Assembly: GCF_000621845.1 (NCBI RefSeq)
Contig: NZ_KK211356.1
Location: 2,713 to 66,712, forward strand
DNA length: 64,000 nucleotides
Direction: 5' to 3'
Origin: Ruminococcus flavefaciens MA2007
GTDB lineage: Bacteria > Bacillota > Clostridia > Oscillospirales > Ruminococcaceae
Of this stretch, positions 1 to 64,000 are shown piece after piece. The position numbers and the translations under genes are program-made. Position 1 is the first letter of the stretch. Every line of letters starts with the position of its first letter. The notes under the pieces are model-generated. The model had not been told where the DNA came from and ran no database searches. It saw only the letters and a program-made list of their open reading frames with translations.

Positions 1-759
1 GACTGGAACAACCAGAATCAGCAGCAGAACTGGAACCAGAATAACGACTGGAACAACCAGTGGAACAATCAGCAGCCTCAGAACAATGCAGTTCCCGCAG
101 GCACTGAGATGAACAAGAATGCTACTATGTCTGATGATTTCAGAAACGGCTCATCACGCCATTTCATAGCTTCTGACGGCTGGGAGAACGGCGATCCGTT
201 TGACTGCGGCTGGTATGCTTCACAGACAGCTTTCAGAAACGGCGCTCTCGAGCTCACTATCGACAGAGACAATACAGGCAAGTACAACTATGCAGGCGCT
301 GAGTACAGAACCAATGATTTCTACGGCTTCGGCTATTATGAGACATCTATGCAGGCTATCAAGAACAACGGCGTTGTTTCTTCATTCTTCACCTACACAG
401 GCGAGTCCGACGGCAATCCTTGGGACGAGATAGACATCGAGATCCTCGGCAAGGACACTACAAAGGTACAGTTCAACTACTATACCAACGGACAGGGCAA
501 GCATGAGTTCATGTACGACCTTGGCTTCGACGCTTCACAGGGCTTCCACACCTATGGATTCGACTGGCAGCGCGATCATATCACATGGTATGTAGACGGC
601 AAGGCAGTTTACACAGCTAATCAGAACATTCCTCAGACACCCGGTAAGATCATGATGAACGCATGGCCCGGCAGAGGTGTTGACGAGTGGCTTGCACATT
701 ATGACGGCAGAACTCCGCTCACAGCACGTTATCAGTGGGTAACATACAACAAGCAGTAA
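1..759 (+). CDS. GH16 lichenase (beta-1,3-1,4-glucanase), 3' part of a larger gene
   Basis: The frame is open from base 1, so the gene starts before the window. The first ~35 residues are an Asn/Gln/Trp-rich linker; residues ~37 to 252 form a GH16 module. The catalytic signature [10 protein letters not shown] (ExDxE type, nucleophile and acid/base glutamates) is at about 421-450. The module matches Bacillus-type lichenases that cut mixed-linkage beta-glucan. A linker in front of a C-terminal GH16 module resembles R. flavefaciens XynD, in which an N-terminal GH11 xylanase precedes the lichenase; whether the missing part is a xylanase cannot be seen here. It ends at TAA 757-759, followed by a terminator. 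The enzyme is expected to be secreted and cellulosomal. Confidence 0.93.
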
Positions 760-777
760 TTGCCCGATAGCATAAAA

Positions 778-819
778 ACAAAACAGGCGTAAAGAATAAT
801 TCTTTGCGTCTGTTTTTTT
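778..819 (+). terminator. Rho-independent terminator of the GH16 gene
   Basis: A long stem (AAACAGGCGTAAAGAA pairing with TTCTTTGCGTCTGTTT, including G-U pairs) with a 3-base loop is followed by a run of seven T, starting 20 bases after the stop codon. Confidence 0.85.
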
Positions 820-1440
820 ATGGAAATAAGCGGCATTGGAGATCTTACGGATAGGGATTTTTCGGGGATAAACAGTTTTGATTTTGCAAAAATCAGCGTA
901 ATGCACAATCATACTGCGCGAAATATAGCCAAGTTATGCGCTTTTATCAGAACTTGTCTGCAATACTCCACCCGTGGTTTACAAAATCCCGAGACAGGAA
1001 AGAGCAATAAATGACAAAAGAAGCGCAAAAAATGAAATATGCTTTGGTCTGCGGCAGGATTTTTCAGGAGAAAATAAGGATATTCCTACCAATTGTAATA
1101 TTCTGGTTTGATTTTACAGTTCGGAGAGGCAAAGCTTTCGCAGTATAAATGTGAGGTTGGAATATAGCAATAGTTATTGCGAATAAAGTAAGTAATATTT
1201 TGTGCACAAAATGAAATACTGCGAAAATGCGATGTTTGCGGAGATTAAATGAGATAACCAGTTAAAAAATGGACCTTGCAGCACATCTGAAAAAAAGTGC
1301 ACTTAAATGATGTTACTTATCAAAAATTGCGTTTGGCACTTTCGGGCAGATAGCAATATTTGATTTCTGCCTGATTTTAGCCATGTGTAGTATTGAAGAA
1401 TCCGCAATATCTGGTCAAAAAGTCAATGACAGCAAATTTT
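820..1440. other. AT-rich intergenic region, no gene seen
   Basis: About 620 bases between the GH16 terminator and the promoter of the next gene. A 64-codon open frame at 820-1014 has no ribosome binding site and no recognisable composition or motif, so it is not called. No RNA gene, repeat or hairpin of note is apparent. Confidence 0.6.
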
Positions 1441-1443
1441 GGC

Positions 1444-1473
1444 TTGTGCTTTAATTAGTTAAGATATTATAAT
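1444..1473 (+). promoter_or_regulatory. Probable housekeeping promoter of the multi-domain xylanase
   Basis: TTGTGC at 1444-1449 and TATAAT at 1468-1473 are separated by 18 bases. Transcription from about 1480 would give a leader of about 120 bases before the GTG start at 1601. Confidence 0.5.
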
Positions 1474-1523
1474 TAGTGTATAAGATATAAAAATATGCAC
1501 TTATTGGGATTCTTAATCTAACA

Positions 1524-1600
1524 AGGGTTTCTCCGAGGTTTCAGCCTGTATGGCGGCTTCGGCAGATACCGTAATCAAAAACTCAAAGGAGTGATCTAAA
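1524..1600 (+). promoter_or_regulatory. 5' leader resembling that of the 14351 esterase gene
   Basis: The leader contains GTTTCT, then TCAGC, then GGCGGCTTC, and ends AAAGGAGTGATC-N4-GTG. The leader of the gene at 14351 has the same blocks in the same order (GTTTCT at 14213, TCAGAGGTCAGC, CGGCGGCTTC, AAAGGAGTGATTGAAGTG), with longer spacing. Function unknown: it could be an RNA regulatory element or only common ancestry of the signal-peptide cassette. Confidence 0.35.
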
Positions 1601-4600
1601 GTGAAGCTATCAAAAATGAAGAGGGTAATCAGCGGAGCTGTTTCAGCGCTGATGATAGCCTCAAGCATACCCGCTGTTGCTTCGGCTGCTGATCAGCAGA
1701 CGAGAGGAAATGTCGGCGGATATGACTACGAGATGTGGAACCAGAATGGTCAGGGACAGGCTTCAATGAACCCGGGTGCAGGTTCATTTACTTGTTCATG
1801 GAGCAATATCGAAAACTTCCTTGCTCGTATGGGTAAGAATTTCGACAGCCAGAAGAAGAATTACAAGGCTTTCGGAGATATTGTCCTCACTTATGATGTA
1901 GAGTACACACCAAGAGGAAATTCGTATATGTGCGTATACGGCTGGACAAGAAATCCTCTTATGGAATACTACATCGTAGAAGGCTGGGGCGACTGGAGAC
2001 CACCCGGAAATGACGGCGAGAACAAGGGTACTGTAACTCTTAACGGCAATACTTACGATATCCGTAAGTCAATGCGTTACAATCAGCCGTCTCTCGACGG
2101 TACTGCAACATTCCCGCAGTACTGGAGCGTTCGTCAGTCCAGCGGTTCCAAGAACAACACTACAAACTACATGAAGGGCACTATCGACGTTTCAAAGCAC
2201 TTTGACGCATGGTCAAAGGCAGGACTTGATATGTCGGGTACTCTCTATGAGGTATCTCTCAATATCGAGGGCTACCGTTCAAACGGTCAGGCTAATGTAA
2301 AGAGCGTTACTGTAACAACAGGCGGTTCAGGCAATAATAATCAGCAGCAGAACAATAACCAGCAGCAGAATCAGTGGAATCAGCAGCAGAACAACAACCA
2401 GCAGCAGAACCAGTGGAACTGGAACCAGCAGCAGAATAACAATCAGCAGCAGAATCAGTGGAATCAGAATCAGCAGCCGCAGCAGCAGAACAACAGCTCA
2501 AACTTTACAGCAAGCGGACAGAAGTTCAGCGTAGGCAACGGACAGACTCAGCACAAGGGCGACAACGTTGACGGCTACAGCTACGAGATCTGGCTCGACA
2601 ATACAGGCGGAAGCGGTTCAATGACACTTGGCAGCGGCGGTTCATTCAGCACAGAGTGGAATGCTACAGTTTCAAGAGGTAACTTCCTTGCTCGCCGCGG
2701 CAGAAACTATGACGCTACAAAGAAGGCTACAGAGTATGGTCCTATCGTAATGGATTATGCAGCTGACTATTCAGCAAGCTCACAGGGTAACTCAAGACTC
2801 TGCGTATACGGCTGGATGAAGGATCCTCTTGTTGAGTATTACATCATCGAGGACTGGGTAAACTGGTGCCCGTCACCAAACGGCGGCAGCAAGACCGTTA
2901 CTATCGACGGTGCTCAGTATGAGATATTCCAGCTCGACCATACAGGTCCTACTATCCTCGGCAATACTCAGACATTCAAGCAGTACTTCAGTGTTCGTAA
3001 GTCAAAGAGAACATCAGGTACTATCACAGTATCAGACCACTTCAAGGCTTGGGCAGAGGCAGGCTGGAACATCGGTAACCTCACAGAAGTAGCACTCAAC
3101 GTAGAAGGCTGGGAGAGCAGCGGTAAGGCTAACGTATCCAAGCTCACTATCGGCACAAGCGGCGGCGGAAACAACAACACTCAGCAGAATAACAACCAGC
3201 AGCAGAACCAGTGGAACCAGCAGCAGAACAACAACCAGCAGCAGAACCAGTGGAACCAGCAGCAGAACAATAACCAGCAGCAGAATCAGTGGAACTGGAA
3301 TCAGCAGCAGAATAACAACCAGCAGCAGAACCAGTGGAATCAGCAGCAGAATAACAACCAGCAGCAGAACCAGTGGAATCAGCAGCAGAATAACAACACA
3401 AGCACTTCACAGGGATCAGGACTCAAGGACATCTTTGCTCCTTGGTTCAAGATCGGTACTTCCGTAAGCCCTAACGAGCTTAATTCAGGTGCTTCATTCC
3501 TCAAGGAGAACTACAATTCTATCACTCCCGAGAACGAGCTCAAGCCTGATTCGATACTCGATCAGTCAGCTTGTCAGCAGAGAGGAAACAATGTAAATAC
3601 ACAGATCAACCTCAGCAGAGCTGCTCAGACTCTGAAGTTCTGCGAGAGCAATGGCATCTCGCTCCGCGGTCACACATTCGTTTGGTACAGCCAGACTCCT
3701 GACTGGTTCTTCCGTGAGAACTTCTCAAGCAACGGCGCTTACGTATCAAAGGATATCATGGATCAGCGTCTTGAGAGCATGATAAAGAATACTTTCGAGG
3801 CACTCAAGACTCAGTATCCTAAGCTTGACGTCTATGCATACGACGTATGCAACGAGCTCTTCGTAAACGACGGCGGCGGACTCAGACCTGCAAGCAACTC
3901 CAACTGGGTAAAGGTCTACGGCGATGATTCATTCGTTCTCAACGCATTCAAGTATGCAAGAAAGTATGCTCCTGCAGGCTGCAAGCTCTACCTGAATGAC
4001 TATAACGAGTACATCGGCGCTAAGACAAACGATATCTACAACATGGCAATGAAGCTCAAGCAGCAGGGTACTATCGACGGTATCGGTATGCAGGCTCATC
4101 TTGCTACAAACTATCCTGACGCAAAGACCTTTGAGACAGCTTTAAAGAAGTTCCTCAGCACAGGTCTGGACGTTCAGATCACTGAGCTGGACATCACCTG
4201 CTCAGACCTTAACGCACAGGCTGACCTCTATGAGGATATCTTCAAGATCGCAATGGCTAACTCTGATAAGATACCTGCTCTTACTATCTGGGGAACATCA
4301 GATAACGTAAGCTGGAGATCTTCACAGAATCCGCTCCTGTTCTCACAGGGCTACAAGCCAAAGCCAGCTTATGAGAGAGTAGTTGCTCTTGCAAAGGGCG
4401 GCAGCGTTACACCTTCAAACAACAACAATAATAACAATACTCAGCAGCAGAACAACAACCAGCAGCAGAACCAGTGGAACTGGAATCAGCAGCAGAATAA
4501 TCAGCAGCCACAGCAGCAGTGGAACTGGGATCAGAATCAGAACAACCAGTGGAACCAGCAGCAGAATAATAACCAGCAGCAGAACTGGAATCAGCCACAG

Positions 4601-6436
4601 AACAACAACTGGAACAATCAGTGGAACAACCAGAACAACGACTGGTTCAACAACGTAACAAAGTGGGGCGACGCAAACGGCGATAATAATGTAGATATGG
4701 GCGATACTGTATCTATCATGCAGTCACTTGCCAACCCGAACAAGTATAATCTTTCCGAGCAGGGCGCTTACAACGGCGACGTTTACAACCCCGGAAGCGG
4801 TATCACAAACTTTGACGCAGCATCGCTCCAGATGTTCTTCCTCGGTCTGATACCTGATATCCCATACGGCAGCAACGACTGGAACAACCAGTGGAACCAG
4901 CAGCAGAATAACAATCAGCAGCAGAATCAGTGGAACTGGAATCAGCAGCAGAACAACAATCAGCAGCAGAATCAGCAGCCGCAGCAGCAGAACAACAGCT
5001 CCAACTTCACAGCAAGCGGACAGAAGTTCAGCGTAGGCAGCGGTCAGACTCAGCACAAGGGCGACAACGTTGACGGCTACAGCTATGAGATATGGCTTGA
5101 CAACACAGGCGGAAGCGGTTCAATGACACTTGGCAGCGGCGGTTCATTCAGCACAGAGTGGAATGCTACAGTTTCAAGAGGTAACTTCCTTGCTCGCCGC
5201 GGCAGAAACTATGACGCATCAAAGAAGGCTACAGATTACGGTCCGATCGTAATGGACTATGCAGCTGACTATTCAGCAAGCTCACAGGGCAACTCACGTC
5301 TCTGCGTATACGGCTGGATGAAGAATCCGCTCGTAGAGTACTACATCATCGAGGACTGGGTAAACTGGTGCCCGTCAGCAAACGGACAGAGCAAGACAGT
5401 TACTATCGACGGTGCTCAGTATGAGATATTCCAGCTCGACCACACAGGTCCTACTATCCTCGGCACTACCGAGACATTCAAGCAGTACTTCAGCGTCCGC
5501 AAGTCAAAGAGAACATCAGGTACTATCACAGTATCAGACCACTTCAAGGCTTGGGCAGAAGCAGGCTGGAACATCGGTAACCTCACAGAGGTAGCACTCA
5601 ATGTTGAGGGCTGGGAGAGCAGCGGTAAGGCTAACGTATCAAAGCTCACTATCGGCACAAGCGGCAGCGGAAGCAATAATAATACTCAGCAGCAGAACAA
5701 CCAGTGGAATCAGCAGCAGAACAACAACCAGCAGCAGAACCAGTGGAACTGGAATCAGCAGCAGAATAATCAGCAGCCACAGCAGCAGAACAACACAGCT
5801 GTTCAGAGCGGCAAGAAGCTCTGCGCTATCTCATTCGATGACGGTGCAAGCGCTACAAGCAAGTCAGATCCGGGCTACAGAATTATCGACGCACTTATCA
5901 AGAACAACATGACAGCTACATTCTTCAACGTAGGCGACTGGATCAAGTCCAACGACCAGATCAAGTATGAGTACCAGAACGGCATGGAAGTAGCTAACCA
6001 CACAAAGTCTCATCCACATCTCGGACAGATGGGCGCTTCACAGATCAGAAGCGAGTGGGAGCAGTGCAACAGCAAGCTCAAGAGCATCATCGGCGCTGAT
6101 CCTTCAAAGCTTATGAGACTTCCTTACCTTGAGAGCAATGCAACAGTTCAGTCCGCACTCAACGATGTACCGCTTATCAGCTGTGCAATCGATACACAGG
6201 ACTGGAACGGCGCTTCTAAGGATCAGATCGTAAATACTATCAAGCAGGCTGCACAGAACGGCTCACTTGAAGGCGCTATCGTTCTTTGCCACGAGACATA
6301 TGCCAACACAGCAGCGGCTATGGAAGAAGTCCTCCCATGGCTCGCACAGAATGGTTACCAGAACGTAAACATCTCTGATATGGCTAAGGCTCATGGAAAG
6401 ACACTTGGCGGCGGTCAGGTCCACACACGCGCTTGA
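1601..6436 (+). CDS. Six-module cellulosomal xylanase/deacetylase GH11-GH11-GH10-dockerin-GH11-CE4
   Basis: GTG start after AAAGGAGTGAT; 1611 residues. Order: signal peptide (1-30); GH11 (~36-238, nucleophile region PLMEYYIVEGWG, acid/base region NIEGYRSNG); Q/N/W linker; GH11 (~298-518); linker; GH10 (~605-931, acid/base in DVCNELF, nucleophile in ITELDIT); linker; dockerin (~1018-1089, WGDANGDNNVDMGD); linker; GH11 (~1132-1353, nearly identical to the second); linker; CE4 polysaccharide deacetylase (~1400-1611, SFDDG and HTKSHPH metal/catalytic motifs). The protein would cut the xylan backbone and remove acetyl groups while docked to a scaffoldin. Family functions are established knowledge; substrate preference of each GH11 is not visible. 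It resembles R. flavefaciens XynB-type proteins but has three GH11 modules and an internal dockerin. Confidence 0.95.
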   Translation: MKLSKMKRVISGAVSALMIASSIPAVASAADQQTRGNVGGYDYEMWNQNGQGQASMNPGAGSFTCSWSNIENFLARMGKNFDSQKKNYKAFGDIVLTYDVEYTPRGNSYMCVYGWTRNPLMEYYIVEGWGDWRPPGNDGENKGTVTLNGNTYDIRKSMRYNQPSLDGTATFPQYWSVRQSSGSKNNTTNYMKGTIDVSKHFDAWSKAGLDMSGTLYEVSLNIEGYRSNGQANVKSVTVTTGGSGNNNQQQNNNQQQNQWNQQQNNNQQQNQWNWNQQQNNNQQQNQWNQNQQPQQQNNSSNFTASGQKFSVGNGQTQHKGDNVDGYSYEIWLDNTGGSGSMTLGSGGSFSTEWNATVSRGNFLARRGRNYDATKKATEYGPIVMDYAADYSASSQGNSRLCVYGWMKDPLVEYYIIEDWVNWCPSPNGGSKTVTIDGAQYEIFQLDHTGPTILGNTQTFKQYFSVRKSKRTSGTITVSDHFKAWAEAGWNIGNLTEVALNVEGWESSGKANVSKLTIGTSGGGNNNTQQNNNQQQNQWNQQQNNNQQQNQWNQQQNNNQQQNQWNWNQQQNNNQQQNQWNQQQNNNQQQNQWNQQQNNNTSTSQGSGLKDIFAPWFKIGTSVSPNELNSGASFLKENYNSITPENELKPDSILDQSACQQRGNNVNTQINLSRAAQTLKFCESNGISLRGHTFVWYSQTPDWFFRENFSSNGAYVSKDIMDQRLESMIKNTFEALKTQYPKLDVYAYDVCNELFVNDGGGLRPASNSNWVKVYGDDSFVLNAFKYARKYAPAGCKLYLNDYNEYIGAKTNDIYNMAMKLKQQGTIDGIGMQAHLATNYPDAKTFETALKKFLSTGLDVQITELDITCSDLNAQADLYEDIFKIAMANSDKIPALTIWGTSDNVSWRSSQNPLLFSQGYKPKPAYERVVALAKGGSVTPSNNNNNNNTQQQNNNQQQNQWNWNQQQNNQQPQQQWNWDQNQNNQWNQQQNNNQQQNWNQPQNNNWNNQWNNQNNDWFNNVTKWGDANGDNNVDMGDTVSIMQSLANPNKYNLSEQGAYNGDVYNPGSGITNFDAASLQMFFLGLIPDIPYGSNDWNNQWNQQQNNNQQQNQWNWNQQQNNNQQQNQQPQQQNNSSNFTASGQKFSVGSGQTQHKGDNVDGYSYEIWLDNTGGSGSMTLGSGGSFSTEWNATVSRGNFLARRGRNYDASKKATDYGPIVMDYAADYSASSQGNSRLCVYGWMKNPLVEYYIIEDWVNWCPSANGQSKTVTIDGAQYEIFQLDHTGPTILGTTETFKQYFSVRKSKRTSGTITVSDHFKAWAEAGWNIGNLTEVALNVEGWESSGKANVSKLTIGTSGSGSNNNTQQQNNQWNQQQNNNQQQNQWNWNQQQNNQQPQQQNNTAVQSGKKLCAISFDDGASATSKSDPGYRIIDALIKNNMTATFFNVGDWIKSNDQIKYEYQNGMEVANHTKSHPHLGQMGASQIRSEWEQCNSKLKSIIGADPSKLMRLPYLESNATVQSALNDVPLISCAIDTQDWNGASKDQIVNTIKQAAQNGSLEGAIVLCHETYANTAAAMEEVLPWLAQNGYQNVNISDMAKAHGKTLGGGQVHTRA
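2494..3160 (+). repeat. GH11 duplication, copy 1
   Basis: This coding segment and 4996-5662 encode GH11 modules that differ at only about eight of ~215 residues. They share an uninterrupted identical DNA stretch of about 110 bases (from ACAGGCGGAAGC near 2602), whereas the first GH11 module of the same gene is clearly divergent. The pattern indicates a recent duplication or gene conversion. Confidence 0.9.
3180..3404 (+). repeat. Tandem repeats encoding the Q/N/W linker
   Basis: About six imperfect copies of a 39-base unit encode NNNQQQNQWNQQQ. Related tracts lie at 2335-2487, 4420-4650, 4870-4990 and 5668-5790 in the same gene and at 1-90 in the upstream gene. They are in-frame coding linkers; the repetitiveness offers sites for recombination between modules. 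Confidence 0.9.
4996..5662 (+). repeat. GH11 duplication, copy 2
   Basis: Second copy of the near-identical GH11 module; see copy 1 at 2494. The flanking linkers are also alike (QPQQQNNSSNFTASGQ precedes both), so the duplicated unit includes the linker edge. Confidence 0.9.
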
Positions 6437-6465
6437 TCGGTATTTGTCATTATAATATTTGTTTT

Positions 6466-6497
6466 AAAACTCCCGTACATCTGTGCGGGAGTTTTTT
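6466..6497 (+). terminator. Terminator of the multi-domain xylanase
   Basis: AACTCCCGTAC and GTGCGGGAGTT pair around a short loop and are followed by TTTT, 30 bases after the stop codon. Confidence 0.85.
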
Positions 6498-6505
6498 GCG
6501 GTAAA

Positions 6506-6543
6506 AAATAAAGCTGTCGGGATCTGTTTATCCCGACAGCTGT
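6506..6543 (-). terminator. Terminator of the convergent dockerin gene
   Basis: AGCTGTCGGGAT and ATCCCGACAGCT form a 12-bp stem. On the minus strand it directly follows the stop codon at 6546 and is followed by a T-rich run. Confidence 0.8.
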
Positions 6544-6545
6544 TT

Positions 6546-7778
6546 TTAGTGGCTGTTTGTCTCGGAGGACTTGTCTTTTTTCAGATAATCGGTAAAGCTT
6601 ATCTTTGTTTTGCTGGTTGCGTTATATGCGTAGTAGGAGAGCACGTATGAAGCGTCCACAGCGTTTACTGCTCCGTCCTTGTTTACGTCGCAGTATGTCA
6701 GCTCATCGCTTGTGGGCTTGGACTTGCTTGTAGCTGCCCTTGTGTATGCAGTGAGAATGATCGAAGCGTCGATAGCGTTGATAGCGCCGTCGCCGTTGGG
6801 ATCGCCCAGTGAAGGCTTGCCATTTGTTACTGGTGTTGTGCCTTCATTGCCGGTTACTGTATAATAATAAAATAATGTGTTGGAGAGGAGTTTGTTTGTG
6901 ACATCTTTGCCGTTGAGATCAATGGCTTTTTTTATGGTTAGCTTGCATTCATGATTTCCGACAGCTGAATCATCGGGTATCTTTATCTTAACTGTAGGGT
7001 AGAAGAAATAGCCTCCGTAACTCTGCTGCTCAGCTGATAATTTCTTTTCAAGTATCACAGCTTTTGAGTCATCAAGCTCAACATCATAGTCAAATTCCTT
7101 GAAATAATGGTCTTTGCCGTTGATATTGCCTGATACATAATAGCCTTTGTCGGTCAGCGTTCTTTCGTTGCCTGTAAGCTTTTCGTTGCCGCTGGCTGCT
7201 CGGCTTATGCTCATCGAGGTTATTTTTACTATTTCAACCTCGGGATCAGGTCTTCCCGTATCCTTTCCGTTTTTGTCAAGTATGGAATATTTGCCGTTAT
7301 ATGTATTGAATTTAGATGTAACATCATTGCCATTTTTATCAATAGCTTTTGTTACAACGATCTTAAATCCGTATTCGCGCATAGGAGTGTTTTCGGGGAA
7401 TTTCAGTTTTGCCTGAACGGAATAGAAGTCGCCTAAATTGCACAGTTCTTTCTTCTGTACGACCACGTTTTTATCATCAAATACGAAGTCGTATTCAAAA
7501 TCCTTGATCTGTTCACGGAATTTAAGGAGCTTTGCAGATGTTCCGCGGTCATCGTAAAGTTCAATGCTGAAAATGAATGAATTATCGCCGCTGCCCTGTT
7601 TGAATTCATAGTAATCGCTGTTTGAAAAGATACCTTTAAGGTTCAGGTCTGCGGCAGTTGTGGCTGTTGCTGCGTTAGCCGCAAAAAAACTGTCGGCAGA
7701 ATTATACAGTGAATAATTCACCGAGCCGCCAGCCATAAGAAGTGCCATAACAGCGGCTATTATTCTTGTTTTTTTCAT
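6546..7778 (-). CDS. Secreted dockerin protein with two repeated beta-rich domains, function unknown
   Basis: The start at 7778 (MKKTRI) is chosen because AAAGGA precedes it and a signal peptide begins there; 410 residues. After the signal peptide come two related domains of about 130 residues; each ends with an 'AID.NGKDVT' motif (KAIDKNGNDVTSKF and KAIDLNGKDVTNKL). The C-terminus is a dockerin with two calcium loops (DPNGDGAINAIDAS and DVNKDGAVNAVDAS). No catalytic motif is recognised, so it may be a binding or structural cellulosome component. It is divergent from the CotH/dockerin gene at 7965, with 186 bases between the starts. Confidence 0.88.
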   Translation of the reverse strand: MKKTRIIAAVMALLMAGGSVNYSLYNSADSFFAANAATATTAADLNLKGIFSNSDYYEFKQGSGDNSFIFSIELYDDRGTSAKLLKFREQIKDFEYDFVFDDKNVVVQKKELCNLGDFYSVQAKLKFPENTPMREYGFKIVVTKAIDKNGNDVTSKFNTYNGKYSILDKNGKDTGRPDPEVEIVKITSMSISRAASGNEKLTGNERTLTDKGYYVSGNINGKDHYFKEFDYDVELDDSKAVILEKKLSAEQQSYGGYFFYPTVKIKIPDDSAVGNHECKLTIKKAIDLNGKDVTNKLLSNTLFYYYTVTGNEGTTPVTNGKPSLGDPNGDGAINAIDASIILTAYTRAATSKSKPTSDELTYCDVNKDGAVNAVDASYVLSYYAYNATSKTKISFTDYLKKDKSSETNSH

Positions 7779-7964
7779 GTTTTTAGTCCTTTCAAAGAAT
7801 ATGTCATGTTTAATTATATCCATTTTTATGCCGTGATTCTAATCAATTTTTGCGGTATATAAAGAAAAAGCGGCAAAATATATGCTTTGCCGCAAAAAAT
7901 CATTGAACTGTTATCAGTAATGTGCTATAATAGGTTTATTATTAATATGTAGAGAGGCATTTTT

Positions 7965-10577
7965 ATGAAAAAACTAAAGAAGATCGGGAGCTTTGCGGCG
8001 GCTCTCCTTATGGCCGCTTCACTCCAATGCGCATTTCCGCGTACTATGGCTGAGCAAAGCGCAGACGGACTTTTCATAAACGAGGTCTGCACCCAGAATA
8101 AAAGCAGCTTCAAAGACAGCCTCGGCAGAGCTTCAGACTGGATAGAGCTGTATAACGGCGGCAGCAAGGATATCGACCTGTCAGGCTTCGGTATATCCGA
8201 CAGCGCGGATTTGCCGCTGAGGTTCGTATTTCCGTCGGGAACTGTTATAAAAAAGGGAGGATATCTCCTTGTAGTTGCCGATAAAAAGTCTGAGGGACTG
8301 ACAGAACTGAACACGGGCTTCGGACTGAGCAAGTCAGAGGAGACTCTTATACTTTCGGCTCCTGACGGAACAGCTCTTCAAAAGCTTGAGATACCTGCAC
8401 TTGCGGAGGACTCCTCTTACGGACGTACAGCAAACGGCAGCTTTGCGGTAATGCCGCCTACTCCTGCTGCTGCAAATAAAAATATGCCTGCGGAGCCTGT
8501 ATTCTCGCTGGAATCCGGCTTTTACAGCGCAGACAAGGTCAAGGAGCTGACTATCAGCTCGTCGGACACGGTTTATTATACCCTTGACGGCTCCGATCCG
8601 ACCACATCAAAGACCGCAAAGGTCTACAGCGGCGCTATACCGATGTATGACAGGAGCGCTGATGAGAACGTCTACAGCAAGTATCAGCATGAGGAGAACA
8701 GCGCCTATTCCATAACGCCTACCCAGTGGTTTGAGGCTAATCCCGAGAAAATGGACAAGGCAACTATCGTAAGAGCGGTCTCAAAGTCCGCAGACGGTAC
8801 CTTTGGCAGAGTATCCTCAAAGACATATTTCGTAATGGACGATGAAAAGCTGAAATACTACTCGGGTATACCTGTAGTCTCTCTCGTTACCGATCCCGAT
8901 AACCTCTTCGGCAAGGATAAGGGCATATACGTTACAGGTCAGCAGTATCTTGACTGGCTGAAGACCGACGGCACAACGGAAATGCCTGCAAATTTTATTT
9001 CAACGGGAAAGGCTTGGGAGCGCGAGGCTGATATCACCTATTTCAAGGACGGAGAGCTGGGCTTCTCACAGAAAATGGGCATACGCATAAGAGGCTCGTC
9101 CACGCGGAACAGCGTTGTAAAGAGCTTCAATGTCTATGCAAGGAGCGAATACGGCGATTCAAAGCTGGATTATAAGCTCATTGACGACAATTATTCCACA
9201 GATGACGGCAAAAAGATAAAGCGCTACGATTCATTCGGTCTGAGAGCAGTCTCATGGGTGGACAGGCTCAGAGAGCGCGTGGTGAATTCGTCTCTCCGCG
9301 ATATGCCTGCACTGGCTACCTACGCAGGGGACAGATGTATGCTGTTCATCGACGGCGAGCTGTGGGGAATGTACGAGATAACCGAGAAAGCCTCGGATTA
9401 CTACATACAGTCCAATTACGGCGTTCCTGCGGAAAACGTTTCTTTAGTAAAGAACGGCGAGCTTGAGGAAGGTCCTGACGACGAGCCGCTGAATATTCAG
9501 CTCCTTGGTGAATATTGCCGCGATAATGACCTGACAGTTCCCGAGAATTACGAATATGTGGCTTCACAGGTAGACTTCGAGAGCCTTATCGACTGCTACT
9601 GCACAGGTCTGTACCTCGGCACATGGGACTGGCCTAACTACAACTATCTCATGTGGAGATACACAGGCGACGCCATAGACGGTAATGTCTACAGCGACGG
9701 AAAATGGCGTTTCGGCGCATTTGATTTCGATTATTCAGTGGGACTTACCTATGATGATTTCGGCGGTGTTGAGTCCTATCAGCACGACAGCTTCACAAAA
9801 ATGGACGGTGTTTCAGACGCTATCCCCACTGTGATATTTGCGGAGCTCCTCAAAAATCCCGAGTTCAAGCAGATGTTTGCGGATAAGTTCTATTCCTATG
9901 CCTACTCTGTATTCGAGTCGGACAAAATGGTGAAAGAGCTTGACGACGAGGAAAGCAGGTACATGGACTACCTGACCATGACTGCATGGCGCTGGTGCGA
10001 CGGCGCTCCCGATACGGACTTTGACACGTTCATAGCGGAGCAGGAGAGCTTCTATCACGATGAAATGGACGTAATGCGCACCTTTTTCAAGAACCGCGCA
10101 GGATATGCCGTGGCAAATATGCAGAAATACCTTGGTATCTCCGATAATACCGCGACTGTTACCGTAACAGCACAGGGAAAGGGAAGTATTTCCGTTGATT
10201 CGGCTGATACAGCGCTTTCGGGAAATGTTTGGACGGGCTCATATAACAGCGGACAAAAGGTGACTATTACTGCAAATCCTGAAAAGGGCTATGTTTTCGC
10301 AGGCTGGTCAGGAGCTGTGACTTCCGATTCTCCGACTATAACCGTTGACGCCGACAAGGCAGTCACGCTGACCTGTACCTTCAAGGAGGACTACAAGTCG
10401 GGCGACGTAGACCTTGACGGCAAAATAAAGGTAGCCGACCTGCTTCTTATGTGTAAATATCTCCGAGGAGCAGAAAGCTTCAGTCAGATGCAGTTCATGC
10501 TTGCTGACATGAACGAGGACGGCGCCGCCGATATATTCGACCTTGTTCTGCTTAGAAAGGAACTCCTGAAACAATAA
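7965..10577 (+). CDS. Lamin-tail / CotH / dockerin cell-surface protein
   Basis: 870 residues; AGAGAGG precedes the ATG. Order seen: signal peptide (1-29); lamin-tail-type domain (~34-145, INEVCTQN, DWIELYNGG, DLSGFGISD); chitobiase/hexosaminidase C-terminal type repeat (~175-220, YYTLDGSDPTTS); CotH-type kinase fold (~299-690, GIRIRGSSTRN, DRLRERVVNSSLRD, FDFDYSVG); an InlB-type bacterial repeat (~722-795, TITANPEKGYVFAGWSG); C-terminal dockerin (~810-870, DVDLDGKIKVADL and DMNEDGAADIFDL). CotH family members phosphorylate secreted proteins in spore formers; a cellulosomal CotH could modify a protein partner on the cell surface, but the substrate is not known. Single-gene unit with its own terminator. 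Confidence 0.9.
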   Translation: MKKLKKIGSFAAALLMAASLQCAFPRTMAEQSADGLFINEVCTQNKSSFKDSLGRASDWIELYNGGSKDIDLSGFGISDSADLPLRFVFPSGTVIKKGGYLLVVADKKSEGLTELNTGFGLSKSEETLILSAPDGTALQKLEIPALAEDSSYGRTANGSFAVMPPTPAAANKNMPAEPVFSLESGFYSADKVKELTISSSDTVYYTLDGSDPTTSKTAKVYSGAIPMYDRSADENVYSKYQHEENSAYSITPTQWFEANPEKMDKATIVRAVSKSADGTFGRVSSKTYFVMDDEKLKYYSGIPVVSLVTDPDNLFGKDKGIYVTGQQYLDWLKTDGTTEMPANFISTGKAWEREADITYFKDGELGFSQKMGIRIRGSSTRNSVVKSFNVYARSEYGDSKLDYKLIDDNYSTDDGKKIKRYDSFGLRAVSWVDRLRERVVNSSLRDMPALATYAGDRCMLFIDGELWGMYEITEKASDYYIQSNYGVPAENVSLVKNGELEEGPDDEPLNIQLLGEYCRDNDLTVPENYEYVASQVDFESLIDCYCTGLYLGTWDWPNYNYLMWRYTGDAIDGNVYSDGKWRFGAFDFDYSVGLTYDDFGGVESYQHDSFTKMDGVSDAIPTVIFAELLKNPEFKQMFADKFYSYAYSVFESDKMVKELDDEESRYMDYLTMTAWRWCDGAPDTDFDTFIAEQESFYHDEMDVMRTFFKNRAGYAVANMQKYLGISDNTATVTVTAQGKGSISVDSADTALSGNVWTGSYNSGQKVTITANPEKGYVFAGWSGAVTSDSPTITVDADKAVTLTCTFKEDYKSGDVDLDGKIKVADLLLMCKYLRGAESFSQMQFMLADMNEDGAADIFDLVLLRKELLKQ

Positions 10578-10587
10578 TACCATATCA

Positions 10588-10615
10588 AACAGCTCCCCTC
10601 GGGGAGCTGTTTTGC
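10588..10615 (+). terminator. Terminator of the CotH/dockerin gene
   Basis: AACAGCTCCCC/GGGGAGCTGTT hairpin with tight TC loop and following T residues, just after the stop at 10577. Confidence 0.75.
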
Positions 10616-10686
10616 TGTTATAGCGGCATTGCAGTCAAACATTAAGCAAATTAACAGAATGTTCCGCAATACGCTGTAATGTTTGA

Positions 10687-10715
10687 TTGACAGGCTGAAA
10701 ATACAGTGCTATGAT
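10687..10715 (+). promoter_or_regulatory. Housekeeping-type promoter upstream of the ECF sigma gene
   Basis: TTGACA at 10687-10692 and TATGAT at 10710-10715 with exactly 17 bases between them. The transcript would have a leader of about 125 bases. Confidence 0.6.
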
Positions 10716-10774
10716 ATAATTGAAGATATGTGTCCGAGAGAAAAAAATTTTTTTCGGAAAAATAAAAATTTGGG

Positions 10775-10804
10775 TGCGTAAATTTCAGAGTTCATACGTC
10801 TAAT
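10775..10804 (+). promoter_or_regulatory. Possible ECF-type autoregulatory promoter
   Basis: TGCGTAA (10775-10781) followed about 15 bases later by CGTCTAAT (10797-10804). The CGTC core with following A/T resembles -10 elements of many ECF promoters, which are often autoregulated. The -35 lacks the usual AAC, so confidence is limited. Confidence 0.35.
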
Positions 10805-10848
10805 AGATATAAAGCAAATTTGCCTTAAAAACATAAGGGGGTAATCTA

Positions 10849-11403
10849 ATGGGAAACGATGCAGAGCGCTACCGCCGTTTCCTTGATGGTGATGATAATG
10901 GATTAATAGAAATAATTGATGAATATCATGAGGGAATGTCGCTTTACCTCAACAGTATAGTGAATAATATGTGCCTTGCCGATGATATAGTGCAGGAGAC
11001 CTTCGTAAAGCTTGCCATTAAAAAGCCGCCTTTCCGGGGGAAGTGCTCATTCAAGACGTGGCTTTTCACTATTGCGAGGAACTGCGCAATCGACCATCTG
11101 AGGAAGGATCAGAAAATTTCAGATTTGTCTCTTGATGAATATCTTGTTATATCCGATGTTACCGACACAGAAAAGGAATACTTCAAGGAAGAGCAGAAAA
11201 AGGAGCTTTACAGAGCTATGAAGCGCCTTAATCCCGAGTATTATCAGGTGCTCTACCTTATGTATTTCGAGGACCTTGATACCTCGGATATAGCAAGGAT
11301 AATGCACAAAGCAAAACGACAGGTCAGCGATCTGATTTTCAGAGCGAGAAAGTCATTAAGATCTGAACTTGAAAGGAAGGGCTTTATTTATGAGAGATAC
11401 TAA
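10849..11403 (+). CDS. ECF-type RNA polymerase sigma factor
   Basis: 184 residues, ATG after AAGGGGGTAATC. Sigma region 2 spans about residues 25-95 (ADDIVQETFVKL, FKTWLFTIARNCAIDHLRKD) and region 4 about 120-180 (YQVLYLMYFEDLDTSDIARIM with helix-turn-helix). No region 3, so it is an ECF/group 4 sigma. It directs RNA polymerase to a special promoter class, usually under control of a membrane partner. The next gene starts inside its last codons (11390, overlap 14 bases) and encodes a membrane protein with short cytoplasmic N-terminus, the usual layout of a sigma/anti-sigma pair. Its regulon cannot be assigned from sequence alone. Confidence 0.93.
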   Translation: MGNDAERYRRFLDGDDNGLIEIIDEYHEGMSLYLNSIVNNMCLADDIVQETFVKLAIKKPPFRGKCSFKTWLFTIARNCAIDHLRKDQKISDLSLDEYLVISDVTDTEKEYFKEEQKKELYRAMKRLNPEYYQVLYLMYFEDLDTSDIARIMHKAKRQVSDLIFRARKSLRSELERKGFIYERY

Positions 11404-13726
11404 GGATATCGCAGAAGCCGTATTCAGGATACGTGACGAGCATCTTGCAAGGCAGAGAAAAAAGCGCATACGTGCCGAGAAAGCCTGTGCCGCAGTTTCG
11501 GCTATTGCTGCCGCAGTTGTCATAACCGCAAAAGCAGCCGACCTTGCTTATGACAGCAAGCCTTCGCGTCAGCCTGAGATGAGCTCGGTAATTGCTGTGA
11601 CTACCGAGGCTGCAAGCGAGACGGTTACCGATGTGCGCAGCACCGAAGCAGCTGTATCGACTGTTGTCACCAATACAACAGCTCCTGTAAAAACGACAGC
11701 AAAGCCCGTAACTTCCGTGACAAAAGCCGCTTTCTCCATGATATCATCAGCCGCAGGAAACAAAGCAGTGAATACTGTGACAACAGTATCAGATGCTGCA
11801 AAAGCTGACACAAATGCTGACACGAACAACACACAACCACCTGTTACTACCGATATCAATGAAGATGATTGCAAGGAGGTAATCAGAATGAAAGTAATAA
11901 ACGTTAAGAAATATCTTGCTGCTCTTTCAGCAGCCGCAATGGCTTCCGCTTCAGTCAATATGCCTGCAAATGCTCAGGCTATGTACACACCCAAGCCTAT
12001 AGACTCTCTCGCAGACGCTGTCATTTACTTTGAGGCAAATACCGATAAAATGGACTTTGACGGCAGCGGAAAATTAAACGGCTTCGATGCATATGCGCTT
12101 TTCACATATATGAATGAGCCTGAGTCGCTCCCCGAGGGCTATGCTGCAAAATGTGCTGAGTACGGTGATTTCAACAAGGACGGAGTAATCGATACTCTCG
12201 ACACCGACCTGTTCAAGGAGATATGTGAACTCAGATATATGCTGGAAGATTATGGAAATTATATAGACAATGCTGAATATCTGCTCCCTGCGGGTACAGA
12301 TCCTCATAAACACGTCTACAGGACAGTATCTCCCGACGCTCCTGCCGAGCTGAAAGAAAAGCTTCTGAATAATGTTTATGTTGACGAGAGCTATACCTAT
12401 GGTTCGGACGAGAACAAAAAAATCTTTATAGACTATTTCTTCTTTAATCTAAGAAATTCTGCATTTCCGACCGAGTATACCTATGATAAGTATAACGACG
12501 CATATTATAAGAGATTCATCGAAAACTATGACGCAGAAAAGTACAGCTTTGATATAAATGAGGACGGAATCGTTGATCTGAAAGACCTCTATGACATTTT
12601 TATCTATGATGTAGCTTCTGCTGACGAGGGCGGCCCGATATGCAAGAATTCTTATTTCGGACAGTTTAATAATGTCGAAAAGATCATCAACGGTCAGACA
12701 TGGATCGTTGCCGATAAAGATAATCCGCTTCGCAAGCGCCTTCCTATGTCAGAGGAGTTCAAGCAGCAGCTCTGGGCTAAGTGCGAGCCGTTATACGACT
12801 ATGTTTATTCGTTTTTAGATTACTACAAGGACGATATGTATCTGTGCGATCAGACAGTATTTGACATTATCGCAAGATATATCGTCAGCAATACGGAGCT
12901 TGACATGGTAAATATGAGCAGTCTGTATTATGTACAGTATCACGGAGACCTTATGCTCTGCGACCATTCTGTAAGTGAGTACTTTGCAGGTGAGTTATCA
13001 TGGATATTAAGGCAGCACTTTAACAGGACGGATAGTCAGAATGATGACATTTACGAAAGAAAAGCGTCCGAAAAGTATTATACAGCTATCGCAGATCACG
13101 ATTATATGCATGATAACGATATTTACAGAGCAATGATAGCTGAGACAAAGGATGTGCTGAAAAGCGGTCTCAAAAATGATATGTTCGACATAAATAAGGA
13201 CGGCGAGATAAATTATCTGGATTCATATGTCTTTGAGCTGTATATTGGCGACCTTATCAAAGGCATAACTGCTGAAAAGAGTATACTTCCTGCTGATATG
13301 TGGAATTTCATCGACCAGAATGTAGAGCTTGACAATGATGATATCCCGGGAACATTCGGCGATTTCATGCTGTATCAAGCCGCAGTTGGCTCGCCTTTTG
13401 AACAGCCTCAGTACAAGCTGGATATATACTACCTCCAGCTTCTTGAGAAAAAGGGACTGGTAGACCTCAGCGATATCAGACCATATATCGAGCAGCTCTG
13501 CAAGGACAAGGAAGCAGGCGACGTTGACTTCGACGGCAGTGTAAATGCTATCGACGCAAGCTATGTGCTCAGCTACTATGCAGAAACATCTGTAAATGCG
13601 GAGATAAGCAACGTTACCGTAGCTCACATGGAGTATATGGCAGACGTCAACACAGACGGAAAAGTAAACAGCGTAGACGCTTCCGAGATACTTTCGGCCT
13701 ATGCTGAAAATGCAGTAAAAAACTAA
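11390..13726 (+). CDS. Anti-sigma-like membrane segment in frame with a secreted multi-EF-hand dockerin protein
   Basis: ATG 11390 after AGGAAGG, translationally coupled to the sigma gene; 778 residues if read through. Residues 1-~35 are basic and cytoplasmic, ~28-52 a membrane helix, ~55-160 Thr/Ser/Val-rich. At residue 167 (base 11888) a complete second gene start is embedded: AAGGAGGT, 7-base spacer, ATG and a textbook signal peptide ending ANAQA. The remainder carries six calcium-loop motifs (DFDGSGKLNG, DFNKDGVIDT, DINEDGIVDL, DINKDGEINY, DVDFDGSVNA, DVNTDGKVNS); the last two form a canonical C-terminal dockerin. Two products seem likely: a fused membrane form and a free secreted form. 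The anti-sigma role is inferred from position and topology; no classic zinc-binding anti-sigma motif is seen. Confidence 0.75.
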   Translation: MRDTKDIAEAVFRIRDEHLARQRKKRIRAEKACAAVSAIAAAVVITAKAADLAYDSKPSRQPEMSSVIAVTTEAASETVTDVRSTEAAVSTVVTNTTAPVKTTAKPVTSVTKAAFSMISSAAGNKAVNTVTTVSDAAKADTNADTNNTQPPVTTDINEDDCKEVIRMKVINVKKYLAALSAAAMASASVNMPANAQAMYTPKPIDSLADAVIYFEANTDKMDFDGSGKLNGFDAYALFTYMNEPESLPEGYAAKCAEYGDFNKDGVIDTLDTDLFKEICELRYMLEDYGNYIDNAEYLLPAGTDPHKHVYRTVSPDAPAELKEKLLNNVYVDESYTYGSDENKKIFIDYFFFNLRNSAFPTEYTYDKYNDAYYKRFIENYDAEKYSFDINEDGIVDLKDLYDIFIYDVASADEGGPICKNSYFGQFNNVEKIINGQTWIVADKDNPLRKRLPMSEEFKQQLWAKCEPLYDYVYSFLDYYKDDMYLCDQTVFDIIARYIVSNTELDMVNMSSLYYVQYHGDLMLCDHSVSEYFAGELSWILRQHFNRTDSQNDDIYERKASEKYYTAIADHDYMHDNDIYRAMIAETKDVLKSGLKNDMFDINKDGEINYLDSYVFELYIGDLIKGITAEKSILPADMWNFIDQNVELDNDDIPGTFGDFMLYQAAVGSPFEQPQYKLDIYYLQLLEKKGLVDLSDIRPYIEQLCKDKEAGDVDFDGSVNAIDASYVLSYYAETSVNAEISNVTVAHMEYMADVNTDGKVNSVDASEILSAYAENAVKN
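11873..11890 (+). promoter_or_regulatory. Strong internal ribosome binding site and start codon
   Basis: AAGGAGGT (11873-11880), spacer AATCAGA, ATG at 11888, in the same frame as the upstream coding sequence. The encoded MKVINVKKYLAAL start is a typical lipid-free signal peptide, so this site probably starts an independent 612-residue secreted protein ending at 13726. Confidence 0.75.
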
Positions 13727-13736
13727 AAGCATAATA

Positions 13737-13774
13737 AAAGCCATGCAGGAATGCCCCTGCATGGCTTTTTTCTT
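13737..13774 (+). terminator. Terminator after the sigma/dockerin operon
   Basis: AAGCCATGCAGG/CCTGCATGGCTT stem followed by a T-rich run, 10 bases after the stop codon. Confidence 0.85.
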
Positions 13775-13850
13775 TTACTTCAGAAATTCTTCAAGCGTCA
13801 TTTTAACAGTGTTCTTTGTAACTGCGCGGTAGGCGTAATATGAAATATAA
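13775..13850 (-). pseudogene. Remnant of a dockerin C-terminus
   Basis: Read on the minus strand, this segment encodes YISYYAYRAVTKNTVK followed by MTLEEFLK and TAA. This aligns with the end of the dockerin at 6546-7778 (YVLSYYAYNATSKTKISFTDYLKK). No calcium loop or other homologous sequence precedes it, and no start codon context is seen, so it appears to be the leftover 3' end of a deleted dockerin gene. Confidence 0.55.
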
Positions 13851-14209
13851 TGTTTAAAGTATTTTGTGAAATTGATAAGACATTTTTCGCAGCCGGAACG
13901 TGTGCGCAATAAAACTGAAATTCCTTGGACAATATCACCAAAAGCTCATTTTTACAGTTTTTAGTGAACTGTGTGAACGAAATATTTCGGAAATAGTTTG
14001 CTTAGGTAATAAAAATGCTAAAAATATCATAATAATATCATAATATTACAAAAAACCTGACCATTTATTGCGAAGTAATAGCTAAATATTGCGGTTTTGT
14101 TAATAGCTTATTTACTTTTGTTATTGTTTATTGTATATTTAAAATAAAGATATTAGACAATTATGCCATACATTAGGCATAATAACCGTTTTGGGTGGAT
14201 TATTTATCA
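13851..14209. other. AT-rich upstream region of the double esterase gene
   Basis: No gene is seen. It is very AT-rich and should hold the promoter of the gene at 14351; several weak -10-like sequences exist but none has a convincing -35 partner. It contains the inverted repeat listed at 14161. Confidence 0.5.
14161..14182. promoter_or_regulatory. Inverted repeat TTATGCC-N8-GGCATAA
   Basis: Perfect 7-base arms separated by 8 bases, upstream of the leader of the double esterase gene. It could be an operator or a small hairpin near the transcript start. No second copy was noticed in the window. Confidence 0.35.
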
Positions 14210-14350
14210 CAGTGTTTCTTCTGGCTGGGACATTCAGAGGTCAGCTGTACCCCTCTTATACGGCGGCTTCTGCATTTAAACCAGAAAAATTGTCCTGCTT
14301 ATTTTACGGAACGTTATTCAGGACTACATATAATAAAAGGAGTGATTGAA
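14210..14350 (+). promoter_or_regulatory. 5' leader resembling that of the 1601 xylanase gene
   Basis: Shares GTTTCT, TCAG(AGG)TCAGC, CGGCGGCTTC and the AAAGGAGTGAT-GTG start context with the leader at 1524-1600. The first residues are also alike (MKLSKMKRVISGAVSA and MKLSKMKKIISGTVSA), so leader and signal peptide may have spread as one cassette. Confidence 0.35.
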
Positions 14351-17300
14351 GTGAAACTTTCAAAAATGAAGAAGATCATCAGCGGAACCGTATCCGCAGT
14401 AATGATCGCGGCGTCCGTACCCATCTCAGCTAATGCGGGCGGTTTCAATTTCGGCGGTGATAACGGCGGCATGACATGGGGCGGCTGGGGAAATAACGGC
14501 GGCGGACAGGACTGGAGCGGCTTTGCGGGCGGCTTCGAGACCAACGGAAACACCAACATAGGCTCAGACGCAGGCAATGGCGGAAACGCTCAGTCAGGTC
14601 TCAACTCTCAGATCAAGGGCGATATGCCTACAAGGGTACCGAACGGCGCTGAAAAGACAAGCCAGTGCAAGGTGGAGAACAAGACCTATAACTGCAAATT
14701 TACAGGCAAGCAGAAAAAGTGCAATGTTATTCTCCCTCCGAACTACAATTCAAGCAAGAAATATCCTGTAATGTTCGTTCTCCACGGAATCATGGGAAGC
14801 GAGAACGATATGGTAAGCGGCATGGGCGTTCAGGAGCTCATGACAGGTCTTATGTCAAGCGGTCAGGCTGAGGAGTTCATCGTTGTAACTCCGAATATGT
14901 TCACAAGCAAGACTATGAACAGCCCAAGCGGTATCAACCAGCAGACCTGTGCAGAGTACGACAACTTCCTCTATGACGTTACAGACAGCCTTCTTCCTTT
15001 CATCAAGGAGAACTACTCCGTTAAGGAAGGCAGAGAATATACAGCTATCACAGGCTTCTCAATGGGCGGCCGTGAGGCTATCTACTGCGGACTTATGCGC
15101 CCCGATGTATTCGGATATGTAGGCGGCGCCTGCCCTGCACCCGGTATCACACCCGGTAAGGACTCGTTCATGACTCACCCCGGCTGTATGCAGGAGAGTG
15201 AGATGAAGTTCAGAGACGTAGGTCCCGAGCCTGCTGTATTCATGATAACAGGTGGAACCAACGACAGCGTTGTTGGTACATTCCCCAAGCAGTACAGCGA
15301 CATTCTCACAAGAAACGGCGTTAATCACGTTTACCAGTCTATCCCCGGCGGCGGACATGACGCTAACTCTGTAAAGCCTCATCTCTATACATTCATGAGA
15401 TATGCTTTCAAGGCTTCAGCAAGTGAGCCTGTTACAACAACTACTACAACTGCTGCAACGACTACAACTACTAAAGCAACAACAACTACCACAGCAGAAC
15501 CCGTAGTTACTACAACTACAGTTCAGAATGAGCAGAACTCACAGGGCGGCGGCTTCGGCGGCGATATCTCCGCAAAGGTAACTAAGTGGGGCGACGCAAA
15601 CAACGACGGCACAGTTGATATGGGCGACGTAGTTCTTATCATGCAGTCTCTTGCCAACCCCGATAAGTATAAGCTTTCAGAGCCAGGTCTCTACAACGCA
15701 GACGCTTATGAGGCAGGCAGCGGTATTACTTCAAACGACGCCCTTGCTATCCAGAAGTACCTCTTAGGTCTGATAACAAAGCTTCCTGAGAGCTATTCTG
15801 TAAATGTGACTACAGCACCTGTTACTACAACAGTAACAACAACTGCTGAAGTTACAACAACTACTACTGCAGCTCCTGTATCAGGCGGCGCTCTGAATAA
15901 TAACTTCGATTCAGGCGTTGGCGACTGGGCAGGCAGAGGCTCAGCTTCTGTTACCGCTACAGACGCAGCTTATTACGGCGCGTCAGGTCAGTCTATGCTT
16001 ATCACAGACAGAAACGCTGAGTGGAACGGTGCGGCTATAAGCCTCGGCTCAGACTTCCAGCCAGGTCAGACATACAGCGTAAGTCTTGCAGCTCTCCAGA
16101 TGTCAGGCAGCTCCGCTGAGATACAGATATCTCTCCAGCAGGGCGGCAACGGCGGCGGAAGCGCTGTTTACACATCTATCGCAAAGGCGACCTGCGAGAG
16201 CGGCGTATGGACAAAGATAGAGAACACATCATTCACTATCCCTGACAATGCAGGCGATATGACACTCTACGTTGAGACTGTTGAGTCTTCGGGAGACCTT
16301 ATGGATATTTATATTGACGATGTACTGGTTGCAGCTGAGGGCACAAAGTCAGCAGTTACAACAGGCGGCACAGGCAAGGTGCCTGAGATAGTTGTTCCTC
16401 CTACACCTACAGTAGACACTACTAAGTGGGATAACTACAAGGAGACAGCTTCGGCTCAGTATATCGACTTCTACAAGAGCTCGATAAAGCACATGGGCAA
16501 CACATACAGACTTACTCAGAAGCTCACTGCTGCTGAGAGCGGTTCACCTCTGACAGTTGCTTACCTCGGTGGTTCTATCACTGAGGGCAAGAATTACACA
16601 ACACCATTTTCCAACTACCTCAGGACAACATTTGCTAAGGGCAGCTTCAAGGAGATAAACGCAGGTCTCTCAGGAACTTCTTCCGTTGTTGGTCTCGTCC
16701 GCAGCGAAAAGCAGATAGTTGAGCAGAAGCCTGATATCATCTTCCTCGAATTCTCGGTAAACGACCACGAGGATATCATGTACAAGAAGTGCTTCGAGAG
16801 CTGTATCAAGAAGTTCCTTGATATGCCTAACGAGCCGGCTGTAGGTATCATCATCACCCGTGCAAAGGGCGGCTTCTCAAGCCAGTCACAGATGTATCCT
16901 ATCGGCAAGAACTTCGATATCCCTGTAATTAGCATGGACGACGCTCTTACAAAGGCATTCAACAGCAACTTCCTCCAGCCAGGCGACTACTACACAGACG
17001 AGTATCACCCACACCAGAAGGGCGGACAGCTTGTAGCTGACTGTATGGCTTACTATGTTCGTCAGGCATTAAAGAGCGAGAACCAGTCCGCAGGCTATAC
17101 TCAGCCTACTAAGTACGTATACGGCGCAGAGTATGCAAACTGCGTGAACGTTGATCCTAAGAATCTGACAAACTTCAACGCAGGTTCATGGAAGTCAGGC
17201 GGCGGTTATAACAATAACCCTGGTCTCAACTACTCATACACACTCAACGGCGGCAGTCCTATGACCTTCAAGACACAGGGCAAGGGACTCATCATCGTAT

Positions 17301-17500
17301 TCAAGGCAAACAGCTCAGGCATGGGCAGCATCAATGTTACTGTAAACGGCAAGACCACAAAGGTAAACGGCAACAAGCAGTATACATGGGGCGGTCCTGA
17401 CGCAGAGCTTGGCTACTATCAGGATACAACAGGTGACCTTGACGTTTCTATCAGCGGAAGCGGCAGCTTCACAATCTGGGGCGTAGGTCTTATCAAGTAA
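14351..17500 (+). CDS. Cellulosomal double esterase CE1-dockerin-CBM22-SGNH esterase
   Basis: GTG start at 14351 after AAGGAGTGAT, by analogy with the 1601 gene; 1049 residues. Longer upstream in-frame sequence lacks a signal peptide at its start. Order: signal peptide (1-~31); Gly/Trp/Asn-rich segment; CE1 feruloyl-esterase-like alpha/beta hydrolase (~115-355; nucleophile Ser ~237 in GFSMGG, His in PGGGHDAN); Thr-rich linker; dockerin (~409-483, WGDANNDGTVDMGDV); Thr linker; CBM22-type module (~514-666, WNGAAISL); SGNH hydrolase (~690-913; Ser ~742 in YLGGSITEG, D/H in DEYHPHQ); C-terminal beta-sandwich domain (~917-1049). Expected to release ferulate and acetyl groups from xylan or mannan. 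The SGNH class (CE3-, CE17- or other) is not settled by eye. Confidence 0.92.
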   Translation: MKLSKMKKIISGTVSAVMIAASVPISANAGGFNFGGDNGGMTWGGWGNNGGGQDWSGFAGGFETNGNTNIGSDAGNGGNAQSGLNSQIKGDMPTRVPNGAEKTSQCKVENKTYNCKFTGKQKKCNVILPPNYNSSKKYPVMFVLHGIMGSENDMVSGMGVQELMTGLMSSGQAEEFIVVTPNMFTSKTMNSPSGINQQTCAEYDNFLYDVTDSLLPFIKENYSVKEGREYTAITGFSMGGREAIYCGLMRPDVFGYVGGACPAPGITPGKDSFMTHPGCMQESEMKFRDVGPEPAVFMITGGTNDSVVGTFPKQYSDILTRNGVNHVYQSIPGGGHDANSVKPHLYTFMRYAFKASASEPVTTTTTTAATTTTTKATTTTTAEPVVTTTTVQNEQNSQGGGFGGDISAKVTKWGDANNDGTVDMGDVVLIMQSLANPDKYKLSEPGLYNADAYEAGSGITSNDALAIQKYLLGLITKLPESYSVNVTTAPVTTTVTTTAEVTTTTTAAPVSGGALNNNFDSGVGDWAGRGSASVTATDAAYYGASGQSMLITDRNAEWNGAAISLGSDFQPGQTYSVSLAALQMSGSSAEIQISLQQGGNGGGSAVYTSIAKATCESGVWTKIENTSFTIPDNAGDMTLYVETVESSGDLMDIYIDDVLVAAEGTKSAVTTGGTGKVPEIVVPPTPTVDTTKWDNYKETASAQYIDFYKSSIKHMGNTYRLTQKLTAAESGSPLTVAYLGGSITEGKNYTTPFSNYLRTTFAKGSFKEINAGLSGTSSVVGLVRSEKQIVEQKPDIIFLEFSVNDHEDIMYKKCFESCIKKFLDMPNEPAVGIIITRAKGGFSSQSQMYPIGKNFDIPVISMDDALTKAFNSNFLQPGDYYTDEYHPHQKGGQLVADCMAYYVRQALKSENQSAGYTQPTKYVYGAEYANCVNVDPKNLTNFNAGSWKSGGGYNNNPGLNYSYTLNGGSPMTFKTQGKGLIIVFKANSSGMGSINVTVNGKTTKVNGNKQYTWGGPDAELGYYQDTTGDLDVSISGSGSFTIWGVGLIK

Positions 17501-17510
17501 AACTGATACT

Positions 17511-17543
17511 AAAAGGCTTCAACTTTATGTTGGAGCCTTTTTT
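17511..17543 (+). terminator. Terminator of the double esterase gene
   Basis: AAGGCTTCAAC/GTTGGAGCCTT stem with TTTATG loop region followed by TTTTT. Confidence 0.8.
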
Positions 17544-17556
17544 ACGGATAAAACAT

Positions 17557-17587
17557 AATCCCCGAAGGAGAGAAAGCTTCGGGGATT
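17557..17587 (-). terminator. Terminator of the convergent dockerin gene
   Basis: AATCCCCGAAG/CTTCGGGGATT hairpin located between convergent genes; the following minus-strand sequence is T-rich (TATGTTTTAT) but not a clean run. Confidence 0.6.
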
Positions 17588-17650
17588 TTAAACTCAGTTC
17601 CGAATGGGGAAGTTCGGAACGTAGTTTGCGTATATAAATATTGAAGCAGC

Positions 17651-19108
17651 TTACTTGTTGAGGAGAGCCTGCTGGATAGCCTGTGCGTCGCCGACAGTGA
17701 GTCCGCCGCCGTTTACATCGGCATTAGCCTTGCCCTGTGCGGTAAGGTGTATTGACGCAGTACCGTTTTCACCGTATTTGTTGGGATTTGAAAGAGCCTG
17801 CATGATGAGGACTACGTCTGACATATCTGTCTGACCGTCGCAGTTTGCGTCGCCCTTGACAAGAACTGCTGGCTGTGTAGCAGGAGCGCTGTCGGTCTTG
17901 AAATCGCCTGTGGTAAAGCTGCTCATCTTCCAGCTGCCATTTTCAAATGCGAATACGGCTCTGCACTTGCCCTGTATATCATTGCTTGAAACAGTTGTTG
18001 CTGTGAAGCTGTCTGCGGTCACATTGGAAATAACGACGCCGTCGGTAGTATTGAATGCCAGTGAGCCTCTTGCGCCTTCATTCATATAAAGGATACCGTT
18101 CTTTTCAAGGAAACGTGCGTTGCATTCACTCATAAAGTAGTCCTTGACCTCACCTGTGAATTTCTTGCCGATGAGCTCCTTGACCTCATCAACTGACTTG
18201 AACAGTGAGAGGTCTGTTACTTTGTAGTAGGGAGTGTTGTTTACTTTGAAGTCAGCCTTGTCGCTGTGAGCAAGACCGCTTGCGAATGTAAAATCAATGA
18301 ATGAGTAAGCGTCCATTTTTTCGATAGCGTGAGTAGCAAGGGACTTCTTGTCTGCCTCACGTACAAGGCGTATCCTGCCTGCGTTTCCGATATAGAGCTC
18401 GTCAGGTCTTTCTGCACGATATGTAGCAGTATACTTTATTTCTGAACCCTCGAAAAATCTGAGAACTGTGAACATTTTGCCGCCGATAGTTTCGTCGCCA
18501 AGCTTTACTTCGCCTGTGACTGTGTTTCCGTCAATATCTGTATATTTATATGTGCCGTCTGCATTTACCTCAAATGTACCTGTCTCACTTGCAGATACGT
18601 CAACAGGGAAGCCGCCCTTTGACTCCTGATACTTCCATACACCTGTGAATCCGCTGAGGCTTGTTTCTGCCGCACCCTTGCGGACAAGGCGTGAAACGTG
18701 ATTGTTTCCGTAATAGATAGCGTCGGGATCATCGCTGTGATAGTAGCCGCCGAATCTGCGCTCTTCGCCTTCATATAAGCTTATGCACTGAAAAGGTGTG
18801 TCGCCGATAGTCTCAATGCTGAACTGAACTGTTCCCGATGAGGTCTTGCCGCTGAGGTCGGTAAAAGTATAAGTGCCGTCCTTGTTTATAACGACTGTGC
18901 CGTAGTCTGTTGGTGTGATATTAACGGGTAAGTTGGTATCCGAGTTCTGGTATTTCCATTCGCCTGCAATATGAGCGATATCTGTGGTTTCAGCGGAAAC
19001 CTCAGATGTTATGGAAGCTGTTGCAGTCTCTGCTGCATAAGATGTGATCGCGGGAGCTGCTGAAAGCATAAGGCTGAGTGCAGCGATAACAGATACAAAG
19101 TTTTTCAT
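17651..19108 (-). CDS. Secreted dockerin protein with tandem beta-repeats and an IseA-like domain
   Basis: Start 19108 (MKNFVSVIAALSLM) preceded by GGAGGAAATT; 485 residues. After the signal peptide come two homologous ~95-residue repeats (AGEWKYQNSD...RLVRKG and GVWKYQESKG...RLVREA). Then a ~150-residue domain (YYKVTDLSLFKSVDEVKELI...FFEN-like NGILYMNEG) that resembles IseA-type DL-endopeptidase inhibitors or related lipoprotein domains; this is a weak resemblance. A C-terminal dockerin follows (GDANCDGQTDMSDVV, ADVNGGGLTVGDAQ). A role in modulating wall hydrolases or stress response is only inferred. It carries the 41-bp ECF-type promoter motif 108 bases upstream of its start. Confidence 0.85.
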   Translation of the reverse strand: MKNFVSVIAALSLMLSAAPAITSYAAETATASITSEVSAETTDIAHIAGEWKYQNSDTNLPVNITPTDYGTVVINKDGTYTFTDLSGKTSSGTVQFSIETIGDTPFQCISLYEGEERRFGGYYHSDDPDAIYYGNNHVSRLVRKGAAETSLSGFTGVWKYQESKGGFPVDVSASETGTFEVNADGTYKYTDIDGNTVTGEVKLGDETIGGKMFTVLRFFEGSEIKYTATYRAERPDELYIGNAGRIRLVREADKKSLATHAIEKMDAYSFIDFTFASGLAHSDKADFKVNNTPYYKVTDLSLFKSVDEVKELIGKKFTGEVKDYFMSECNARFLEKNGILYMNEGARGSLAFNTTDGVVISNVTADSFTATTVSSNDIQGKCRAVFAFENGSWKMSSFTTGDFKTDSAPATQPAVLVKGDANCDGQTDMSDVVLIMQALSNPNKYGENGTASIHLTAQGKANADVNGGGLTVGDAQAIQQALLNK

Positions 19109-19215
19109 AATAATTTCCTCCGATATATAAATGTGATACTGCTGCACGAACTCCGTGTGCGCAGTTTTGTTTTTGATAGTTAAGTCCGCAGGGGACTGTG
19201 TTCTGTTGGTCGACC

Positions 19216-19256
19216 TTTCATAAAGAACAATCGAAGCTGAAATATCAAGTGTTACA
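19216..19256 (-). promoter_or_regulatory. 41-bp ECF-type promoter motif, copy 1
   Basis: On the minus strand: TGTAAC, 17 bases, CGATT, 4 bases, TTTATGAAA. The same three blocks with identical spacing occur at 23976-24016 and 63370-63410, each upstream of a minus-strand envelope gene. TGTAAC and CGATT fit an ECF -35/-10 pair; the conserved TTTATGAAA covers the expected transcription start. Confidence 0.7.
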
Positions 19257-19375
19257 CAGTTTCAAAATTTTTTTAAAATTCTGAAATTGTCGGTATACAG
19301 CGAAAAAAGCGGCTGATATTTATATTCAGCAGGAAAAATTCTGATTTTTATCCACCTAAGCTTTAAAAAAATGGG

Positions 19376-19404
19376 TTTAACATTTTGTGCATATGCTGTA
19401 TGAT
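19376..19404 (+). promoter_or_regulatory. Probable promoter of the CBM22/CE1 gene
   Basis: TTTAAC (19376-19381), 17 bases, TATGAT (19399-19404). Confidence 0.45.
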
Positions 19405-19466
19405 AAAAGTGTATTACTTTTTTACTATACATAGGCTAAATCATGACATTAAAGGAGGAAATGACT

Positions 19467-21137
19467 ATGAAAAAATCCAGAACTGTCAGGTTCGGGCTTT
19501 CGGGAATGATAGCAGGAGCTATGATGTTTTCTGCTGTTTCGGCAATGCCTGCCGTTACTAATGCACAGGAGCCTGACGCAAACGGATACTATTATCACGA
19601 TACATTTGAAAACGGCACAGACGACTGGGAGGGGAGAGGCGGTGCTTCTGTTTCTACAGGCGGTACGGCTTACGCAGGCAGTAAGGCTCTCACAGTCTCG
19701 GACAGAGGCAGTTCGTGGCACGGCGCTCAGAAAGCCCTCGACTCACAGACCTTCAAGGCAGGGGAGGAGTACAGCTTCAGTGCGGCTGTTTCAGGCTCGG
19801 GCAATATGATGTTATCTCTCCAGTACACAGACGCTTCGGGAAAAACAGCCTACGGACATATAGCAAGCGGTCAGTCCGAGGGCGATTATGTACTGCTTTC
19901 CAATACGAATTATAAGCTCCCCGAGGGCTCGGGATATATCCTTTATGTTGAGACAGAGGACGGCACAGCGAGCTTCTCTGTTGACGAGGTCATCGCTGCA
20001 AAGGCAGGCACACAGCCTGACGTGCCTCAGCCTATTAATGTGATACAGGGCGACTTCAACGGCGACGAGAGAGTTGATATATTCGACCTTGTCCTTGCAA
20101 GGAAGTCACTGGTCAGCTATACATCGGGTTCAGCCACAGATACAGTTATGACGGTGGCAGACATTGACTGCGACGGCGAATTTGCTGTAAACGACATTGT
20201 TATGCTGTCAAAGTTCATTCTCGGAAAGGTAAAGGAGTTCCCTGAGCCGATAGTTACGACAACAACTACGACAGCTCCTCCTGTGACCACGACTACCACG
20301 AGCAATGCCGATCCAAGCGCTTACATGGCAAGCATAAGGGATAAGATAACAGTAAATGTTCCGCAGAATGTGCTGAAAAATGCAGAGGGCAAGATAGAGC
20401 ATATCACATACTTCTCAAAGAAGGCTAACCGCAATAAGGGCGCAAATGTTTGGCTGCCGCCAGGATATGACAGCAGCAAGAAATATCCTGTATTCTATGT
20501 GAACCACGGATACGGCGGCGATGAGTTCTCTATGATGAACGGTATGGGCGTGCGCGAGATAGCTACAAACCTCATAAAGAGCGGCGAAGCAGAGCCTATG
20601 ATAATCGTATTCGCAAACCAGTATACCGATCCGAACCACGAAAAGCAGACAGGCAACGGTCAGGCAGATGTTCCGGGATACGATAATTTCGTAGAGGATA
20701 TGCCCGACAGCCTTATGCCTTATATCGAATCCCACTACCCTGTAAAGACAGGACGCGAGAATACCGCGGTTGCAGGCTTCTCAATGGGCGGCAGAGAATC
20801 CCTCTACATCGGTATGAAGTGCTGCGACAAGGTGGGCTACATCGGCGGCGGAGCTCCTGCCCCGGGTATCTTCCCGACAAGAGACCAGTTCATGACTCAC
20901 CCCGGTGTTATGAGCAAGGATGATATGCGCATTGATCCGCCGTATTCACCGTATATCCTGATGATAGCAGGAGGAACCAACGACACTATGGTAAACGACT
21001 TCCCGAAGCAGTACAGCGACCTGTTCACACAGCACGGCACAGAGAATATCTATATCTCGGTACCGGGCGGCGGTCACGACAGCAATACGGTAATTCCGCT
21101 TATGTATAACTTCATAAGGTTCATATTCAAGGCATGA
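19467..21137 (+). CDS. Cellulosomal CBM22-dockerin-CE1 feruloyl-esterase-like protein
   Basis: Start 19467 (MKKSRTVRFG) chosen over upstream ATGs because AAAGGAGGAA lies 8 bases before it; 556 residues. Order: signal peptide; CBM22-type module (~35-180, WHGAQKAL); dockerin (~190-265, GDFNGDERVDIFDLV, DIDCDGEFAVNDIV); short Thr linker; CE1 alpha/beta hydrolase (~305-556, nucleophile Ser ~439 in GFSMGGRES, His in PGGGHDSN). It probably binds xylan and removes feruloyl groups. The same modules as in the gene at 14351 occur in reverse order, evidence of module shuffling. Confidence 0.92.
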   Translation: MKKSRTVRFGLSGMIAGAMMFSAVSAMPAVTNAQEPDANGYYYHDTFENGTDDWEGRGGASVSTGGTAYAGSKALTVSDRGSSWHGAQKALDSQTFKAGEEYSFSAAVSGSGNMMLSLQYTDASGKTAYGHIASGQSEGDYVLLSNTNYKLPEGSGYILYVETEDGTASFSVDEVIAAKAGTQPDVPQPINVIQGDFNGDERVDIFDLVLARKSLVSYTSGSATDTVMTVADIDCDGEFAVNDIVMLSKFILGKVKEFPEPIVTTTTTTAPPVTTTTTSNADPSAYMASIRDKITVNVPQNVLKNAEGKIEHITYFSKKANRNKGANVWLPPGYDSSKKYPVFYVNHGYGGDEFSMMNGMGVREIATNLIKSGEAEPMIIVFANQYTDPNHEKQTGNGQADVPGYDNFVEDMPDSLMPYIESHYPVKTGRENTAVAGFSMGGRESLYIGMKCCDKVGYIGGGAPAPGIFPTRDQFMTHPGVMSKDDMRIDPPYSPYILMIAGGTNDTMVNDFPKQYSDLFTQHGTENIYISVPGGGHDSNTVIPLMYNFIRFIFKA

Positions 21138-21150
21138 TAAATGCAAAAAT

Positions 21151-21196
21151 TTGCCCCGAAGCGTTAATGAAGCGCTTCGGGGCATTGTATTTTTTA
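21151..21196. terminator. Bidirectional terminator between convergent genes
   Basis: TGCCCCGAAGCG/CGCTTCGGGGCA stem, with T-rich sequence on the plus side (TTGTATTTTTT) and AAATTTTTGC on the minus side; serves both the CE1 gene and the minus-strand gene ending at 21206. Confidence 0.75.
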
Positions 21197-21205
21197 TTTG
21201 GATAT

Positions 21206-22450
21206 TCAATTGTATTTCAGCTCAACTAAAGCCCAGTCATCTGTGGTTATCTCATATTTGTTTCCGCAGTACGGGCAGGTTTTGTTTTTCGTTGCGTCAA
21301 AACTTGCACCGCAAGACGGGCACGCGATCTTTGTCATGGAAAAGTTGAAATTCACAGGGATATCAGTGCGGCGTTTTAATGTTGCGCTAAAAATCTGTTT
21401 TTTGAAAAATACTTTGTCATTACTCGCATAAAGTACATCAAAATATGCTTTTGTTTCAACTGTTACGAAATTTCCCTCTTCATGGATACTTTTACAGCCT
21501 AACGCTCCGCCATAATTCATATCTATGATATCCTTCATCTTAGGATCAAGTTTTCCCCCTTTATAAAACAAAAGCTCATTCTCGTTCTCGGAAAATACAG
21601 CTGTTTTTATAAGGGACAAAGTCTTGCTCGTAAAATACTCATAAGAAAACTCAGGACTGATTTTTTTCATTCTTGTTTCAAATTTTCTGCGTGAACCGGC
21701 AGTTCCCATTTTTCCCGCAGAAGAGATAACTCTTACTATCATTTTCATAAACAGGAAATAAACATACAGAAAATAGGCTATAAAAATACTTAATATGGTA
21801 AATCCTATATAATAGCCTGATCCCTTGCTGAATATAATGCCAAGGATATACACGGCGATAAGCATGATGATAAAAGAAGTGAGGTATCCCGATAAGAATT
21901 CCTTTTTTGTCATTCCGAAAGTATCTATAAAATAATAGGACGTGACCTTTGGGAAAAGGTCGTCCATCTGAAACCTTGTCCCACAGTAGGAACAGCCGTT
22001 TTGAAGACCTGAAACAGTGGATACAGCACCGCAGTTCGGACAGCAATACGTATCGTTATCAGGGTGGATACCGTTGACTACGTCTGTTATTGTTTCATAT
22101 AAAACGCTCTTGCGGTCATCTTTATACTTTATCCTGACGTTTTGTTTTACTTTACGTTTTATTCCGCTTTGATTAAAGCAGACAGTGCTTTCATAGTGGG
22201 CGTCTTTCCAGCTGTTTCCTGCGATGAATTTGTTTTTATTATCGTCTCTTGAATAGATATCATAGGAAATTTCCAGTCCTTTTTTGGAAAGCCTGTCATG
22301 CTGGAGCTTGAGTATATATGTAATATCATTATCTGCAAATGGTATGCTTTTTCCATTGCAGACAGCCGCTCCGAGTGAGGCTCTGAAATCATTTAATTTG
22401 CGGTCAAAAACACCTGAAACTTCTTTGATATTAAAAAAATTGTACCCCAT
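21206..22450 (-). CDS. Zinc-ribbon, two-helix membrane protein of unknown function
   Basis: 414 residues, GGGAGAT before the ATG. Two Cys4 zinc-ribbon motifs are seen: CCPNCGAVSTVSGLQ...CSYCGT (~134-160) and CPSCGASFD...CPYCGNKY (~380-402). Between them are two hydrophobic segments (~185-210 and ~218-240) and a Tim44-like or similar soluble region (~255-370). No signal peptide, so it is probably an inner-membrane protein with cytosolic zinc ribbons. I do not recognise a specific family. Neighbours give no pathway. Confidence 0.75.
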   Translation of the reverse strand: MGYNFFNIKEVSGVFDRKLNDFRASLGAAVCNGKSIPFADNDITYILKLQHDRLSKKGLEISYDIYSRDDNKNKFIAGNSWKDAHYESTVCFNQSGIKRKVKQNVRIKYKDDRKSVLYETITDVVNGIHPDNDTYCCPNCGAVSTVSGLQNGCSYCGTRFQMDDLFPKVTSYYFIDTFGMTKKEFLSGYLTSFIIMLIAVYILGIIFSKGSGYYIGFTILSIFIAYFLYVYFLFMKMIVRVISSAGKMGTAGSRRKFETRMKKISPEFSYEYFTSKTLSLIKTAVFSENENELLFYKGGKLDPKMKDIIDMNYGGALGCKSIHEEGNFVTVETKAYFDVLYASNDKVFFKKQIFSATLKRRTDIPVNFNFSMTKIACPSCGASFDATKNKTCPYCGNKYEITTDDWALVELKYN

Positions 22451-22540
22451 ATAAATATCTCCCTATCATTAAATTGTTGATTGACCTGATATACCCCAAT
22501 TTATACTGCTAATATAATATCATTTTCCTGCATGGTTGTC

Positions 22541-22592
22541 AATAGAAAAAACGCCATAGCACTTCTGACCGTAAATCAGAAATACTATGGCG
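22541..22592 (-). terminator. Terminator of the minus-strand membrane protein gene
   Basis: Near-perfect hairpin CGCCATAG...TTCTGA/TCAGAA...CTATGGCG, followed on the minus strand by TTTTTTCT. It lies ~60 bases beyond the stop at 22654. Confidence 0.75.
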
Positions 22593-22653
22593 AAAACTTA
22601 TATATCAGCACCGTTATTTCCGGAAAGTACCTTTTTATATCGCGCTCAACGGT

Positions 22654-23910
22654 TTATCTCTCTGCAACAGCGAAAATAGTTCCGTTGCTGTCTGTGAAGA
22701 TGTCAACGTCAGGTCCGTCGTGGGTGAAGGCTTCACGGTAGGTGAATTTCAGCCAGTTGTTGTCCTTTACGTAATCATCTGTGATATGCTCATAATTCTC
22801 GGGGAGCTTGTCTGTGCGCTCCCAGAGCATATAAAATGCGCGTTCTCTGTTGATAACGTCCGTGATATAATCAGAAACGGCGTTGCTGGCTTTAGCAAAG
22901 TCTATACACATATTTGACGAGATATAAGCTCCGCCTGCGTTTGAGAATACAGTATCCAGTGCGTAATAATCAAGAGTGCTGTTGTATTCATCGCCTGCGA
23001 CCTCTCCGTTTGTGACCTTCCAGCTGCCGTCGCTGAGCTTCTCGAAATCGAGCTGTATGGACTCAGCCTTGACGGGTATGGTCTGACCGCCTATATCGGC
23101 GTTGTATACCTTGTATATCCTTTCCCATGTAAAGGAATCGTCTGTAGCATAGAGAGCCTTGTCGCAGATTATCTCACCTCTGTCGGCTTCATTGACGGGC
23201 ATAGCTGTAACGATGTGCTGTGTTGAGTATATACCGCCGTTGTATCCGATTATATCCAGATAACGTGTAGGCTGATGAATGACAGAGCCAACAGCGCAGT
23301 CGCTGAGGTCAAAGCCTAAGCCGAATTCGCGCTCGGGCTCGTAGATGTACTGACTGTAGTAGTCCTTCAGCTCGTTGATATCATTGGAGCGGGGCTCTTT
23401 TACCTTGTAATATGTGGCAAGATAATAAAGTGAATCGCCCTCTCGTCTCATACCGAAGTCATCACCGAGGCTCTCATCGTATTCGCCCCAGTAGCGCCAG
23501 AACTGTATAGGCTCTGCGCTGTTGTCGGTATTTGTATCCGAGCTTAAAGCAGCTGCTTCAAAGTATACGTTCACGTTATCCTCAAAGAGCTTTTTCATCT
23601 CCTCATTGGATAAAGGTGCTGATACAGCGTTATCTGCTGTTTCGGCAGCTGCCTCTGTGGCTGCTTCTGTAACGGCGTGGGCTTCTTCGGTCTGTTCCTC
23701 AGCCTGCGCGGCTAAATGATTTGAACCGCTCATCTTAGGCAGCATATAAGCAGCTGCGACTACACCTCCTGCCATAACAGCAACGGCAGCCGCACTGCTG
23801 AAGAATCTTTGCCATATAGGACGGCGGTAGGGCTCAACTCCCTCCACTTTCACAGTGTACTCATTATTGTTGTCGTTGTTTTTCATTTCACTAAGCTTTC
23901 TTTCATTCAT
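22654..23910 (-). CDS. Single-pass membrane protein with extracellular domain, unknown function
   Basis: 418 residues. The N-terminal ~33 residues are hydrophilic and cytoplasmic, residues ~38-60 form one membrane helix (SSAAAVAVMAGGVVAAAYML), followed by an Ala/Glu/Thr-rich stalk (~68-100) and a ~300-residue extracellular domain rich in Asp and Tyr. No catalytic motif is seen. The topology resembles anti-sigma or sensor proteins, but no sigma gene is adjacent. It is preceded by the 41-bp ECF-type promoter motif, suggesting an envelope-stress role. Confidence 0.75.
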   Translation of the reverse strand: MNERKLSEMKNNDNNNEYTVKVEGVEPYRRPIWQRFFSSAAAVAVMAGGVVAAAYMLPKMSGSNHLAAQAEEQTEEAHAVTEAATEAAAETADNAVSAPLSNEEMKKLFEDNVNVYFEAAALSSDTNTDNSAEPIQFWRYWGEYDESLGDDFGMRREGDSLYYLATYYKVKEPRSNDINELKDYYSQYIYEPEREFGLGFDLSDCAVGSVIHQPTRYLDIIGYNGGIYSTQHIVTAMPVNEADRGEIICDKALYATDDSFTWERIYKVYNADIGGQTIPVKAESIQLDFEKLSDGSWKVTNGEVAGDEYNSTLDYYALDTVFSNAGGAYISSNMCIDFAKASNAVSDYITDVINRERAFYMLWERTDKLPENYEHITDDYVKDNNWLKFTYREAFTHDGPDVDIFTDSNGTIFAVAER

Positions 23911-23975
23911 AGTAAATACCTTCTTTCGTTAAAAATCAGATGAAAGCCCTGCATTTTTATATTGGTGATATCGGC

Positions 23976-24016
23976 TTTCATAAATACTAATCGAAAGAAG
24001 CAGGTAAAATGTTACA
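23976..24016 (-). promoter_or_regulatory. 41-bp ECF-type promoter motif, copy 2
   Basis: TGTAAC-N17-CGATT-N4-TTTATGAAA on the minus strand, 65 bases upstream of the gene starting at 23910. Confidence 0.7.
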
Positions 24017-24106
24017 CTATCGGCAAAAAATTTTTTATCGGACAGTTGAGACAACATCATAAAGCTTAGGAAGTCAAGCTATATCGGCGCTTTTATCTTG
24101 CTGAGC

Positions 24107-26200
24107 TCAGTTTTCCTTTTTGCGTGACATAAGCATGAATGCTCCGCCTGCCATTACGAGTACAGCTGCGCAGGCTGCTGCTGCGGACTTGTTGCCTGTC
24201 TGCGGAAGTGTGGAAACGTTTGTTGTAGTTGTTGTGCTGCCTGATGTTGTAGAAGCAGCAGAAGATGATGTGCTTGTTGAAGATGCTGCGGTAGTTGTTG
24301 TAGCAGATGTAGTGGTAGTTGCAGAAGTAGTGGTGGTCGTTGTTGTGGTTGTAGTAGTTGATGTTGACTGGCTGCTGTCAGTCTTTTTGCCGTAGAATTC
24401 ATCGAAGAGTGCGCTGAGTTTGCTGTAGTTGTATACGTCGGAGTAATCCTTTGTGCCGTCTGCATTCTTCTTTACTATATCATAATCAGGAACGATACCG
24501 TCGTCGATAGTATTGCCGTCCTTGTCAACGAACTTCAGACCTGTTGAAAGGGCGTATAACAGACCGTCAGGTGTGAAGTAGCGGTTTGTTGCACAGGTGC
24601 CGCCGCCGCTTCTCTCGCCTATGAGCATTATGCCTGCGTCCTTTGCAAGTGAGGGCATGAGATTAGCGCATGAGAATGAGTAGTTAGATGTGATGATACC
24701 GAATCTGAGGTCTGTCTTGAAAGCCTTGTCCTTGTCGTCGTATGCCTTGTCGAGGTTCTTGTCAATGACAAACTTCGCATTTTCAGTCTTGCCGTTCATA
24801 ACGACAGTTACATTGTCGAGGTCGTTTATAAGTCCCATCATATACTGTACTATGCTGAGGCTTCCGCCGCCGTTTGTGCTGAGGTCGATAACGAAGTTCT
24901 TTACAGCCGGATCAGCGTCTGCCTTTTTTATGCTGTTATAGAATTCACTTACAACGTCCTGCGGCAGCTCGCCGTTATTGAAGTAGTAGTTGTACCAGCC
25001 TGCTGCGTTGTCCTCGAAAAAGTTGAAAGCGAAGAAGGCAGTATCGCCCTTTACGGAATACTCCGAGCCGTTGCCCTTCTCATAAGTATCGGCAGTCTTG
25101 TACATTTCTTCTCTTGTCTTTAATGCGGTATATCCGCTGTTGTTGGAATTATTCAGCACGGCATAATGGTCAAAAGCGTCCTCGGGCATTGCTATAGTCT
25201 GGAATTTAGCTGAAACGGCAGAAGCGAGGTCTTTGCTGTTCTGAAGCATAAAATCAGTAAATACAGTATGTCCGCCGTCCCAGAGATAGTCGTTGAGCAT
25301 TTCATAGCCTGCACAGTAATCATAAAGGTCTTCTGAAAGGAGGAGCTCCTTTATCTTCTTTGTGCCGTCGCTTGCTGTTGAGAGCATTTTATCAAAGCCG
25401 TTCTCTTCAAGGAGCTCATTGTACTTGAATCTTCCCGGGAAACCGTAGTTTCTGTCGAAACAGAAGCAGAGCTCGTTGTAGTTGTACTCTATCATATCCT
25501 TTGGACGTCCGTTTTTGTATTTCTCAATAAATGCAGCGGTGTGTTCGGGAGTACCTGCAAGAGCTGTTCTTGAATAAGTGGAGAGGATTTGAGGGAAGAA
25601 ATACAGGTCATCGTCGATTACTGCACCCTGATTAAGAGAATACTCATAAAAATCACATAAGGTCGTAGCAGGCCACCATATATCCTTTTCGTCTCCGCGG
25701 ATATCTATGTCATATACGGAGAAGTCCTGAGTATAGCTTACCTTTTCATCTTCATCTTCTTCCGCCGATGAATCTCCCTTTACATATGTGAAGATGTTTT
25801 CACCGTTGCTTTCTAATATATACTGAGGATATAAAAAGCCTGCGGCGTCATCAGTTGAAACTGTATCCTTGTTTGTGTCGATGATACCTGTAGCGCCGAT
25901 GGGCATTTTTACTTCATAGGTGCCGTCATTTTTGTTTGTGATAGCGAGCTCCTGATCCGGATACTGACACAGCCAGCAGCTGTAGTAGTCTGAGAGCTTG
26001 ATGTAGGGTACATTCGGCATATCGTTGTAGTAGCGGCACTCGATCTCTTTCAGTTTTTCATCTGAATAGAGGTGCGCTGTCATCTTTCCTGTGGTGTACT
26101 CGGCAGTATCTGCTGCAAAGGCTGTCATTGCAGTGAATGCGCCGGAGCTTATAAGTACGGAAAGAGCGGATAGTCCTGCGATAGTTTTTTTGCTGTTCAT
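24107..26200 (-). CDS. LPXTG-anchored S41-peptidase-like surface protein
   Basis: Start 26200 (MNSKKTIAGL) has the better spacing from AAGGAGA; 697 residues. Signal peptide (1-~30); a large central region ending in an S41-like (C-terminal-processing-peptidase/tail-specific) fold (~400-610) with VIDLSTNGGG, a likely nucleophile Ser in SNYSFSCANLM, and GERSGGGTCATNRYF. Then a Ser/Thr-rich wall-spanning tract (~620-660) and a sorting signal LPQTG, hydrophobic helix and RKKEN tail. It should be linked to peptidoglycan by a sortase. Substrate unknown. Its surface anchoring fits the sortase genes at 41973 and 43639, though a housekeeping sortase elsewhere could serve. Confidence 0.88.
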   Translation of the reverse strand: MNSKKTIAGLSALSVLISSGAFTAMTAFAADTAEYTTGKMTAHLYSDEKLKEIECRYYNDMPNVPYIKLSDYYSCWLCQYPDQELAITNKNDGTYEVKMPIGATGIIDTNKDTVSTDDAAGFLYPQYILESNGENIFTYVKGDSSAEEDEDEKVSYTQDFSVYDIDIRGDEKDIWWPATTLCDFYEYSLNQGAVIDDDLYFFPQILSTYSRTALAGTPEHTAAFIEKYKNGRPKDMIEYNYNELCFCFDRNYGFPGRFKYNELLEENGFDKMLSTASDGTKKIKELLLSEDLYDYCAGYEMLNDYLWDGGHTVFTDFMLQNSKDLASAVSAKFQTIAMPEDAFDHYAVLNNSNNSGYTALKTREEMYKTADTYEKGNGSEYSVKGDTAFFAFNFFEDNAAGWYNYYFNNGELPQDVVSEFYNSIKKADADPAVKNFVIDLSTNGGGSLSIVQYMMGLINDLDNVTVVMNGKTENAKFVIDKNLDKAYDDKDKAFKTDLRFGIITSNYSFSCANLMPSLAKDAGIMLIGERSGGGTCATNRYFTPDGLLYALSTGLKFVDKDGNTIDDGIVPDYDIVKKNADGTKDYSDVYNYSKLSALFDEFYGKKTDSSQSTSTTTTTTTTTTTSATTTTSATTTTAASSTSTSSSAASTTSGSTTTTTNVSTLPQTGNKSAAAACAAVLVMAGGAFMLMSRKKEN

Positions 26201-26231
26201 GATCATTCTCCTTGATAATAATTTAACAGTC

Positions 26232-26293
26232 CAGAACTTAAAAACAAAGCAATTTCATCTTTAGGGAAATTGCTGTATAGTTTATAAGTTCTG
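26232..26293 (-). other. Leader hairpin of the S41-like gene
   Basis: Two nested arms: CAGAACTTA/TAAGTTCTG (outer) and AGCAATTTC/GAAATTGCT (inner). It lies in the 5' untranslated region between the promoter at 26307-26336 and the start codon at 26200. It could stabilise the mRNA; no known riboswitch is recognised. Confidence 0.5.
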
Positions 26294-26306
26294 AAAGTTA
26301 TGTTTT

Positions 26307-26336
26307 ATTATAACACATTTTATCATATATAGTCAA
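26307..26336 (-). promoter_or_regulatory. Probable promoter of the S41-like gene
   Basis: Minus strand TTGACT, 18 bases, TATAAT. Confidence 0.6.
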
Positions 26337-26542
26337 TAGCTTAACATATTTTCGGCAAAAAGCTGTATCCGATATTATTTGCCGTACTTCATGCTGTTGA
26401 GAATCCACTTTTTTATCACAAAAAAACTGTTGATTCATCATATTATTTTAAGACTCCTTTAAGTTATATAGTATATAATGAACATAGTCAAGAAAATGGT
26501 TGACTTGAATGGGCGATATTAAAAAAAAGGAGAATGATATTT

Positions 26543-29500
26543 ATGAGAAACAACGGTTTAAGAAAACTATTTGCAGGTCTTTCGGCAGCCTGTATAGCTG
26601 CGGCGGCAATGCCTGTTGTGAGCTTTGCGGCAGAGACAGAGGTCTCTTCAGTCGTAGGCGACGCAAACTGCGACGGCAGCGTTGATATGTCAGACGTTGT
26701 CCTTATCATGCAGGCAATGGCAAATCCAAACAAGTTCGGTCTGGGCGGAACCGACGAACACGCTATCACTGAGCAGGGCTGGAAAAATGCGGACTGCAAC
26801 GGCAAGGCTGACGGAGTTTCCACAGACGACGCGCTTGCCATTCAGCTTTATCTCCTCGGCAAGGGCGAGATAAGCAGCGGCAAGACTGATGAGCAGCCTC
26901 CTGCTGTAGAAGCCACAAAGATACACCTCAAGAATACCACTATCACAGTTGAGGGCGAGAATGCCACAGTTGATGGTACTACCGTTACTATAACACATTC
27001 GGGTGAGTTCTACATCGACGGTACTCTTGACGACGGTCAGATAAATGTAAATATTGCTGACGAGACTGCCGACGCAGAGACCGTAAAGATATTCCTCAAT
27101 GGCGCAAATATCACAGGCAAGAGCGCTCCTGCTATTCTCGTGACAAACGCTGAGAATACCTCGATAAATATCGTTGACGGTACTGAGAATACTATCACCG
27201 ACGGCGAGACTGCTTACGCAGGCGACTTCGCAAAGGCAGCTCTTATCGAAGCCAAGGATGATATTACCTTCAAGGGCGGCGAAAAGGACGACGGAGTCCT
27301 CAATATTACCGCTAATGTTCAGGACGCCATATCCTGCAATAATGACATCAAGGTAAACGGCGGCATTATCAATATTACCACAAATAATTCCGAGACCAAG
27401 ACCGACGGTATCAAGGCTAAAAAGTCTGTTACCATCAAGGACGGTACTCTCGATATAGACGCTGCAGGCGACGGTATCAAGTCCACCAAGGACGCTGTTA
27501 CTGTTTCGGGCGGTATTACAAGAATCAAGGCAGGCAATGACGCTGTACAGGCTGAAACAACTATCGACATCAGCGACGGAAAGCTCGTTGCAGGCGGAGA
27601 CAGAGGCCTCACAGCTGTTACAGGCATCAACATCACAGGCGGTACAGTTATCGCTACAGCTACCGATAATCAGGCAGACGAGAAGCTCATGGGCGGAACT
27701 ACCCAGACAACAGCTCTTCTCAACTGCATTGCCGATCCAACCAATGAAAAAGACGGCACATGGAAAAAGGATAATTCCATAGTTACAGGAAGTCTCGATG
27801 TTAAGTACACCAAGAAGTTCAAGTATGTTCTTATCAGCGACAAGTCCATAAACGGAGCAAAGTCCTGCGGCTTCAAGAACCTTTCAACAGGTGCGGCGGT
27901 AACACATACAGACGGCAAGCAGACGCAGTTCCAGCTCAGTCTTGTAACTGTATTCAATAACGTTGATCCTTCGGGCGCAGGCAGCGGAACGATCGTTGAG
28001 CCTGATCCGACAGCTGACGGACTTACTATAACCCTTTCAGACTCAGGCATGACCACAAATGCGTCCTCAGAAGCAAAAATCGAAAACAACGTATGCACTA
28101 TTACTCAGCCGGGTGTATTCACTGTAACAGGCGAGATGACAGGCGGACAGATAGTTGTTGATGTGGACAAGACTAAATATCCCGAGGGCGTTGTAGAGCT
28201 TGACCTCAGCGGCATGAGCCTTACAAACACCAAGGATTCACCTATATATGTAGCCTCTATCGCAGACGAGGTAGTTATCGTCGCTAAAAACGGCACAGAA
28301 AATACTATTTCAGACGGAACAGAATACACCAACGCAGACAACGATACGGGAGCTATCTACTCCAAGGACGATATCAAGTTCAAGGGCAAGGGCAAGCTCA
28401 CTGTAAACGGCAACGCCGCTGACGCTATCGTCGGCAAGGACGATATCAAGATATACAACGGCACACTGGTGGTTAATGCTGCTGACGACGGAATCCGCGG
28501 CAAGGACAGCGTTACTATTGGCAATACATCATCTGACGGTACAGAGGTCGATTACTCAGCGCTCTCTGTAACCGTAAAGACCAAGGCTGGCGACGGTATC
28601 AAGGCAACAGCTACAGATGTTTCTTCGACAGCAAAGCAGCTGGGTATCGTTACTGTCAACGGCGGTACTGTAAATATCGACTCCTACGCAGACGGCATCT
28701 CTGCTGAGCAGTTCTTCGTTATGAACGGCGGCGACCTGACTGTCAAGACCTATCAGGGCAGCTCCTACACAGGCAGCGGCGCAAACACAGGCGGTCAGCA
28801 GGGCGGCTTCGGCGGCAGACCGGGCGGCGGCGGAATGGGTATGGATGGCAATGCCAACAAGACCGATATCTCCGCAAAGGGCATAAAGGCTGTAGGTCTT
28901 TATGACGAGGCAGGCACTACATGGCAGAGCGCAGGCGATATTGATATCAACGGCGGTAAGATAACCATTGATTCCTCCGATGACTGCATACACTGCGGCG
29001 GCGATATGACTCTCACAGGCGGCGAGCTGAAGCTTGCTTCTGCTGATGACGGAGCTCATTCAGACCATACTCTCACAATCGGCACAAAGGCCAGCGGAAA
29101 GTATGACGACATAGTTATATACGTTGAGAAGTGCTACGAGGGTATCGAAGCTCAGAAAATCTACCAGAACAGCGGTTCTGTTGTTGTGAACTCCACTGAC
29201 GACGGCTTCAATGCGGCAGGCGGCAGCGACGGTTCAGGCATGGGCAATCCCGGTATGCCTTGGGGACAGGGCGGCGGTGGCTTCGGAGGAGGCGGCTTCG
29301 GCGGCAGCTCAGGAGACTACCTCATGCAGTTCAACGGCGGCTTTGCAATAGTCAATGCTGCCAACGGCGACCATGACGGCTATGATTCCAACGGTAATAT
29401 CGAGATAAACGGCGGATATATCGTATCAAACGGCAACGAGCCATTTGACTGCGGAGACCGCGGCAGCTCTATCATCGTAAACGGCGGAACATGGGTATCA

Positions 29501-29797
29501 AACTGCCCGTCAGGCGGCATGAGCATGGGCGGCAGCGAGATGACAGCTTCTGTAACAGCTTCTTCTAATGTCAGCGCCAATACAAGGCTTTCACTTGTTG
29601 GCAAGGACGGCAAGGTCATAGTTTCATTCATAGTTGACAAGGCTGTAAGCCAGCTCAAGGCAGGCGGCACAAATACTTCGGGAGCTTCGTTCTATACAGG
29701 CGGAACTCTCAGCGGTTCTGCATACTTCCAGCAGCTTGACCAGACACAGCTTGCTGCATACGGCGGTACATTAACAGGCGGCACAGCAGTAAAGTAA
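26543..29797 (+). CDS. Dockerin plus two Cthe_2159-type beta-helix domains
   Basis: Start 26543 (MRNNGLRKL) with AAGGAGA nine bases upstream; 1084 residues. Signal peptide (1-~29); dockerin at the N-terminus (~33-110, GDANCDGSVDMSDVV, ADGVSTDDAL); then Asp/Asn/Gly/Thr/Ile-rich repeats of the Cthe_2159 carbohydrate-binding family (Pfam PF14262 by recognition) in two blocks, ~125-370 and ~490-1000, each with 'GDGIKS/DDGI' and 'INGG' rungs. Gly-rich loops (GGQQGGFGGRPGGGG, GGGGFGGGGFGG) interrupt the second block. Cthe_2159 binds pectic acid/cellulose without known catalysis, so this is likely a polysaccharide-binding cellulosome subunit. The N-terminal half is homologous to the protein at 49913. 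Confidence 0.88.
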   Translation: MRNNGLRKLFAGLSAACIAAAAMPVVSFAAETEVSSVVGDANCDGSVDMSDVVLIMQAMANPNKFGLGGTDEHAITEQGWKNADCNGKADGVSTDDALAIQLYLLGKGEISSGKTDEQPPAVEATKIHLKNTTITVEGENATVDGTTVTITHSGEFYIDGTLDDGQINVNIADETADAETVKIFLNGANITGKSAPAILVTNAENTSINIVDGTENTITDGETAYAGDFAKAALIEAKDDITFKGGEKDDGVLNITANVQDAISCNNDIKVNGGIINITTNNSETKTDGIKAKKSVTIKDGTLDIDAAGDGIKSTKDAVTVSGGITRIKAGNDAVQAETTIDISDGKLVAGGDRGLTAVTGINITGGTVIATATDNQADEKLMGGTTQTTALLNCIADPTNEKDGTWKKDNSIVTGSLDVKYTKKFKYVLISDKSINGAKSCGFKNLSTGAAVTHTDGKQTQFQLSLVTVFNNVDPSGAGSGTIVEPDPTADGLTITLSDSGMTTNASSEAKIENNVCTITQPGVFTVTGEMTGGQIVVDVDKTKYPEGVVELDLSGMSLTNTKDSPIYVASIADEVVIVAKNGTENTISDGTEYTNADNDTGAIYSKDDIKFKGKGKLTVNGNAADAIVGKDDIKIYNGTLVVNAADDGIRGKDSVTIGNTSSDGTEVDYSALSVTVKTKAGDGIKATATDVSSTAKQLGIVTVNGGTVNIDSYADGISAEQFFVMNGGDLTVKTYQGSSYTGSGANTGGQQGGFGGRPGGGGMGMDGNANKTDISAKGIKAVGLYDEAGTTWQSAGDIDINGGKITIDSSDDCIHCGGDMTLTGGELKLASADDGAHSDHTLTIGTKASGKYDDIVIYVEKCYEGIEAQKIYQNSGSVVVNSTDDGFNAAGGSDGSGMGNPGMPWGQGGGGFGGGGFGGSSGDYLMQFNGGFAIVNAANGDHDGYDSNGNIEINGGYIVSNGNEPFDCGDRGSSIIVNGGTWVSNCPSGGMSMGGSEMTASVTASSNVSANTRLSLVGKDGKVIVSFIVDKAVSQLKAGGTNTSGASFYTGGTLSGSAYFQQLDQTQLAAYGGTLTGGTAVK

Positions 29798-29798
29798 A

Positions 29799-30150
29799 GC
29801 CACGGCTTAACTGTGATATCCATATAGAAATTTTATGTTTATTATTGAGATAACCCCTTTTGAAAAAGGGGTTATCTCAAACTCTCTCCCTAAAACTTTC
29901 AGTTTTATTTTTTCTCATATAGGGCTCGCTCTGTATTATTACAGGGCTTTTTTTATTTTAGGCGAGCCCTATATGAGAAAAAATCAGCTAAAAAAGTCTT
30001 TGGAAAGGGGTATGGGGGTGACTCCCCGCAGTGCGGGGAGATGTCCGCAGGACAGAGGGGCGCGCCTCCGTCAGAGGAACCTTTCTTCAGAAAGGTTTCC
30101 CCCATAAATAACTATAAGCTTCTATATAAGTATCACGGTTATACCGTGGC
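29799..30150. repeat. Palindromic ~350-bp element, copy A
   Basis: Inverted ends GCCACGG...GTGATA and TATCACGGTTATACCGTGGC, internal inverted repeat TTTTTTCTCATATAGGGC/GCCCTATATGAGAAAAAA, and a central unrelated hairpin (CTCTGTATTATTACAGGG). Arms carry nested hairpins CCCCTTTTGAAAAAGGGG, CTCCCCGCAGTGCGGGGAG and AACCTTTCTTCAGAAAGGTT. Copies B (32236) and C (52811) share these blocks. It lies between convergent genes, two bases after one stop codon. No transposase is encoded. Confidence 0.85.
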
Positions 30151-30161
30151 TTTTGCTTGTG

Positions 30162-30536
30162 TTATTGGTCCGCAGGGATTATGGGAAGGTCTATGGAGCC
30201 GTCGGGATTGACCTTTACGCTGTCGTTTGCAGCGGTTGTGTTTTCTTCGGCAGACGCTGCTGTTTCCGCAGTATATGCCTCTGTTATCTCTTCTTTTGCT
30301 GCCTGTGTTGTCTCTGCTTCCGTTTTTTCGGGCTGCTTTTCATCGCTTTTGCTTGTTGTCTCAGTTTCGGACGTAACAGCTTCTGTTGTATTTGCAGTTC
30401 TTTCTGTTGCCGCAGCTGCGGCAGTAGTCACTGACGTATCAGTAGAGCTGTTGCTGCTGTCGGTATCGCTGTTTTCTACATTGCAGCCTGTCAGCAGCAG
30501 AGAGGCTGCAAGAAAAATATGTATCAGTTTTTTCAT
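30162..30536 (-). CDS. Small Thr/Ser/Glu/Ala-rich lipoprotein
   Basis: Start 30536 (MKKLIHIFL) with GAGGAGAATC upstream; 124 residues. Lipoprotein signal with lipobox LLTGC (Cys ~18). The mature part is almost entirely low complexity (Thr, Ser, Glu, Ala) and ends with a short conserved-looking tail PDGSIDLPIIPADQ. No function is recognised; it may be a truncated or stalk-like surface lipoprotein. Confidence 0.65.
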   Translation of the reverse strand: MKKLIHIFLAASLLLTGCNVENSDTDSSNSSTDTSVTTAAAAATERTANTTEAVTSETETTSKSDEKQPEKTEAETTQAAKEEITEAYTAETAASAEENTTAANDSVKVNPDGSIDLPIIPADQ

Positions 30537-30553
30537 GATTCTCCTCTTATCGC

Positions 30554-30590
30554 AACAGGCAGCCATATTAATGAGCTGCCTGTTTTTATA
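30554..30590. terminator. Hairpin between two minus-strand genes
   Basis: AACAGGCAGC/GCTGCCTGTT stem. The T run is on the plus-strand side (GTTTTTAT), so on the minus strand it is a stem without a proper T run; it may act as partial terminator or processing site after the gene ending at 30601. Confidence 0.4.
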
Positions 30591-30600
30591 GTATTCTTAT

Positions 30601-31926
30601 TTATTCGGCATAATCAGATGCGGCGATGAAATACTCGTAAAGGGCATTAGCCATTACGATATCCTTTTTAGCAGCGTCCTTCTTGCCCATAACACGGAAA
30701 GCCCATGACATAGGGCTGAATAAGTAATCAGTACCCTGATAGTTCAAATTGAATGTAGTACCGAGCTGTGTAGGTGTTATGCCCGGAACTTCAAAACAGA
30801 CCTTTCCGTTTGCGCCTTTAAATGCATAGGTTTCAGCAAATGGTGAAATTACAAGCTTATTGTTCTCATCGAATGTCCACATATCATATGCAGCAACATC
30901 GTGGCCTGACTCCTCATACTTGGCTGTGTACAGACGAACAGCCAGCTTTGAGTTAAGAACAAGTGACATTAAAGCTTCGCTTGAATCGAACATTGGCTGA
31001 TACTTATTGAAAGAATACTCGCCGAATACTGTTTTTGCGTCGAGGATATCCTTTGAGTGGTCCTTTACCTCGGGCAGAGTTCCGTTGCTGAAATATGCTT
31101 CGGAGACCTTTCCGTACTGCTTTGTTGCGTTTACAAGGGCTTTGAGCTTGGTATTGTCTGAAGTGCCAACAGCGTCAAGATAATCATTTACTGAAAAAGC
31201 AAGAGTATCAACAGGTGTTTTGCTGCCGCCGTAATAAAGCTCGGCAGTTATCTTGCTGTTCATTTTGTTTGCGGCAACATTGGCTGTTACGCAGTAAACT
31301 TCCTTGCCGCCTATTGTTTTGAGCTCAAGTTCGTGAAGAGTATTGCCTGCCTCGTCGCAGTCGCCTGATAACTTCACCTTAAAGCTGTCAGCGTTTTCTT
31401 CGTTTACCTCACCGACGATGAAGTTCAAGCCGATGCCGTCGTTGAGAGTAATATTCTTGCTGCTGAACTTTGGAACTGAAAGTCCGATAATATAAGGCTC
31501 GGTTTCTGTGCCCTTACCGCCTGTTATATAGAAGCCCTTAGGAGTTACAGACTTATCCTTGCGAGTTACATAAAAACCGTTATGTACTTCCGTAAACATG
31601 GTGTCGCCTGTTTTCCAGATATACTGATTATCTGCGTCGGAGTTTTCAAATGCGGTTATTGTAATATCACTGCTTACCTTTGCTGAGGGATAACCCGAAT
31701 TAGGATCATCATCGACTACGAACCATGTCTCGCCTGTAATAGCAATGGTGTCGCCTTCTTTATAAAGTGTGCCTACTGCTGGAGCTTTTTTCTCTGCTGC
31801 TGCATTGGCAGTGATACCGCTGCCTGCATTGAAAAAGCCGCCTGCATTCACAGGCATTGCTCCTGCAATAAGAGCCATTGACATTAAAAATGCAGTTGTT
31901 TTCTTAAAACCAAGGTGTTTTTTCAT
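30601..31926 (-). CDS. Secreted protein with a conserved Ruminococcus-type surface module, unknown function
   Basis: 441 residues, GGAGGACATAGTA before the ATG. Signal peptide (1-~44, ending ITANAAA). Residues ~50-150 form a beta-rich domain (TLYKEGDTIAITGETWFV). Residues ~160-300 hold a module (LNDGIGLNFIVGEV...SVNDYLDAV...YGKVSEAYF) that I have seen as a recurrent module at the ends of Ruminococcus secreted proteins; it has no assigned function. No dockerin or sorting signal, so retention at the cell is unclear. A palindromic element (copy B) lies ~310 bases upstream. Confidence 0.72.
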   Translation of the reverse strand: MKKHLGFKKTTAFLMSMALIAGAMPVNAGGFFNAGSGITANAAAEKKAPAVGTLYKEGDTIAITGETWFVVDDDPNSGYPSAKVSSDITITAFENSDADNQYIWKTGDTMFTEVHNGFYVTRKDKSVTPKGFYITGGKGTETEPYIIGLSVPKFSSKNITLNDGIGLNFIVGEVNEENADSFKVKLSGDCDEAGNTLHELELKTIGGKEVYCVTANVAANKMNSKITAELYYGGSKTPVDTLAFSVNDYLDAVGTSDNTKLKALVNATKQYGKVSEAYFSNGTLPEVKDHSKDILDAKTVFGEYSFNKYQPMFDSSEALMSLVLNSKLAVRLYTAKYEESGHDVAAYDMWTFDENNKLVISPFAETYAFKGANGKVCFEVPGITPTQLGTTFNLNYQGTDYLFSPMSWAFRVMGKKDAAKKDIVMANALYEYFIAASDYAE

Positions 31927-32235
31927 TACTATGTCCTCCTTATTCTATTACAAATGGCATATTAAGAAGCTGAACTTACTTCTGATAAACACGGCAAAAA
32001 ACATCAATAGTACAAATAATACGGAATTTTTGAATCGAAAAACAGGACAAGAAGACATTATAAAATCATGATGTGTTCTTTACAGAAGCTTTTAGCTTTT
32101 TGGGAAATAAATATACATTTTGTCGATTTCAAGTGCTTATATACTTAAAGTCGTTAGTATTATATCATAGCTGTTTTTGAATGTCAATACTATATTTGCC
32201 ATTTTGTGATTTTTCTTGCCAAATATAAATAAAAA
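31927..32235. other. AT-rich upstream region of the 31926 gene
   Basis: Over 300 bases with no gene. It must contain the promoter of the minus-strand gene, but no -35/-10 pair with good spacing stands out. Short open frames here have no ribosome binding sites. Confidence 0.5.
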
Positions 32236-32589
32236 AGCTCCGACATAACCGTAGTACGTATAAAGAAGTTTTATGCTTATTATTGAGAGAACCCCTTTTG
32301 AAAAAGGGGCTCCTCTGACGGAGGACGTCCCCTCTGTCACTGCGTGACATCTCCCCGCACTGCGGGGAGTCACTCTCAAACTCTCTCCCTAAAACTTTCG
32401 TTTTGTTTTTTCTCAGATAGAGCGCTTTATAAAATAAAAAAGTCCTGCAAAATGCAGGAGCGCCCTATCTGAGAAAAAACCAGATAAAAGTCTTTGGAAA
32501 GGGGTATGGGGGAGAACCTTTCTTCAAAAAGGGTTCCCCCATAATTAACTATAAGCTTCTATATGAGTATTACGGTTATGGTCGGAGCC
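32236..32589. repeat. Palindromic ~350-bp element, copy B
   Basis: Ends AGCTCCGACATAACCG and its inverted partner CGGTTATGGTCGGAGCCT. Internal inverted repeat TTTTTTCTCAGATAG/CTATCTGAGAAAAAA shows a paired base change relative to copy A (CTCATATAG/CTATATGAG). Central hairpin TCCTGCAAAATGCAGGA is unrelated to copy A. The CCCCGCACTGCGGGG sub-hairpin sits on the left arm here but on the right arm in copy A. It begins 15 bases after the histidine kinase stop codon on the minus strand. Confidence 0.85.
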
Positions 32590-32604
32590 TTTGATGCTAT
32601 TCTG

Positions 32605-33816
32605 TTACATCGTCAAAGAAACATAAAAAATATTGTATCCGTTCTCGCTTTCAGCCCATATTTTTCCGTTATGCTCCTTGATTATGCTGTCGGCTATAGA
32701 AAGTCCGAGACCGTAGCTCTGTCCGTCGTTTCTTGCCTGATCTACGCGGTAGAACCGCTTGAAGATATTCTCGCGTTCCTCCTTTGTAAGGGGAGTGCCG
32801 AGACCTGCTACTGACAGGATACATTCCGAGCTGTGACGCTTCAGCTTCACGGTGACTTTATCGGCTGGATCGGAGTATTTCAGCGCATTATCCAGCAGGA
32901 TATTCACCACCTGTCTCAGCTTGTCCCTGTCGCCGCTGACCTTGATATCATTGTCGATATCCGATGAGAGCTCCATGTCATTCTCATAAAACAGCGGTTC
33001 AAAGGGGAGTATGCTGTCGTTTATCAGCTTGCTGAGGTCAACTGTTTCGCACTTTATCTGCGTTCTGTTATTGTCAAGCCTTGCAAGCTCCAGAAGGCTC
33101 TCGACCAGTCCTCTCATACGCTGTGATGTTGAGAGGATATTCTTTGTAAATCCGTCTCTGGCACTTTCCAAGTAGCTCTTATCACTCATCATTTCCGCAT
33201 TTGTCATGATAACAGTCAGCGGAGTTTTCAGCTCGTGGGAAGCGTCCGCAATGAACTGCTTCTGCTCGTTCCATGTCTTTTCAACAGGCTTTGTCACCCA
33301 TTTTGCAAGGAGCAGGCTTATCAGAAAGAACACCGCATACCCTATAAGACCTATTATGACCATATTCCTGATAAGTCCCTTTATCATGGCTTTTTCGCTG
33401 GATATATCCGCAAAAACTATAGATCTCATGCGTCCGCGGTAGTTTTTCATGTACCTCAGACCGTAGTCCGGCAGTATTCCCGTTTCTTTTTTGCTGGCAT
33501 TTACAGTATCCACAAGCTTTTCCAGCATCTCTGTATCTGTAAGGTCGAAATAATCTCCGCCTGAAGCAGTTATCTCGCCGTCATGGGAGATATTTACCGT
33601 AAAAAAGGGGAGACGTATATTATCGGGAGTTTTGTCGGGCTTATGCATTGAAGCGTCGGCAGGCGGACGAAATGCCATAGTTCTCATCATCTGTTCGCTC
33701 TCGCGCTCCATATTCTGCATTGTAAAGTGCAGTACAAGTCCGAAAATCACGATAAACAGGACAGTGACAATGCTCATTATCACTGCAATGAATTTTATCC
33801 TCAGCCGTTTCAGCAT
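32605..33816 (-). CDS. Membrane sensor histidine kinase
   Basis: 403 residues. Two membrane helices (~10-32 and ~152-175) flank an extracellular sensor of ~120 residues. The HisKA box ADASHELKTPLTV carries the phospho-acceptor His (~residue 199); the ATPase domain has the N box (NILLDNALKYSD) and G boxes (YGLGLSIADSI). It phosphorylates the response regulator encoded just upstream in the same operon; the reading frames overlap by one base (TAATG). The VTC/DUF4956/CotH operon is divergent and may be its target. The signal is unknown. Confidence 0.95.
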   Translation of the reverse strand: MLKRLRIKFIAVIMSIVTVLFIVIFGLVLHFTMQNMERESEQMMRTMAFRPPADASMHKPDKTPDNIRLPFFTVNISHDGEITASGGDYFDLTDTEMLEKLVDTVNASKKETGILPDYGLRYMKNYRGRMRSIVFADISSEKAMIKGLIRNMVIIGLIGYAVFFLISLLLAKWVTKPVEKTWNEQKQFIADASHELKTPLTVIMTNAEMMSDKSYLESARDGFTKNILSTSQRMRGLVESLLELARLDNNRTQIKCETVDLSKLINDSILPFEPLFYENDMELSSDIDNDIKVSGDRDKLRQVVNILLDNALKYSDPADKVTVKLKRHSSECILSVAGLGTPLTKEERENIFKRFYRVDQARNDGQSYGLGLSIADSIIKEHNGKIWAESENGYNIFYVSLTM

Positions 33817-34487
33817 TATCCATCACACTCCAGATGATAGCCCAGACGACGCATGGCTTCGATACGGACATTTGAGCCGATACTTACAAGCTTCTTACGC
33901 AGGAAGCTCACATATGCCTCAACGTGGTTCTCCACAGCATCTGAATCGTATCCCCATACCTTTGTGAGCAAGGTCTCCTTTGAGATGTGTTTTTCTCCCG
34001 AGACCATAAGCATTCGCATGACTTCAAACTCTCTTGCGGAAAGTCTCACGTTATTCTCGCCGCATATCAGCGAAGCCGACTCCATATCAAGGCGTGTGTT
34101 GCCGAAGGTAAGCTCGTTGACCTGCGAGCCCTGTCTGCGGAGAAGCGCATTTATGCAGGCGAGGAGCTCCCTTGCGTCAAAGGGCTTAGTGAGGTAATAG
34201 TCCGCACCTGCGTCAAGCCCCTGCACCTTGTCTTCAATATCGGATTTTGCCGTCAGCATTAAAATAGGTGTGGAATTGCGCTTGGCGCGGACAGCCTTTG
34301 CCACCTGATAGCCGTTCTTTTTCGGAAGCATTATATCGAGTATTATCAGGTCGTAGATATTCAGCATAGCGTACTGCTCGCCGCTTTCGCCGTCATAAAC
34401 AGCCTCTGCTTCAAAGCCCTTTGACTCCAGCATAAGCTTCAGCGAATCAGCAAGCACCTTTTCGTCTTCTATAATGAGTATCTTCAT
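33816..34487 (-). CDS. OmpR/PhoB-family response regulator
   Basis: Start 34487 (MKILIIEDEKV) with AGGGGA upstream; 223 residues. Receiver domain (~1-115) with phospho-acceptor Asp in IILDIMLPKKNG and Lys in TKPFDARE; C-terminal winged-helix DNA-binding domain (~128-223, LSAREFEVMRMLM, ENHVEAYVSFLRKKL). First gene of a two-gene operon with the histidine kinase; the divergent region to the VTC gene contains direct repeats that could be its binding sites. Confidence 0.95.
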   Translation of the reverse strand: MKILIIEDEKVLADSLKLMLESKGFEAEAVYDGESGEQYAMLNIYDLIILDIMLPKKNGYQVAKAVRAKRNSTPILMLTAKSDIEDKVQGLDAGADYYLTKPFDARELLACINALLRRQGSQVNELTFGNTRLDMESASLICGENNVRLSAREFEVMRMLMVSGEKHISKETLLTKVWGYDSDAVENHVEAYVSFLRKKLVSIGSNVRIEAMRRLGYHLECDG

Positions 34488-34630
34488 ATGTGATTCCCCT
34501 TTCTTCACATAATATATACGCACGTAACGCCGAGGCGGCGTTTCCTACATTAATTATAATACAACACAGAGCTGAATACAAGCTGAAAATAAAAGCTTTT
34601 GCTGTAATTTCACTTAACTTTCACTTTGGT

Positions 34631-34683
34631 TTTACAGCATTCACACTGTTTTTCAGTGTCAATTCAGCGTTTACAGGTATAAT
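34631..34683 (+). promoter_or_regulatory. Direct repeats and -10 in front of the VTC/DUF4956/CotH operon
   Basis: Five related blocks, TTTACAG, TTCACAC, TTTCAG, TTCAG and TTTACAG, start at 34631, 34640, 34651, 34663 and 34670, roughly one helical turn apart, directly upstream of TATAAT at 34678-34683. OmpR/PhoB regulators bind such direct repeats in place of a -35 box, and no good -35 is present here. Confidence 0.45.
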
Positions 34684-34770
34684 TTAAGCATAGGATACGG
34701 CGCACGCAGACATAACTTGCCCATTCAATGGCTGTGTGCGCACCTATACCAATGAAAAGAGGTGAAAACT

Positions 34771-35439
34771 ATGGATCTCAGACATGAGATAAAGCATGAG
34801 ATAAACTACTCCGACATGATAACGATACGCCACAGACTCAGCGCAGTAGCATATCACGATCCACACGCCATAGACGGAAAATACTTTATCCGCAGTCTTT
34901 ACTTCGATAACCTTGCAGACAATGCGCTTATGGAAAAGATAAACGGCATGAACCGCCGTGAAAAGTTCCGTATCAGATACTACAACGGCGATACCTCGGT
35001 CATTCATCTTGAAAAGAAAAGCAAGATAGACCACCTCGGCAACAAGCAGAGCGCACCGCTGACAGCACAGCAGGCTCAGAGCATAGTTGACGGGGATACG
35101 AAATGGATGATAGATTCACAGTACCCACTTATACGTGAGCTGTACACCAAAATGGCAACAGAGGGGATAGCTCCCAAAACTATAGTAGACTATACAAGAG
35201 AGCCATTCATCTATCCCGCGGGAAATGTCCGCGTCACCCTTGATTATAATATCAGGAGCGGTCTGCGGTGTACAGATTTTCTCAGCCCCGACTGCGTGAC
35301 AGTACCCGTTTCGGATTCTATCGTTCTTGAAGTCAAGTGGGACGGTTTTCTTCCCGATATAATCAGAGACGCAGTTTCCCTCTCAGACAGGCGTGAGGGA
35401 GCTTTCTCAAAATATGCAGCCTGTAGGATATACGGATAA
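34771..35439 (+). CDS. VTC-domain protein (polyphosphate-polymerase-like)
   Basis: Start 34771 (MDLRHEIKHE) after AGAGGTGAAAACT; 222 residues, the usual length of bacterial stand-alone VTC domains. Tunnel-forming and phosphate-binding residues of the family are seen in KYFIRSLYFDN, REKFRIRYYNG, IHLEKKSK and VLEVKWDGFLPD. In yeast the VTC domain makes polyphosphate from nucleotide triphosphate. It is followed by DUF4956 and CotH genes with short gaps, a recurring trio in Firmicutes. Polyphosphate synthesis as such is not proven for bacterial members in this context. Confidence 0.88.
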   Translation: MDLRHEIKHEINYSDMITIRHRLSAVAYHDPHAIDGKYFIRSLYFDNLADNALMEKINGMNRREKFRIRYYNGDTSVIHLEKKSKIDHLGNKQSAPLTAQQAQSIVDGDTKWMIDSQYPLIRELYTKMATEGIAPKTIVDYTREPFIYPAGNVRVTLDYNIRSGLRCTDFLSPDCVTVPVSDSIVLEVKWDGFLPDIIRDAVSLSDRREGAFSKYAACRIYG

Positions 35440-35454
35440 AAAGGAGTTTTTATT

Positions 35455-36126
35455 ATGAGTTTCAGTGATATTTTCAAGTCTAATTTTATAGAGAATGTGA
35501 CCAGCGTCAGCGTTCTTGATATGGCAGTAGCCCTGCTTCTTGCATTCGGTCTGGGAATGTTCATATTCCTCGTTTACAAAAAGACCTATTCGGGAGTTAT
35601 GTACTCCGCAAGCTTCGGCACAACACTCGTTGCACTTACAATGATAACCACAGTAGTTATCCTCGCAGTTACCAGCAATGTGGTACTTTCGCTCGGTATG
35701 GTGGGCGCACTTTCTATCGTCCGTTTCCGTACAGCAATAAAGGAACCTCTTGATATCGCATTCCTGTTCTGGTCTATCGCAGTCGGTATCGTTCTTGCGG
35801 CAGGCATGATACCTCTTGCAGTTATCGGCAGCGTTATCATCGGCGTTATCCTGCTGGTATTCGTAAACCGCAAGGCAAGCAAGAACCCTTACATCGTAGT
35901 TGTACGCTGTGACGGTCACGACAGCGAGACAAAGGCTAAGGCTTTCCTTGACGGCAAGACCGAAAGATGCGTAGTAAAGAGCAAGACAGCTCAGAAGGGC
36001 TCTGTTGAGCTTAATATGGAGATACGCCTCAAGGACGACAACACTGATTTCGTCAATACCCTTGCAGATATGGAGGGCGTCAGCAGTGCTGTCCTCGTAA
36101 GCTACAACGGCGACTACATGGGATAA
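35455..36126 (+). CDS. DUF4956 integral membrane protein
   Basis: 223 residues, AAAAGGAG before the ATG. About four membrane helices (~20-45, ~50-75, ~95-125 in part, ~110-140), with the family signature GMVGALSIVRFRTAIKEPLD between helices, followed by a cytosolic C-terminal domain (~150-223). It sits between VTC and CotH genes 15 and 12 bases away. A membrane partner of the VTC protein, possibly for export of product, is inferred from conserved neighbourhood. Confidence 0.88.
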   Translation: MSFSDIFKSNFIENVTSVSVLDMAVALLLAFGLGMFIFLVYKKTYSGVMYSASFGTTLVALTMITTVVILAVTSNVVLSLGMVGALSIVRFRTAIKEPLDIAFLFWSIAVGIVLAAGMIPLAVIGSVIIGVILLVFVNRKASKNPYIVVVRCDGHDSETKAKAFLDGKTERCVVKSKTAQKGSVELNMEIRLKDDNTDFVNTLADMEGVSSAVLVSYNGDYMG

Positions 36127-36138
36127 GGGTGTGATTTG

Positions 36139-38484
36139 ATGTCAGTACATAAAAACATAGACAGGATATGCATTGCGATAACAGCTTTTGCCCTTGTCAT
36201 AGCCTTTATCTTCTGCAATAGTCAGGCGCTGGGCATAAAAACGACGGCTCATGCCATAGGCTATGAGAACCGCCTGTTTGACCGCTCAAAGGTGCATACC
36301 ATTGACATAGTCATGAACGACTGGGAGGGCTTCATAGAGGGCTGCGAGAGCGAGGAATACTCCGCCTGCAATCTTGTTATCGACGGCGAAGCTGTGAAAA
36401 ACGTCGGTATCAGAGCAAAGGGCAATACTTCCCTCAGCTCCGTAAAGAATATGGACAGCAGCCGCTACAGCTTCAAGATAGAGTTCGACCAGTACGAAAA
36501 CGGCAAGACCTATCACGGCCTTGACAAGCTGTGCCTGAACAATATCATTCAGGACAACACCTACATGAAGGACTACCTTGCGTATACGCTGATGTATGAT
36601 TTCGGCGTGGACGCCCCCCTTTGCAGCTATGCCTATATCACGGTGAACGGCGAGGACTGGGGACTGTATCTTGCTGTTGAAGCTATCGAGGAGTCATTCC
36701 TTGAAAGAAACTACGGCAGCAATTACGGCGACCTCTACAAGCCAGACGCTATGAGCTTCGGCGGCGGACGCGGCAACGGCAAGGACTTTAGTATGGGGAA
36801 TTTTATGGATAAAGAGAGCGGAGAAGATACAGAAAGCTCCGACAATTCAAATGATAACAACAAGCAGTTCACTCCTCCCGATTTCGGAGGCGGAATGCCT
36901 GACTTCGGCGGTGAAATGCCTGATTTCGGTGACTTTGATCCCGAAAATATGCCTGAGGACTTCGATCCCTCAAAGATGTTCGGCGAGAACGGCGAAAAGC
37001 CCGACTTCGGCGGCGGTCAGATGCCTGACATGAACGGAAAAGGCGGATTCGGCGGCGGCTTCGGTATGGGAAGCGACGATGTAAAGCTTAAATATACCGA
37101 TGACGATATAGACAGCTATTCCAACATCTTCAATAACGCAAAAACTACAGTTGATAAAGCCGATAAAAAGCGCCTTATCAGCTCACTGAAAGCTCTTTCG
37201 GAGCAGTCAGACCTTGAAAATACCGTCGATGTTGAGGAAGTTATCCGCTACTTTGTAGTTCATGATTTCCTTGTAAACGGCGACAGCTACACAGGTCAGA
37301 TGATTCACAACTACTACCTCTATGAGGAAGACGGTCAGCTCTCTATGATACCGTGGGACTATAACCTTGCATACGGTTCATTCATGGGCGGAAACGCTTC
37401 ATCTTCCGTTAATTCGCCAATCGATACTCCTGTGACAAACGGCATGAGCGACAGACCTATGATCGCTTGGATATTCGATAATGAGGAATACACAGAGCAG
37501 TATCATCAGCTTTTCAGCGAGTTCCTTGACAGCGTGGACTTTGAAAAGCTTGTGGCAGATACCGCAGAGCTTATCGACAAATACGTCGAAAAAGATCCTA
37601 CAAAATTCTGCACCTGCGACGAGTTCAAAACAGGCGTTGAAGCTATCAGCAAGTTCTGCACTCTCCGCGCAGAAAGCGTCAGCGGACAGCTCGACGGCAC
37701 TATCCCGTCTACCACAGAGGGACAGAAAGAGGACAGCTCTGTACTCGTTGACACAGACGGTCTGAACACCTCTGATATGGGCTCCATGGGCGGCGGAAAA
37801 GGCGGATTCGGCGGAGGTCAGAAGGGCGGTTTCGACAGGAATAACAGCTCAAAAAAGGCAGCTACATCTGATACTTCAAAGAAAACTGAAGACTCCGAGA
37901 TAGTGCAGACTTCAAATACTTCATCTATCTCTTTAAAGATGCTGAGCAATATCCAGCCGCTTGCAAACGAGGATAATTCCAGCCGCAGCGGCAAACCACA
38001 GCGCGGCAGCGGCGAGAAGCCCAACTTTAGCGGCGGACAGCCTCCTCAGGGCTTCGGCGGAGAAATGCCCGACGACTTTGATCCTGGCAATATGCCTGAT
38101 TTCGGCGGTCAGCCCCCTCAGGGCTTTGACGGCGAAATGCCCGGTGACTTTGATCCGAATAATATGCCTGACGGCGCTCCGTCTTTCGGAGATAACGCCA
38201 AAACAGATGATGAGGACGCAGACAGCTCCGAGACGGAAAAGGTCACAGAGGCTGAAAAAGGCACTGAAAACGTGGAAAAGCCTGCGCCGAATGGTGATGA
38301 AAACAGCAGTTCCGCTCCTCAGAATGAAAATAAGTCAAGAGGCGGCGAAAGACCGCAGATGGGAGACTTCCCCGATATGAACGGAGCACCTCAGCAGAAC
38401 AACACCACAGCATATATACTGCTTGGCGTGTCAGCTCTGGCACTTCTGCTCGGTCTTGGATTTGCCCTGAAATTCAAGAGATGA
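36139..38484 (+). CDS. Membrane-anchored CotH kinase family protein
   Basis: Start at ATG 36139; 781 residues. N-terminal membrane helix (~10-32), CotH kinase fold (~50-470) with GIRAKGNTSL, YSFKIEFDQY, LDKLCLNNIIQDNTYMKDY, and WDYNLAYGSF. A Pro/Asp/Phe/Gly/Met-rich insert (~245-320) interrupts the fold, similar repeats recur near 615-690, and a C-terminal membrane helix (TTAYILLGVSALALLLGLG) ends with KFKR. CotH enzymes use ATP to phosphorylate secreted proteins; the acidic repeats may be self-substrates or spacers. Third gene of the VTC-DUF4956-CotH operon. Confidence 0.9.
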   Translation: MSVHKNIDRICIAITAFALVIAFIFCNSQALGIKTTAHAIGYENRLFDRSKVHTIDIVMNDWEGFIEGCESEEYSACNLVIDGEAVKNVGIRAKGNTSLSSVKNMDSSRYSFKIEFDQYENGKTYHGLDKLCLNNIIQDNTYMKDYLAYTLMYDFGVDAPLCSYAYITVNGEDWGLYLAVEAIEESFLERNYGSNYGDLYKPDAMSFGGGRGNGKDFSMGNFMDKESGEDTESSDNSNDNNKQFTPPDFGGGMPDFGGEMPDFGDFDPENMPEDFDPSKMFGENGEKPDFGGGQMPDMNGKGGFGGGFGMGSDDVKLKYTDDDIDSYSNIFNNAKTTVDKADKKRLISSLKALSEQSDLENTVDVEEVIRYFVVHDFLVNGDSYTGQMIHNYYLYEEDGQLSMIPWDYNLAYGSFMGGNASSSVNSPIDTPVTNGMSDRPMIAWIFDNEEYTEQYHQLFSEFLDSVDFEKLVADTAELIDKYVEKDPTKFCTCDEFKTGVEAISKFCTLRAESVSGQLDGTIPSTTEGQKEDSSVLVDTDGLNTSDMGSMGGGKGGFGGGQKGGFDRNNSSKKAATSDTSKKTEDSEIVQTSNTSSISLKMLSNIQPLANEDNSSRSGKPQRGSGEKPNFSGGQPPQGFGGEMPDDFDPGNMPDFGGQPPQGFDGEMPGDFDPNNMPDGAPSFGDNAKTDDEDADSSETEKVTEAEKGTENVEKPAPNGDENSSSAPQNENKSRGGERPQMGDFPDMNGAPQQNNTTAYILLGVSALALLLGLGFALKFKR

Positions 38485-38510
38485 GCCTTACAGAAAACAG
38501 AATAATACGC

Positions 38511-38544
38511 AAAAAAGCTCCGACCATTCGGTCGGAGCTTTTAT
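38511..38544. terminator. Bidirectional terminator with the same stem as the palindromic elements
   Basis: AAAAAAGCTCCGACC, loop ATTC, GGTCGGAGCTTTT. The stem AGCTCCGACC is also the outermost stem of elements B and C, where ~330 bases lie in place of the 4-base loop. Serves the CotH gene and the convergent GH43 gene. Confidence 0.85.
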
Positions 38545-38552
38545 AATAAAAG

Positions 38553-41500
38553 TCAGTTCTGGAATGCTATACGGAAGAAGTTGTAAAGATGAGCTCTGAT
38601 ACAGTTATCACCGTGGTAACCGCCGTTTACATAGTGCCATACGTGAGGAACGCCGTTCTTCTCGAAGTTATTGTGATAATTCTTGGGATTGTCGTAAACA
38701 GTCTGGTCGTTGCTTCCGCCTGTTATCATCAGGAAGTAAGGCTCGTTGTTGCTATCCCACTTGAACGAGCCCGAAACACCGGGAGCGGGGCAGATAGCGC
38801 CGATGTAGCCGATCTGATCAGCCATCTTCATTCCGATGAGGAGTGACTCGCGTCCTCCCATGGAGAAGCCTGTTATAGCTGTGTTGTCCTTGCCTGTGAG
38901 AACGCTGTAGTTCTTTGCGATCTCGGGCATGAGGTCCTTTGTGAGCTGATTGATGAAGTTATCGTAAGCAGCGTTGTTGTTGTTATCCATAGCCGAGCAG
39001 GCATCCTGAGTAGCACTCGAATAAACATCGGGGAATACGCAGATCATTTCCTTAGCTGCGCCCTCTGCAATAGCATTGCCGAGCATCTCGCGGGTATGCA
39101 TCACAGCGTTGCCCTGTGTGAGCATTCTGTCGGGGTTCTCCCAGTAACCATGGAGAATATACATTACAGGGTACTTCTTGTTCGGGTCATAGTTGGGAGG
39201 CAGAAGAACGTTGTATTTCTTGTTTCTCTTGCAGGTATTTGAATAATAGCTCTTTTTCTGTATCTCGCCGTATTTCACGCCGTTCTTGGTCTGATTTGCG
39301 GAATCGGGCTCTTTTTCAGCTATACTTGACGCAACCTTTGCAGTAAAGTCCTTCATGGAAAGATGTGCACTTGCTGCAGTAGTTGTAGTCGTAGTAGTTG
39401 TTGTTGCAACAGTTGTCGCTTTTGTAGTAGTTGTCGATGTGGTCGTTACAGGTGCTGTAACTGTCTTGATGTTTTCAGAATAGCTTACGGGAAGCTTTGT
39501 GTTTATTCCTAAGAGGAACTTCTGTATCTCAAGGGCGTCATTTGAAGTGATACCGCCGCCTGCTTCACATACGTCTGCATTGAAGAGTCCTGTATCGCTG
39601 AGCTTATACTTGTCAGGGTTTGCAAGTGACTGCATTATAAGAACAACGTCGCTCATATCAACTTCTTTATCGCCGTTGGCGTCGCCCCACTTTGATACCT
39701 TTGAATCAAGTATATCCTTCAGATCCTGTGTAGTAGGAGGTGTTACGGTAGTTGGAGGTATCTCCTCACCCTTTGGACCGTCTATGACAGTGCCGTCTAC
39801 TGCTGCATAGAAATTGTCAACGTAGAAATTGGTAGCAGGAGTTGAATCGTCAGAGTCGCCCTCTGTTTCAACATATACAAGAAGATTCTTAGCGCCTGCC
39901 GGTATCTGGAAGCTTGTGTTTGCAAGCTGTGTCCACTTGCCCTTGGCAACTTCTTTTGTATCTATCTTATCGTAGTGAGCTTCACCGTCTGCTCCGTCAT
40001 ACTGGAGAGTAAGGTGGAACTTGGTAGAATCTGCGCCCTCATTATATTTTACTATAGTTGAGAAGCTGTATTTCTCGCCTGCTTTGAACTTATAGTTAAG
40101 GCTTCTGCCGACGCCCTTCCATGAAGCTGAACGGTCTGAGCAGTATACCGAGCTGTCGCCCTCATACGCTTCATCAGTGCTTACAGCAACTGTTGCGCCG
40201 CCTCTGTCTGAGCAGCCGTCAAGCTTGCCCTCGAATGTGCTCTTGAAGATATATGTCTGGTCAGCGTCAGAAGCAGATGAGCCTGCTCCGTCGAATTTCC
40301 ACCAGTCAACGTTCATAAGGTAGCCGTCGCCGCCGTTGAATACCAGATATAGGTCATGCTCGCCGCTTGCGCCTGCAACGTCACATGATACCTCCTCCCA
40401 GTTATGCCAGCCGCCTGTGCCGCTGCATTTAAGGGTGCCTACGACAGGTCCTGTCTTGCTGTCAAGGTGGAGCTCGATGTTTCCGCCGCTCTCGGCAGAA
40501 GCTACAGAGGCTGTGAATTTATCAGCGCCATCACCGAAGTCAACGCCTGCGACCTTTATGTAGCTGCCTTTTTTGATACTGCCTATGCATACAGAGTTAT
40601 TCTCGTCCTTTTCGGTCTTGATGCCCTCGCTCCAGCAGATAGTTTCCGCCTCGACGCGCTCAAATGGGTTGAGAGGCTCGATCTGCGCAGGACCTGTCTT
40701 TGTAGACTTGAGCGCAGGGATAGAACCGTCGGAATTGTATGTAAACTCCTCGCAGGCAGCACTTCTGTTGAACGAACCGCCTCCGGGGAGACCATTCATA
40801 TGATAGAATGAGTATGAATGACCTTTATAGTCGATGATACCGCCATGTGTTGTAAAACAGTTTGAACCTTCGTGTATTGTGCCGCGATGCGTCCACGGAC
40901 CTGTAACAGTCGGACCTGTACAGTAGGAAATGCTCTCACCGCCGAATCCGTTAACCATTGAAGCAAAGACAAGATAATAGAGTTTATCATGCTTGTATAT
41001 CCAAGGACCTTCGGTGTATTTTGTACCGGACTTGAGTGACAGATTGAATGTCTGTATCTGACCGTCCAGTGTTACCATGTCCTCTTTAAGCTTGACATAG
41101 TAGCATTTCGGATTTCCGAACATGAGCCATGCCTGACCGTCGTCGTCGATAATAACGGTAGGATCAATGTAGTCCCAGTTAGGACCGCAAAGAGGCTTGC
41201 CCAACGGATCACGGTACGGTCCCTCGGGAGAGTCGGCAACACCAACGCCGATAGCTCTTCCGCCGCCGCTCTTGTTTGTGGTGGTGAAGTAGAAGTAGTA
41301 CTTGCCGTTGCGCTCGATACACTGCGAAGCCCATGCGTCGTTCTTGTTGCACCAGCTGAAGCTTGTATCCTCAAGTATTCTGCCGTGGTCTGTCCAGTTC
41401 TTCATATCCTTTGTGGAGAAGCACTGCCAGCCTGTCATGTAGTAGAAGTCGTTGTTGCCTTCACGGTCACAGCCTGTGAATACATAGAGTTCGTCTCCGA

Positions 41501-41636
41501 ATACTACCGGAGCAGGATCGGGGGTGAATGATGTCTGCACTATTGGGTTTTCTGCGTGTGTAACAGCAGGAACTGCCGCGCACAGAGTTACGGCTGACAA
41601 TGCAGCCGTGGCGATCGCCGAAAAAAACTTTTTCAT
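38553..41636 (-). CDS. Cellulosomal GH43-CBM6-CBM22-dockerin-CE1 arabinoxylan enzyme
   Basis: 1027 residues, AAGGAGA before ATG. Order: signal peptide (1-28); GH43 five-bladed propeller (~32-325) with the three acidic residues in FTPDPAP (Asp40), YIDPTVI and YTEGPW; CBM6 (~327-455, RVEAETICWSEG, MNVDWWKFDG); CBM22-type (~462-620, FEGKLDGCSDRGG); dockerin (~645-720, WGDANGDKEVDMSDVV); Thr-rich linker; CE1 esterase (~768-1027, Ser ~925 in GFSMGGRES, His in YVNGGYHGDN). GH43 members cut arabinose or xylose side groups or arabinan; with CE1 it would strip arabinose and ferulate from xylan. Subfamily not resolved. Single-gene unit. Confidence 0.93.
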   Translation of the reverse strand: MKKFFSAIATAALSAVTLCAAVPAVTHAENPIVQTSFTPDPAPVVFGDELYVFTGCDREGNNDFYYMTGWQCFSTKDMKNWTDHGRILEDTSFSWCNKNDAWASQCIERNGKYYFYFTTTNKSGGGRAIGVGVADSPEGPYRDPLGKPLCGPNWDYIDPTVIIDDDGQAWLMFGNPKCYYVKLKEDMVTLDGQIQTFNLSLKSGTKYTEGPWIYKHDKLYYLVFASMVNGFGGESISYCTGPTVTGPWTHRGTIHEGSNCFTTHGGIIDYKGHSYSFYHMNGLPGGGSFNRSAACEEFTYNSDGSIPALKSTKTGPAQIEPLNPFERVEAETICWSEGIKTEKDENNSVCIGSIKKGSYIKVAGVDFGDGADKFTASVASAESGGNIELHLDSKTGPVVGTLKCSGTGGWHNWEEVSCDVAGASGEHDLYLVFNGGDGYLMNVDWWKFDGAGSSASDADQTYIFKSTFEGKLDGCSDRGGATVAVSTDEAYEGDSSVYCSDRSASWKGVGRSLNYKFKAGEKYSFSTIVKYNEGADSTKFHLTLQYDGADGEAHYDKIDTKEVAKGKWTQLANTSFQIPAGAKNLLVYVETEGDSDDSTPATNFYVDNFYAAVDGTVIDGPKGEEIPPTTVTPPTTQDLKDILDSKVSKWGDANGDKEVDMSDVVLIMQSLANPDKYKLSDTGLFNADVCEAGGGITSNDALEIQKFLLGINTKLPVSYSENIKTVTAPVTTTSTTTTKATTVATTTTTTTTTAASAHLSMKDFTAKVASSIAEKEPDSANQTKNGVKYGEIQKKSYYSNTCKRNKKYNVLLPPNYDPNKKYPVMYILHGYWENPDRMLTQGNAVMHTREMLGNAIAEGAAKEMICVFPDVYSSATQDACSAMDNNNNAAYDNFINQLTKDLMPEIAKNYSVLTGKDNTAITGFSMGGRESLLIGMKMADQIGYIGAICPAPGVSGSFKWDSNNEPYFLMITGGSNDQTVYDNPKNYHNNFEKNGVPHVWHYVNGGYHGDNCIRAHLYNFFRIAFQN

Positions 41637-41684
41637 ACCAATTCTCCTTTTTAATTAATATCCCGTTTTAACCTTTTTTGTTTT

Positions 41685-41707
41685 GACTGCGGTTCCTTTC
41701 CGCAGTC
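41685..41707 (-). other. Leader hairpin of the GH43 gene
   Basis: GACTGCGG/CCGCAGTC perfect 8-bp stem with 7-base loop in the 5' leader, ~50 bases before the start codon; on the minus strand it is followed by an A-rich, not T-rich, sequence, so it is not a terminator. Confidence 0.5.
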
Positions 41708-41729
41708 AGTTTACGATAAATATATATTT

Positions 41730-41758
41730 AATATAATATTAGCATAATATTTCGACAA
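41730..41758 (-). promoter_or_regulatory. Probable promoter of the GH43 gene
   Basis: Minus strand TTGTCG, 17 bases, TATATT. Confidence 0.5.
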
Positions 41759-41953
41759 TTTCAATCCACATTCTTACGTGTTAAGTGGATAAAATGCGGA
41801 AGTTTATAAACATTTTGGATAATTTCACGATTTCATCTTCTGATAACTTGGTGAAAGCTACAAAGGCAATAGCGCAAATTATCCTTTTTTGAATATAAAA
41901 ATGGTGAAATGATATCTTATGACGGATAAAACCGACCTCATATAAACAAGAAA

Positions 41954-41971
41954 TGCTCCCCGAAGGGAGCT
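41954..41971 (-). terminator. Terminator of the pilus operon
   Basis: GCTCCC-CGAA-GGGAGC hairpin just after the stop of the last pilus gene (41973); the minus-strand side continues ATTTCTTGTTT. Confidence 0.65.
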
Positions 41972-41972
41972 T

Positions 41973-42617
41973 TCAGTTATTATTATTTATAAGCTTTGCT
42001 CTGACGGTTATTCTGCTTTTTCCGCTGAGTGTGCAGGTGAAAAGCGTCATATCCCATGGTGAGCTTTCTTTGCTGAGCATTTCCTCAACATCGCTGCCGC
42101 GTATCTCTTCAATGCTTATTATGCTATAGCGGAAACTTCTTCCGCTGCAATCCGTAAAGACTATTTCAGCGCCGTCGGAAAGACTGCCCAGTTTGCCGAA
42201 GTGACTGCCGAAATTATGAGCGGCAATAATAATGTCGTTGCTTTCGGCAGAGCCGCTGTATCTGCATGGTGCAGTGTCCAGCGCTTCATAGCTGAAATCA
42301 TTTATCACAGGCAGCTCCAGTCCCAGCTCTGCTATGGTGAGATATCCGCAGTAGCCCGTATTGTCAATGCTGACAGTGGGTATTTCGGCTTGAGCAGGTT
42401 CATCGTATCGGGCAAAGAGGTCGTCCTCGGTGCTTGCGGCGGCTGTGGGTTCGGTAGCCTTTCCGATGATGTCTTTCAGCTCCGACAGCGAAGCTTTTGA
42501 GCGCCTGGCTGCTGTCCTGCTTTCGGCAATATTGAAAACACACAGGCAAAAAGCTGCAAATATAAGTACAAAGCCCGAGATAATGCATAGCCTGCGCAGT
42601 TTATTTCTCATCGTCAT
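41973..42617 (-). CDS. Second sortase of the pilus operon
   Basis: 214 residues. N-terminal membrane helix (~8-32); sortase beta-barrel (~85-214) with catalytic His in IAAHNFGSHFG, Cys in TLFTC, and Arg in SRITVRAKL. The class is not clear by eye; it lacks the lid and C-terminal helix of class C and is closer to housekeeping/D-like types. It overlaps the minor pilin gene by 17 bases, so the two are translationally coupled. Likely role: attach the finished pilus or the minor pilin to the wall. Confidence 0.88.
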   Translation of the reverse strand: MTMRNKLRRLCIISGFVLIFAAFCLCVFNIAESRTAARRSKASLSELKDIIGKATEPTAAASTEDDLFARYDEPAQAEIPTVSIDNTGYCGYLTIAELGLELPVINDFSYEALDTAPCRYSGSAESNDIIIAAHNFGSHFGKLGSLSDGAEIVFTDCSGRSFRYSIISIEEIRGSDVEEMLSKESSPWDMTLFTCTLSGKSRITVRAKLINNNN

Positions 42618-43608
42618 TGTTTTTCTTTCTTGAAAGCATACCTATGCATATGAGTGTCATACCGCCAAGTACAAGGGGGAGCACAGGCCACCAGAGCTGT
42701 CCTGTCTGGGGGAGTCCCGAGCCGGAAGTTTTTGCAGCTGCTGAGCTTGTCGTGCTCACTGTGGAAGTGGTGACAGAAACCGTTGTGAGCTTAGTGTATT
42801 CTCCGCTGTCAATGATAAGGTCGGGAGTATAGGAGTTTTTGATAAGGAACTGCTTGGAGTTGTAATCCACAAGAACTGAGTATTTTACAGGGATATCGCG
42901 CTCGACTACGCGCCATTCGGCGTCAAGGTCGAGGGTGTTCCAGCGGTGCTGCCAGTTTGAGGCTTCGTCAAGGACTACCGTATCATAGAGCTCGCCGTCC
43001 TTGAACAGGTCAACGGTCACATTTACGGGACGTGCTTCATAGGCGTTGTCATTGTCAGCCCATACCTTTTTTACGGTATAGCTGCTGACCTGTCCTTGAA
43101 GAACTATTACGCTGTATATCTTTGGGAAGGCTTCTTCAGCTGAGCCGTCTTCCTTTATTTCAAAGAGAAGGGGAGTGGCGATATAGGTCAGCGGCTCTTT
43201 TTTGACTCTCTTGGCAACAGCAAGATATAGTCCCTTGTCAAGACCGCTGAATACAGCCGCGCCATTGCTGTCAGTGACGCCCTCCGCGTCGGCTTTTATG
43301 CGGTCGCCTATTATAAAGCTTTCCAGTGCCTGAGCGATCCCGCGGACGTTCTCGGAGGAAAGCTCGTTCATATCAACGGGATATTTTCCGAATTCGCCTG
43401 TGAGGGCAAAATTGCCGCTGCGTCGTTCACCTACTTTGTATATCTTCCAGTTCATGTCTGAGACCTTGACGCTGTCCTGTGCGCATATAAGAGAGACAGA
43501 CGACTTTTCTGCGGCTGAATGGCTGCATGGAACGACAGAGGCGAGAAGCATGACTGTACATAGCATACTCAGCAGAACTGAACATATTCTGTTTTTATTT
43601 TCAGACAT
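42601..43608 (-). CDS. Minor/anchor pilin with Cna_B domain and LPQTG signal
   Basis: 335 residues. Signal peptide (1-~32), an N-terminal pilin domain (~35-165), one Cna_B-type isopeptide domain (~175-265, KKVWADND...RPVNVTVDLFKDG, WNTLDLDAEWRVVE), a Thr/Ser stretch and the sorting signal LPQTG with membrane helix and basic tail (SRKKNNDDEK). Position between the class C sortase and a second sortase suggests the basal pilin linking the shaft to peptidoglycan. Confidence 0.88.
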   Translation of the reverse strand: MSENKNRICSVLLSMLCTVMLLASVVPCSHSAAEKSSVSLICAQDSVKVSDMNWKIYKVGERRSGNFALTGEFGKYPVDMNELSSENVRGIAQALESFIIGDRIKADAEGVTDSNGAAVFSGLDKGLYLAVAKRVKKEPLTYIATPLLFEIKEDGSAEEAFPKIYSVIVLQGQVSSYTVKKVWADNDNAYEARPVNVTVDLFKDGELYDTVVLDEASNWQHRWNTLDLDAEWRVVERDIPVKYSVLVDYNSKQFLIKNSYTPDLIIDSGEYTKLTTVSVTTSTVSTTSSAAAKTSGSGLPQTGQLWWPVLPLVLGGMTLICIGMLSRKKNNDDEK

Positions 43609-43638
43609 CTTATCACCCTGCTAACTGTTTGGTATTTA

Positions 43639-44472
43639 TCATTTTTTTGTTTTTTTCCTTTGGCGTTTGTCGCTGATGAATATCAGCGTGAATGTTATTA
43701 TAAGCAGCGGTACAGCTGCAATAGGAGCTACTATCAGCGGATCTATCCTGAAAGCTTCGTTCTTAACAAATACGCCGATTTTTTTCTCCTCGGTATTTTC
43801 GGTTCGTACTCCTCTGACGAGCAGTCTGTGTGTGTTGATACCGTAGGGAGTACAGGTCAGGAGAGTACAGTAGTCCTTTCCGTCTGCTATGCGGAGATCG
43901 TCGAATTCCTCGGGGAGGACTGTTTTTATCTGATCCACTTCATAGGTGAAGCGGCGGTCAAGTATCGTAATGGTGAATGTATCGCCGATTTCAAGCTCGT
44001 CAAGGTCGGTGAAGAGCTTAGCGCTGGGAAGTCCTCTGTGTCCTGAGAGTACACAGTGAGTTGACTCGCCGCCTACAGGCAGGCTTGTTCCTGTCAGGTG
44101 TCCGACGCCCACCTGAAGGAGTTCCTTGCTGATACCGTGGTATATGGGGAGCTCTACATTTATTCTGTCAATGTCGATATATCCCATTATGCCTGTTCCC
44201 GTGATATCGAGAGTGTCCTTGTAGCCGCTTACAAGAGAGGGCTCAAAGAACGCCGAGGGCGAATCATGGAGCCTTTTGTTGTAATCCTCTGCTTTTTTAA
44301 ACACAGCCTCGATCTCTTCTTCCGATGAAACGCTGAGCTTGTCGTTATATTCTGAGATTACCTTTGAGGCGTGCTTTGAGTTAAGATAATCACTTATTGC
44401 TGGATATAGCAGCACGGACAATCCGACGATAAACATTATGAAAATTGCAATGCTGAAAAAATGTTTTTTCAT
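43639..44472 (-). CDS. Class C (pilin-polymerising) sortase
   Basis: 277 residues, GGAGGATC before ATG. N-terminal helix, DSPSAFF (DPF/W-like lid position, degenerate), sortase core with LSGHRGLPSAKLF (His), TLLTCTPYGINTHRLLVRG (Cys and Arg) and a C-terminal membrane helix (~248-270), all class C traits. It joins pilin subunits by transpeptidation between the LPXTG Thr and a pilin Lys. It lies 66 bases after the major pilin gene. Confidence 0.93.
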   Translation of the reverse strand: MKKHFFSIAIFIMFIVGLSVLLYPAISDYLNSKHASKVISEYNDKLSVSSEEEIEAVFKKAEDYNKRLHDSPSAFFEPSLVSGYKDTLDITGTGIMGYIDIDRINVELPIYHGISKELLQVGVGHLTGTSLPVGGESTHCVLSGHRGLPSAKLFTDLDELEIGDTFTITILDRRFTYEVDQIKTVLPEEFDDLRIADGKDYCTLLTCTPYGINTHRLLVRGVRTENTEEKKIGVFVKNEAFRIDPLIVAPIAAVPLLIITFTLIFISDKRQRKKTKK

Positions 44473-44538
44473 CGGATCCTCCCTGCTGCAATATCTGCGG
44501 CGGCAGAATGACCGCCGCGATACTGCTGATTTAGGAAA

Positions 44539-46272
44539 TTACTTTTCCTTGATATTCATTCTCTTTTTTACAACAAGAAGAATCAGTGCTCCTGCAACCA
44601 GAAGTCCGCCGACTACATAGAATATTGTTGTACCCATGCCGCCTGTGCTCGGAAGAGTTACACCCTTGTTGTTTTCAACTGTGAATTCGTATATGCCTGT
44701 GGGTTTTGTAAGTGCCTCTCCGTCCTTTGTTACTGTCCAGTTAGGACCTTCCAGTGTCGGAGCAGCTGTGATACTGATATTTATCGGGTTAGCAAGCTTA
44801 TTGTAGCCTGAAGGAGCTTCGGTCTCAGTTAGAGTATATGTGCCTGAGCCGAGTCCTGCAAATGTAAGCTTGCCCATGTCATCAGTTATAGCTTCAACAT
44901 ATGAATCCTCTCCGCTTCCGCTGTGCGAAGTTGATTTTTCATCAAGTATGTACTTGGTTTCTGTGCTCACGTATTGAGCAGATGTTTCAGGTGTAGGTGC
45001 TGTCAGTGTGAATGTGCCGTCGTTAAGCTTATAATATGTTCCTGCGGCATCAGCCTTGAAGCTTTCAGCATTTGCGATTATTACCTTGTTGACGCCTGAG
45101 CCCTTTAATTCAAACTTTGCTCCTGCGAGAGCTGAGTTGTCAGCGCCGTCTATCTTGTTGAGCAGGAGGCTTGTGGTATAGGTCTTAGTGTTTGAATCAG
45201 GAGTCTTGCCGGTAACATCTCCGTCACCCGGAGTTGTGCTGGGCTCATTTTCACCCTTGTACTCATGGTTCGGATTGTTGGAATATGTAAGGTTCACCTT
45301 GTTTTCATTGCCCTTTTCGGTTCTGTCGGCTTTATCGGTGAGTTCTGCGGAATAAGTCACCTTTATGGCTTTGCCTGTCTGATCGCCGTAGTTTCTCTTG
45401 AAATCCTTCATTACTATCTGGAATGAATAGCCGTCAGCAGCAGCTCCTGTTTGTACTTCATAGTTAGAGGAGTTTATCGGAGTGGTCATATCGTCGATAT
45501 AGACCTTTACGGTTGAAGGCTTGAAATCAAGTCCGCTGCCCATTGTATCGTTGATAACATAGAAATACTTGTTATAAGCGCTCATGTCAGGGACCTTTGA
45601 ATCAAGCTGGAAATCAACAGAATCTCCGATGCTTGCTGTATTTGCCTCTTTAAGTCCGTCGCTCTCAATTATCTTCTTTGTGATAGCAGGAACGTCTTCC
45701 TTTGCCTCTATTGTAACAGAATCAACTACCTTGAGGATATAATCGGTATATGCACCAAGCTCTGAGTTGTCCAGTGTGCCGTCCTTGTCTTTGATGAAGT
45801 AGTATCCGGGAGCGTTCATTGTAAGCTTGTTGTTGCCGGCTGTACCTGATACTGTTGGTGAGGCGGAAAGATTTGCTGCAACTATGTCTGCAAACTTCTG
45901 GAGCATTTTGGTATCGTCGCTCCACTTGTCTATGACCTCAGCTACCTTTTGTGCGCTGTCGCAGGAAGCGAATGCGCTTGGCGTGCCAAATTCCGATGAT
46001 GCCTTCAATGCATCAAGCAGAGCTGAGCCGTTTACTCCGGAGCCCCATACAACATTTGAAAGAACAGCGTCATCGCCCGTTCCGTGGAGGTCGCCTGCGA
46101 ATACCTGATAAGCCTCATATGTATGTGTGGCTTTATCATTTGAATCATCAGCCTTGTTTATAGTTACTGTGTAGTCTTCTGCATAAGAAGCAGGGATAGC
46201 GGACATTCCGAGTGAAGCAGCTATAGCTGCTGAAAATAAAGCTGCTGATAAGCGTTTAAATGTATTTTTCAT
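44539..46272 (-). CDS. Major pilin with isopeptide domains and LPSTG signal
   Basis: Start 46272 (MKNTFKRLSA) with AAGGTGAT upstream; 577 residues. Signal peptide ending ASYA; N-terminal domain (~30-190); middle isopeptide domain (~195-350, begins VPAITKKI); C-terminal Cna_B/SpaA-like domain (~380-530, LLLNKIDGADNSALAGAKFEL) with an E box YTLTETEAPSGYN; sorting signal LPSTGG, helix and KKRMNIKEK tail. A YPK-type pilin motif is not obvious, so the cross-linking Lys is unassigned (VPAITKK is a candidate). Transcribed just before its class C sortase. Confidence 0.92.
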   Translation of the reverse strand: MKNTFKRLSAALFSAAIAASLGMSAIPASYAEDYTVTINKADDSNDKATHTYEAYQVFAGDLHGTGDDAVLSNVVWGSGVNGSALLDALKASSEFGTPSAFASCDSAQKVAEVIDKWSDDTKMLQKFADIVAANLSASPTVSGTAGNNKLTMNAPGYYFIKDKDGTLDNSELGAYTDYILKVVDSVTIEAKEDVPAITKKIIESDGLKEANTASIGDSVDFQLDSKVPDMSAYNKYFYVINDTMGSGLDFKPSTVKVYIDDMTTPINSSNYEVQTGAAADGYSFQIVMKDFKRNYGDQTGKAIKVTYSAELTDKADRTEKGNENKVNLTYSNNPNHEYKGENEPSTTPGDGDVTGKTPDSNTKTYTTSLLLNKIDGADNSALAGAKFELKGSGVNKVIIANAESFKADAAGTYYKLNDGTFTLTAPTPETSAQYVSTETKYILDEKSTSHSGSGEDSYVEAITDDMGKLTFAGLGSGTYTLTETEAPSGYNKLANPINISITAAPTLEGPNWTVTKDGEALTKPTGIYEFTVENNKGVTLPSTGGMGTTIFYVVGGLLVAGALILLVVKKRMNIKEK

Positions 46273-46322
46273 AATATCACCTTTCATAATAGAATTTTGT
46301 TTGATATGCATTTGAGGAGGTA

Positions 46323-48893
46323 TCATTTATCCTCCTTTCTTTTCCGCAGCAGAAGAGCCGCGAAAGAGAGTATGATAACGGCTGAGCCTGTTATCATATA
46401 TGGAACTACGCCGACACCGCCTGTTGACGGCAGTCTGTAGATCGGAAGCGTTTCCTGAAGCACTTCGTTCAGAGATGCCTTTATTGTAAAGTCAAGACCT
46501 GTGTGTGTCGGGCACTTGTTCAGAGCGTCGATAACGCTTTGATGATCCATTTCAAAATTAACACTGTCAAGGAATATGTTATCTCTGGAAGATATATCAT
46601 CTGATGATGAAGAGATGATATTGCCGCTTGCATTGTATTTAGTTACTGTTTCGGTTTTTGGAACGAGAAGAAGCTGAATATCAAACAGAGCTGTATCCGT
46701 ATTATAGAGCGAGAAGTTTTTGTCATTTCTCAGATAAACGTAATCTCCGTTTTTTATCTTCATAGCATTTGGATTTGCGTTCGGATCTTCACATTTGATA
46801 TAGTTAGAAGTAAGCTCATACTGAGTATCTCCCGGATTTCCGTGGCGGTAATAATCGTCAGTAATGAAAGTTTGTATCGTAGAGCCATTTGAATCAAGTA
46901 TATCACATCTGTTGACATTTGCAACATATGCTTCATATTCAGTAATAGTCTCGATATAGCTTCCGTCGGGGGCAGATACTTTTTTAGTTGCTTTATACGT
47001 TCCGCCTTCTGCTATTTCAATATCTGCATGAGTAAGGTTGACATTTGCGTCTCTGACCTTAATGTATATTGTTTTGTATTCGCCGTCACAGTATATCGCT
47101 ACGCTCTGAACATTATCGCCTGTATTGTCAAATGCTTTCAGAGTTGCATATTTATAGTTCCCATCGGCACTGCTTTCAAGAGTCATCCACTTTGACGTAT
47201 TATTATCCGTCGGGAAATAGAACCATGCATCCTGATTTACTCGAGATATCGGTATCTTTAATCTTATAGTATCTCCTGTTTCGATCACTATCGGATTATT
47301 TTGATTATTATGCTTTCCATATATACTTAAAAAATCATAGTCAATAAGCTTTTCTTCAAGCACTCTGACATAAAATTCCTTTACATCGTTTTGAGAGAAT
47401 TGGTATTTTATGACCACATCGCCTGCTTTGTTGGCTGTATATTTTCTGACCTTTTTGTAGTAGGTATTTCCGTCACTGCCTGTAACAGAAATACTCTGTG
47501 ATTCGTCATAATCACCGGGTATCAGAATATTTTTATATTCGTTTTCACGATTTGTATCATAATAAAACCATTTGTCAGGGAGCATTGAATAGCCTGCGAT
47601 GGTTATCGTATCTCCCTTTTGGATAATATACGGGAAATATGGAGAATTATGAACGTATCCGTTGTCATTCGGCAGCCAGGTAAGCTCCTCCAGCGATTCA
47701 TGGAGCTTGTCTTTTTCGACTTCACCGAGAGCGGTTACTACATATATGGAAAAGCTTTCTGCTTCAAAAACAGCACTGCTTTCAGACACTTCGGCATTTT
47801 TGACTATTTCAGCACCGCCGCTGTCATCAAAATGGAGCAGGTTGAATTCCTTGCCGCTGAGCTTTTGTTCTTCGGGAAGAGCTATCTCAACGTGTACCGC
47901 AGAGCTGTCGGCAGGTTCGAGTTCAATACCGTTAGGAGACATGAATGAGATATCAACGGCAACAGCCTCGATATCATTTGCTCCCAGAGCTTCAGACGCC
48001 TTTTCAAGGGCTTCGTCACGGGGGACGTCTGCGGCGCGCATTTCTGTACCGTCGGGGAATACCCCATGTTCAGCCGAAGCAGTCACCTTTATTCCCGATT
48101 CGCTTTCCGCCGAGAACTTCATATGGGAAATATTACTGCTTTCAGGCGTTTCAACAGGCACATAGCCCATGATATGCTCATCGTCAGGGGAGTATCTGCA
48201 TTCCGAAACAGCTCCGTCTGTCTGTCCCTCTATGGTGGTTATACAGGGCTCGTCGGTATCGGAAATGAACTCGGAAATAATTCCCGAGCGGTCCGCCTTA
48301 CCGTCAAGGTCTGTATCAAGCAGAAGTACATCGCCTCGTTTGGGCGAGCCCTTATTCAAAGGGGAGAGTACTCCTTTTTCACTGAGTTTCAGTGACCATG
48401 CCCAGCAGCCTGAGCCGAACGGGATCTCCGTTTCCTTTACGCCTGCGTAGTGCAGGCAGAAGCAGGTGAACATGGTGTTCCAGTCGCCGTAGGGATTTCC
48501 GAACCATGCGCCGTAGCGGCTGTAATTCTTGTGAGTTGAGCCGTCGTCGCCGATAATATAATTCTGAGCGTTTTCGGTATAGTCCAACTGTGAAGCTGCT
48601 ATAAGAGCGGCATTTTCTGCCATATCGTCCGTAAGCTCAGGAAGTGTCGATTCCCATATCTCACTTGTTTCGCAAAGAGAGCCGTCGGAAGCCGACAGCG
48701 CAGCTGCTAAGCTGCTCTCATTCGGGCTGAGCGTATCATCTGTCAATGCTGTGCCTATACCGCGCAGCTGCCAGAAAACGCCTATGGAAACAAATACAGA
48801 CATGGCGGTTATAAATGAAGCCAGCCGCCGTTTTTGTTTCTTTTCCATGCGAAGCTCGTGAAGATATTTTTTCAAGGAGTTATTCAAATGCAT
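46323..48893 (-). CDS. Pilus tip/adhesin with a CHAP-like domain lacking its catalytic residues, LPSTG-anchored
   Basis: 856 residues. Membrane/signal helix (~23-45); a CHAP-like segment (~115-240). At the usual catalytic Cys position (YGDWCAMF in active relatives, from memory) this protein reads YGDWNTMFTCFCLHYAGV, and the usual HVGIV His position reads DRSGIISEF, so it is probably not an active peptidase. Residues ~255-385 include a repeat with EALEKASEALG and a beta-rich domain; ~400-790 are further beta domains. The C-terminus has LPSTGG, a membrane helix and RKRKEDK. Encoded upstream of the major pilin, the usual place of a tip adhesin. Start at 48893 has AGGGGGG close by; 48848 is an alternative. 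Confidence 0.82.
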   Translation of the reverse strand: MHLNNSLKKYLHELRMEKKQKRRLASFITAMSVFVSIGVFWQLRGIGTALTDDTLSPNESSLAAALSASDGSLCETSEIWESTLPELTDDMAENAALIAASQLDYTENAQNYIIGDDGSTHKNYSRYGAWFGNPYGDWNTMFTCFCLHYAGVKETEIPFGSGCWAWSLKLSEKGVLSPLNKGSPKRGDVLLLDTDLDGKADRSGIISEFISDTDEPCITTIEGQTDGAVSECRYSPDDEHIMGYVPVETPESSNISHMKFSAESESGIKVTASAEHGVFPDGTEMRAADVPRDEALEKASEALGANDIEAVAVDISFMSPNGIELEPADSSAVHVEIALPEEQKLSGKEFNLLHFDDSGGAEIVKNAEVSESSAVFEAESFSIYVVTALGEVEKDKLHESLEELTWLPNDNGYVHNSPYFPYIIQKGDTITIAGYSMLPDKWFYYDTNRENEYKNILIPGDYDESQSISVTGSDGNTYYKKVRKYTANKAGDVVIKYQFSQNDVKEFYVRVLEEKLIDYDFLSIYGKHNNQNNPIVIETGDTIRLKIPISRVNQDAWFYFPTDNNTSKWMTLESSADGNYKYATLKAFDNTGDNVQSVAIYCDGEYKTIYIKVRDANVNLTHADIEIAEGGTYKATKKVSAPDGSYIETITEYEAYVANVNRCDILDSNGSTIQTFITDDYYRHGNPGDTQYELTSNYIKCEDPNANPNAMKIKNGDYVYLRNDKNFSLYNTDTALFDIQLLLVPKTETVTKYNASGNIISSSSDDISSRDNIFLDSVNFEMDHQSVIDALNKCPTHTGLDFTIKASLNEVLQETLPIYRLPSTGGVGVVPYMITGSAVIILSFAALLLRKRKEDK

Positions 48894-48924
48894 CCCCCCT
48901 TTCCTATTTAATATAATTTAATGC

Positions 48925-49560
48925 TTAATCAGCCGACCATATCCTTAAAAGATATCTGCCGACCATCTGGTCGTAATCTACACAGCCGACAGCAGTGCTT
49001 CGGCTGTCAACGGAGGTCTCACGCTGATCTCCCATGACAAAAAGCTTCCCTTCGGGAACGGTATAGGGAAGATCTATATCACATTCGCCGAGAGCCTTAT
49101 TGGTAACATAAGGCTCGTCAAGAAGCTCTCCGTTAAGATACACATTTCCTTTTTCGTCAATATCGATATTGTCACCGGGAAGCCCTATTACACGTTTGAG
49201 CAGAAGCTTGTTCTGCCACGAAACACAGCATAGCTCGCCTGTACAAAAGCGCTTTGTTTTTACAAGGAGTATAATATCTCCATTGTTCAGTGTGGGCATC
49301 ATGCTGTCTCCCGAAACCTGTATAACAGGCAGGAAAAGCATGGATATCAGTACTGCTATAGCAGCTGCCACAAGGAGCGCGGAAACAGTGCTTTTTAATA
49401 TTCGTCGGAATTTTGCCTTGTTATCAAGCTTTGTCCGTTCTGCTGCGACCTGTTCGACAGGCGGCAGCTCCGAATTATTTTCATCTTCGGTATTCATCAT
49501 AGTATAAACGAGGTCAACAAGCTCCCGTTTATTCAGGTCTCCAAATTCCTTTTTTGACAT
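48925..49560 (-). CDS. Pilus-operon signal peptidase I (SipA/LepB-like)
   Basis: 211 residues. Cytoplasmic N-terminal ~55 residues with an extended acidic segment, one membrane helix (~57-80), then the S26 core: nucleophile Ser in QVSGDSMMPTL, general-base Lys in LLLKRVIGLPGD, and MGDQRETSVDSRS (the usual GDN box reads GDQ). Family members process secreted preproteins; in pilus clusters SipA-like homologues sometimes act as chaperones of pilin assembly. First gene of the six-gene pilus operon, with a clear promoter upstream. Confidence 0.92.
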   Translation of the reverse strand: MSKKEFGDLNKRELVDLVYTMMNTEDENNSELPPVEQVAAERTKLDNKAKFRRILKSTVSALLVAAAIAVLISMLFLPVIQVSGDSMMPTLNNGDIILLVKTKRFCTGELCCVSWQNKLLLKRVIGLPGDNIDIDEKGNVYLNGELLDEPYVTNKALGECDIDLPYTVPEGKLFVMGDQRETSVDSRSTAVGCVDYDQMVGRYLLRIWSAD

Positions 49561-49604
49561 TTCTTTATCCCGCCTTTGTCAAAAATGAATTACAATATGT
49601 AGTA

Positions 49605-49633
49605 ATTATAGCACACGTTCATATTTTTATCAA
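49605..49633 (-). promoter_or_regulatory. Promoter of the pilus operon
   Basis: Minus strand TTGATA (49628-49633), 17 bases, TATAAT (49605-49610), about 45 bases before the start at 49560. Confidence 0.7.
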
Positions 49634-49912
49634 TAAAATGAGAATAAAAAAACCAACAAAAATTAATGCTTTGATTTGTTGATTTTTTGCAGAGAGACAA
49701 TGAATTCCCTGTAAAATGGAAATTATATTGCAGAAAGACGAAAAAACACGGCTGTAGGTGAAAAATTTGCAGCTTTTGCGGACGAAAATGAAGTTTTTTT
49801 ATTTGGATTAAACATTTTCATCAAATTTTAAGAGTATTTTAAGAATGATTGGTTATGATTTATGCACATATATTTATATTGTTTTTTTATAATTTATAGG
49901 AGGATGATAAAA
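49634..49912. other. AT-rich divergent region between pilus operon and dockerin-CotH gene
   Basis: No gene is seen. The promoter of the plus-strand gene at 49913 should lie here; TATGAT near 49855 is a candidate -10 but lacks a good -35. Confidence 0.45.
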
Positions 49913-52795
49913 ATGAAGAAAAAAACAATGCTTGCAGGCATACTCTCTGCCTGCGTAGTTGGCACGGCATCAGTCCTGTCTCTCACAGGCGCCGCAGCCG
50001 ACAAGGTGTACGGTGACGCCAATCTCGACGGCTCTGTGGATATGTCGGACTGCGTTCTTGTAATGCAGTCGCTGGCTAATCCCTCAAAGTTCGGCACAAC
50101 CGGCACAGACGAAAGGCACCTCACTGCCGACGGTGCAGACCTTGCCGATGTTTCCGACCGCGGCAACGGTATCACCGCCAATGACGCCCTCTCCATACAG
50201 CGCTATCTTCTCGGCACTATAAAAAGTCTGCCCGAGAGCTTTGCTGACGGAAAGGGCAGCGATACCTCTTCAAAGGACGAGGTAAACACAAAGATACACC
50301 TTAAAGATAATGCCATTACTGTTGATGGGCAGTATGCTAAAGCCGACGGCTCAAAGGTGACTATCTCTCATTCGGGAAGCTACACTATCGACGGTACTCT
50401 CTCAGACGGTCAGATATATGTGGAGATACCTGATGCTGAGGCTGATAAGGGCACAGTAAAGCTCATATTCAGCGGCGTCAATATCACAGGCAAGAGCGCT
50501 CCTGCTGTTCTTATTAAGAACGCAGACAAGACATCTATCACTCTTGCTGACGGCACAGAGAATACAGTTTCCGACGGTACTTCACCTTACTCAGGCGACG
50601 ATCTGACCAATGCAGTAATCGAGGCAAAGGACGATCTCACTATCAAGGGCGGCGACAAGGGCACGGGTACACTGACCATAACTGCCAATACACAGCCTGC
50701 TATCGTCTGCAACAACGATATAAAGTTCACAGGCGGTATCACCAACATCGAAACTCTAAACGAGACCGAGCCAAATGACGCTGTAAAGGGCAAGTCCTCA
50801 GTCACAGTAAAGGGCGGCAGGCTTGTCATCAAGTCCGAGGGCGACGGTATCAAGTCCACAAAGGGAAATGTTGACCTCTCAGGCGGCGAGGTAGTCATCA
50901 AGTGCGGCAATGACGCTGTACAGGCTGAAACGGCTATCAATATCAGCGGCGGCGATATCTCCGCATTCGGCGATAAGGGACTCACAAGCGCAGGCACTAT
51001 CAGTATCACAGGCGGCGAGCTCATCGCAACAGCTACCGACTGCCAGTGCGAGAACCTTACCTCAACAGAGCAGAATACTCTCATGTTCGACTTTGTCAAG
51101 GAATGGGGCAAGAACAATCCTGTTGCAATTACAGATTCTTCAAACAAGGAGCTCTTTGACAAGAATACCTCAAAGAAGTTCAGATATGCAATAGTTTCCT
51201 CTTCTAAGATAGAGGGTGCTGAATACAAGCTCTTTGTCGGCGGTATCAAGATGAAGCACAGTGCAGGAAGTACCTTCAAGGCAGGAAAGCCTGCTTCATA
51301 CAAGGAAGTCAATAACGACATGGAGAATGAGGAGCAGCTCTACAGCGAACTTTTCAGTCAGGACATGATACATAAGATAGATGTCAAAATGGACGAAGCC
51401 CAGTGGGATAATCTCCTCAAGAACGCCAGCAAGGAGGAATGGACTCCATGTGATGTTGTTATCGACGGCGAGGAACTCAAAAACGTGGGTATCCGCACCA
51501 AGGGCAACAGCTCCCTTATGATGGCTAAGAACGGCAAGTACAGCTTCCGTATCAAGACAGACAAGTTCGACAAGGAAGTAAACTACCACGGACTTACAGA
51601 GCTTTGCATGAACAATATGCTCATGGACGCTTCATGCCTCAGAGATATCCTCTGCTACAACGCTATGTATGAAGTCGACGGCGTTGCACCTCATGCCGCA
51701 CATACTGATATGTACCTCAACGGCGAGCTCTACAGCTTCTATCTCCTTGCTGAGCAGCCCGGTACTACCGTAGCCGAGCGCTATGCCGTAGATGACGATT
51801 CCGTGCTTTACAAGGCTACTGAAAGCAACGGTGCAGAAGGCGGCTGGGGCGGCTTCGGCGGCGACAGCTACTGCTCATTCACTGAGAATATGCCTCTTGA
51901 CAGATTCGACGTCAAATTCGGCAAGGACGACGAATTCAAGCATATTCAGGACGTAAAGACAGCTATAAACAAGCTTACTCCCACTGATTACAAGTTTATC
52001 GAGGACGTTATCGACGTACCCAGTTTCCTCAAGGGATTTGCAGTCAACTCCATTTTCTGCAACTATGACAGCTACAACGGCTCCCTTGCACATAACTACT
52101 ACCTGATGTTCTCGGGCGGCAAGGCTCATTTCGTAGGCTGGGACTACAATCTCTGTCTCGGAAACTTCACAGGCGGCGCAAACTCTGTTACATCTGATAT
52201 AACTACAAGTCTTTATCAGTCCACAATAGAGGACCGTCCTCTTGCGAAGCTTTTACAGGTGCCTGAGTACTACGATATGTATGTTGATATCGTAAACGAT
52301 ATCCTGAATTACTACAGCGATCCCGAAGCATATGTTTCTGCTTATGCCAAGAAGATACGCTCACACGTTATAGCTGATCCCCGCGCTTCATTCACGATTG
52401 AGGAATTTGATGTGAATACGTCAAAGAGCGCAGAGGGACTCCAGTACAGCGAAGAGGATACAGGTATGAGCTGGGGCAACTGGCAGGGTGCAGGAGACGG
52501 TAATTTCCCTGCATTCGGCAACGGAAACGGTGACGCCAACGGTGCATGGCAGGGATTCGGCGACGGAAACGGTAACTTACCTGCATTCGGTGACGGCGAG
52601 AACGGCGGCTGGCCCGGTTTCGGCGGCGACGCAAGCTTCGACTGGGAAAACATGGATTGGAGCAATATGGACTGGGGCGACATGGACTTCGGTGATATGG
52701 ACTGGGGCAACGGAATGTTCGGCGGCGGTCAGACTTCAGTCGTTGACTTCCTTATCAAGAGATTCGAGATAATCCGTGAGGCTCTCAAAAAATAA
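49913..52795 (+). CDS. Dockerin-Cthe_2159-CotH fusion protein
   Basis: Start 49913 (MKKKTMLAGI) with TAGGAGGATG upstream; 960 residues. Signal peptide (1-~28); dockerin (~32-105, GDANLDGSVDMSDCV); Cthe_2159-type beta-helix (~122-410, KIHLKDNAITVDGQ, GDGIKSTKGNVDLSGG); CotH kinase (~475-830, GIRTKGNSSL, YSFRIKTDKF, TELCMNNMLMDASCLRD, WDYNLCLGNF); Gly/Asp/Trp/Phe-rich C-terminal repeats (~850-935, GFGDGNGNLPAFGDGEN, NMDWSNMDWGDMDFGD). It combines scaffold docking, polysaccharide binding and a secretory kinase in one chain. What it phosphorylates is unknown; the acidic tail or pilin/dockerin partners are possibilities. Confidence 0.9.
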   Translation: MKKKTMLAGILSACVVGTASVLSLTGAAADKVYGDANLDGSVDMSDCVLVMQSLANPSKFGTTGTDERHLTADGADLADVSDRGNGITANDALSIQRYLLGTIKSLPESFADGKGSDTSSKDEVNTKIHLKDNAITVDGQYAKADGSKVTISHSGSYTIDGTLSDGQIYVEIPDAEADKGTVKLIFSGVNITGKSAPAVLIKNADKTSITLADGTENTVSDGTSPYSGDDLTNAVIEAKDDLTIKGGDKGTGTLTITANTQPAIVCNNDIKFTGGITNIETLNETEPNDAVKGKSSVTVKGGRLVIKSEGDGIKSTKGNVDLSGGEVVIKCGNDAVQAETAINISGGDISAFGDKGLTSAGTISITGGELIATATDCQCENLTSTEQNTLMFDFVKEWGKNNPVAITDSSNKELFDKNTSKKFRYAIVSSSKIEGAEYKLFVGGIKMKHSAGSTFKAGKPASYKEVNNDMENEEQLYSELFSQDMIHKIDVKMDEAQWDNLLKNASKEEWTPCDVVIDGEELKNVGIRTKGNSSLMMAKNGKYSFRIKTDKFDKEVNYHGLTELCMNNMLMDASCLRDILCYNAMYEVDGVAPHAAHTDMYLNGELYSFYLLAEQPGTTVAERYAVDDDSVLYKATESNGAEGGWGGFGGDSYCSFTENMPLDRFDVKFGKDDEFKHIQDVKTAINKLTPTDYKFIEDVIDVPSFLKGFAVNSIFCNYDSYNGSLAHNYYLMFSGGKAHFVGWDYNLCLGNFTGGANSVTSDITTSLYQSTIEDRPLAKLLQVPEYYDMYVDIVNDILNYYSDPEAYVSAYAKKIRSHVIADPRASFTIEEFDVNTSKSAEGLQYSEEDTGMSWGNWQGAGDGNFPAFGNGNGDANGAWQGFGDGNGNLPAFGDGENGGWPGFGGDASFDWENMDWSNMDWGDMDFGDMDWGNGMFGGGQTSVVDFLIKRFEIIREALKK

Positions 52796-52810
52796 TGTCA
52801 TACACCAAAA

Positions 52811-53157
52811 AGCTCCGACCATAACCGCAATACTTATATAGAAGCTTATAGTTATTTATCGGGGAAAACCTTTCTGAGGAAAGTTTCCCTCTGACGGAGG
52901 CGCGCCCCTCTGTCCTTCGGACATCTCCCCGCACTGCGGGGAGTCACCCCGAACCCCTTTCCAAAGACTTTTAGCTGATTTTTTATAACAGAGCCCCTCT
53001 GTAAGAACTACAGAGGGGCGAGTTTTTATATGGGCTCTATTATAGAAAAAATGAAATAACGGTCTTGATAGAGATACGAGAAAAGCCCTTTTCAAAAGGG
53101 CTCTCTCAATAATAAGCATAAAATTTCTGTATAAGTATCGTGGACATGGTCTGAGCT
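52811..53157. repeat. Palindromic ~350-bp element, copy C
   Basis: Ends AGCTCCGACCATAACCG and ATGGTCTGAGCT; inverted relative to A and B. Shares TATATAGAAGCTTATAGTTAT, CTCCCCGCACTGCGGGGAG, CCCCTTTCCAAAGACTTTT and AATAATAAGCATAAAATTTCT blocks. The internal inverted repeat is TTTTTTATAACAGAGCCC/GGGCTCTATTATAGAAAAAA, and the central hairpin CCCTCTGTAAGAACTACAGAGGG is again unique. It lies between convergent genes, 16 bases after one stop codon. Confidence 0.85.
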
Positions 53158-53188
53158 TTTTGCGTATATCTGCAAGCAACAGAAGCAG

Positions 53189-54391
53189 TTATCTTCTCGA
53201 CAGGGCTTTTGCGGTAACTGGCTGGACTGCAACGTCCTCTGCTGTTTCGCCGCTGACCTTATACAGCATATCTGCCATTGCCATATATGCGATATCCTCG
53301 GGCATGAGCTTTCCCGTTGGGCATACTACCATGCCGTCTGTCATATCCAGATGAGTTACGGCTATGGATATTCTTTCGCCCTTTGCGATGTATTTTTTAT
53401 CCAGTGCAAGTGAAGCCATGAATTCGGGCAGGTCGAACCAGCCGTATCTGAAAACGCCCTGAAATTCGTTGGGAGCATTGGTCTTGTCGTAAAGTCCGTA
53501 TTCCTCTGCGACAGCCTTTGATTCGGTATCGAATCTGCCTGCGCCGTGACGTGTGAAGAACGACCTTGTAATGTAGCACACCTCGGTATCACGCTTTTCA
53601 AGTCTGTTCAGTATGGCGCGGATATTCTTCATACCCGTATCCGAGGGAGTCAGGTGAGGGAAGTAGTCCTCCCTGTTTTGGTCAAGCATAAGTCCCTGTG
53701 CTCCCTCAAATACAGCAGTATCGTATTCCTCGATTATCTGCTCGTCAGTGCCGCGGCATATCGCCGCCATAGCGTACAGGTCGTCGAGGTAGTTCTCCGT
53801 CAGCATATCATTTGCCAGTATATCAAGCAGCTCCTTTTCGGCGCCGCCTGTGATGCCGAGCTCTGCGGCTCGCTTGCAGCAGTACTCATTGTTTATCTTG
53901 TTTATTAGCTCCCGTACAGCGTCCCTATCTGCTTTTAAAACATAGTCATAGTCAAGAGCGTACCTGCTGTCTCTGCTGCGGACGATAGTCTCGAAAATCC
54001 CCACGCCGCAGCTGCCGTGGCGGCTGTTTCCGCGCATGGTCTCAACAAACTGATTCATAAGCATATCGCAGGGGAGAGTCACATTGCAGCGCCTGTCTAT
54101 GAAGATCTTGCCGATGTCCCTGCCGAGCTTTTCAAGCTCCTTTGAAAAAAGCAGAGGGTTAAGGATAAAATACTCGGAAAGATAGGTATCCGCCCCTGCG
54201 AAGCTGCCTGAACCTATGTGGGAGAAGATATGTCTTTTGCCGTCGGCTGTGCATACGGTGTGACCTGCCTGAGCGCCGCCGTTGCTTCTGATGTTTATGA
54301 CGCTGCCCTCAGTACGGCAGAAAAGGTCTGTCATCAAGCCCTTGCCCTCGTCGCCGAAATTTGCTCCTATGACCGCATATGCTTTTTTCAT
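53189..54391 (-). CDS. Divergent adenylosuccinate synthetase paralogue
   Basis: 400 residues (typical PurA is ~430), GAGGTGATAAT before ATG. Nucleotide loop GANFGDEGKG with catalytic Asp, general-acid His in GAQAGHTV, and GAQGLMLDQ are kept. IMP/aspartate-binding regions differ: RHGSCGVGIFETIV stands where PurA has a TTGRGIGPAY motif, and TPSDTGMKN where it has SSNTTAG. It therefore probably ligates an amino acid to a purine-like or related nucleotide, but not necessarily IMP. Last gene of an operon with J-domain and VWA genes, nine bases after the VWA stop. A housekeeping PurA is expected elsewhere. Confidence 0.82.
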   Translation of the reverse strand: MKKAYAVIGANFGDEGKGLMTDLFCRTEGSVINIRSNGGAQAGHTVCTADGKRHIFSHIGSGSFAGADTYLSEYFILNPLLFSKELEKLGRDIGKIFIDRRCNVTLPCDMLMNQFVETMRGNSRHGSCGVGIFETIVRSRDSRYALDYDYVLKADRDAVRELINKINNEYCCKRAAELGITGGAEKELLDILANDMLTENYLDDLYAMAAICRGTDEQIIEEYDTAVFEGAQGLMLDQNREDYFPHLTPSDTGMKNIRAILNRLEKRDTEVCYITRSFFTRHGAGRFDTESKAVAEEYGLYDKTNAPNEFQGVFRYGWFDLPEFMASLALDKKYIAKGERISIAVTHLDMTDGMVVCPTGKLMPEDIAYMAMADMLYKVSGETAEDVAVQPVTAKALSRR

Positions 54392-54400
54392 ATTATCACC

Positions 54401-55309
54401 TCAGAATCTGAATATTCCGTTCATTACGCTCCTTTTTCTTGTGGGAAGTCCGCTGAGAGCGTTCCTTACAGCAAGCTGTGTATCGCCGTTCCATGAATTG
54501 ATTATATCCTCTGTGTCTCTTCCTGCAACGCTTTCAAGCAGGGAAACGATTATCTCGGGGATAGCGTTGACGTCTGTTACGGAGATAGCCCTTTCGCCCA
54601 TGAGTTTGCGCCATTCCGGCAGCTTTACAATGCTTTCGTTTCTCCCGTCCATGACCATAAGGTGGAACACGTCGTAGCGTCTGCTTACCTGTGCGAGGAG
54701 AGCTCCAGTGTCGATATCCTTCTTTACATAGTCCCCGAATACCCTTTCTATCTCCTTAGTAAGGAGCTTTTCTGGGAATCCGTCGTCCCCAAGTGTGAAG
54801 ATGACGCCTTTCTGCCTGCGCTTATTCCATGCGTCTGTTTTTGTCTTGTTTGCGGCGAGATACCATACAAGAGGATAGCTCTCGAAGTTGTTTCCGCCGC
54901 CGCCGCGCTCGAACCAAAGCTCTGTGAGCTGGCTGGCAATGCGTATGTCGGACTCAAACTGTGTAGCCTGTAACGGTGAGCGGTCACATCTTGAATCGCC
55001 TACAGCGCAGAACATTATCTGCGGTCCCTCAACAGGCTGACGTTCAATAATATCCTTGACCATTTCGCCGAGACGTTTTGCTGTTACGTCCAGCAGGTCG
55101 CTCATTGAGCCTGTAACGTCAAGTCCTATGATAATAGGCGTAGTTACAGGGTGATCCGCTGAATCAAGGCTTTCTCTGAATTTTATCTTCTTCGGGTCGT
55201 ATTTCGGATCGATAGAAGTTGCCTTGTAGATGTCGTTTACCTTTTTTCCGCTTATCCTTGCAGACGAGTATTTTTTCCAGTCTGCTGAATTCCATGAACC
55301 GTATCCCAT
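54401..55309 (-). CDS. VWA-domain protein
   Basis: 302 residues. The MIDAS metal site is seen as GLDVTGSMSD (~62-72), with supporting motifs FCAVGDS and TLGDDGFP; the VWA fold spans ~55-240. The N-terminus (MGYGSWNSADWKKYSSARI) is conserved-looking but unassigned. VWA proteins in bacteria usually act with ATPases or modification enzymes as metal-dependent adaptors. It lies 26 bases after the J-domain gene and nine before the PurA-like gene, so it is part of the same operon and probably the same complex or pathway. Confidence 0.88.
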   Translation of the reverse strand: MGYGSWNSADWKKYSSARISGKKVNDIYKATSIDPKYDPKKIKFRESLDSADHPVTTPIIIGLDVTGSMSDLLDVTAKRLGEMVKDIIERQPVEGPQIMFCAVGDSRCDRSPLQATQFESDIRIASQLTELWFERGGGGNNFESYPLVWYLAANKTKTDAWNKRRQKGVIFTLGDDGFPEKLLTKEIERVFGDYVKKDIDTGALLAQVSRRYDVFHLMVMDGRNESIVKLPEWRKLMGERAISVTDVNAIPEIIVSLLESVAGRDTEDIINSWNGDTQLAVRNALSGLPTRKRSVMNGIFRF

Positions 55310-55335
55310 ATTAGTACCTCCTGTGATTTTTATTT

Positions 55336-56307
55336 TCAGCCTGCAATATCAGGCAGTCTGACGTTCATTTGTGTGAATCTTCTTCCGCCGAAGCCGTCGA
55401 TTATCACCTTTTCCCATTTTTCCATTTCCTCAAAAGCCGAGCTGCTGCAAATGCTCTCGGCGTAATCCCTTACGGCGTCGGGAGTGTCATCGGGGAGTAT
55501 CCGCCTTGCCAGTGCCTTCACACATTCAAGGTCGGTGATATGCCGCGCAATGCCGTCGGTCTTTGTCAGTGACGAGAGGGAATCGTATACTCTTGACTGG
55601 ACTCCTGTCATTCTGCTGCCCTCTCTTGCGGCGAACCACCAGCCTCCGCATACTCTTACGGTATGCTCGGCAGGATCAATGAAGAGATTTTCCTCGGTGA
55701 GACAGTTCCAGACTATCCCTCGCGTCTCGGCGTAGCAGCATATCCCCAGAAGCCGTGATATTATCCATGCGGCGTGTCGGCTGTCAAGGCTGCCGCCGTA
55801 GAAGTCCAGTATCCTTGAGAGGGGGAGCTCTCCTGTGCGCTTGCAGGTCTCGATGAGAAGCCCCTCATCGGTGTTGAAGATGTGAGTTACCAGCGGCAGG
55901 AACACCTCTGCCTGTGCAAGTATCTGCTGGGGAAGATACTCCCTGAAAAACAGGTCTGACTTTGCTTCGGAATTAGTGAAGCAGTCGGTGAACTTATTGC
56001 TGATAAGGAAGTAAACGTTCCGCTCGCCGATGTACTCCATGCCGTATTCCTGCGAGAGTTCCATAAGATACTTTATCTCGACAGCGCGGCTGCCGCAGCG
56101 GAAAAGCTTTTCCTGAGCGACATGAGCCTTTTTCAGCTTTCCGTACAGCTCGTTTATCACCGCAGTTGCTTCGGGAGCCCTCGGATCACTGCATTTATCG
56201 GGGTGATATTTCAGCATAAGAGCCATGTAAAGCGGCTGTGCAAGGGAAATATCCTCGGGAAAAATGTCAGTGCAGCATTTGCAGTTCAGAATTTCGGATA
56301 TATCCAT
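55336..56307 (-). CDS. J-domain protein with a pseudokinase-like C-terminal half
   Basis: 323 residues, AAGGAGGGAAGCTGT before ATG. J domain at ~20-72 with the HPD motif (LKYHPDKCSD), which stimulates Hsp70. The C-terminal part (~165-300) resembles a protein-kinase fold: RGIVWNCLTEENLFIDP occupies the catalytic-loop position (HRD replaced by W-N-C) and CGGWWFA the DFG position, so it is likely catalytically dead or altered. First gene of the three-gene operon; its promoter overlaps palindromes that may bind the divergent NrtR-like regulator. Confidence 0.82.
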   Translation of the reverse strand: MDISEILNCKCCTDIFPEDISLAQPLYMALMLKYHPDKCSDPRAPEATAVINELYGKLKKAHVAQEKLFRCGSRAVEIKYLMELSQEYGMEYIGERNVYFLISNKFTDCFTNSEAKSDLFFREYLPQQILAQAEVFLPLVTHIFNTDEGLLIETCKRTGELPLSRILDFYGGSLDSRHAAWIISRLLGICCYAETRGIVWNCLTEENLFIDPAEHTVRVCGGWWFAAREGSRMTGVQSRVYDSLSSLTKTDGIARHITDLECVKALARRILPDDTPDAVRDYAESICSSSAFEEMEKWEKVIIDGFGGRRFTQMNVRLPDIAG

Positions 56308-56326
56308 ACAGCTTCCCTCCTTATAA

Positions 56327-56345
56327 TAGAATCAAAATGATATTA
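56327..56345. promoter_or_regulatory. Probable NrtR-like operator, proximal site
   Basis: TAGAATCA-AAA-TGATATTA matches the perfect palindrome at 56463 in 17 of 19 positions and lies 20 bases upstream of the J-domain start codon. Confidence 0.55.
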
Positions 56346-56387
56346 ACACGACTTAAAAAAATAAGACATTTGAATTAATGTCCTTTT

Positions 56388-56425
56388 GTTATTATCATAA
56401 TAACATTAACAGCTTGATTTGTCAA
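56388..56425 (-). promoter_or_regulatory. Promoter of the J-domain/VWA/PurA-like operon with overlapping palindrome
   Basis: Minus strand TTGACA (56420-56425), 17 bases, TATTAT (56397-56402). The -10 lies inside the perfect odd palindrome GTTATTAT-C-ATAATAAC (56388-56404). Confidence 0.7.
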
Positions 56426-56462
56426 TAGCATTTGGGCTGATTCTATGTTATCCACAATCAGA

Positions 56463-56481
56463 TAATATCAAAATGATATTA
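56463..56481. promoter_or_regulatory. Perfect palindromic operator TAATATCA-AAA-TGATATTA
   Basis: A 19-base site with 8-base perfect arms, between the divergent promoters of the NrtR-like gene and the J-domain operon. Nudix-type repressors of the NrtR family bind such A/T-rich palindromes near their own genes. Confidence 0.6.
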
Positions 56482-56515
56482 ACTATGTGCAGAGTTTACA
56501 AAAATCCCGTATGTA

Positions 56516-56544
56516 TTGACATTGGCAGGAAAAGTGTGTTATTA
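56516..56544 (+). promoter_or_regulatory. Promoter of the NrtR-like gene
   Basis: TTGACA (56516-56521), 17 bases, TTATTA (56539-56544), about 30 bases before the start codon at 56574. Confidence 0.65.
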
Positions 56545-56573
56545 TTAATCAGATATTATCAACGGAGGTTCCT

Positions 56574-57362
56574 ATGGATTACGATATAACTAAGTACGAC
56601 AGACCGTCGGTAGCTGCCGATATTGTGGTGTTTACAGTCCGCAAGGGCGACAGCGAGAGCTACAGGCATCTTGCAAAGCCTGTTCTTTCGGTGCTTCTTG
56701 TAAAGCGCACGGAGGAGCCATTTGTGGATATGCTGTCCCTTCCCGGCGGCTTCTGCTGCCGCGAGGAAACTATCGAGGAAACGGCATTCCGCAAGCTGAA
56801 AGAAAAAACGGGCATTGACTGTCCGCCCATTTCGCTGCTGTGCAATCTTTCCAGATTTGGCAGAGATCCCAGAGGCTGGATAATCTCATGCTGCTACTGG
56901 ACTGTCATTGAACACACAAAGGCGGCTATTGATAAGAACGCTCAGTGGTATGAGGTCTCGCTGAAAGAGGAGGGCGGCAGGCATACTCTTGTGCTTACCG
57001 ATGACAGCGGCAGGGAGTACGTCTCAGAGGTCAGGATAAACAATCCCAACGAGCTGTATAATCAGTCCGCAGAGGCTGAGATACCGAAAAACAGCCTTGC
57101 CTTTGACCATGCCGAGATAATCGTAAATGCGCTTCTGAAGCTGAGAAGCAGTCTCGAGAAGCCATATGCCGCTTTCAGGCTCCTGCCTGATAAATTCACT
57201 CTTACCGAGCTCCAGCAGGTCTATGAAGCCATACTTGATAAGAAGCTGATAATGGCTAATTTCAGACGCAAAATTGCTCCCTATGTAGAGGAAACAGGCG
57301 GTATCGAGGGCGGAGCGGGACACCGTCCCTCAAAGCTTTACAGCAAAAAGGACGATATATAG
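56574..57362 (+). CDS. NrtR-like Nudix transcriptional regulator
   Basis: 262 residues, CGGAGGTTCCT before ATG. N-terminal Nudix fold (~15-160) with a degenerate Nudix box, GGFCCREETIEETAFRKLKEKTGI, interrupted relative to GX5EX7REUXEEXGU (REUXEE reads RKLKEK), so it likely binds rather than cleaves an ADP-ribose-type ligand. C-terminal winged helix (~185-255, FTLTELQQVYEAILDKKLIMANFRRKI), the hallmark of NrtR regulators of NAD metabolism. It is divergent from the J-domain operon with palindromes between, so it probably represses that operon and itself. The ligand is not proven. Confidence 0.88.
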   Translation: MDYDITKYDRPSVAADIVVFTVRKGDSESYRHLAKPVLSVLLVKRTEEPFVDMLSLPGGFCCREETIEETAFRKLKEKTGIDCPPISLLCNLSRFGRDPRGWIISCCYWTVIEHTKAAIDKNAQWYEVSLKEEGGRHTLVLTDDSGREYVSEVRINNPNELYNQSAEAEIPKNSLAFDHAEIIVNALLKLRSSLEKPYAAFRLLPDKFTLTELQQVYEAILDKKLIMANFRRKIAPYVEETGGIEGGAGHRPSKLYSKKDDI

Positions 57363-57407
57363 AAAAAACGTCTGCACTGAATGAATTTTTCGGTGCAGAC
57401 GTTTTTG
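57363..57407. terminator. Terminator of the NrtR-like gene
   Basis: AAAACGTCTGCACTGAA/TTCGGTGCAGACGTTTTT hairpin with T run, directly after the stop. A near copy of the stem occurs at 62422-62461. Confidence 0.85.
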
Positions 57408-57431
57408 TTATTATAAATTCAATTTCCGATA

Positions 57432-57497
57432 CTAATACAGCTCATCGGATATTTCGGACAAATCGTACTGTTCCTCATATGCCTTTTGTGAGCGGTA
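57432..57497 (-). other. In-frame coding-like extension beyond the diguanylate cyclase stop codon
   Basis: After TAA (57498-57500) the same minus-strand frame continues for 21 codons, YRSQKAYEEQYDLSEISDELY, to TAG at 57432-57434. The acidic, helix-like composition looks like a protein C-terminus, so the TAA may be a recent nonsense change, or chance. Confidence 0.3.
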
Positions 57498-58922
57498 TTA
57501 TTTTCTCTTGCGTTCGGGGTATTTTTCGTAGAAAAGCTGCTTGTCCTTGTACATGAGCTTATCCGCAGTGCTCATAGCCTGACGTATGTCTATCTCGCCC
57601 TCCGAATAGCAGTAACCCAGCGAGAAGCTGACTGAACCGGGCTGAGTCTGGTACAGCCTTAGCTGTTTTATCTTTTCTTCAAGGGCTTTTTCTGATATTT
57701 CCGTTGCCAGAACCATGAACTCATCGCCGCCTGCACGGTATATATCGCTGCCGCCGAATGTCTCTTTAAGTATATCGGCAGCTTGTTTAAGAAGCCTGTC
57801 GCCGTTTGCGTGTCCTCCGTTATCGTTTATCTGTTTAAGGCCGTTAAGGTCTACGAATATGACAGCCGTTTGCGGAGGGAGCTTATCTGTGCCTGCGATG
57901 ACCGAATCTACTTTCTGATTCATTGCATTTCGGTTCATAACGCCTGTAAGGATATCGAACGAGCTTATTTCCTTCAGCTTGTCCATGAGCTGCTGATTGG
58001 CTATCTCGGAAGCTATAAAGTATGTGGTGCTTTCGAGAGTAGCACGTATCTGGGCAGTCTTTTCCGTATCGAAGTTCAGCGCCCATATATAGCCCAATGT
58101 TGCTTTGCCGTATTTCAGAGGATAGAGCACAATGGTATGCACATCGACTTTTTTGAGGGAGTCGCACCATACAGGGTTGCGCTCGCTGACGACTTTCATA
58201 TCGTTCTCATTCTGAATGATAAGACAAGTGCTGCCTGCGATGGTATCCTCCCATGTTTCGATGATATCATAGAAATCCTCGTATGTATCGCGCAGGTATT
58301 TTTCTACAGGATAATTGCGCTCGGGAGAAGAAGCTGCTTCGCTCAGCACCGAAAAGCTGCGCTTCTGAGCGTCAGTCAGTATCAGGCATACCTTGTCGGC
58401 TTCACAAAGGTCTCTGATATCGCTTATGACCTCGTCCATTGTATGCTTGAAGTCGTTTGTGCCGCGGAGCTTTATACAGGTCTCAAGAACTGCGCTTGCA
58501 ACATTTGCGTCTACGTTTGACATACGGCTGCTGATAGCGCCTGCCGTAAGCTCCTGAGAATAGGCAAAATAGTACGTATTTCCTTCATCTGCTGCAATGG
58601 GCATCATATACATATCTACCCAGAAATCGTATCTTTCGGGGTGAATATATGTGTGGAAGGGCTTTTTGAGAACGGCACAGCGGTAGCAGGCGTCCTCGAA
58701 ATTCAGGTCCTTGGGAATGTATTTCTCGTAAGGCGAATCAGGGATGAACTTGTTTTTCAGCATACCCGAAAACGCAATATTATCAGGGCTTTCTATTGAA
58801 GCGACATAGGGATTGTTTCCGCATACTATGCGGATATTGCCGTAGCTGCCGTCGTCAAAGACCTGAACGGACATTATGCAGGTCATTGGTTCAAAACTGT
58901 CTGCAAGCTGTTGAAGATCCAT
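57498..58922 (-). CDS. GAF-GGDEF diguanylate cyclase
   Basis: 474 residues, GGAGGTATAGAG before ATG. N-terminal sensor region (~1-145), GAF-like domain (~150-310), GGDEF domain (~318-470) with an intact active site AGGDEF and DLNGLKQINDNGGHANGD. It should make cyclic di-GMP from two GTP. No membrane helix or signal peptide, so it is cytosolic. It is a paralogue of the next upstream gene (59011-61257) over the N-terminal half and sits 88 bases after it, probably in one operon, giving a synthesis/degradation pair. See the in-frame extension past its stop. Confidence 0.92.
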   Translation of the reverse strand: MDLQQLADSFEPMTCIMSVQVFDDGSYGNIRIVCGNNPYVASIESPDNIAFSGMLKNKFIPDSPYEKYIPKDLNFEDACYRCAVLKKPFHTYIHPERYDFWVDMYMMPIAADEGNTYYFAYSQELTAGAISSRMSNVDANVASAVLETCIKLRGTNDFKHTMDEVISDIRDLCEADKVCLILTDAQKRSFSVLSEAASSPERNYPVEKYLRDTYEDFYDIIETWEDTIAGSTCLIIQNENDMKVVSERNPVWCDSLKKVDVHTIVLYPLKYGKATLGYIWALNFDTEKTAQIRATLESTTYFIASEIANQQLMDKLKEISSFDILTGVMNRNAMNQKVDSVIAGTDKLPPQTAVIFVDLNGLKQINDNGGHANGDRLLKQAADILKETFGGSDIYRAGGDEFMVLATEISEKALEEKIKQLRLYQTQPGSVSFSLGYCYSEGEIDIRQAMSTADKLMYKDKQLFYEKYPERKRK

Positions 58923-59010
58923 CTCTATACCTCCAAATCATAAAAAAGAATCCAATCTTGATAGGGTAACAGGTTTATATCAGATATAATGTGTTTTTGC
59001 GTGATGTATG

Positions 59011-61257
59011 TTATGTCTGAGCCGTAATGCTGTCAACGAGTTTTTCGGCGTCATCAGCTGACAGGGGACGTCCCCATATAAAGCCCTGTATAAGGTCGCA
59101 GCCTATACTTCGGAGAGCTTCTAACTGTTCCTGCTCCTCAACGCCCTCAGAAATTACGTCAAGTCCCATGATATGTCCCATTGATATCATTGCGGCAACA
59201 TACTGCTTTGAGGATTCATTGGAATTTATCCTGTCAATGAAGGATTTGTCTATTTTCAGCAGGTCTGCGGGTATCTTGCTGAGGTAGCTCAGCGACGAAT
59301 AGCCTGTGCCGAAATCGTCAATGGCGAACTTTACCCCTATATTTCTGAGCCGATTTATACATTGCAGAGCCTTTTCTGCCGAGTCGATAAGTATTGATTC
59401 GGTTATCTCTATCTCAAGCTGAGAGGCTGAAATGCCGCTTTTGCTTATAAGCTCCTGTATTTCTTCAATGAAGCCGTTTTTCAGCAGATGTCTTACTGAC
59501 GCATTTATGCTGAGCGTCAGGTCAAGCCCTGACTTCTTTATTATCCTGCTGAAGCAGTCAGCCGCCTTTCTGAACACCATGCTGTCTACCTTGTCGATAA
59601 GTCCGACTTTTTCGGCTATGGGTATGAACTCTCCCGGGGAGATGAAGATGCCGTCCGAGTCCTTCATACGTGCAAGTGCTTCAAAGCCGCGCAGCTTGTG
59701 CTCCATATTGTACTGGGGCTGTAAATTGAAATAAACGGTATCATTTTCAAGGGCAGCACGTATTTTGTTCTCAATTTCGAGTATATGCTCGTTCCTTAGG
59801 ATATCTGAGGAATAACGCAGGATATGGTCGCTGCTGTTAGCCTTTTTTATTTCGTTCATGGCTGCGTCGGCATGGGATATGAGCGAATCTGCTGAGTCGG
59901 CGTCCGTGGGATATTCCGCATAACCGAAGCTTGCGCTTATATAAAGGTCGCAGCCTTCTACTGTCAGCGGTTCGCTGAGAGCGTCTGCGAATCTGTCGAT
60001 AGTATCTCTCAGCTCTTTTTCTGTATCATATCCGCAGATGATGAGCAGGAACTCATCGCCGTTTATGCGCGTTAAATAGTTCTGCACAGCCGCGCTCTCA
60101 TCTGCCGATAATGTTTTCCAGCGCTCTGTGATACCGATAAGCACCTTGTCTCCTGCGTCTTGTCCGAGGGAATCATTAACGCTCTTGAAATGGTTCAGGT
60201 CAATGGAAACAGCTGTGAATCTGTCGTTTTTACTTATCAGCTGGGAAATATGCTCGTTGCAGGCAAAGCGGTTAGGCAGTCCTGTCAGTGCGTCGGTATA
60301 GCTCATATGCTTCAGACGCTTCAGAACCTTGTATCGGGAGATATGCGAAGAAACGAAAAACGTTGTAAGCTCCAGAGTTTCCTTGATACGTCTGGTTTCG
60401 CTGGTGTCAAAGTTAGTAGCCCATATGAAGCCGAGCGTTTCATGTCCCTGACGGAGAGGGAAGAGAACAACGCTTTCTACACCTGCTTCCACAAGAGTCA
60501 GATACCATGGATTGTTTATCCTGCTGTAGTATTCCATGTCATTCTTATCCTGAATTATGACGCAGTCGTTTTCATTGCCTATCATATTTATCCATGAGGC
60601 TGCGATATTATAGAAGTCCTGAAATTCCGTAACACGCTTGATAGTGCTGTTTTCCTTGAAGTCGGTTGCAAGGATAGAGTATGTCTCATCGGCGTCGTTG
60701 AGCAGAAGTACAGTACAGCATTCGGCTTTGCATATCTGACGTATCTCCGAGATGATATTTTCCATGGCGTCCTTCAGATTGTTTGCTTTGTGGAGCTTTA
60801 TACAGGTCTTGAGGACGTCGTTTGAGGTCTGGACCGTGTTTACAGTATCAAGAATGATATCGGGGTTATGGCTTGGAGAAGCTGTATATGCGCAGTAACA
60901 GACGTCGCCGTCTTCATAGTCCACAGGTATGACATAGATATCGAACCAGATATCAACATTGTCAATGTGAGAATAGGTATGAATAGGAGTTTTCTGTACG
61001 GCGGCACGGAAGCATACGTCCTCGAAGCTGCGGCTTTTCGGGAAATATCTGTAATAAAGCGAACCGGGCTCAAAAACGTTGCCTGCTTCGGGCGAGACAT
61101 AGTATTCTTCCTCTCTGAGCCGTATTTCGATCATTTCCATATATTTTCTGTTACAGGCAGCAATACGGATATCTCCATAGCCGCCGTCAGCTGTTTTTTG
61201 TACTGATATAATGCAAGTAGGAGAAAAAAAGGTATCAGCAAATTTCTGTATATCCAT
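59011..61257 (-). CDS. GAF-GGDEF-EAL cyclic-di-GMP phosphodiesterase
   Basis: 748 residues, AAAGGAGTCAAT before ATG. N-terminal sensor region (~1-150) and GAF-like domain (~155-315) paralogous to the 57498 gene; GGDEF domain (~325-485) whose signature reads INGDEF, so cyclase activity is doubtful; EAL domain (~500-745) with all main catalytic motifs: EALAR, INAS, EITES, DDFGTGYSSL, LKIDKSFI, EGVEEQEQ, QGFIWGRP. Predicted to hydrolyse cyclic di-GMP in the cytosol. Upstream gene of the tandem pair. Confidence 0.92.
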   Translation of the reverse strand: MDIQKFADTFFSPTCIISVQKTADGGYGDIRIAACNRKYMEMIEIRLREEEYYVSPEAGNVFEPGSLYYRYFPKSRSFEDVCFRAAVQKTPIHTYSHIDNVDIWFDIYVIPVDYEDGDVCYCAYTASPSHNPDIILDTVNTVQTSNDVLKTCIKLHKANNLKDAMENIISEIRQICKAECCTVLLLNDADETYSILATDFKENSTIKRVTEFQDFYNIAASWINMIGNENDCVIIQDKNDMEYYSRINNPWYLTLVEAGVESVVLFPLRQGHETLGFIWATNFDTSETRRIKETLELTTFFVSSHISRYKVLKRLKHMSYTDALTGLPNRFACNEHISQLISKNDRFTAVSIDLNHFKSVNDSLGQDAGDKVLIGITERWKTLSADESAAVQNYLTRINGDEFLLIICGYDTEKELRDTIDRFADALSEPLTVEGCDLYISASFGYAEYPTDADSADSLISHADAAMNEIKKANSSDHILRYSSDILRNEHILEIENKIRAALENDTVYFNLQPQYNMEHKLRGFEALARMKDSDGIFISPGEFIPIAEKVGLIDKVDSMVFRKAADCFSRIIKKSGLDLTLSINASVRHLLKNGFIEEIQELISKSGISASQLEIEITESILIDSAEKALQCINRLRNIGVKFAIDDFGTGYSSLSYLSKIPADLLKIDKSFIDRINSNESSKQYVAAMISMGHIMGLDVISEGVEEQEQLEALRSIGCDLIQGFIWGRPLSADDAEKLVDSITAQT

Positions 61258-61648
61258 ATTGACTCCTTTCTTTTACAGGCAGTCTGCTTTAATAAGCATC
61301 TTATCCAGCATAATAATACAATTATATTATATCCCATAAATTTTAAATTGCAATTAACAAAGTATTAAAATTGAGAAAAAGCCGTTATTTTGCCTGATAT
61401 CATTATTTTAATGAAAAGCAGAAAAGTCACAGTATCGGAAAATGTTACCGTGACTTCTGGTGAGTGCAAATGTCAGTGTAAAGCCTGAATATGGCTTTTT
61501 CGGGAGCTATTGACCATCGGCTTCAATAAAGTGAAAAAATAATATCATAACACAAAAAGAACATTGAAATATGTGCATTTTAATGTTATAATGTTAATTG
61601 AACTGCTATTTCAGACAGATTCAAAAACATAATTTTCAGGAGGTTTTT
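61258..61648. other. AT-rich intergenic region with a hairpin
   Basis: No intact gene. A stem AAGTCAC/GTGACTT encloses 61424-61457, with T-rich sequence on the minus side; it could terminate stray transcription. Promoter remnants of the decayed phosphatase gene may lie near 61585. Confidence 0.45.
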
Positions 61649-62410
61649 ACTAAAAAAATCACAAAACTTTTTTCTGTTTTCTTTGCAGTAGTGCTATGCA
61701 TAGCTTCAATGTGCAGTATTGCCGCCTTTGCAGAGGAAACATCTCCAATCTCGGACTTGCAGAGGGCTATAACAAGGTAGTTATCCGTGCAGAGGGGCTA
61801 CATCAATACCGAGGGCGGGAAGATAAAGCAGAACGTTCTTCTCCGTACAGCTAACCTTTCGCACATCACAGACGGCGGCATCAACGCTCTGAAGAACAAG
61901 TACAAGGTTTCCGATATCATTGACCTGCGCTATGACCGCGAGCTCAATGCGCATACAACAGATAAGGATATCGAAGGCGTAAATCACCGCAGTGTTCCCA
62001 TGTCTGCTACAAAGGATACCGCAGGACAGGCATTCTCACAGCACCCCGAGCTCTTTGAGAAAATGCAGGAGCTCCAGAAAAATGCAGGCAAGCCCGGCGG
62101 AAGCCTGAAGCTTTCTATTTTCCAGGCAGAGGTAAGCGTTATCAATGTTCAGAAGCACATCGAGTACTTTGAATCCGATGAAGCTGTAGGCTATTACCGT
62201 GACGTATTCAATATTATCCTCAATAAACCCGAGGACGCTGACCTTCGCTATAACATCATTTATACTGCCGCAGTTTATCCTGAGGTCATGGAGACTAACA
62301 TCGACGACCTGACCAAGCAGTACGGCTCTGTAAAGAACTTCCTCCGCGAAAAGGTAGGACTTACAGACGATGACTTTACAAAGCTCAGAAAGCTCTATCT
62401 TGAGGATTGA
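61649..62410 (+). pseudogene. Decayed secreted tyrosine-phosphatase-like gene
   Basis: Three lesions are seen in one frame. (1) CAGGAGG (61637-61643) is followed at the proper distance by ACT-AAA-AAA-ATC where ATG-AAA is expected. (2) A signal peptide (KKITKLFSVFFAVVLCIAS) is separated by TAG (61778-61780) from the phosphatase body. (3) The body keeps the N-terminal part (RGYINTEGG, LLRTANLSHITDGGINAL, VSDIIDLRYDREL) and C-terminal part (YPEVMETNIDDLTKQYGSVKNFL) of the family, but the HCxxGKDRTG P-loop and ~50 neighbouring residues are missing between them. Codon use still looks coding. A GTG at 61787 could start a fragment, but it would be inactive. Confidence 0.75.
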
Positions 62411-62421
62411 CAGTATATAAC

Positions 62422-62461
62422 AAAAACGTCTGCACTGATGATTCGGTGCAGGCGTTTTTTC
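62422..62461 (+). terminator. Terminator after the phosphatase remnant
   Basis: AAAAACGTCTGCACTGA/TCGGTGCAGGCGTTTTTT hairpin with T run; almost the same stem as at 57363-57407. Confidence 0.8.
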
Positions 62462-62508
62462 GTTGTTATAAATCCTGTATCACGCAGTTTTTACTGAGTT
62501 TGTCCGTA

Positions 62509-63315
62509 TCAGCAGAGAGCGCTTATCCTGCTTTCAAAATCCTCAGCTGTAAGACCTGCGGTTCTTATCTCCATGATGTGTTCAGCGTCTATTCTTCTTG
62601 CATAGGTGATATGAGGCTGTGAAAAAGCAGTATAGCTGACCTTTACGTAGTCCTTGCCGCAGATTTTTACATATTCGGGACCAGCTACATCTGACACCTC
62701 GGTTTCGGGATCGAAATTCATTTCATCGGTCTTTAAAAACTCCTCGGCGGACATATCGGGATTGCTCGGATATCTCTGTTTTGTATTGTAAAACCATACA
62801 TCAACTCTGTTTACCGCATAACCATAGCAGGCAGAAGCGTCTAATTCGCCTGTCATGTAGAAGCTCTTTTCATCTTCGCTCATAAATCTTGTTGGCATTA
62901 TATAATGAGTATGAAGATTGTCAACGTCAAGGAAATTTGCATCTTCGGGAAGTGTTATCTTTATTCCTGCATACTCTGAGGTGTATACATTGCCGTTTAC
63001 GGTACTGCTTTTGAAGCCGTTGTATACAGTTGCATTGTTCTGTACTGTTTCGCTGACAGCAGGTGCCTGTACGTCCTCGGATATTGCTTCTGAGGCAGTC
63101 GTTTCTGCTGTTGTGGCTTCAAGCAAAGCGGCAGTAGTTGTGACTGGACTGATTTCTGCTTTAGCAGCGAGCTCTGTTCCTGCGGAAATGGCTACAGCGC
63201 TTGTGCTGTCAGCAGGTGACACAGCCATATCAGGAAGTGAACCGACTTCCTTGCTGCATGATGTAAGTGCGCAGAGCGCAGCTGCAAATGTAATAATAAT
63301 AGCATTCTTTTTCAT
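62509..63315 (-). CDS. Secreted lipoprotein of unknown function
   Basis: Start 63315 (MKKNAIIITF) with GAAGGAGTT upstream; 268 residues. Lipobox ALTSC (Cys ~20), then a Ala/Thr/Glu/Val-rich stalk (~25-100), then a globular domain (~105-268) with YAGIKITLPEDANFLD, DVWFYNTKQRYP, KICGKDYVKVSYTAF and ending SRISALC. No family is recognised. It carries the 41-bp ECF-type promoter motif, so it is likely co-regulated with the genes starting at 19108 and 23910. Confidence 0.78.
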   Translation of the reverse strand: MKKNAIIITFAAALCALTSCSKEVGSLPDMAVSPADSTSAVAISAGTELAAKAEISPVTTTAALLEATTAETTASEAISEDVQAPAVSETVQNNATVYNGFKSSTVNGNVYTSEYAGIKITLPEDANFLDVDNLHTHYIMPTRFMSEDEKSFYMTGELDASACYGYAVNRVDVWFYNTKQRYPSNPDMSAEEFLKTDEMNFDPETEVSDVAGPEYVKICGKDYVKVSYTAFSQPHITYARRIDAEHIMEIRTAGLTAEDFESRISALC

Positions 63316-63369
63316 AAATATAACTCCTTCTTTATTGTCTGAATTGTACCGATGTCGTATCAAATCGGT

Positions 63370-63410
63370 TTTCATAAACAATAATCGGAGCTGCAATGAC
63401 AAGTGTTACA
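63370..63410 (-). promoter_or_regulatory. 41-bp ECF-type promoter motif, copy 3
   Basis: TGTAAC-N17-CGATT-N4-TTTATGAAA on the minus strand, 55 bases upstream of the lipoprotein start at 63315. Confidence 0.7.
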
Positions 63411-63484
63411 TCTCGGGAAATAATTTTTTGATTTAAATATCATTGATGTTCTTGCAGATAAAAAAGGAAGATTTTCCGCGAATG

Positions 63485-63513
63485 TTGCGCTTTTCCTGTT
63501 TTTATGATATAAT
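63485..63513 (+). promoter_or_regulatory. Promoter of the fructose bisphosphatase gene
   Basis: TTGCGC (63485-63490), 17 bases, TATAAT (63508-63513), about 70 bases before the start codon. Confidence 0.6.
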
Positions 63514-63582
63514 ATATAAAATTTGTTTGAAAATTATGAATTATTCAACAGCTCAGACGCAGTTTCAAAACGGAGTGATGAC

Positions 63583-64000
63583 ATGGATAAAAAATACCTG
63601 AGACTTCTTGCAAAGGAGTACCCTACTATAGAGAGCGCAGCAAGCGAGATAATCAATCTTTCGGCTATACGAAGCCTTCCAAAGGGCACGGAATACTTTT
63701 TCAGCGACATTCACGGCGAATATGAAGCCTTTCTGCATATGCTGAGAAGCGCTTCGGGCATGATAAAGATAAAAATAGACCTTGTTCTCGGCAAGACCGT
63801 TTCCGCCGCTGACCGCGAAAAATTAGCGGAGCTCATATACTATCCCGAAAAGGAGATAGCAAGGCTCACAAACAGCGGTGAGCTGTCCGACGAGTGGAAA
63901 AGGCTGACCATATACCGCCTGATACTGGTTTGCGAGACCGTTTCCGCAAAGTACACACGCTCACGTATCCGCAAGCGTATCCCCGAGGATATGGTGTACA
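63583..64000 (+). CDS. fbp: Class III fructose-1,6-bisphosphatase, 5' part
   Basis: ATG 63583 after CGGAGTGATGAC; the frame stays open to the window end (139 codons seen). The N-terminus MDKKYLRLLAKEYPTIESA, the metal-binding motif FFSDIHGEYEAFLHML, and the following KIKIDLVLGKTVS are typical of the Firmicutes class III (metallophosphoesterase-type) enzyme. It removes the 1-phosphate from fructose 1,6-bisphosphate in gluconeogenesis in the cytosol. Full family length is ~640-660 residues, so most of the gene lies beyond the window. Confidence 0.93.
   Translation, partial: MDKKYLRLLAKEYPTIESAASEIINLSAIRSLPKGTEYFFSDIHGEYEAFLHMLRSASGMIKIKIDLVLGKTVSAADREKLAELIYYPEKEIARLTNSGELSDEWKRLTIYRLILVCETVSAKYTRSRIRKRIPEDMVY

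Follow-up and report, generated by a model that had tools for sequence, protein, structure and literature searches.

The palindromic repeats A, B and C in the window (the whole 64-kb stretch of Ruminococcus flavefaciens MA2007 DNA that was analysed) are very probably miniature inverted-repeat transposable elements (MITEs), whose insertion point is a TA step within the apical loop of an intrinsic terminator of transcription. The elements are short, dispersed and without a transposase gene, carry inverted ends, and show insertion polymorphism and target duplication. The proposal of a non-autonomous, MITE-like element, made in the first-pass annotation, was upheld by the dispersed copies with terminal inverted repeats, the duplication of TA seen against an almost identical empty site, the near-identical copies at unrelated sites and the presence or absence of the element between close relatives.

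Copies in the window and the family in the genome

The three copies were recovered at 29799-30150, 32236-32589 and 52811-53157, where they had first been placed, and their inverted ends and nested hairpins were seen again. The folds of A, B and C were far more stable than those of shuffled sequences (z = -16.1, -15.5 and -10.1, respectively). A stop codon lies within about 16 bases of one end of each copy (outer stem counted), the GC sub-hairpin occupies differing arms among the three copies, and no transposase ORF was present within or beside them in the ORF lists, all as first described. The remark that the copies are built inside terminator-type stems was correct and proved to be the key; the stems, taken at that stage as parts of the element, are its target. 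The outermost stem (e.g. GCCACGG/CCGTGGC at A) is the host terminator, which varies by site and is seen unoccupied in related genomes. The claim of an unrelated centre in each copy fails for B, which holds the common family centre in inverted orientation (by eye); A and C hold two other subfamily centres, and that of A was found again at 96-97% in further copies. The terminator split by B serves a histidine kinase gene on the minus strand (32605-33816). The borders of the copies and their parts are given in Table 1.

Table 1. Borders of copies A, B and C, of their parts and of the host terminators split by them (positions in the window)
Feature	Position	Strand	Remark
Copy A, ends ACT...GGT, 330 bp, cassette in right arm	29810..30139	+	TA at 29808-29809 and 30140-30141
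5' arm and TA of host terminator split by A, stem AAAGCCACGG	29796..29809	+	unoccupied terminator AAAAGCCACAGCTAAGCTGTGGCTTTTTT in YL228
Host terminator at A, 3' arm with TA and T-tract (CCGTGGC TTTT)	30140..30154	+	
Terminator-like hairpin, centre of A, then T-tract	29928..29947	+	
GC-rich cassette (block), right arm of A	30019..30077	+	
Copy B, 329 bp, cassette inverted, in left arm	32248..32576	+	
Host terminator at B, outer arm (A-tract, GCTCCGAC) with TA	32231..32247	+	unoccupied AAAGGCTCCGGTCTAACGACCGGAGCCTTT in G079
Host terminator at B, arm on the gene side, with TA	32577..32590	+	
Terminator-like hairpin, centre of B, in the reverse of the common orientation	32443..32459	-	
GC-rich cassette, left arm of B, inverted copy of that of A	32311..32373	-	borders approximate
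Copy C, 321 bp, cassette in right arm	52824..53144	-	left end degenerate (TCC, without adjoining TA)
Host terminator at C, GGTCGGAGC arm with TA	52811..52823	+	
Second arm of host terminator split by C (AAAAGCTCAGACCAT on minus strand)	53145..53160	+	
Terminator-like hairpin, centre of C (third centre subfamily)	52993..53019	+	
GC-rich cassette, right arm of C	52888..52946	-	

The description as a three-copy family did not survive the search of the same genome, in which there are no fewer than 45 full-length copies that are distinct from one another, together with shorter forms and one copy broken between two contigs. At least 94 matching pieces were merged to the 45 distinct full copies, and a second search gave more places; the copy number is a lower bound, because only 40 of 109 and 40 of 111 candidates were scored in the two genome searches. 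Fifty fetched loci were reduced to 45 by dropping L029 (the same place as L078), the contig-end duplicates L008, L020 and L072 (of L004, L019 and L035, respectively) and L013, a half copy whose other half (L131) was matched by eye. The lone ends in this genome were traced to two short forms (one of 130 bp and a minimal one of 110 bp), to half of a copy and to the end of a contig.

The element begins and ends with ACC...GGT, has inverted repeats of about 28 bp and measures 264-334 bp from end to end across the 45 copies. TA stands outside both ends in 33 of the 45 copies and is missing from one or both sides in the other 12, C included. The interior consists of a terminator-like centre, which may face either way, and a GC-rich cassette of 60 bp. 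The cassette may be absent, in the right arm or inverted in the left arm, with differences between strains at the same site; it is missing from 25 of the 45 copies. Recent movement is indicated by two pairs of copies, identical but for short indels, at unrelated sites. A gene 3' end adjoins at least one side in 44 of the 45 copies by rough ORF calls.

The search of other Ruminococcus genomes proposed at the outset yielded relatives of the element across the genus. The exact ends were found in R. flavefaciens YL228, Y1 and FD-1, and in other species loops were likewise targeted, with TA flanking the element at each end (at L042, L067, L068, L101, L260 and L262). Of the loci taken from relatives or other species, 35 in all, 9 were not delimitable; a fold of -12 kcal/mol or lower was reached by only 9 of the remaining 26, among them L046, which was probably delimited wrongly. 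Neither the end pattern nor the cassette pattern was found in the viral contigs, no match to the element was found in the plasmids, and three unannotated fecal scaffolds among the phage records match the GC cassette only.

Terminator loops as probable targets and their unoccupied counterparts

The loop test was restricted to the 33 of 45 copies with TA on both sides. When the element and one TA were removed, the terminator hairpin was restored with TA in its apical loop at all 33 sites, and TA in the loop was obtained at 0 of 33 sites for each of eight shifted positions (shifts of 6-12 bases). The own left and right flanks folded at a mean of -18.8 kcal/mol, as compared with -6.5 for 1980 swapped pairs. 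Among 89 pairings per copy, the own flank pair came in the top three for 37 of the 45 copies and lower for 8, including B, for which 5 of 88 swaps were as good. The right flank carries a T-run of at least four in 37 of the 45 copies, and in the predicted fold the flank arms pair across the element (at least 6 pairs, on either strand) in 45 of 45.

It is unlikely that insertion at TA takes place anywhere and that selection leaves only the copies in terminator loops, where genes and transcription are undisturbed. The position of 44 copies beside gene 3' ends (rough ORF calls), where insertions are best tolerated, agrees with such selection, and an argument from tolerance is made for pneumococcal repeats in the available passages of an earlier report (PMC3049150). 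However, insertions beside terminators and at plain intergenic TA would then be expected too, whereas the loop itself was hit at every scorable site and never at the shifted positions.

Empty sites, which had also been suggested for inspection, were found in relatives at several sites as the same or a like terminator without the element. At the nearly identical flanks of L009 and L240 (YL228), TTTAAA has become TTTA-element-TAAA, and it is at this one close occupied/empty pair only that the TA duplication is shown base by base. Duplication of TTAA (piggyBac-like) fits L009 and was rejected; TA was preferred because copies with ATAA or TTAT neighbours do not fit TTAA. An enzyme acting on single strands (HUH, IS200/IS605 or RAYT-like) and using the exposed hairpin loop in single-stranded DNA is quite improbable: hairpin loops are natural single-strand targets and the element is highly self-complementary, but elements of these kinds are not known to have long terminal inverted repeats or to produce a target duplication, and the present element has both.

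Terminators with the same or similar arms but no element were found in YL228 for L009, L007, L016, L070 and A, in G079 for B (with the G019/G074 pair likewise at the same kinase gene), in G007 for L006 and in G082 for L023. At L002, L028 and L075, the unoccupied YL228 site has a different hairpin, not the arms now flanking the element, and other arms also occur in relatives' terminators at many of the orthologous gene ends compared. Formation of the flanking inverted repeats by the insertion process itself would accord with stems that adjoin the element without spacer and with the different hairpin at some unoccupied sites; it is nevertheless extremely improbable, and is already contradicted at those sites of L009, L007, L016, L070, A, B and others where the same or like arms stand without the element.

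Presence and absence of the element differ between this genome and its close relative YL228. The element was absent at 9 of 20 selected sites in YL228, which are counts and not rates, the 20 regions having been picked as empty-looking, odd in length, or tracing A and C; 40 of 223 candidates were scored for the YL228 site list, in which a missing site carries no meaning. For the comparison of orthologs, 14 flanking genes were chosen, giving 70 places among the matches listed (one per gene and genome, weaker matches left out), of which one with only 11 bases after the stop was excluded. In 8 relatives, 69 orthologous gene ends could be used; none has a match to A, B or C, in a comparison that strongly diverged elements would escape. 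All 12 loci were compared for the gene at B and 10 of 16 for the gene at C (the other six being 38-42% identical), with presence or absence read by eye.

Search for a transposase partner and comparison with known systems

The TA duplication is as in IS630/Tc1-mariner elements, and no IS630-type transposase with the same ends was found in the host. With the IS630 model PF13358, no match was obtained in this genome at E 1e-6; 22 IS630 loci were collected from 14 of 100 genus genomes, and the end pattern of the element occurred in none of them at up to 5 mismatches. The IS5-type N-terminal domain PF13340 was found in 0 of 12 genomes, this genome included. End pairs spaced more widely than in the element were found neither in this genome (by eye), nor at six lone ends (G035/G074), nor at 16 GTDB loci. 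L027, with 6.3 kb between its flanks in YL228, was considered as an autonomous copy and rejected, with half an element found inside. The L027 region in YL228 appears to contain an IS256-like transposase and glycosyltransferase-type genes in between (gene names by eye). The partner could be hidden by one diverged end, by membership of another family or by an assembly gap.

IS1272/TnSha1 (IS1182 family, staphylococci) targets terminator hairpins without a primary sequence consensus, according to the part of the report available (PMC4923244), and the present element resembles it in this choice of target. Membership of the IS1182/IS1272 (TnSha1) group, with blunt insertion into terminator stems and loss of the target, could be argued from this likeness and from the IS1182-type matches in 11 of 60 sampled genus genomes (6 above the curated cut-off), and is highly improbable. 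IS1272/TnSha1, as described in that part of the report, is autonomous and inserts bluntly into the stem with partial loss of the hairpin and without duplication, whereas the present element is non-autonomous, has other ends, and inserts at the loop TA with duplication and with both arms kept. No match to the IS1182 model NF033551 was obtained in this genome at E 1e-10, and none of the genus IS1182 loci carries the element's ends at up to 5 mismatches, their own ends being different (e.g. GGAGCTGTTGACAAAC and GGTGCTGTTGACAAAC). A search for inverted repeats covered 10 IS1182 loci and 11 of the 22 IS630 loci, several of which were without clear ones.

IS1397 and ISKpn1 insert in palindrome loops of REP/BIME with the arms kept, but they hit one repeat family, whereas the element here hits unrelated terminators. 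Group IIC introns are retroelements that encode a maturase and use intrinsic terminators as landing marks, with insertion beside the stem and not in the loop. RUP of pneumococcus reportedly targets TA. It is short, has ends like those of IS630-Spn1 and is hypothesised to be mobilised in trans (PMC3049150, available passages); here an IS630 partner was not found, and those passages on RUP contain no confinement to terminator loops and no internal cassettes. SPRITE of pneumococcus, a terminator-like repeat near gene 3' ends, is described in the same passages (PMC3049150) as the terminator-like hairpin itself, whereas the present element sits within a host terminator. A Porphyromonas MITE is often near terminators, as far as the available text states (PMC4596501). 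In the literature covered (titles and openings of abstracts of the best-ranked papers, with few subscription papers), neither MITEs in terminator loops nor this Ruminococcus repeat was found; nor was any earlier report found there of an element that enters the loop, duplicates TA and leaves both arms in place, a behaviour which differs from that of IS1272/TnSha1.

Structured RNA, termination and interior exchange

The compensatory change in the inner stem, read at first as selection for base pairing, is real and recurs; the same pattern arises in a DNA palindrome that recombination or template switching maintains. In the inner stem, 7 of 20 pairs were changed on both sides and 0 of 20 on one side only. 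For the alignment of the 25 of 45 copies without the cassette, the covariation score was reached by 0 of 500 column shuffles and exceeded the slid controls, and further pair types were not above shuffles (208 of 500 reached the same number). Covariation is present and cannot be told from maintenance of a DNA palindrome. No match to Rfam 15 was found at the gathering threshold in the whole window.

The other option of the first-pass annotation, a vertically inherited, large structured 3' RNA for stability or regulation and not a mobile element, has in its favour the very stable fold and the covariation score. It is very unlikely, and as the sole explanation it is already contradicted, given the lack of matches at the orthologous gene ends, the absences at the selected YL228 sites, the near-identical copies at unrelated sites, the TA duplication, the empty Rfam result, and inner-stem changes that are never one-sided, as in a DNA palindrome, with no excess of pair types.

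For the terminator-targeting MITE, a transposase acting in trans would duplicate TA, and the loop may be chosen since the terminator palindrome bends or forms an extruded cruciform. The highly palindromic element would fold so that the split terminator arms meet again, and it would carry a terminator of its own in its centre; a folded element with a central terminator would leave termination largely kept and the insertion nearly neutral. Once an element has inserted, its interior (flipped centre; cassette absent, right or left-inverted) may be rearranged through inversion, template switching or the conversion of short tracts between copies. The combined model, in which the transposase reads DNA shape and not sequence (TA in the loop of an extruded or bent palindrome), refolded arms and a spare central terminator keep termination, and cassettes are exchanged by inversion or conversion between copies, is put forward tentatively, at somewhat less than even confidence. 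In the accessible part of a report on Mos1, mariner/Tc1 insertion is said to favour bendable, palindromic, AT-rich sites (PMC5481204).

What sets the landing site of this family is a structure with a function: the elements lie in the loop of an intrinsic terminator, whose two arms are retained, and TA is duplicated. The family explains several contig breaks and apparent "structured 3' RNAs" in R. flavefaciens genomes. It offers a clean test case for the possible recognition of cruciforms or hairpins by a transposase, for the way in which elements hide harmlessly in 3' ends and for the effect of large loop insertions on termination. If the reading of shape is true, the terminator itself would be the element's safe harbour.

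Copies and structure of the element

The three copies of the palindromic element were found, by reading the sequence at each place, where the first-pass annotation had put them, and they folded far better than shuffled sequence. With copy A or copy C as the query, at least 94 matching pieces were obtained in each case from the genome of the window (G000; 3.39 Mb, 28 contigs, 98% complete), some of those for copy C at further places; because 40 of about 110 candidates were scored per search, the copy numbers are lower bounds. The 50 loci left after fetching and merging included one locus fetched twice, three duplicates at contig ends and one half copy; without these, at least 45 distinct full copies remained. 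Shorter forms also occur in G000: one of 130 bp, one half copy and a minimal one of 110 bp that consists of both ends plus one hairpin. Eight contig ends lay inside copies or within about 60 bases of them (contigs C1, C5, C7, C18, C19, C21, C23 and C27), and the flanks allow the pairing of C18/C19, C5/C27, C1/C23 and C7/C21.

The family also extends to related genomes: copy A had a match in 26 of the 60 genomes sampled, namely 25 of the 36 congeneric ones (the own genome among them) and, weakly, 1 of 24 of the order. Among the GTDB species genomes (stated number 84,980; close neighbours of the own genome may be excluded from them), the exact end pattern occurred at 16 loci, in R. flavefaciens YL228 (a close relative; 8), Y1 (7) and FD-1 (1), and all 16 loci contain the element or pieces thereof.

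The element starts with ACC and finishes with GGT (sometimes degenerate), its ends being imperfect inverted repeats about 28 bp long. A tolerant pattern for them matched 68 places in G000, and its reversed control none. The interior comprises one arm hairpin per side, an inner stem that has A/T tracts, and a centre. By a simple pattern, this centre was in 31 of 45 copies a short hairpin with a T run after it and in 4 the inverted form; 10 copies, C included, fitted neither. In the window scan, all three window copies had a centre scored as terminator-like, a call also common in shuffled sequence (7 found versus 2.9 expected, and 2 versus 0.8). A GC-rich cassette of about 60 bp was absent from 25 of the 45 copies, present in the right arm of 11 and inverted in the left arm of 9. 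The mechanical ORFs of 90 aa inside copy A and 107 aa across copy C are probably spurious, though annotatable as hypothetical proteins.

Positions of the features (window coordinates unless another record is named)
Feature	Record	Positions	Strand
Copy A	window	29810-30139	
Copy B	window	32248-32576	
Copy C	window	52824-53144	
ORF inside copy A	window	29835-30107	+
ORF across copy C	window	52856-53179	-
Repetitive secreted protein gene before copy A	window	26534-29797	
Repetitive secreted protein gene before copy C	window	49862-52795	
Rearranged L027 site in YL228	L246	286-1569, 6346-6464	
AAAAAAGGCGAACC/GGTTCGCCTTTTTT terminator in YL228	G124:C4	101602, 139692, 160082	
Cassette core on phage scaffolds (L266-L268)	MT838377, MT838420, MT839611	~401-448 (locus positions)	

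Probable insertion at TA in terminator loops

The flanks vary between copies, yet the left and right flanks of one copy are complementary. When joined, true pairs folded at a mean of -18.8 kcal/mol versus -6.5 kcal/mol for swapped pairs (n=1980), and the true pair was within the best three of 89 combinations for 37 of 45 copies and outside them for 8, window copy B included. A T run of at least 4 in the right flank and an A run in the left were each found in 37/45 copies, and both in 31/45. TA abutted both ends in 33 of 45 copies (left 34, right 38); removal of the element and one TA left a hairpin with TA in its apical loop at all 33 sites, and moving the insertion point by 6 to 12 bases abolished this at every site. 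Across the element, the host arms paired with each other in the predicted fold of 45/45 copies on either strand. Among 35 loci of other species or relatives, 26 could be delimited by the ends, and joined flanks folded at -12 kcal/mol or better in 9 of these 26, with TA on both sides as well at L042, L067, L068, L101, L260 and L262.

Rough ORF calls placed 24 of the 45 copies at convergent gene pairs and 17 at tandem genes, behind one and ahead of the other; 3 had a contig end as neighbour and 1 had divergent calls on its two sides. Copy A, misassigned in these calls, is convergent by the window ORF list. Copies A and C each lie downstream of a long repetitive secreted protein gene, the two being alike by eye in their N-terminal parts. 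At locus L027, the right neighbour is a gene of 397 aa resembling, by eye, a reverse transcriptase; its end lies 15 bases from the element.

Occupied and empty sites in relatives

Comparison of sites indicates that the terminator predates the element. Downstream of copy B's histidine kinase gene, relative G079 has a plain terminator (AAAGGCTCCGGTCTAACGACCGGAGCCTTT), the arms of which resemble those on either side of the element in G000; a second pair at this gene, with both flanks alike, is the empty site of G019 and the occupied one of G074. By eye, site B was occupied in 1 of 11 relatives and site C in 0 of 9 examined. No element match was found at 69 usable orthologous 3' ends (14 flanking genes, eight relatives), many of which are simple terminators, with like arms at L006 (G007) and L023 (G082) and other arms elsewhere.

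At 20 selected sites in YL228, the element was missing from 9, present at 10 and present as a half at 1. Within near-identical flanks at L009, YL228 reads TTTAAA versus TTTA[element]TAAA in G000, and this difference is a TA duplication. Like arms without the element were found in YL228 at L007, L016, L070 and the copy A site, which reads AAAAGCCACAGCTAAGCTGTGGCTTTTTT. A different hairpin was in place at L002, L028 and L075, and at L034 only absence was checked; these four sites show the absence of the element, not its target. The half element, at L027, shows 100% identity over 63 bp, and the flanks there enclose, by eye, an IS256-like transposase and genes of glycosyltransferase type; this site is a rearrangement at the element. 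The terminator AAAAAAGGCGAACC/GGTTCGCCTTTTTT from the flanks of L038 and L019, which adjoins GTAGGGGCGCACAGTGTGCGCCC at L038, recurs at several places in YL228 and belongs to another repeat family containing a terminator.

Movement, remodelling and proposed mechanism

Movement of the element was recent, because in the G000 pairs L009/L011 and L019/L022 the two copies, located at unrelated sites, did not differ in any aligned column, and copies had a median identity of 95% to their closest counterpart. At the same sites, the cassette was present in G000 and missing in YL228 at L005, L040, L073, L076, L077 and L078, the reverse at L024 and L025, and present in both at L017; the rest of the element (about 200 bases) was 98-99% identical at L025, L040, L076 and L078, and 84% at L005. 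At L023, a 109-118-bp form in YL228 corresponded to a 269-bp form of opposite orientation in G000 (by eye). Since these sites were chosen for differing lengths, they are examples and not a rate. The cassette core (ACTCCCCGCAGTGCGGGGAGATGTC type) was also found outside the element: three fecal phage scaffolds (4-5 kb, unannotated) contain it at 92-94% and nothing else of the element, and the cassette is therefore part of a wider repeat family.

For the 25 cassette-free copies (consensus structure of 81 pairs), the covariation score was 0.113 versus 0.079 in shuffles (reached by 0/500; slid controls 0.021-0.046) and 10 pairs were changed on both sides versus 5.4 (reached by 4/500), and further pair types were not in excess (37 versus 36.2). 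Of the 20 inner-stem pairs, 7 were changed on both sides and 0 on one side only, as expected of a DNA palindrome corrected as a unit, a pattern that alone is no evidence for RNA function.

The nearest known behaviour, in a similar niche, is that of IS1272/TnSha1, which, according to PMC4923244, inserts bluntly into terminator hairpins, part of which is lost, whereas the present element keeps the arms and duplicates TA; membership of that group was therefore rejected. Elements related in kind are the pneumococcal SPRITE and RUP (PMC3049150) and, more generally, prokaryotic MITEs (PMC10969869). The literature searches listed no paper reporting MITEs restricted to the loops of terminators.

The duplicated TA suggests that a TA-using DDE transposase, of IS630/Tc1-mariner or an IS5 subgroup, is behind the element. 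Searches of G000 with models for IS1182, IS630 and one IS5 type gave no transposase, and the element ends were absent, at up to 5 mismatches, from all IS630 and IS1182 loci examined in the genus; the enzyme may belong to another family, have been lost or have escaped assembly. Integration of mariner/Tc1 is biased toward bendable, palindromic AT-rich sequences, as stated in PMC5481204. Because no matching enzyme was found, it is by inference that the loop would be chosen by shape. A strict window scan gave 10 more terminator-like hairpins unoccupied (3 with TA in the loop) versus 3 occupied, and thus a considerable fraction of the suitable loops may hold the element, the numbers being tiny. Termination would be preserved after insertion.
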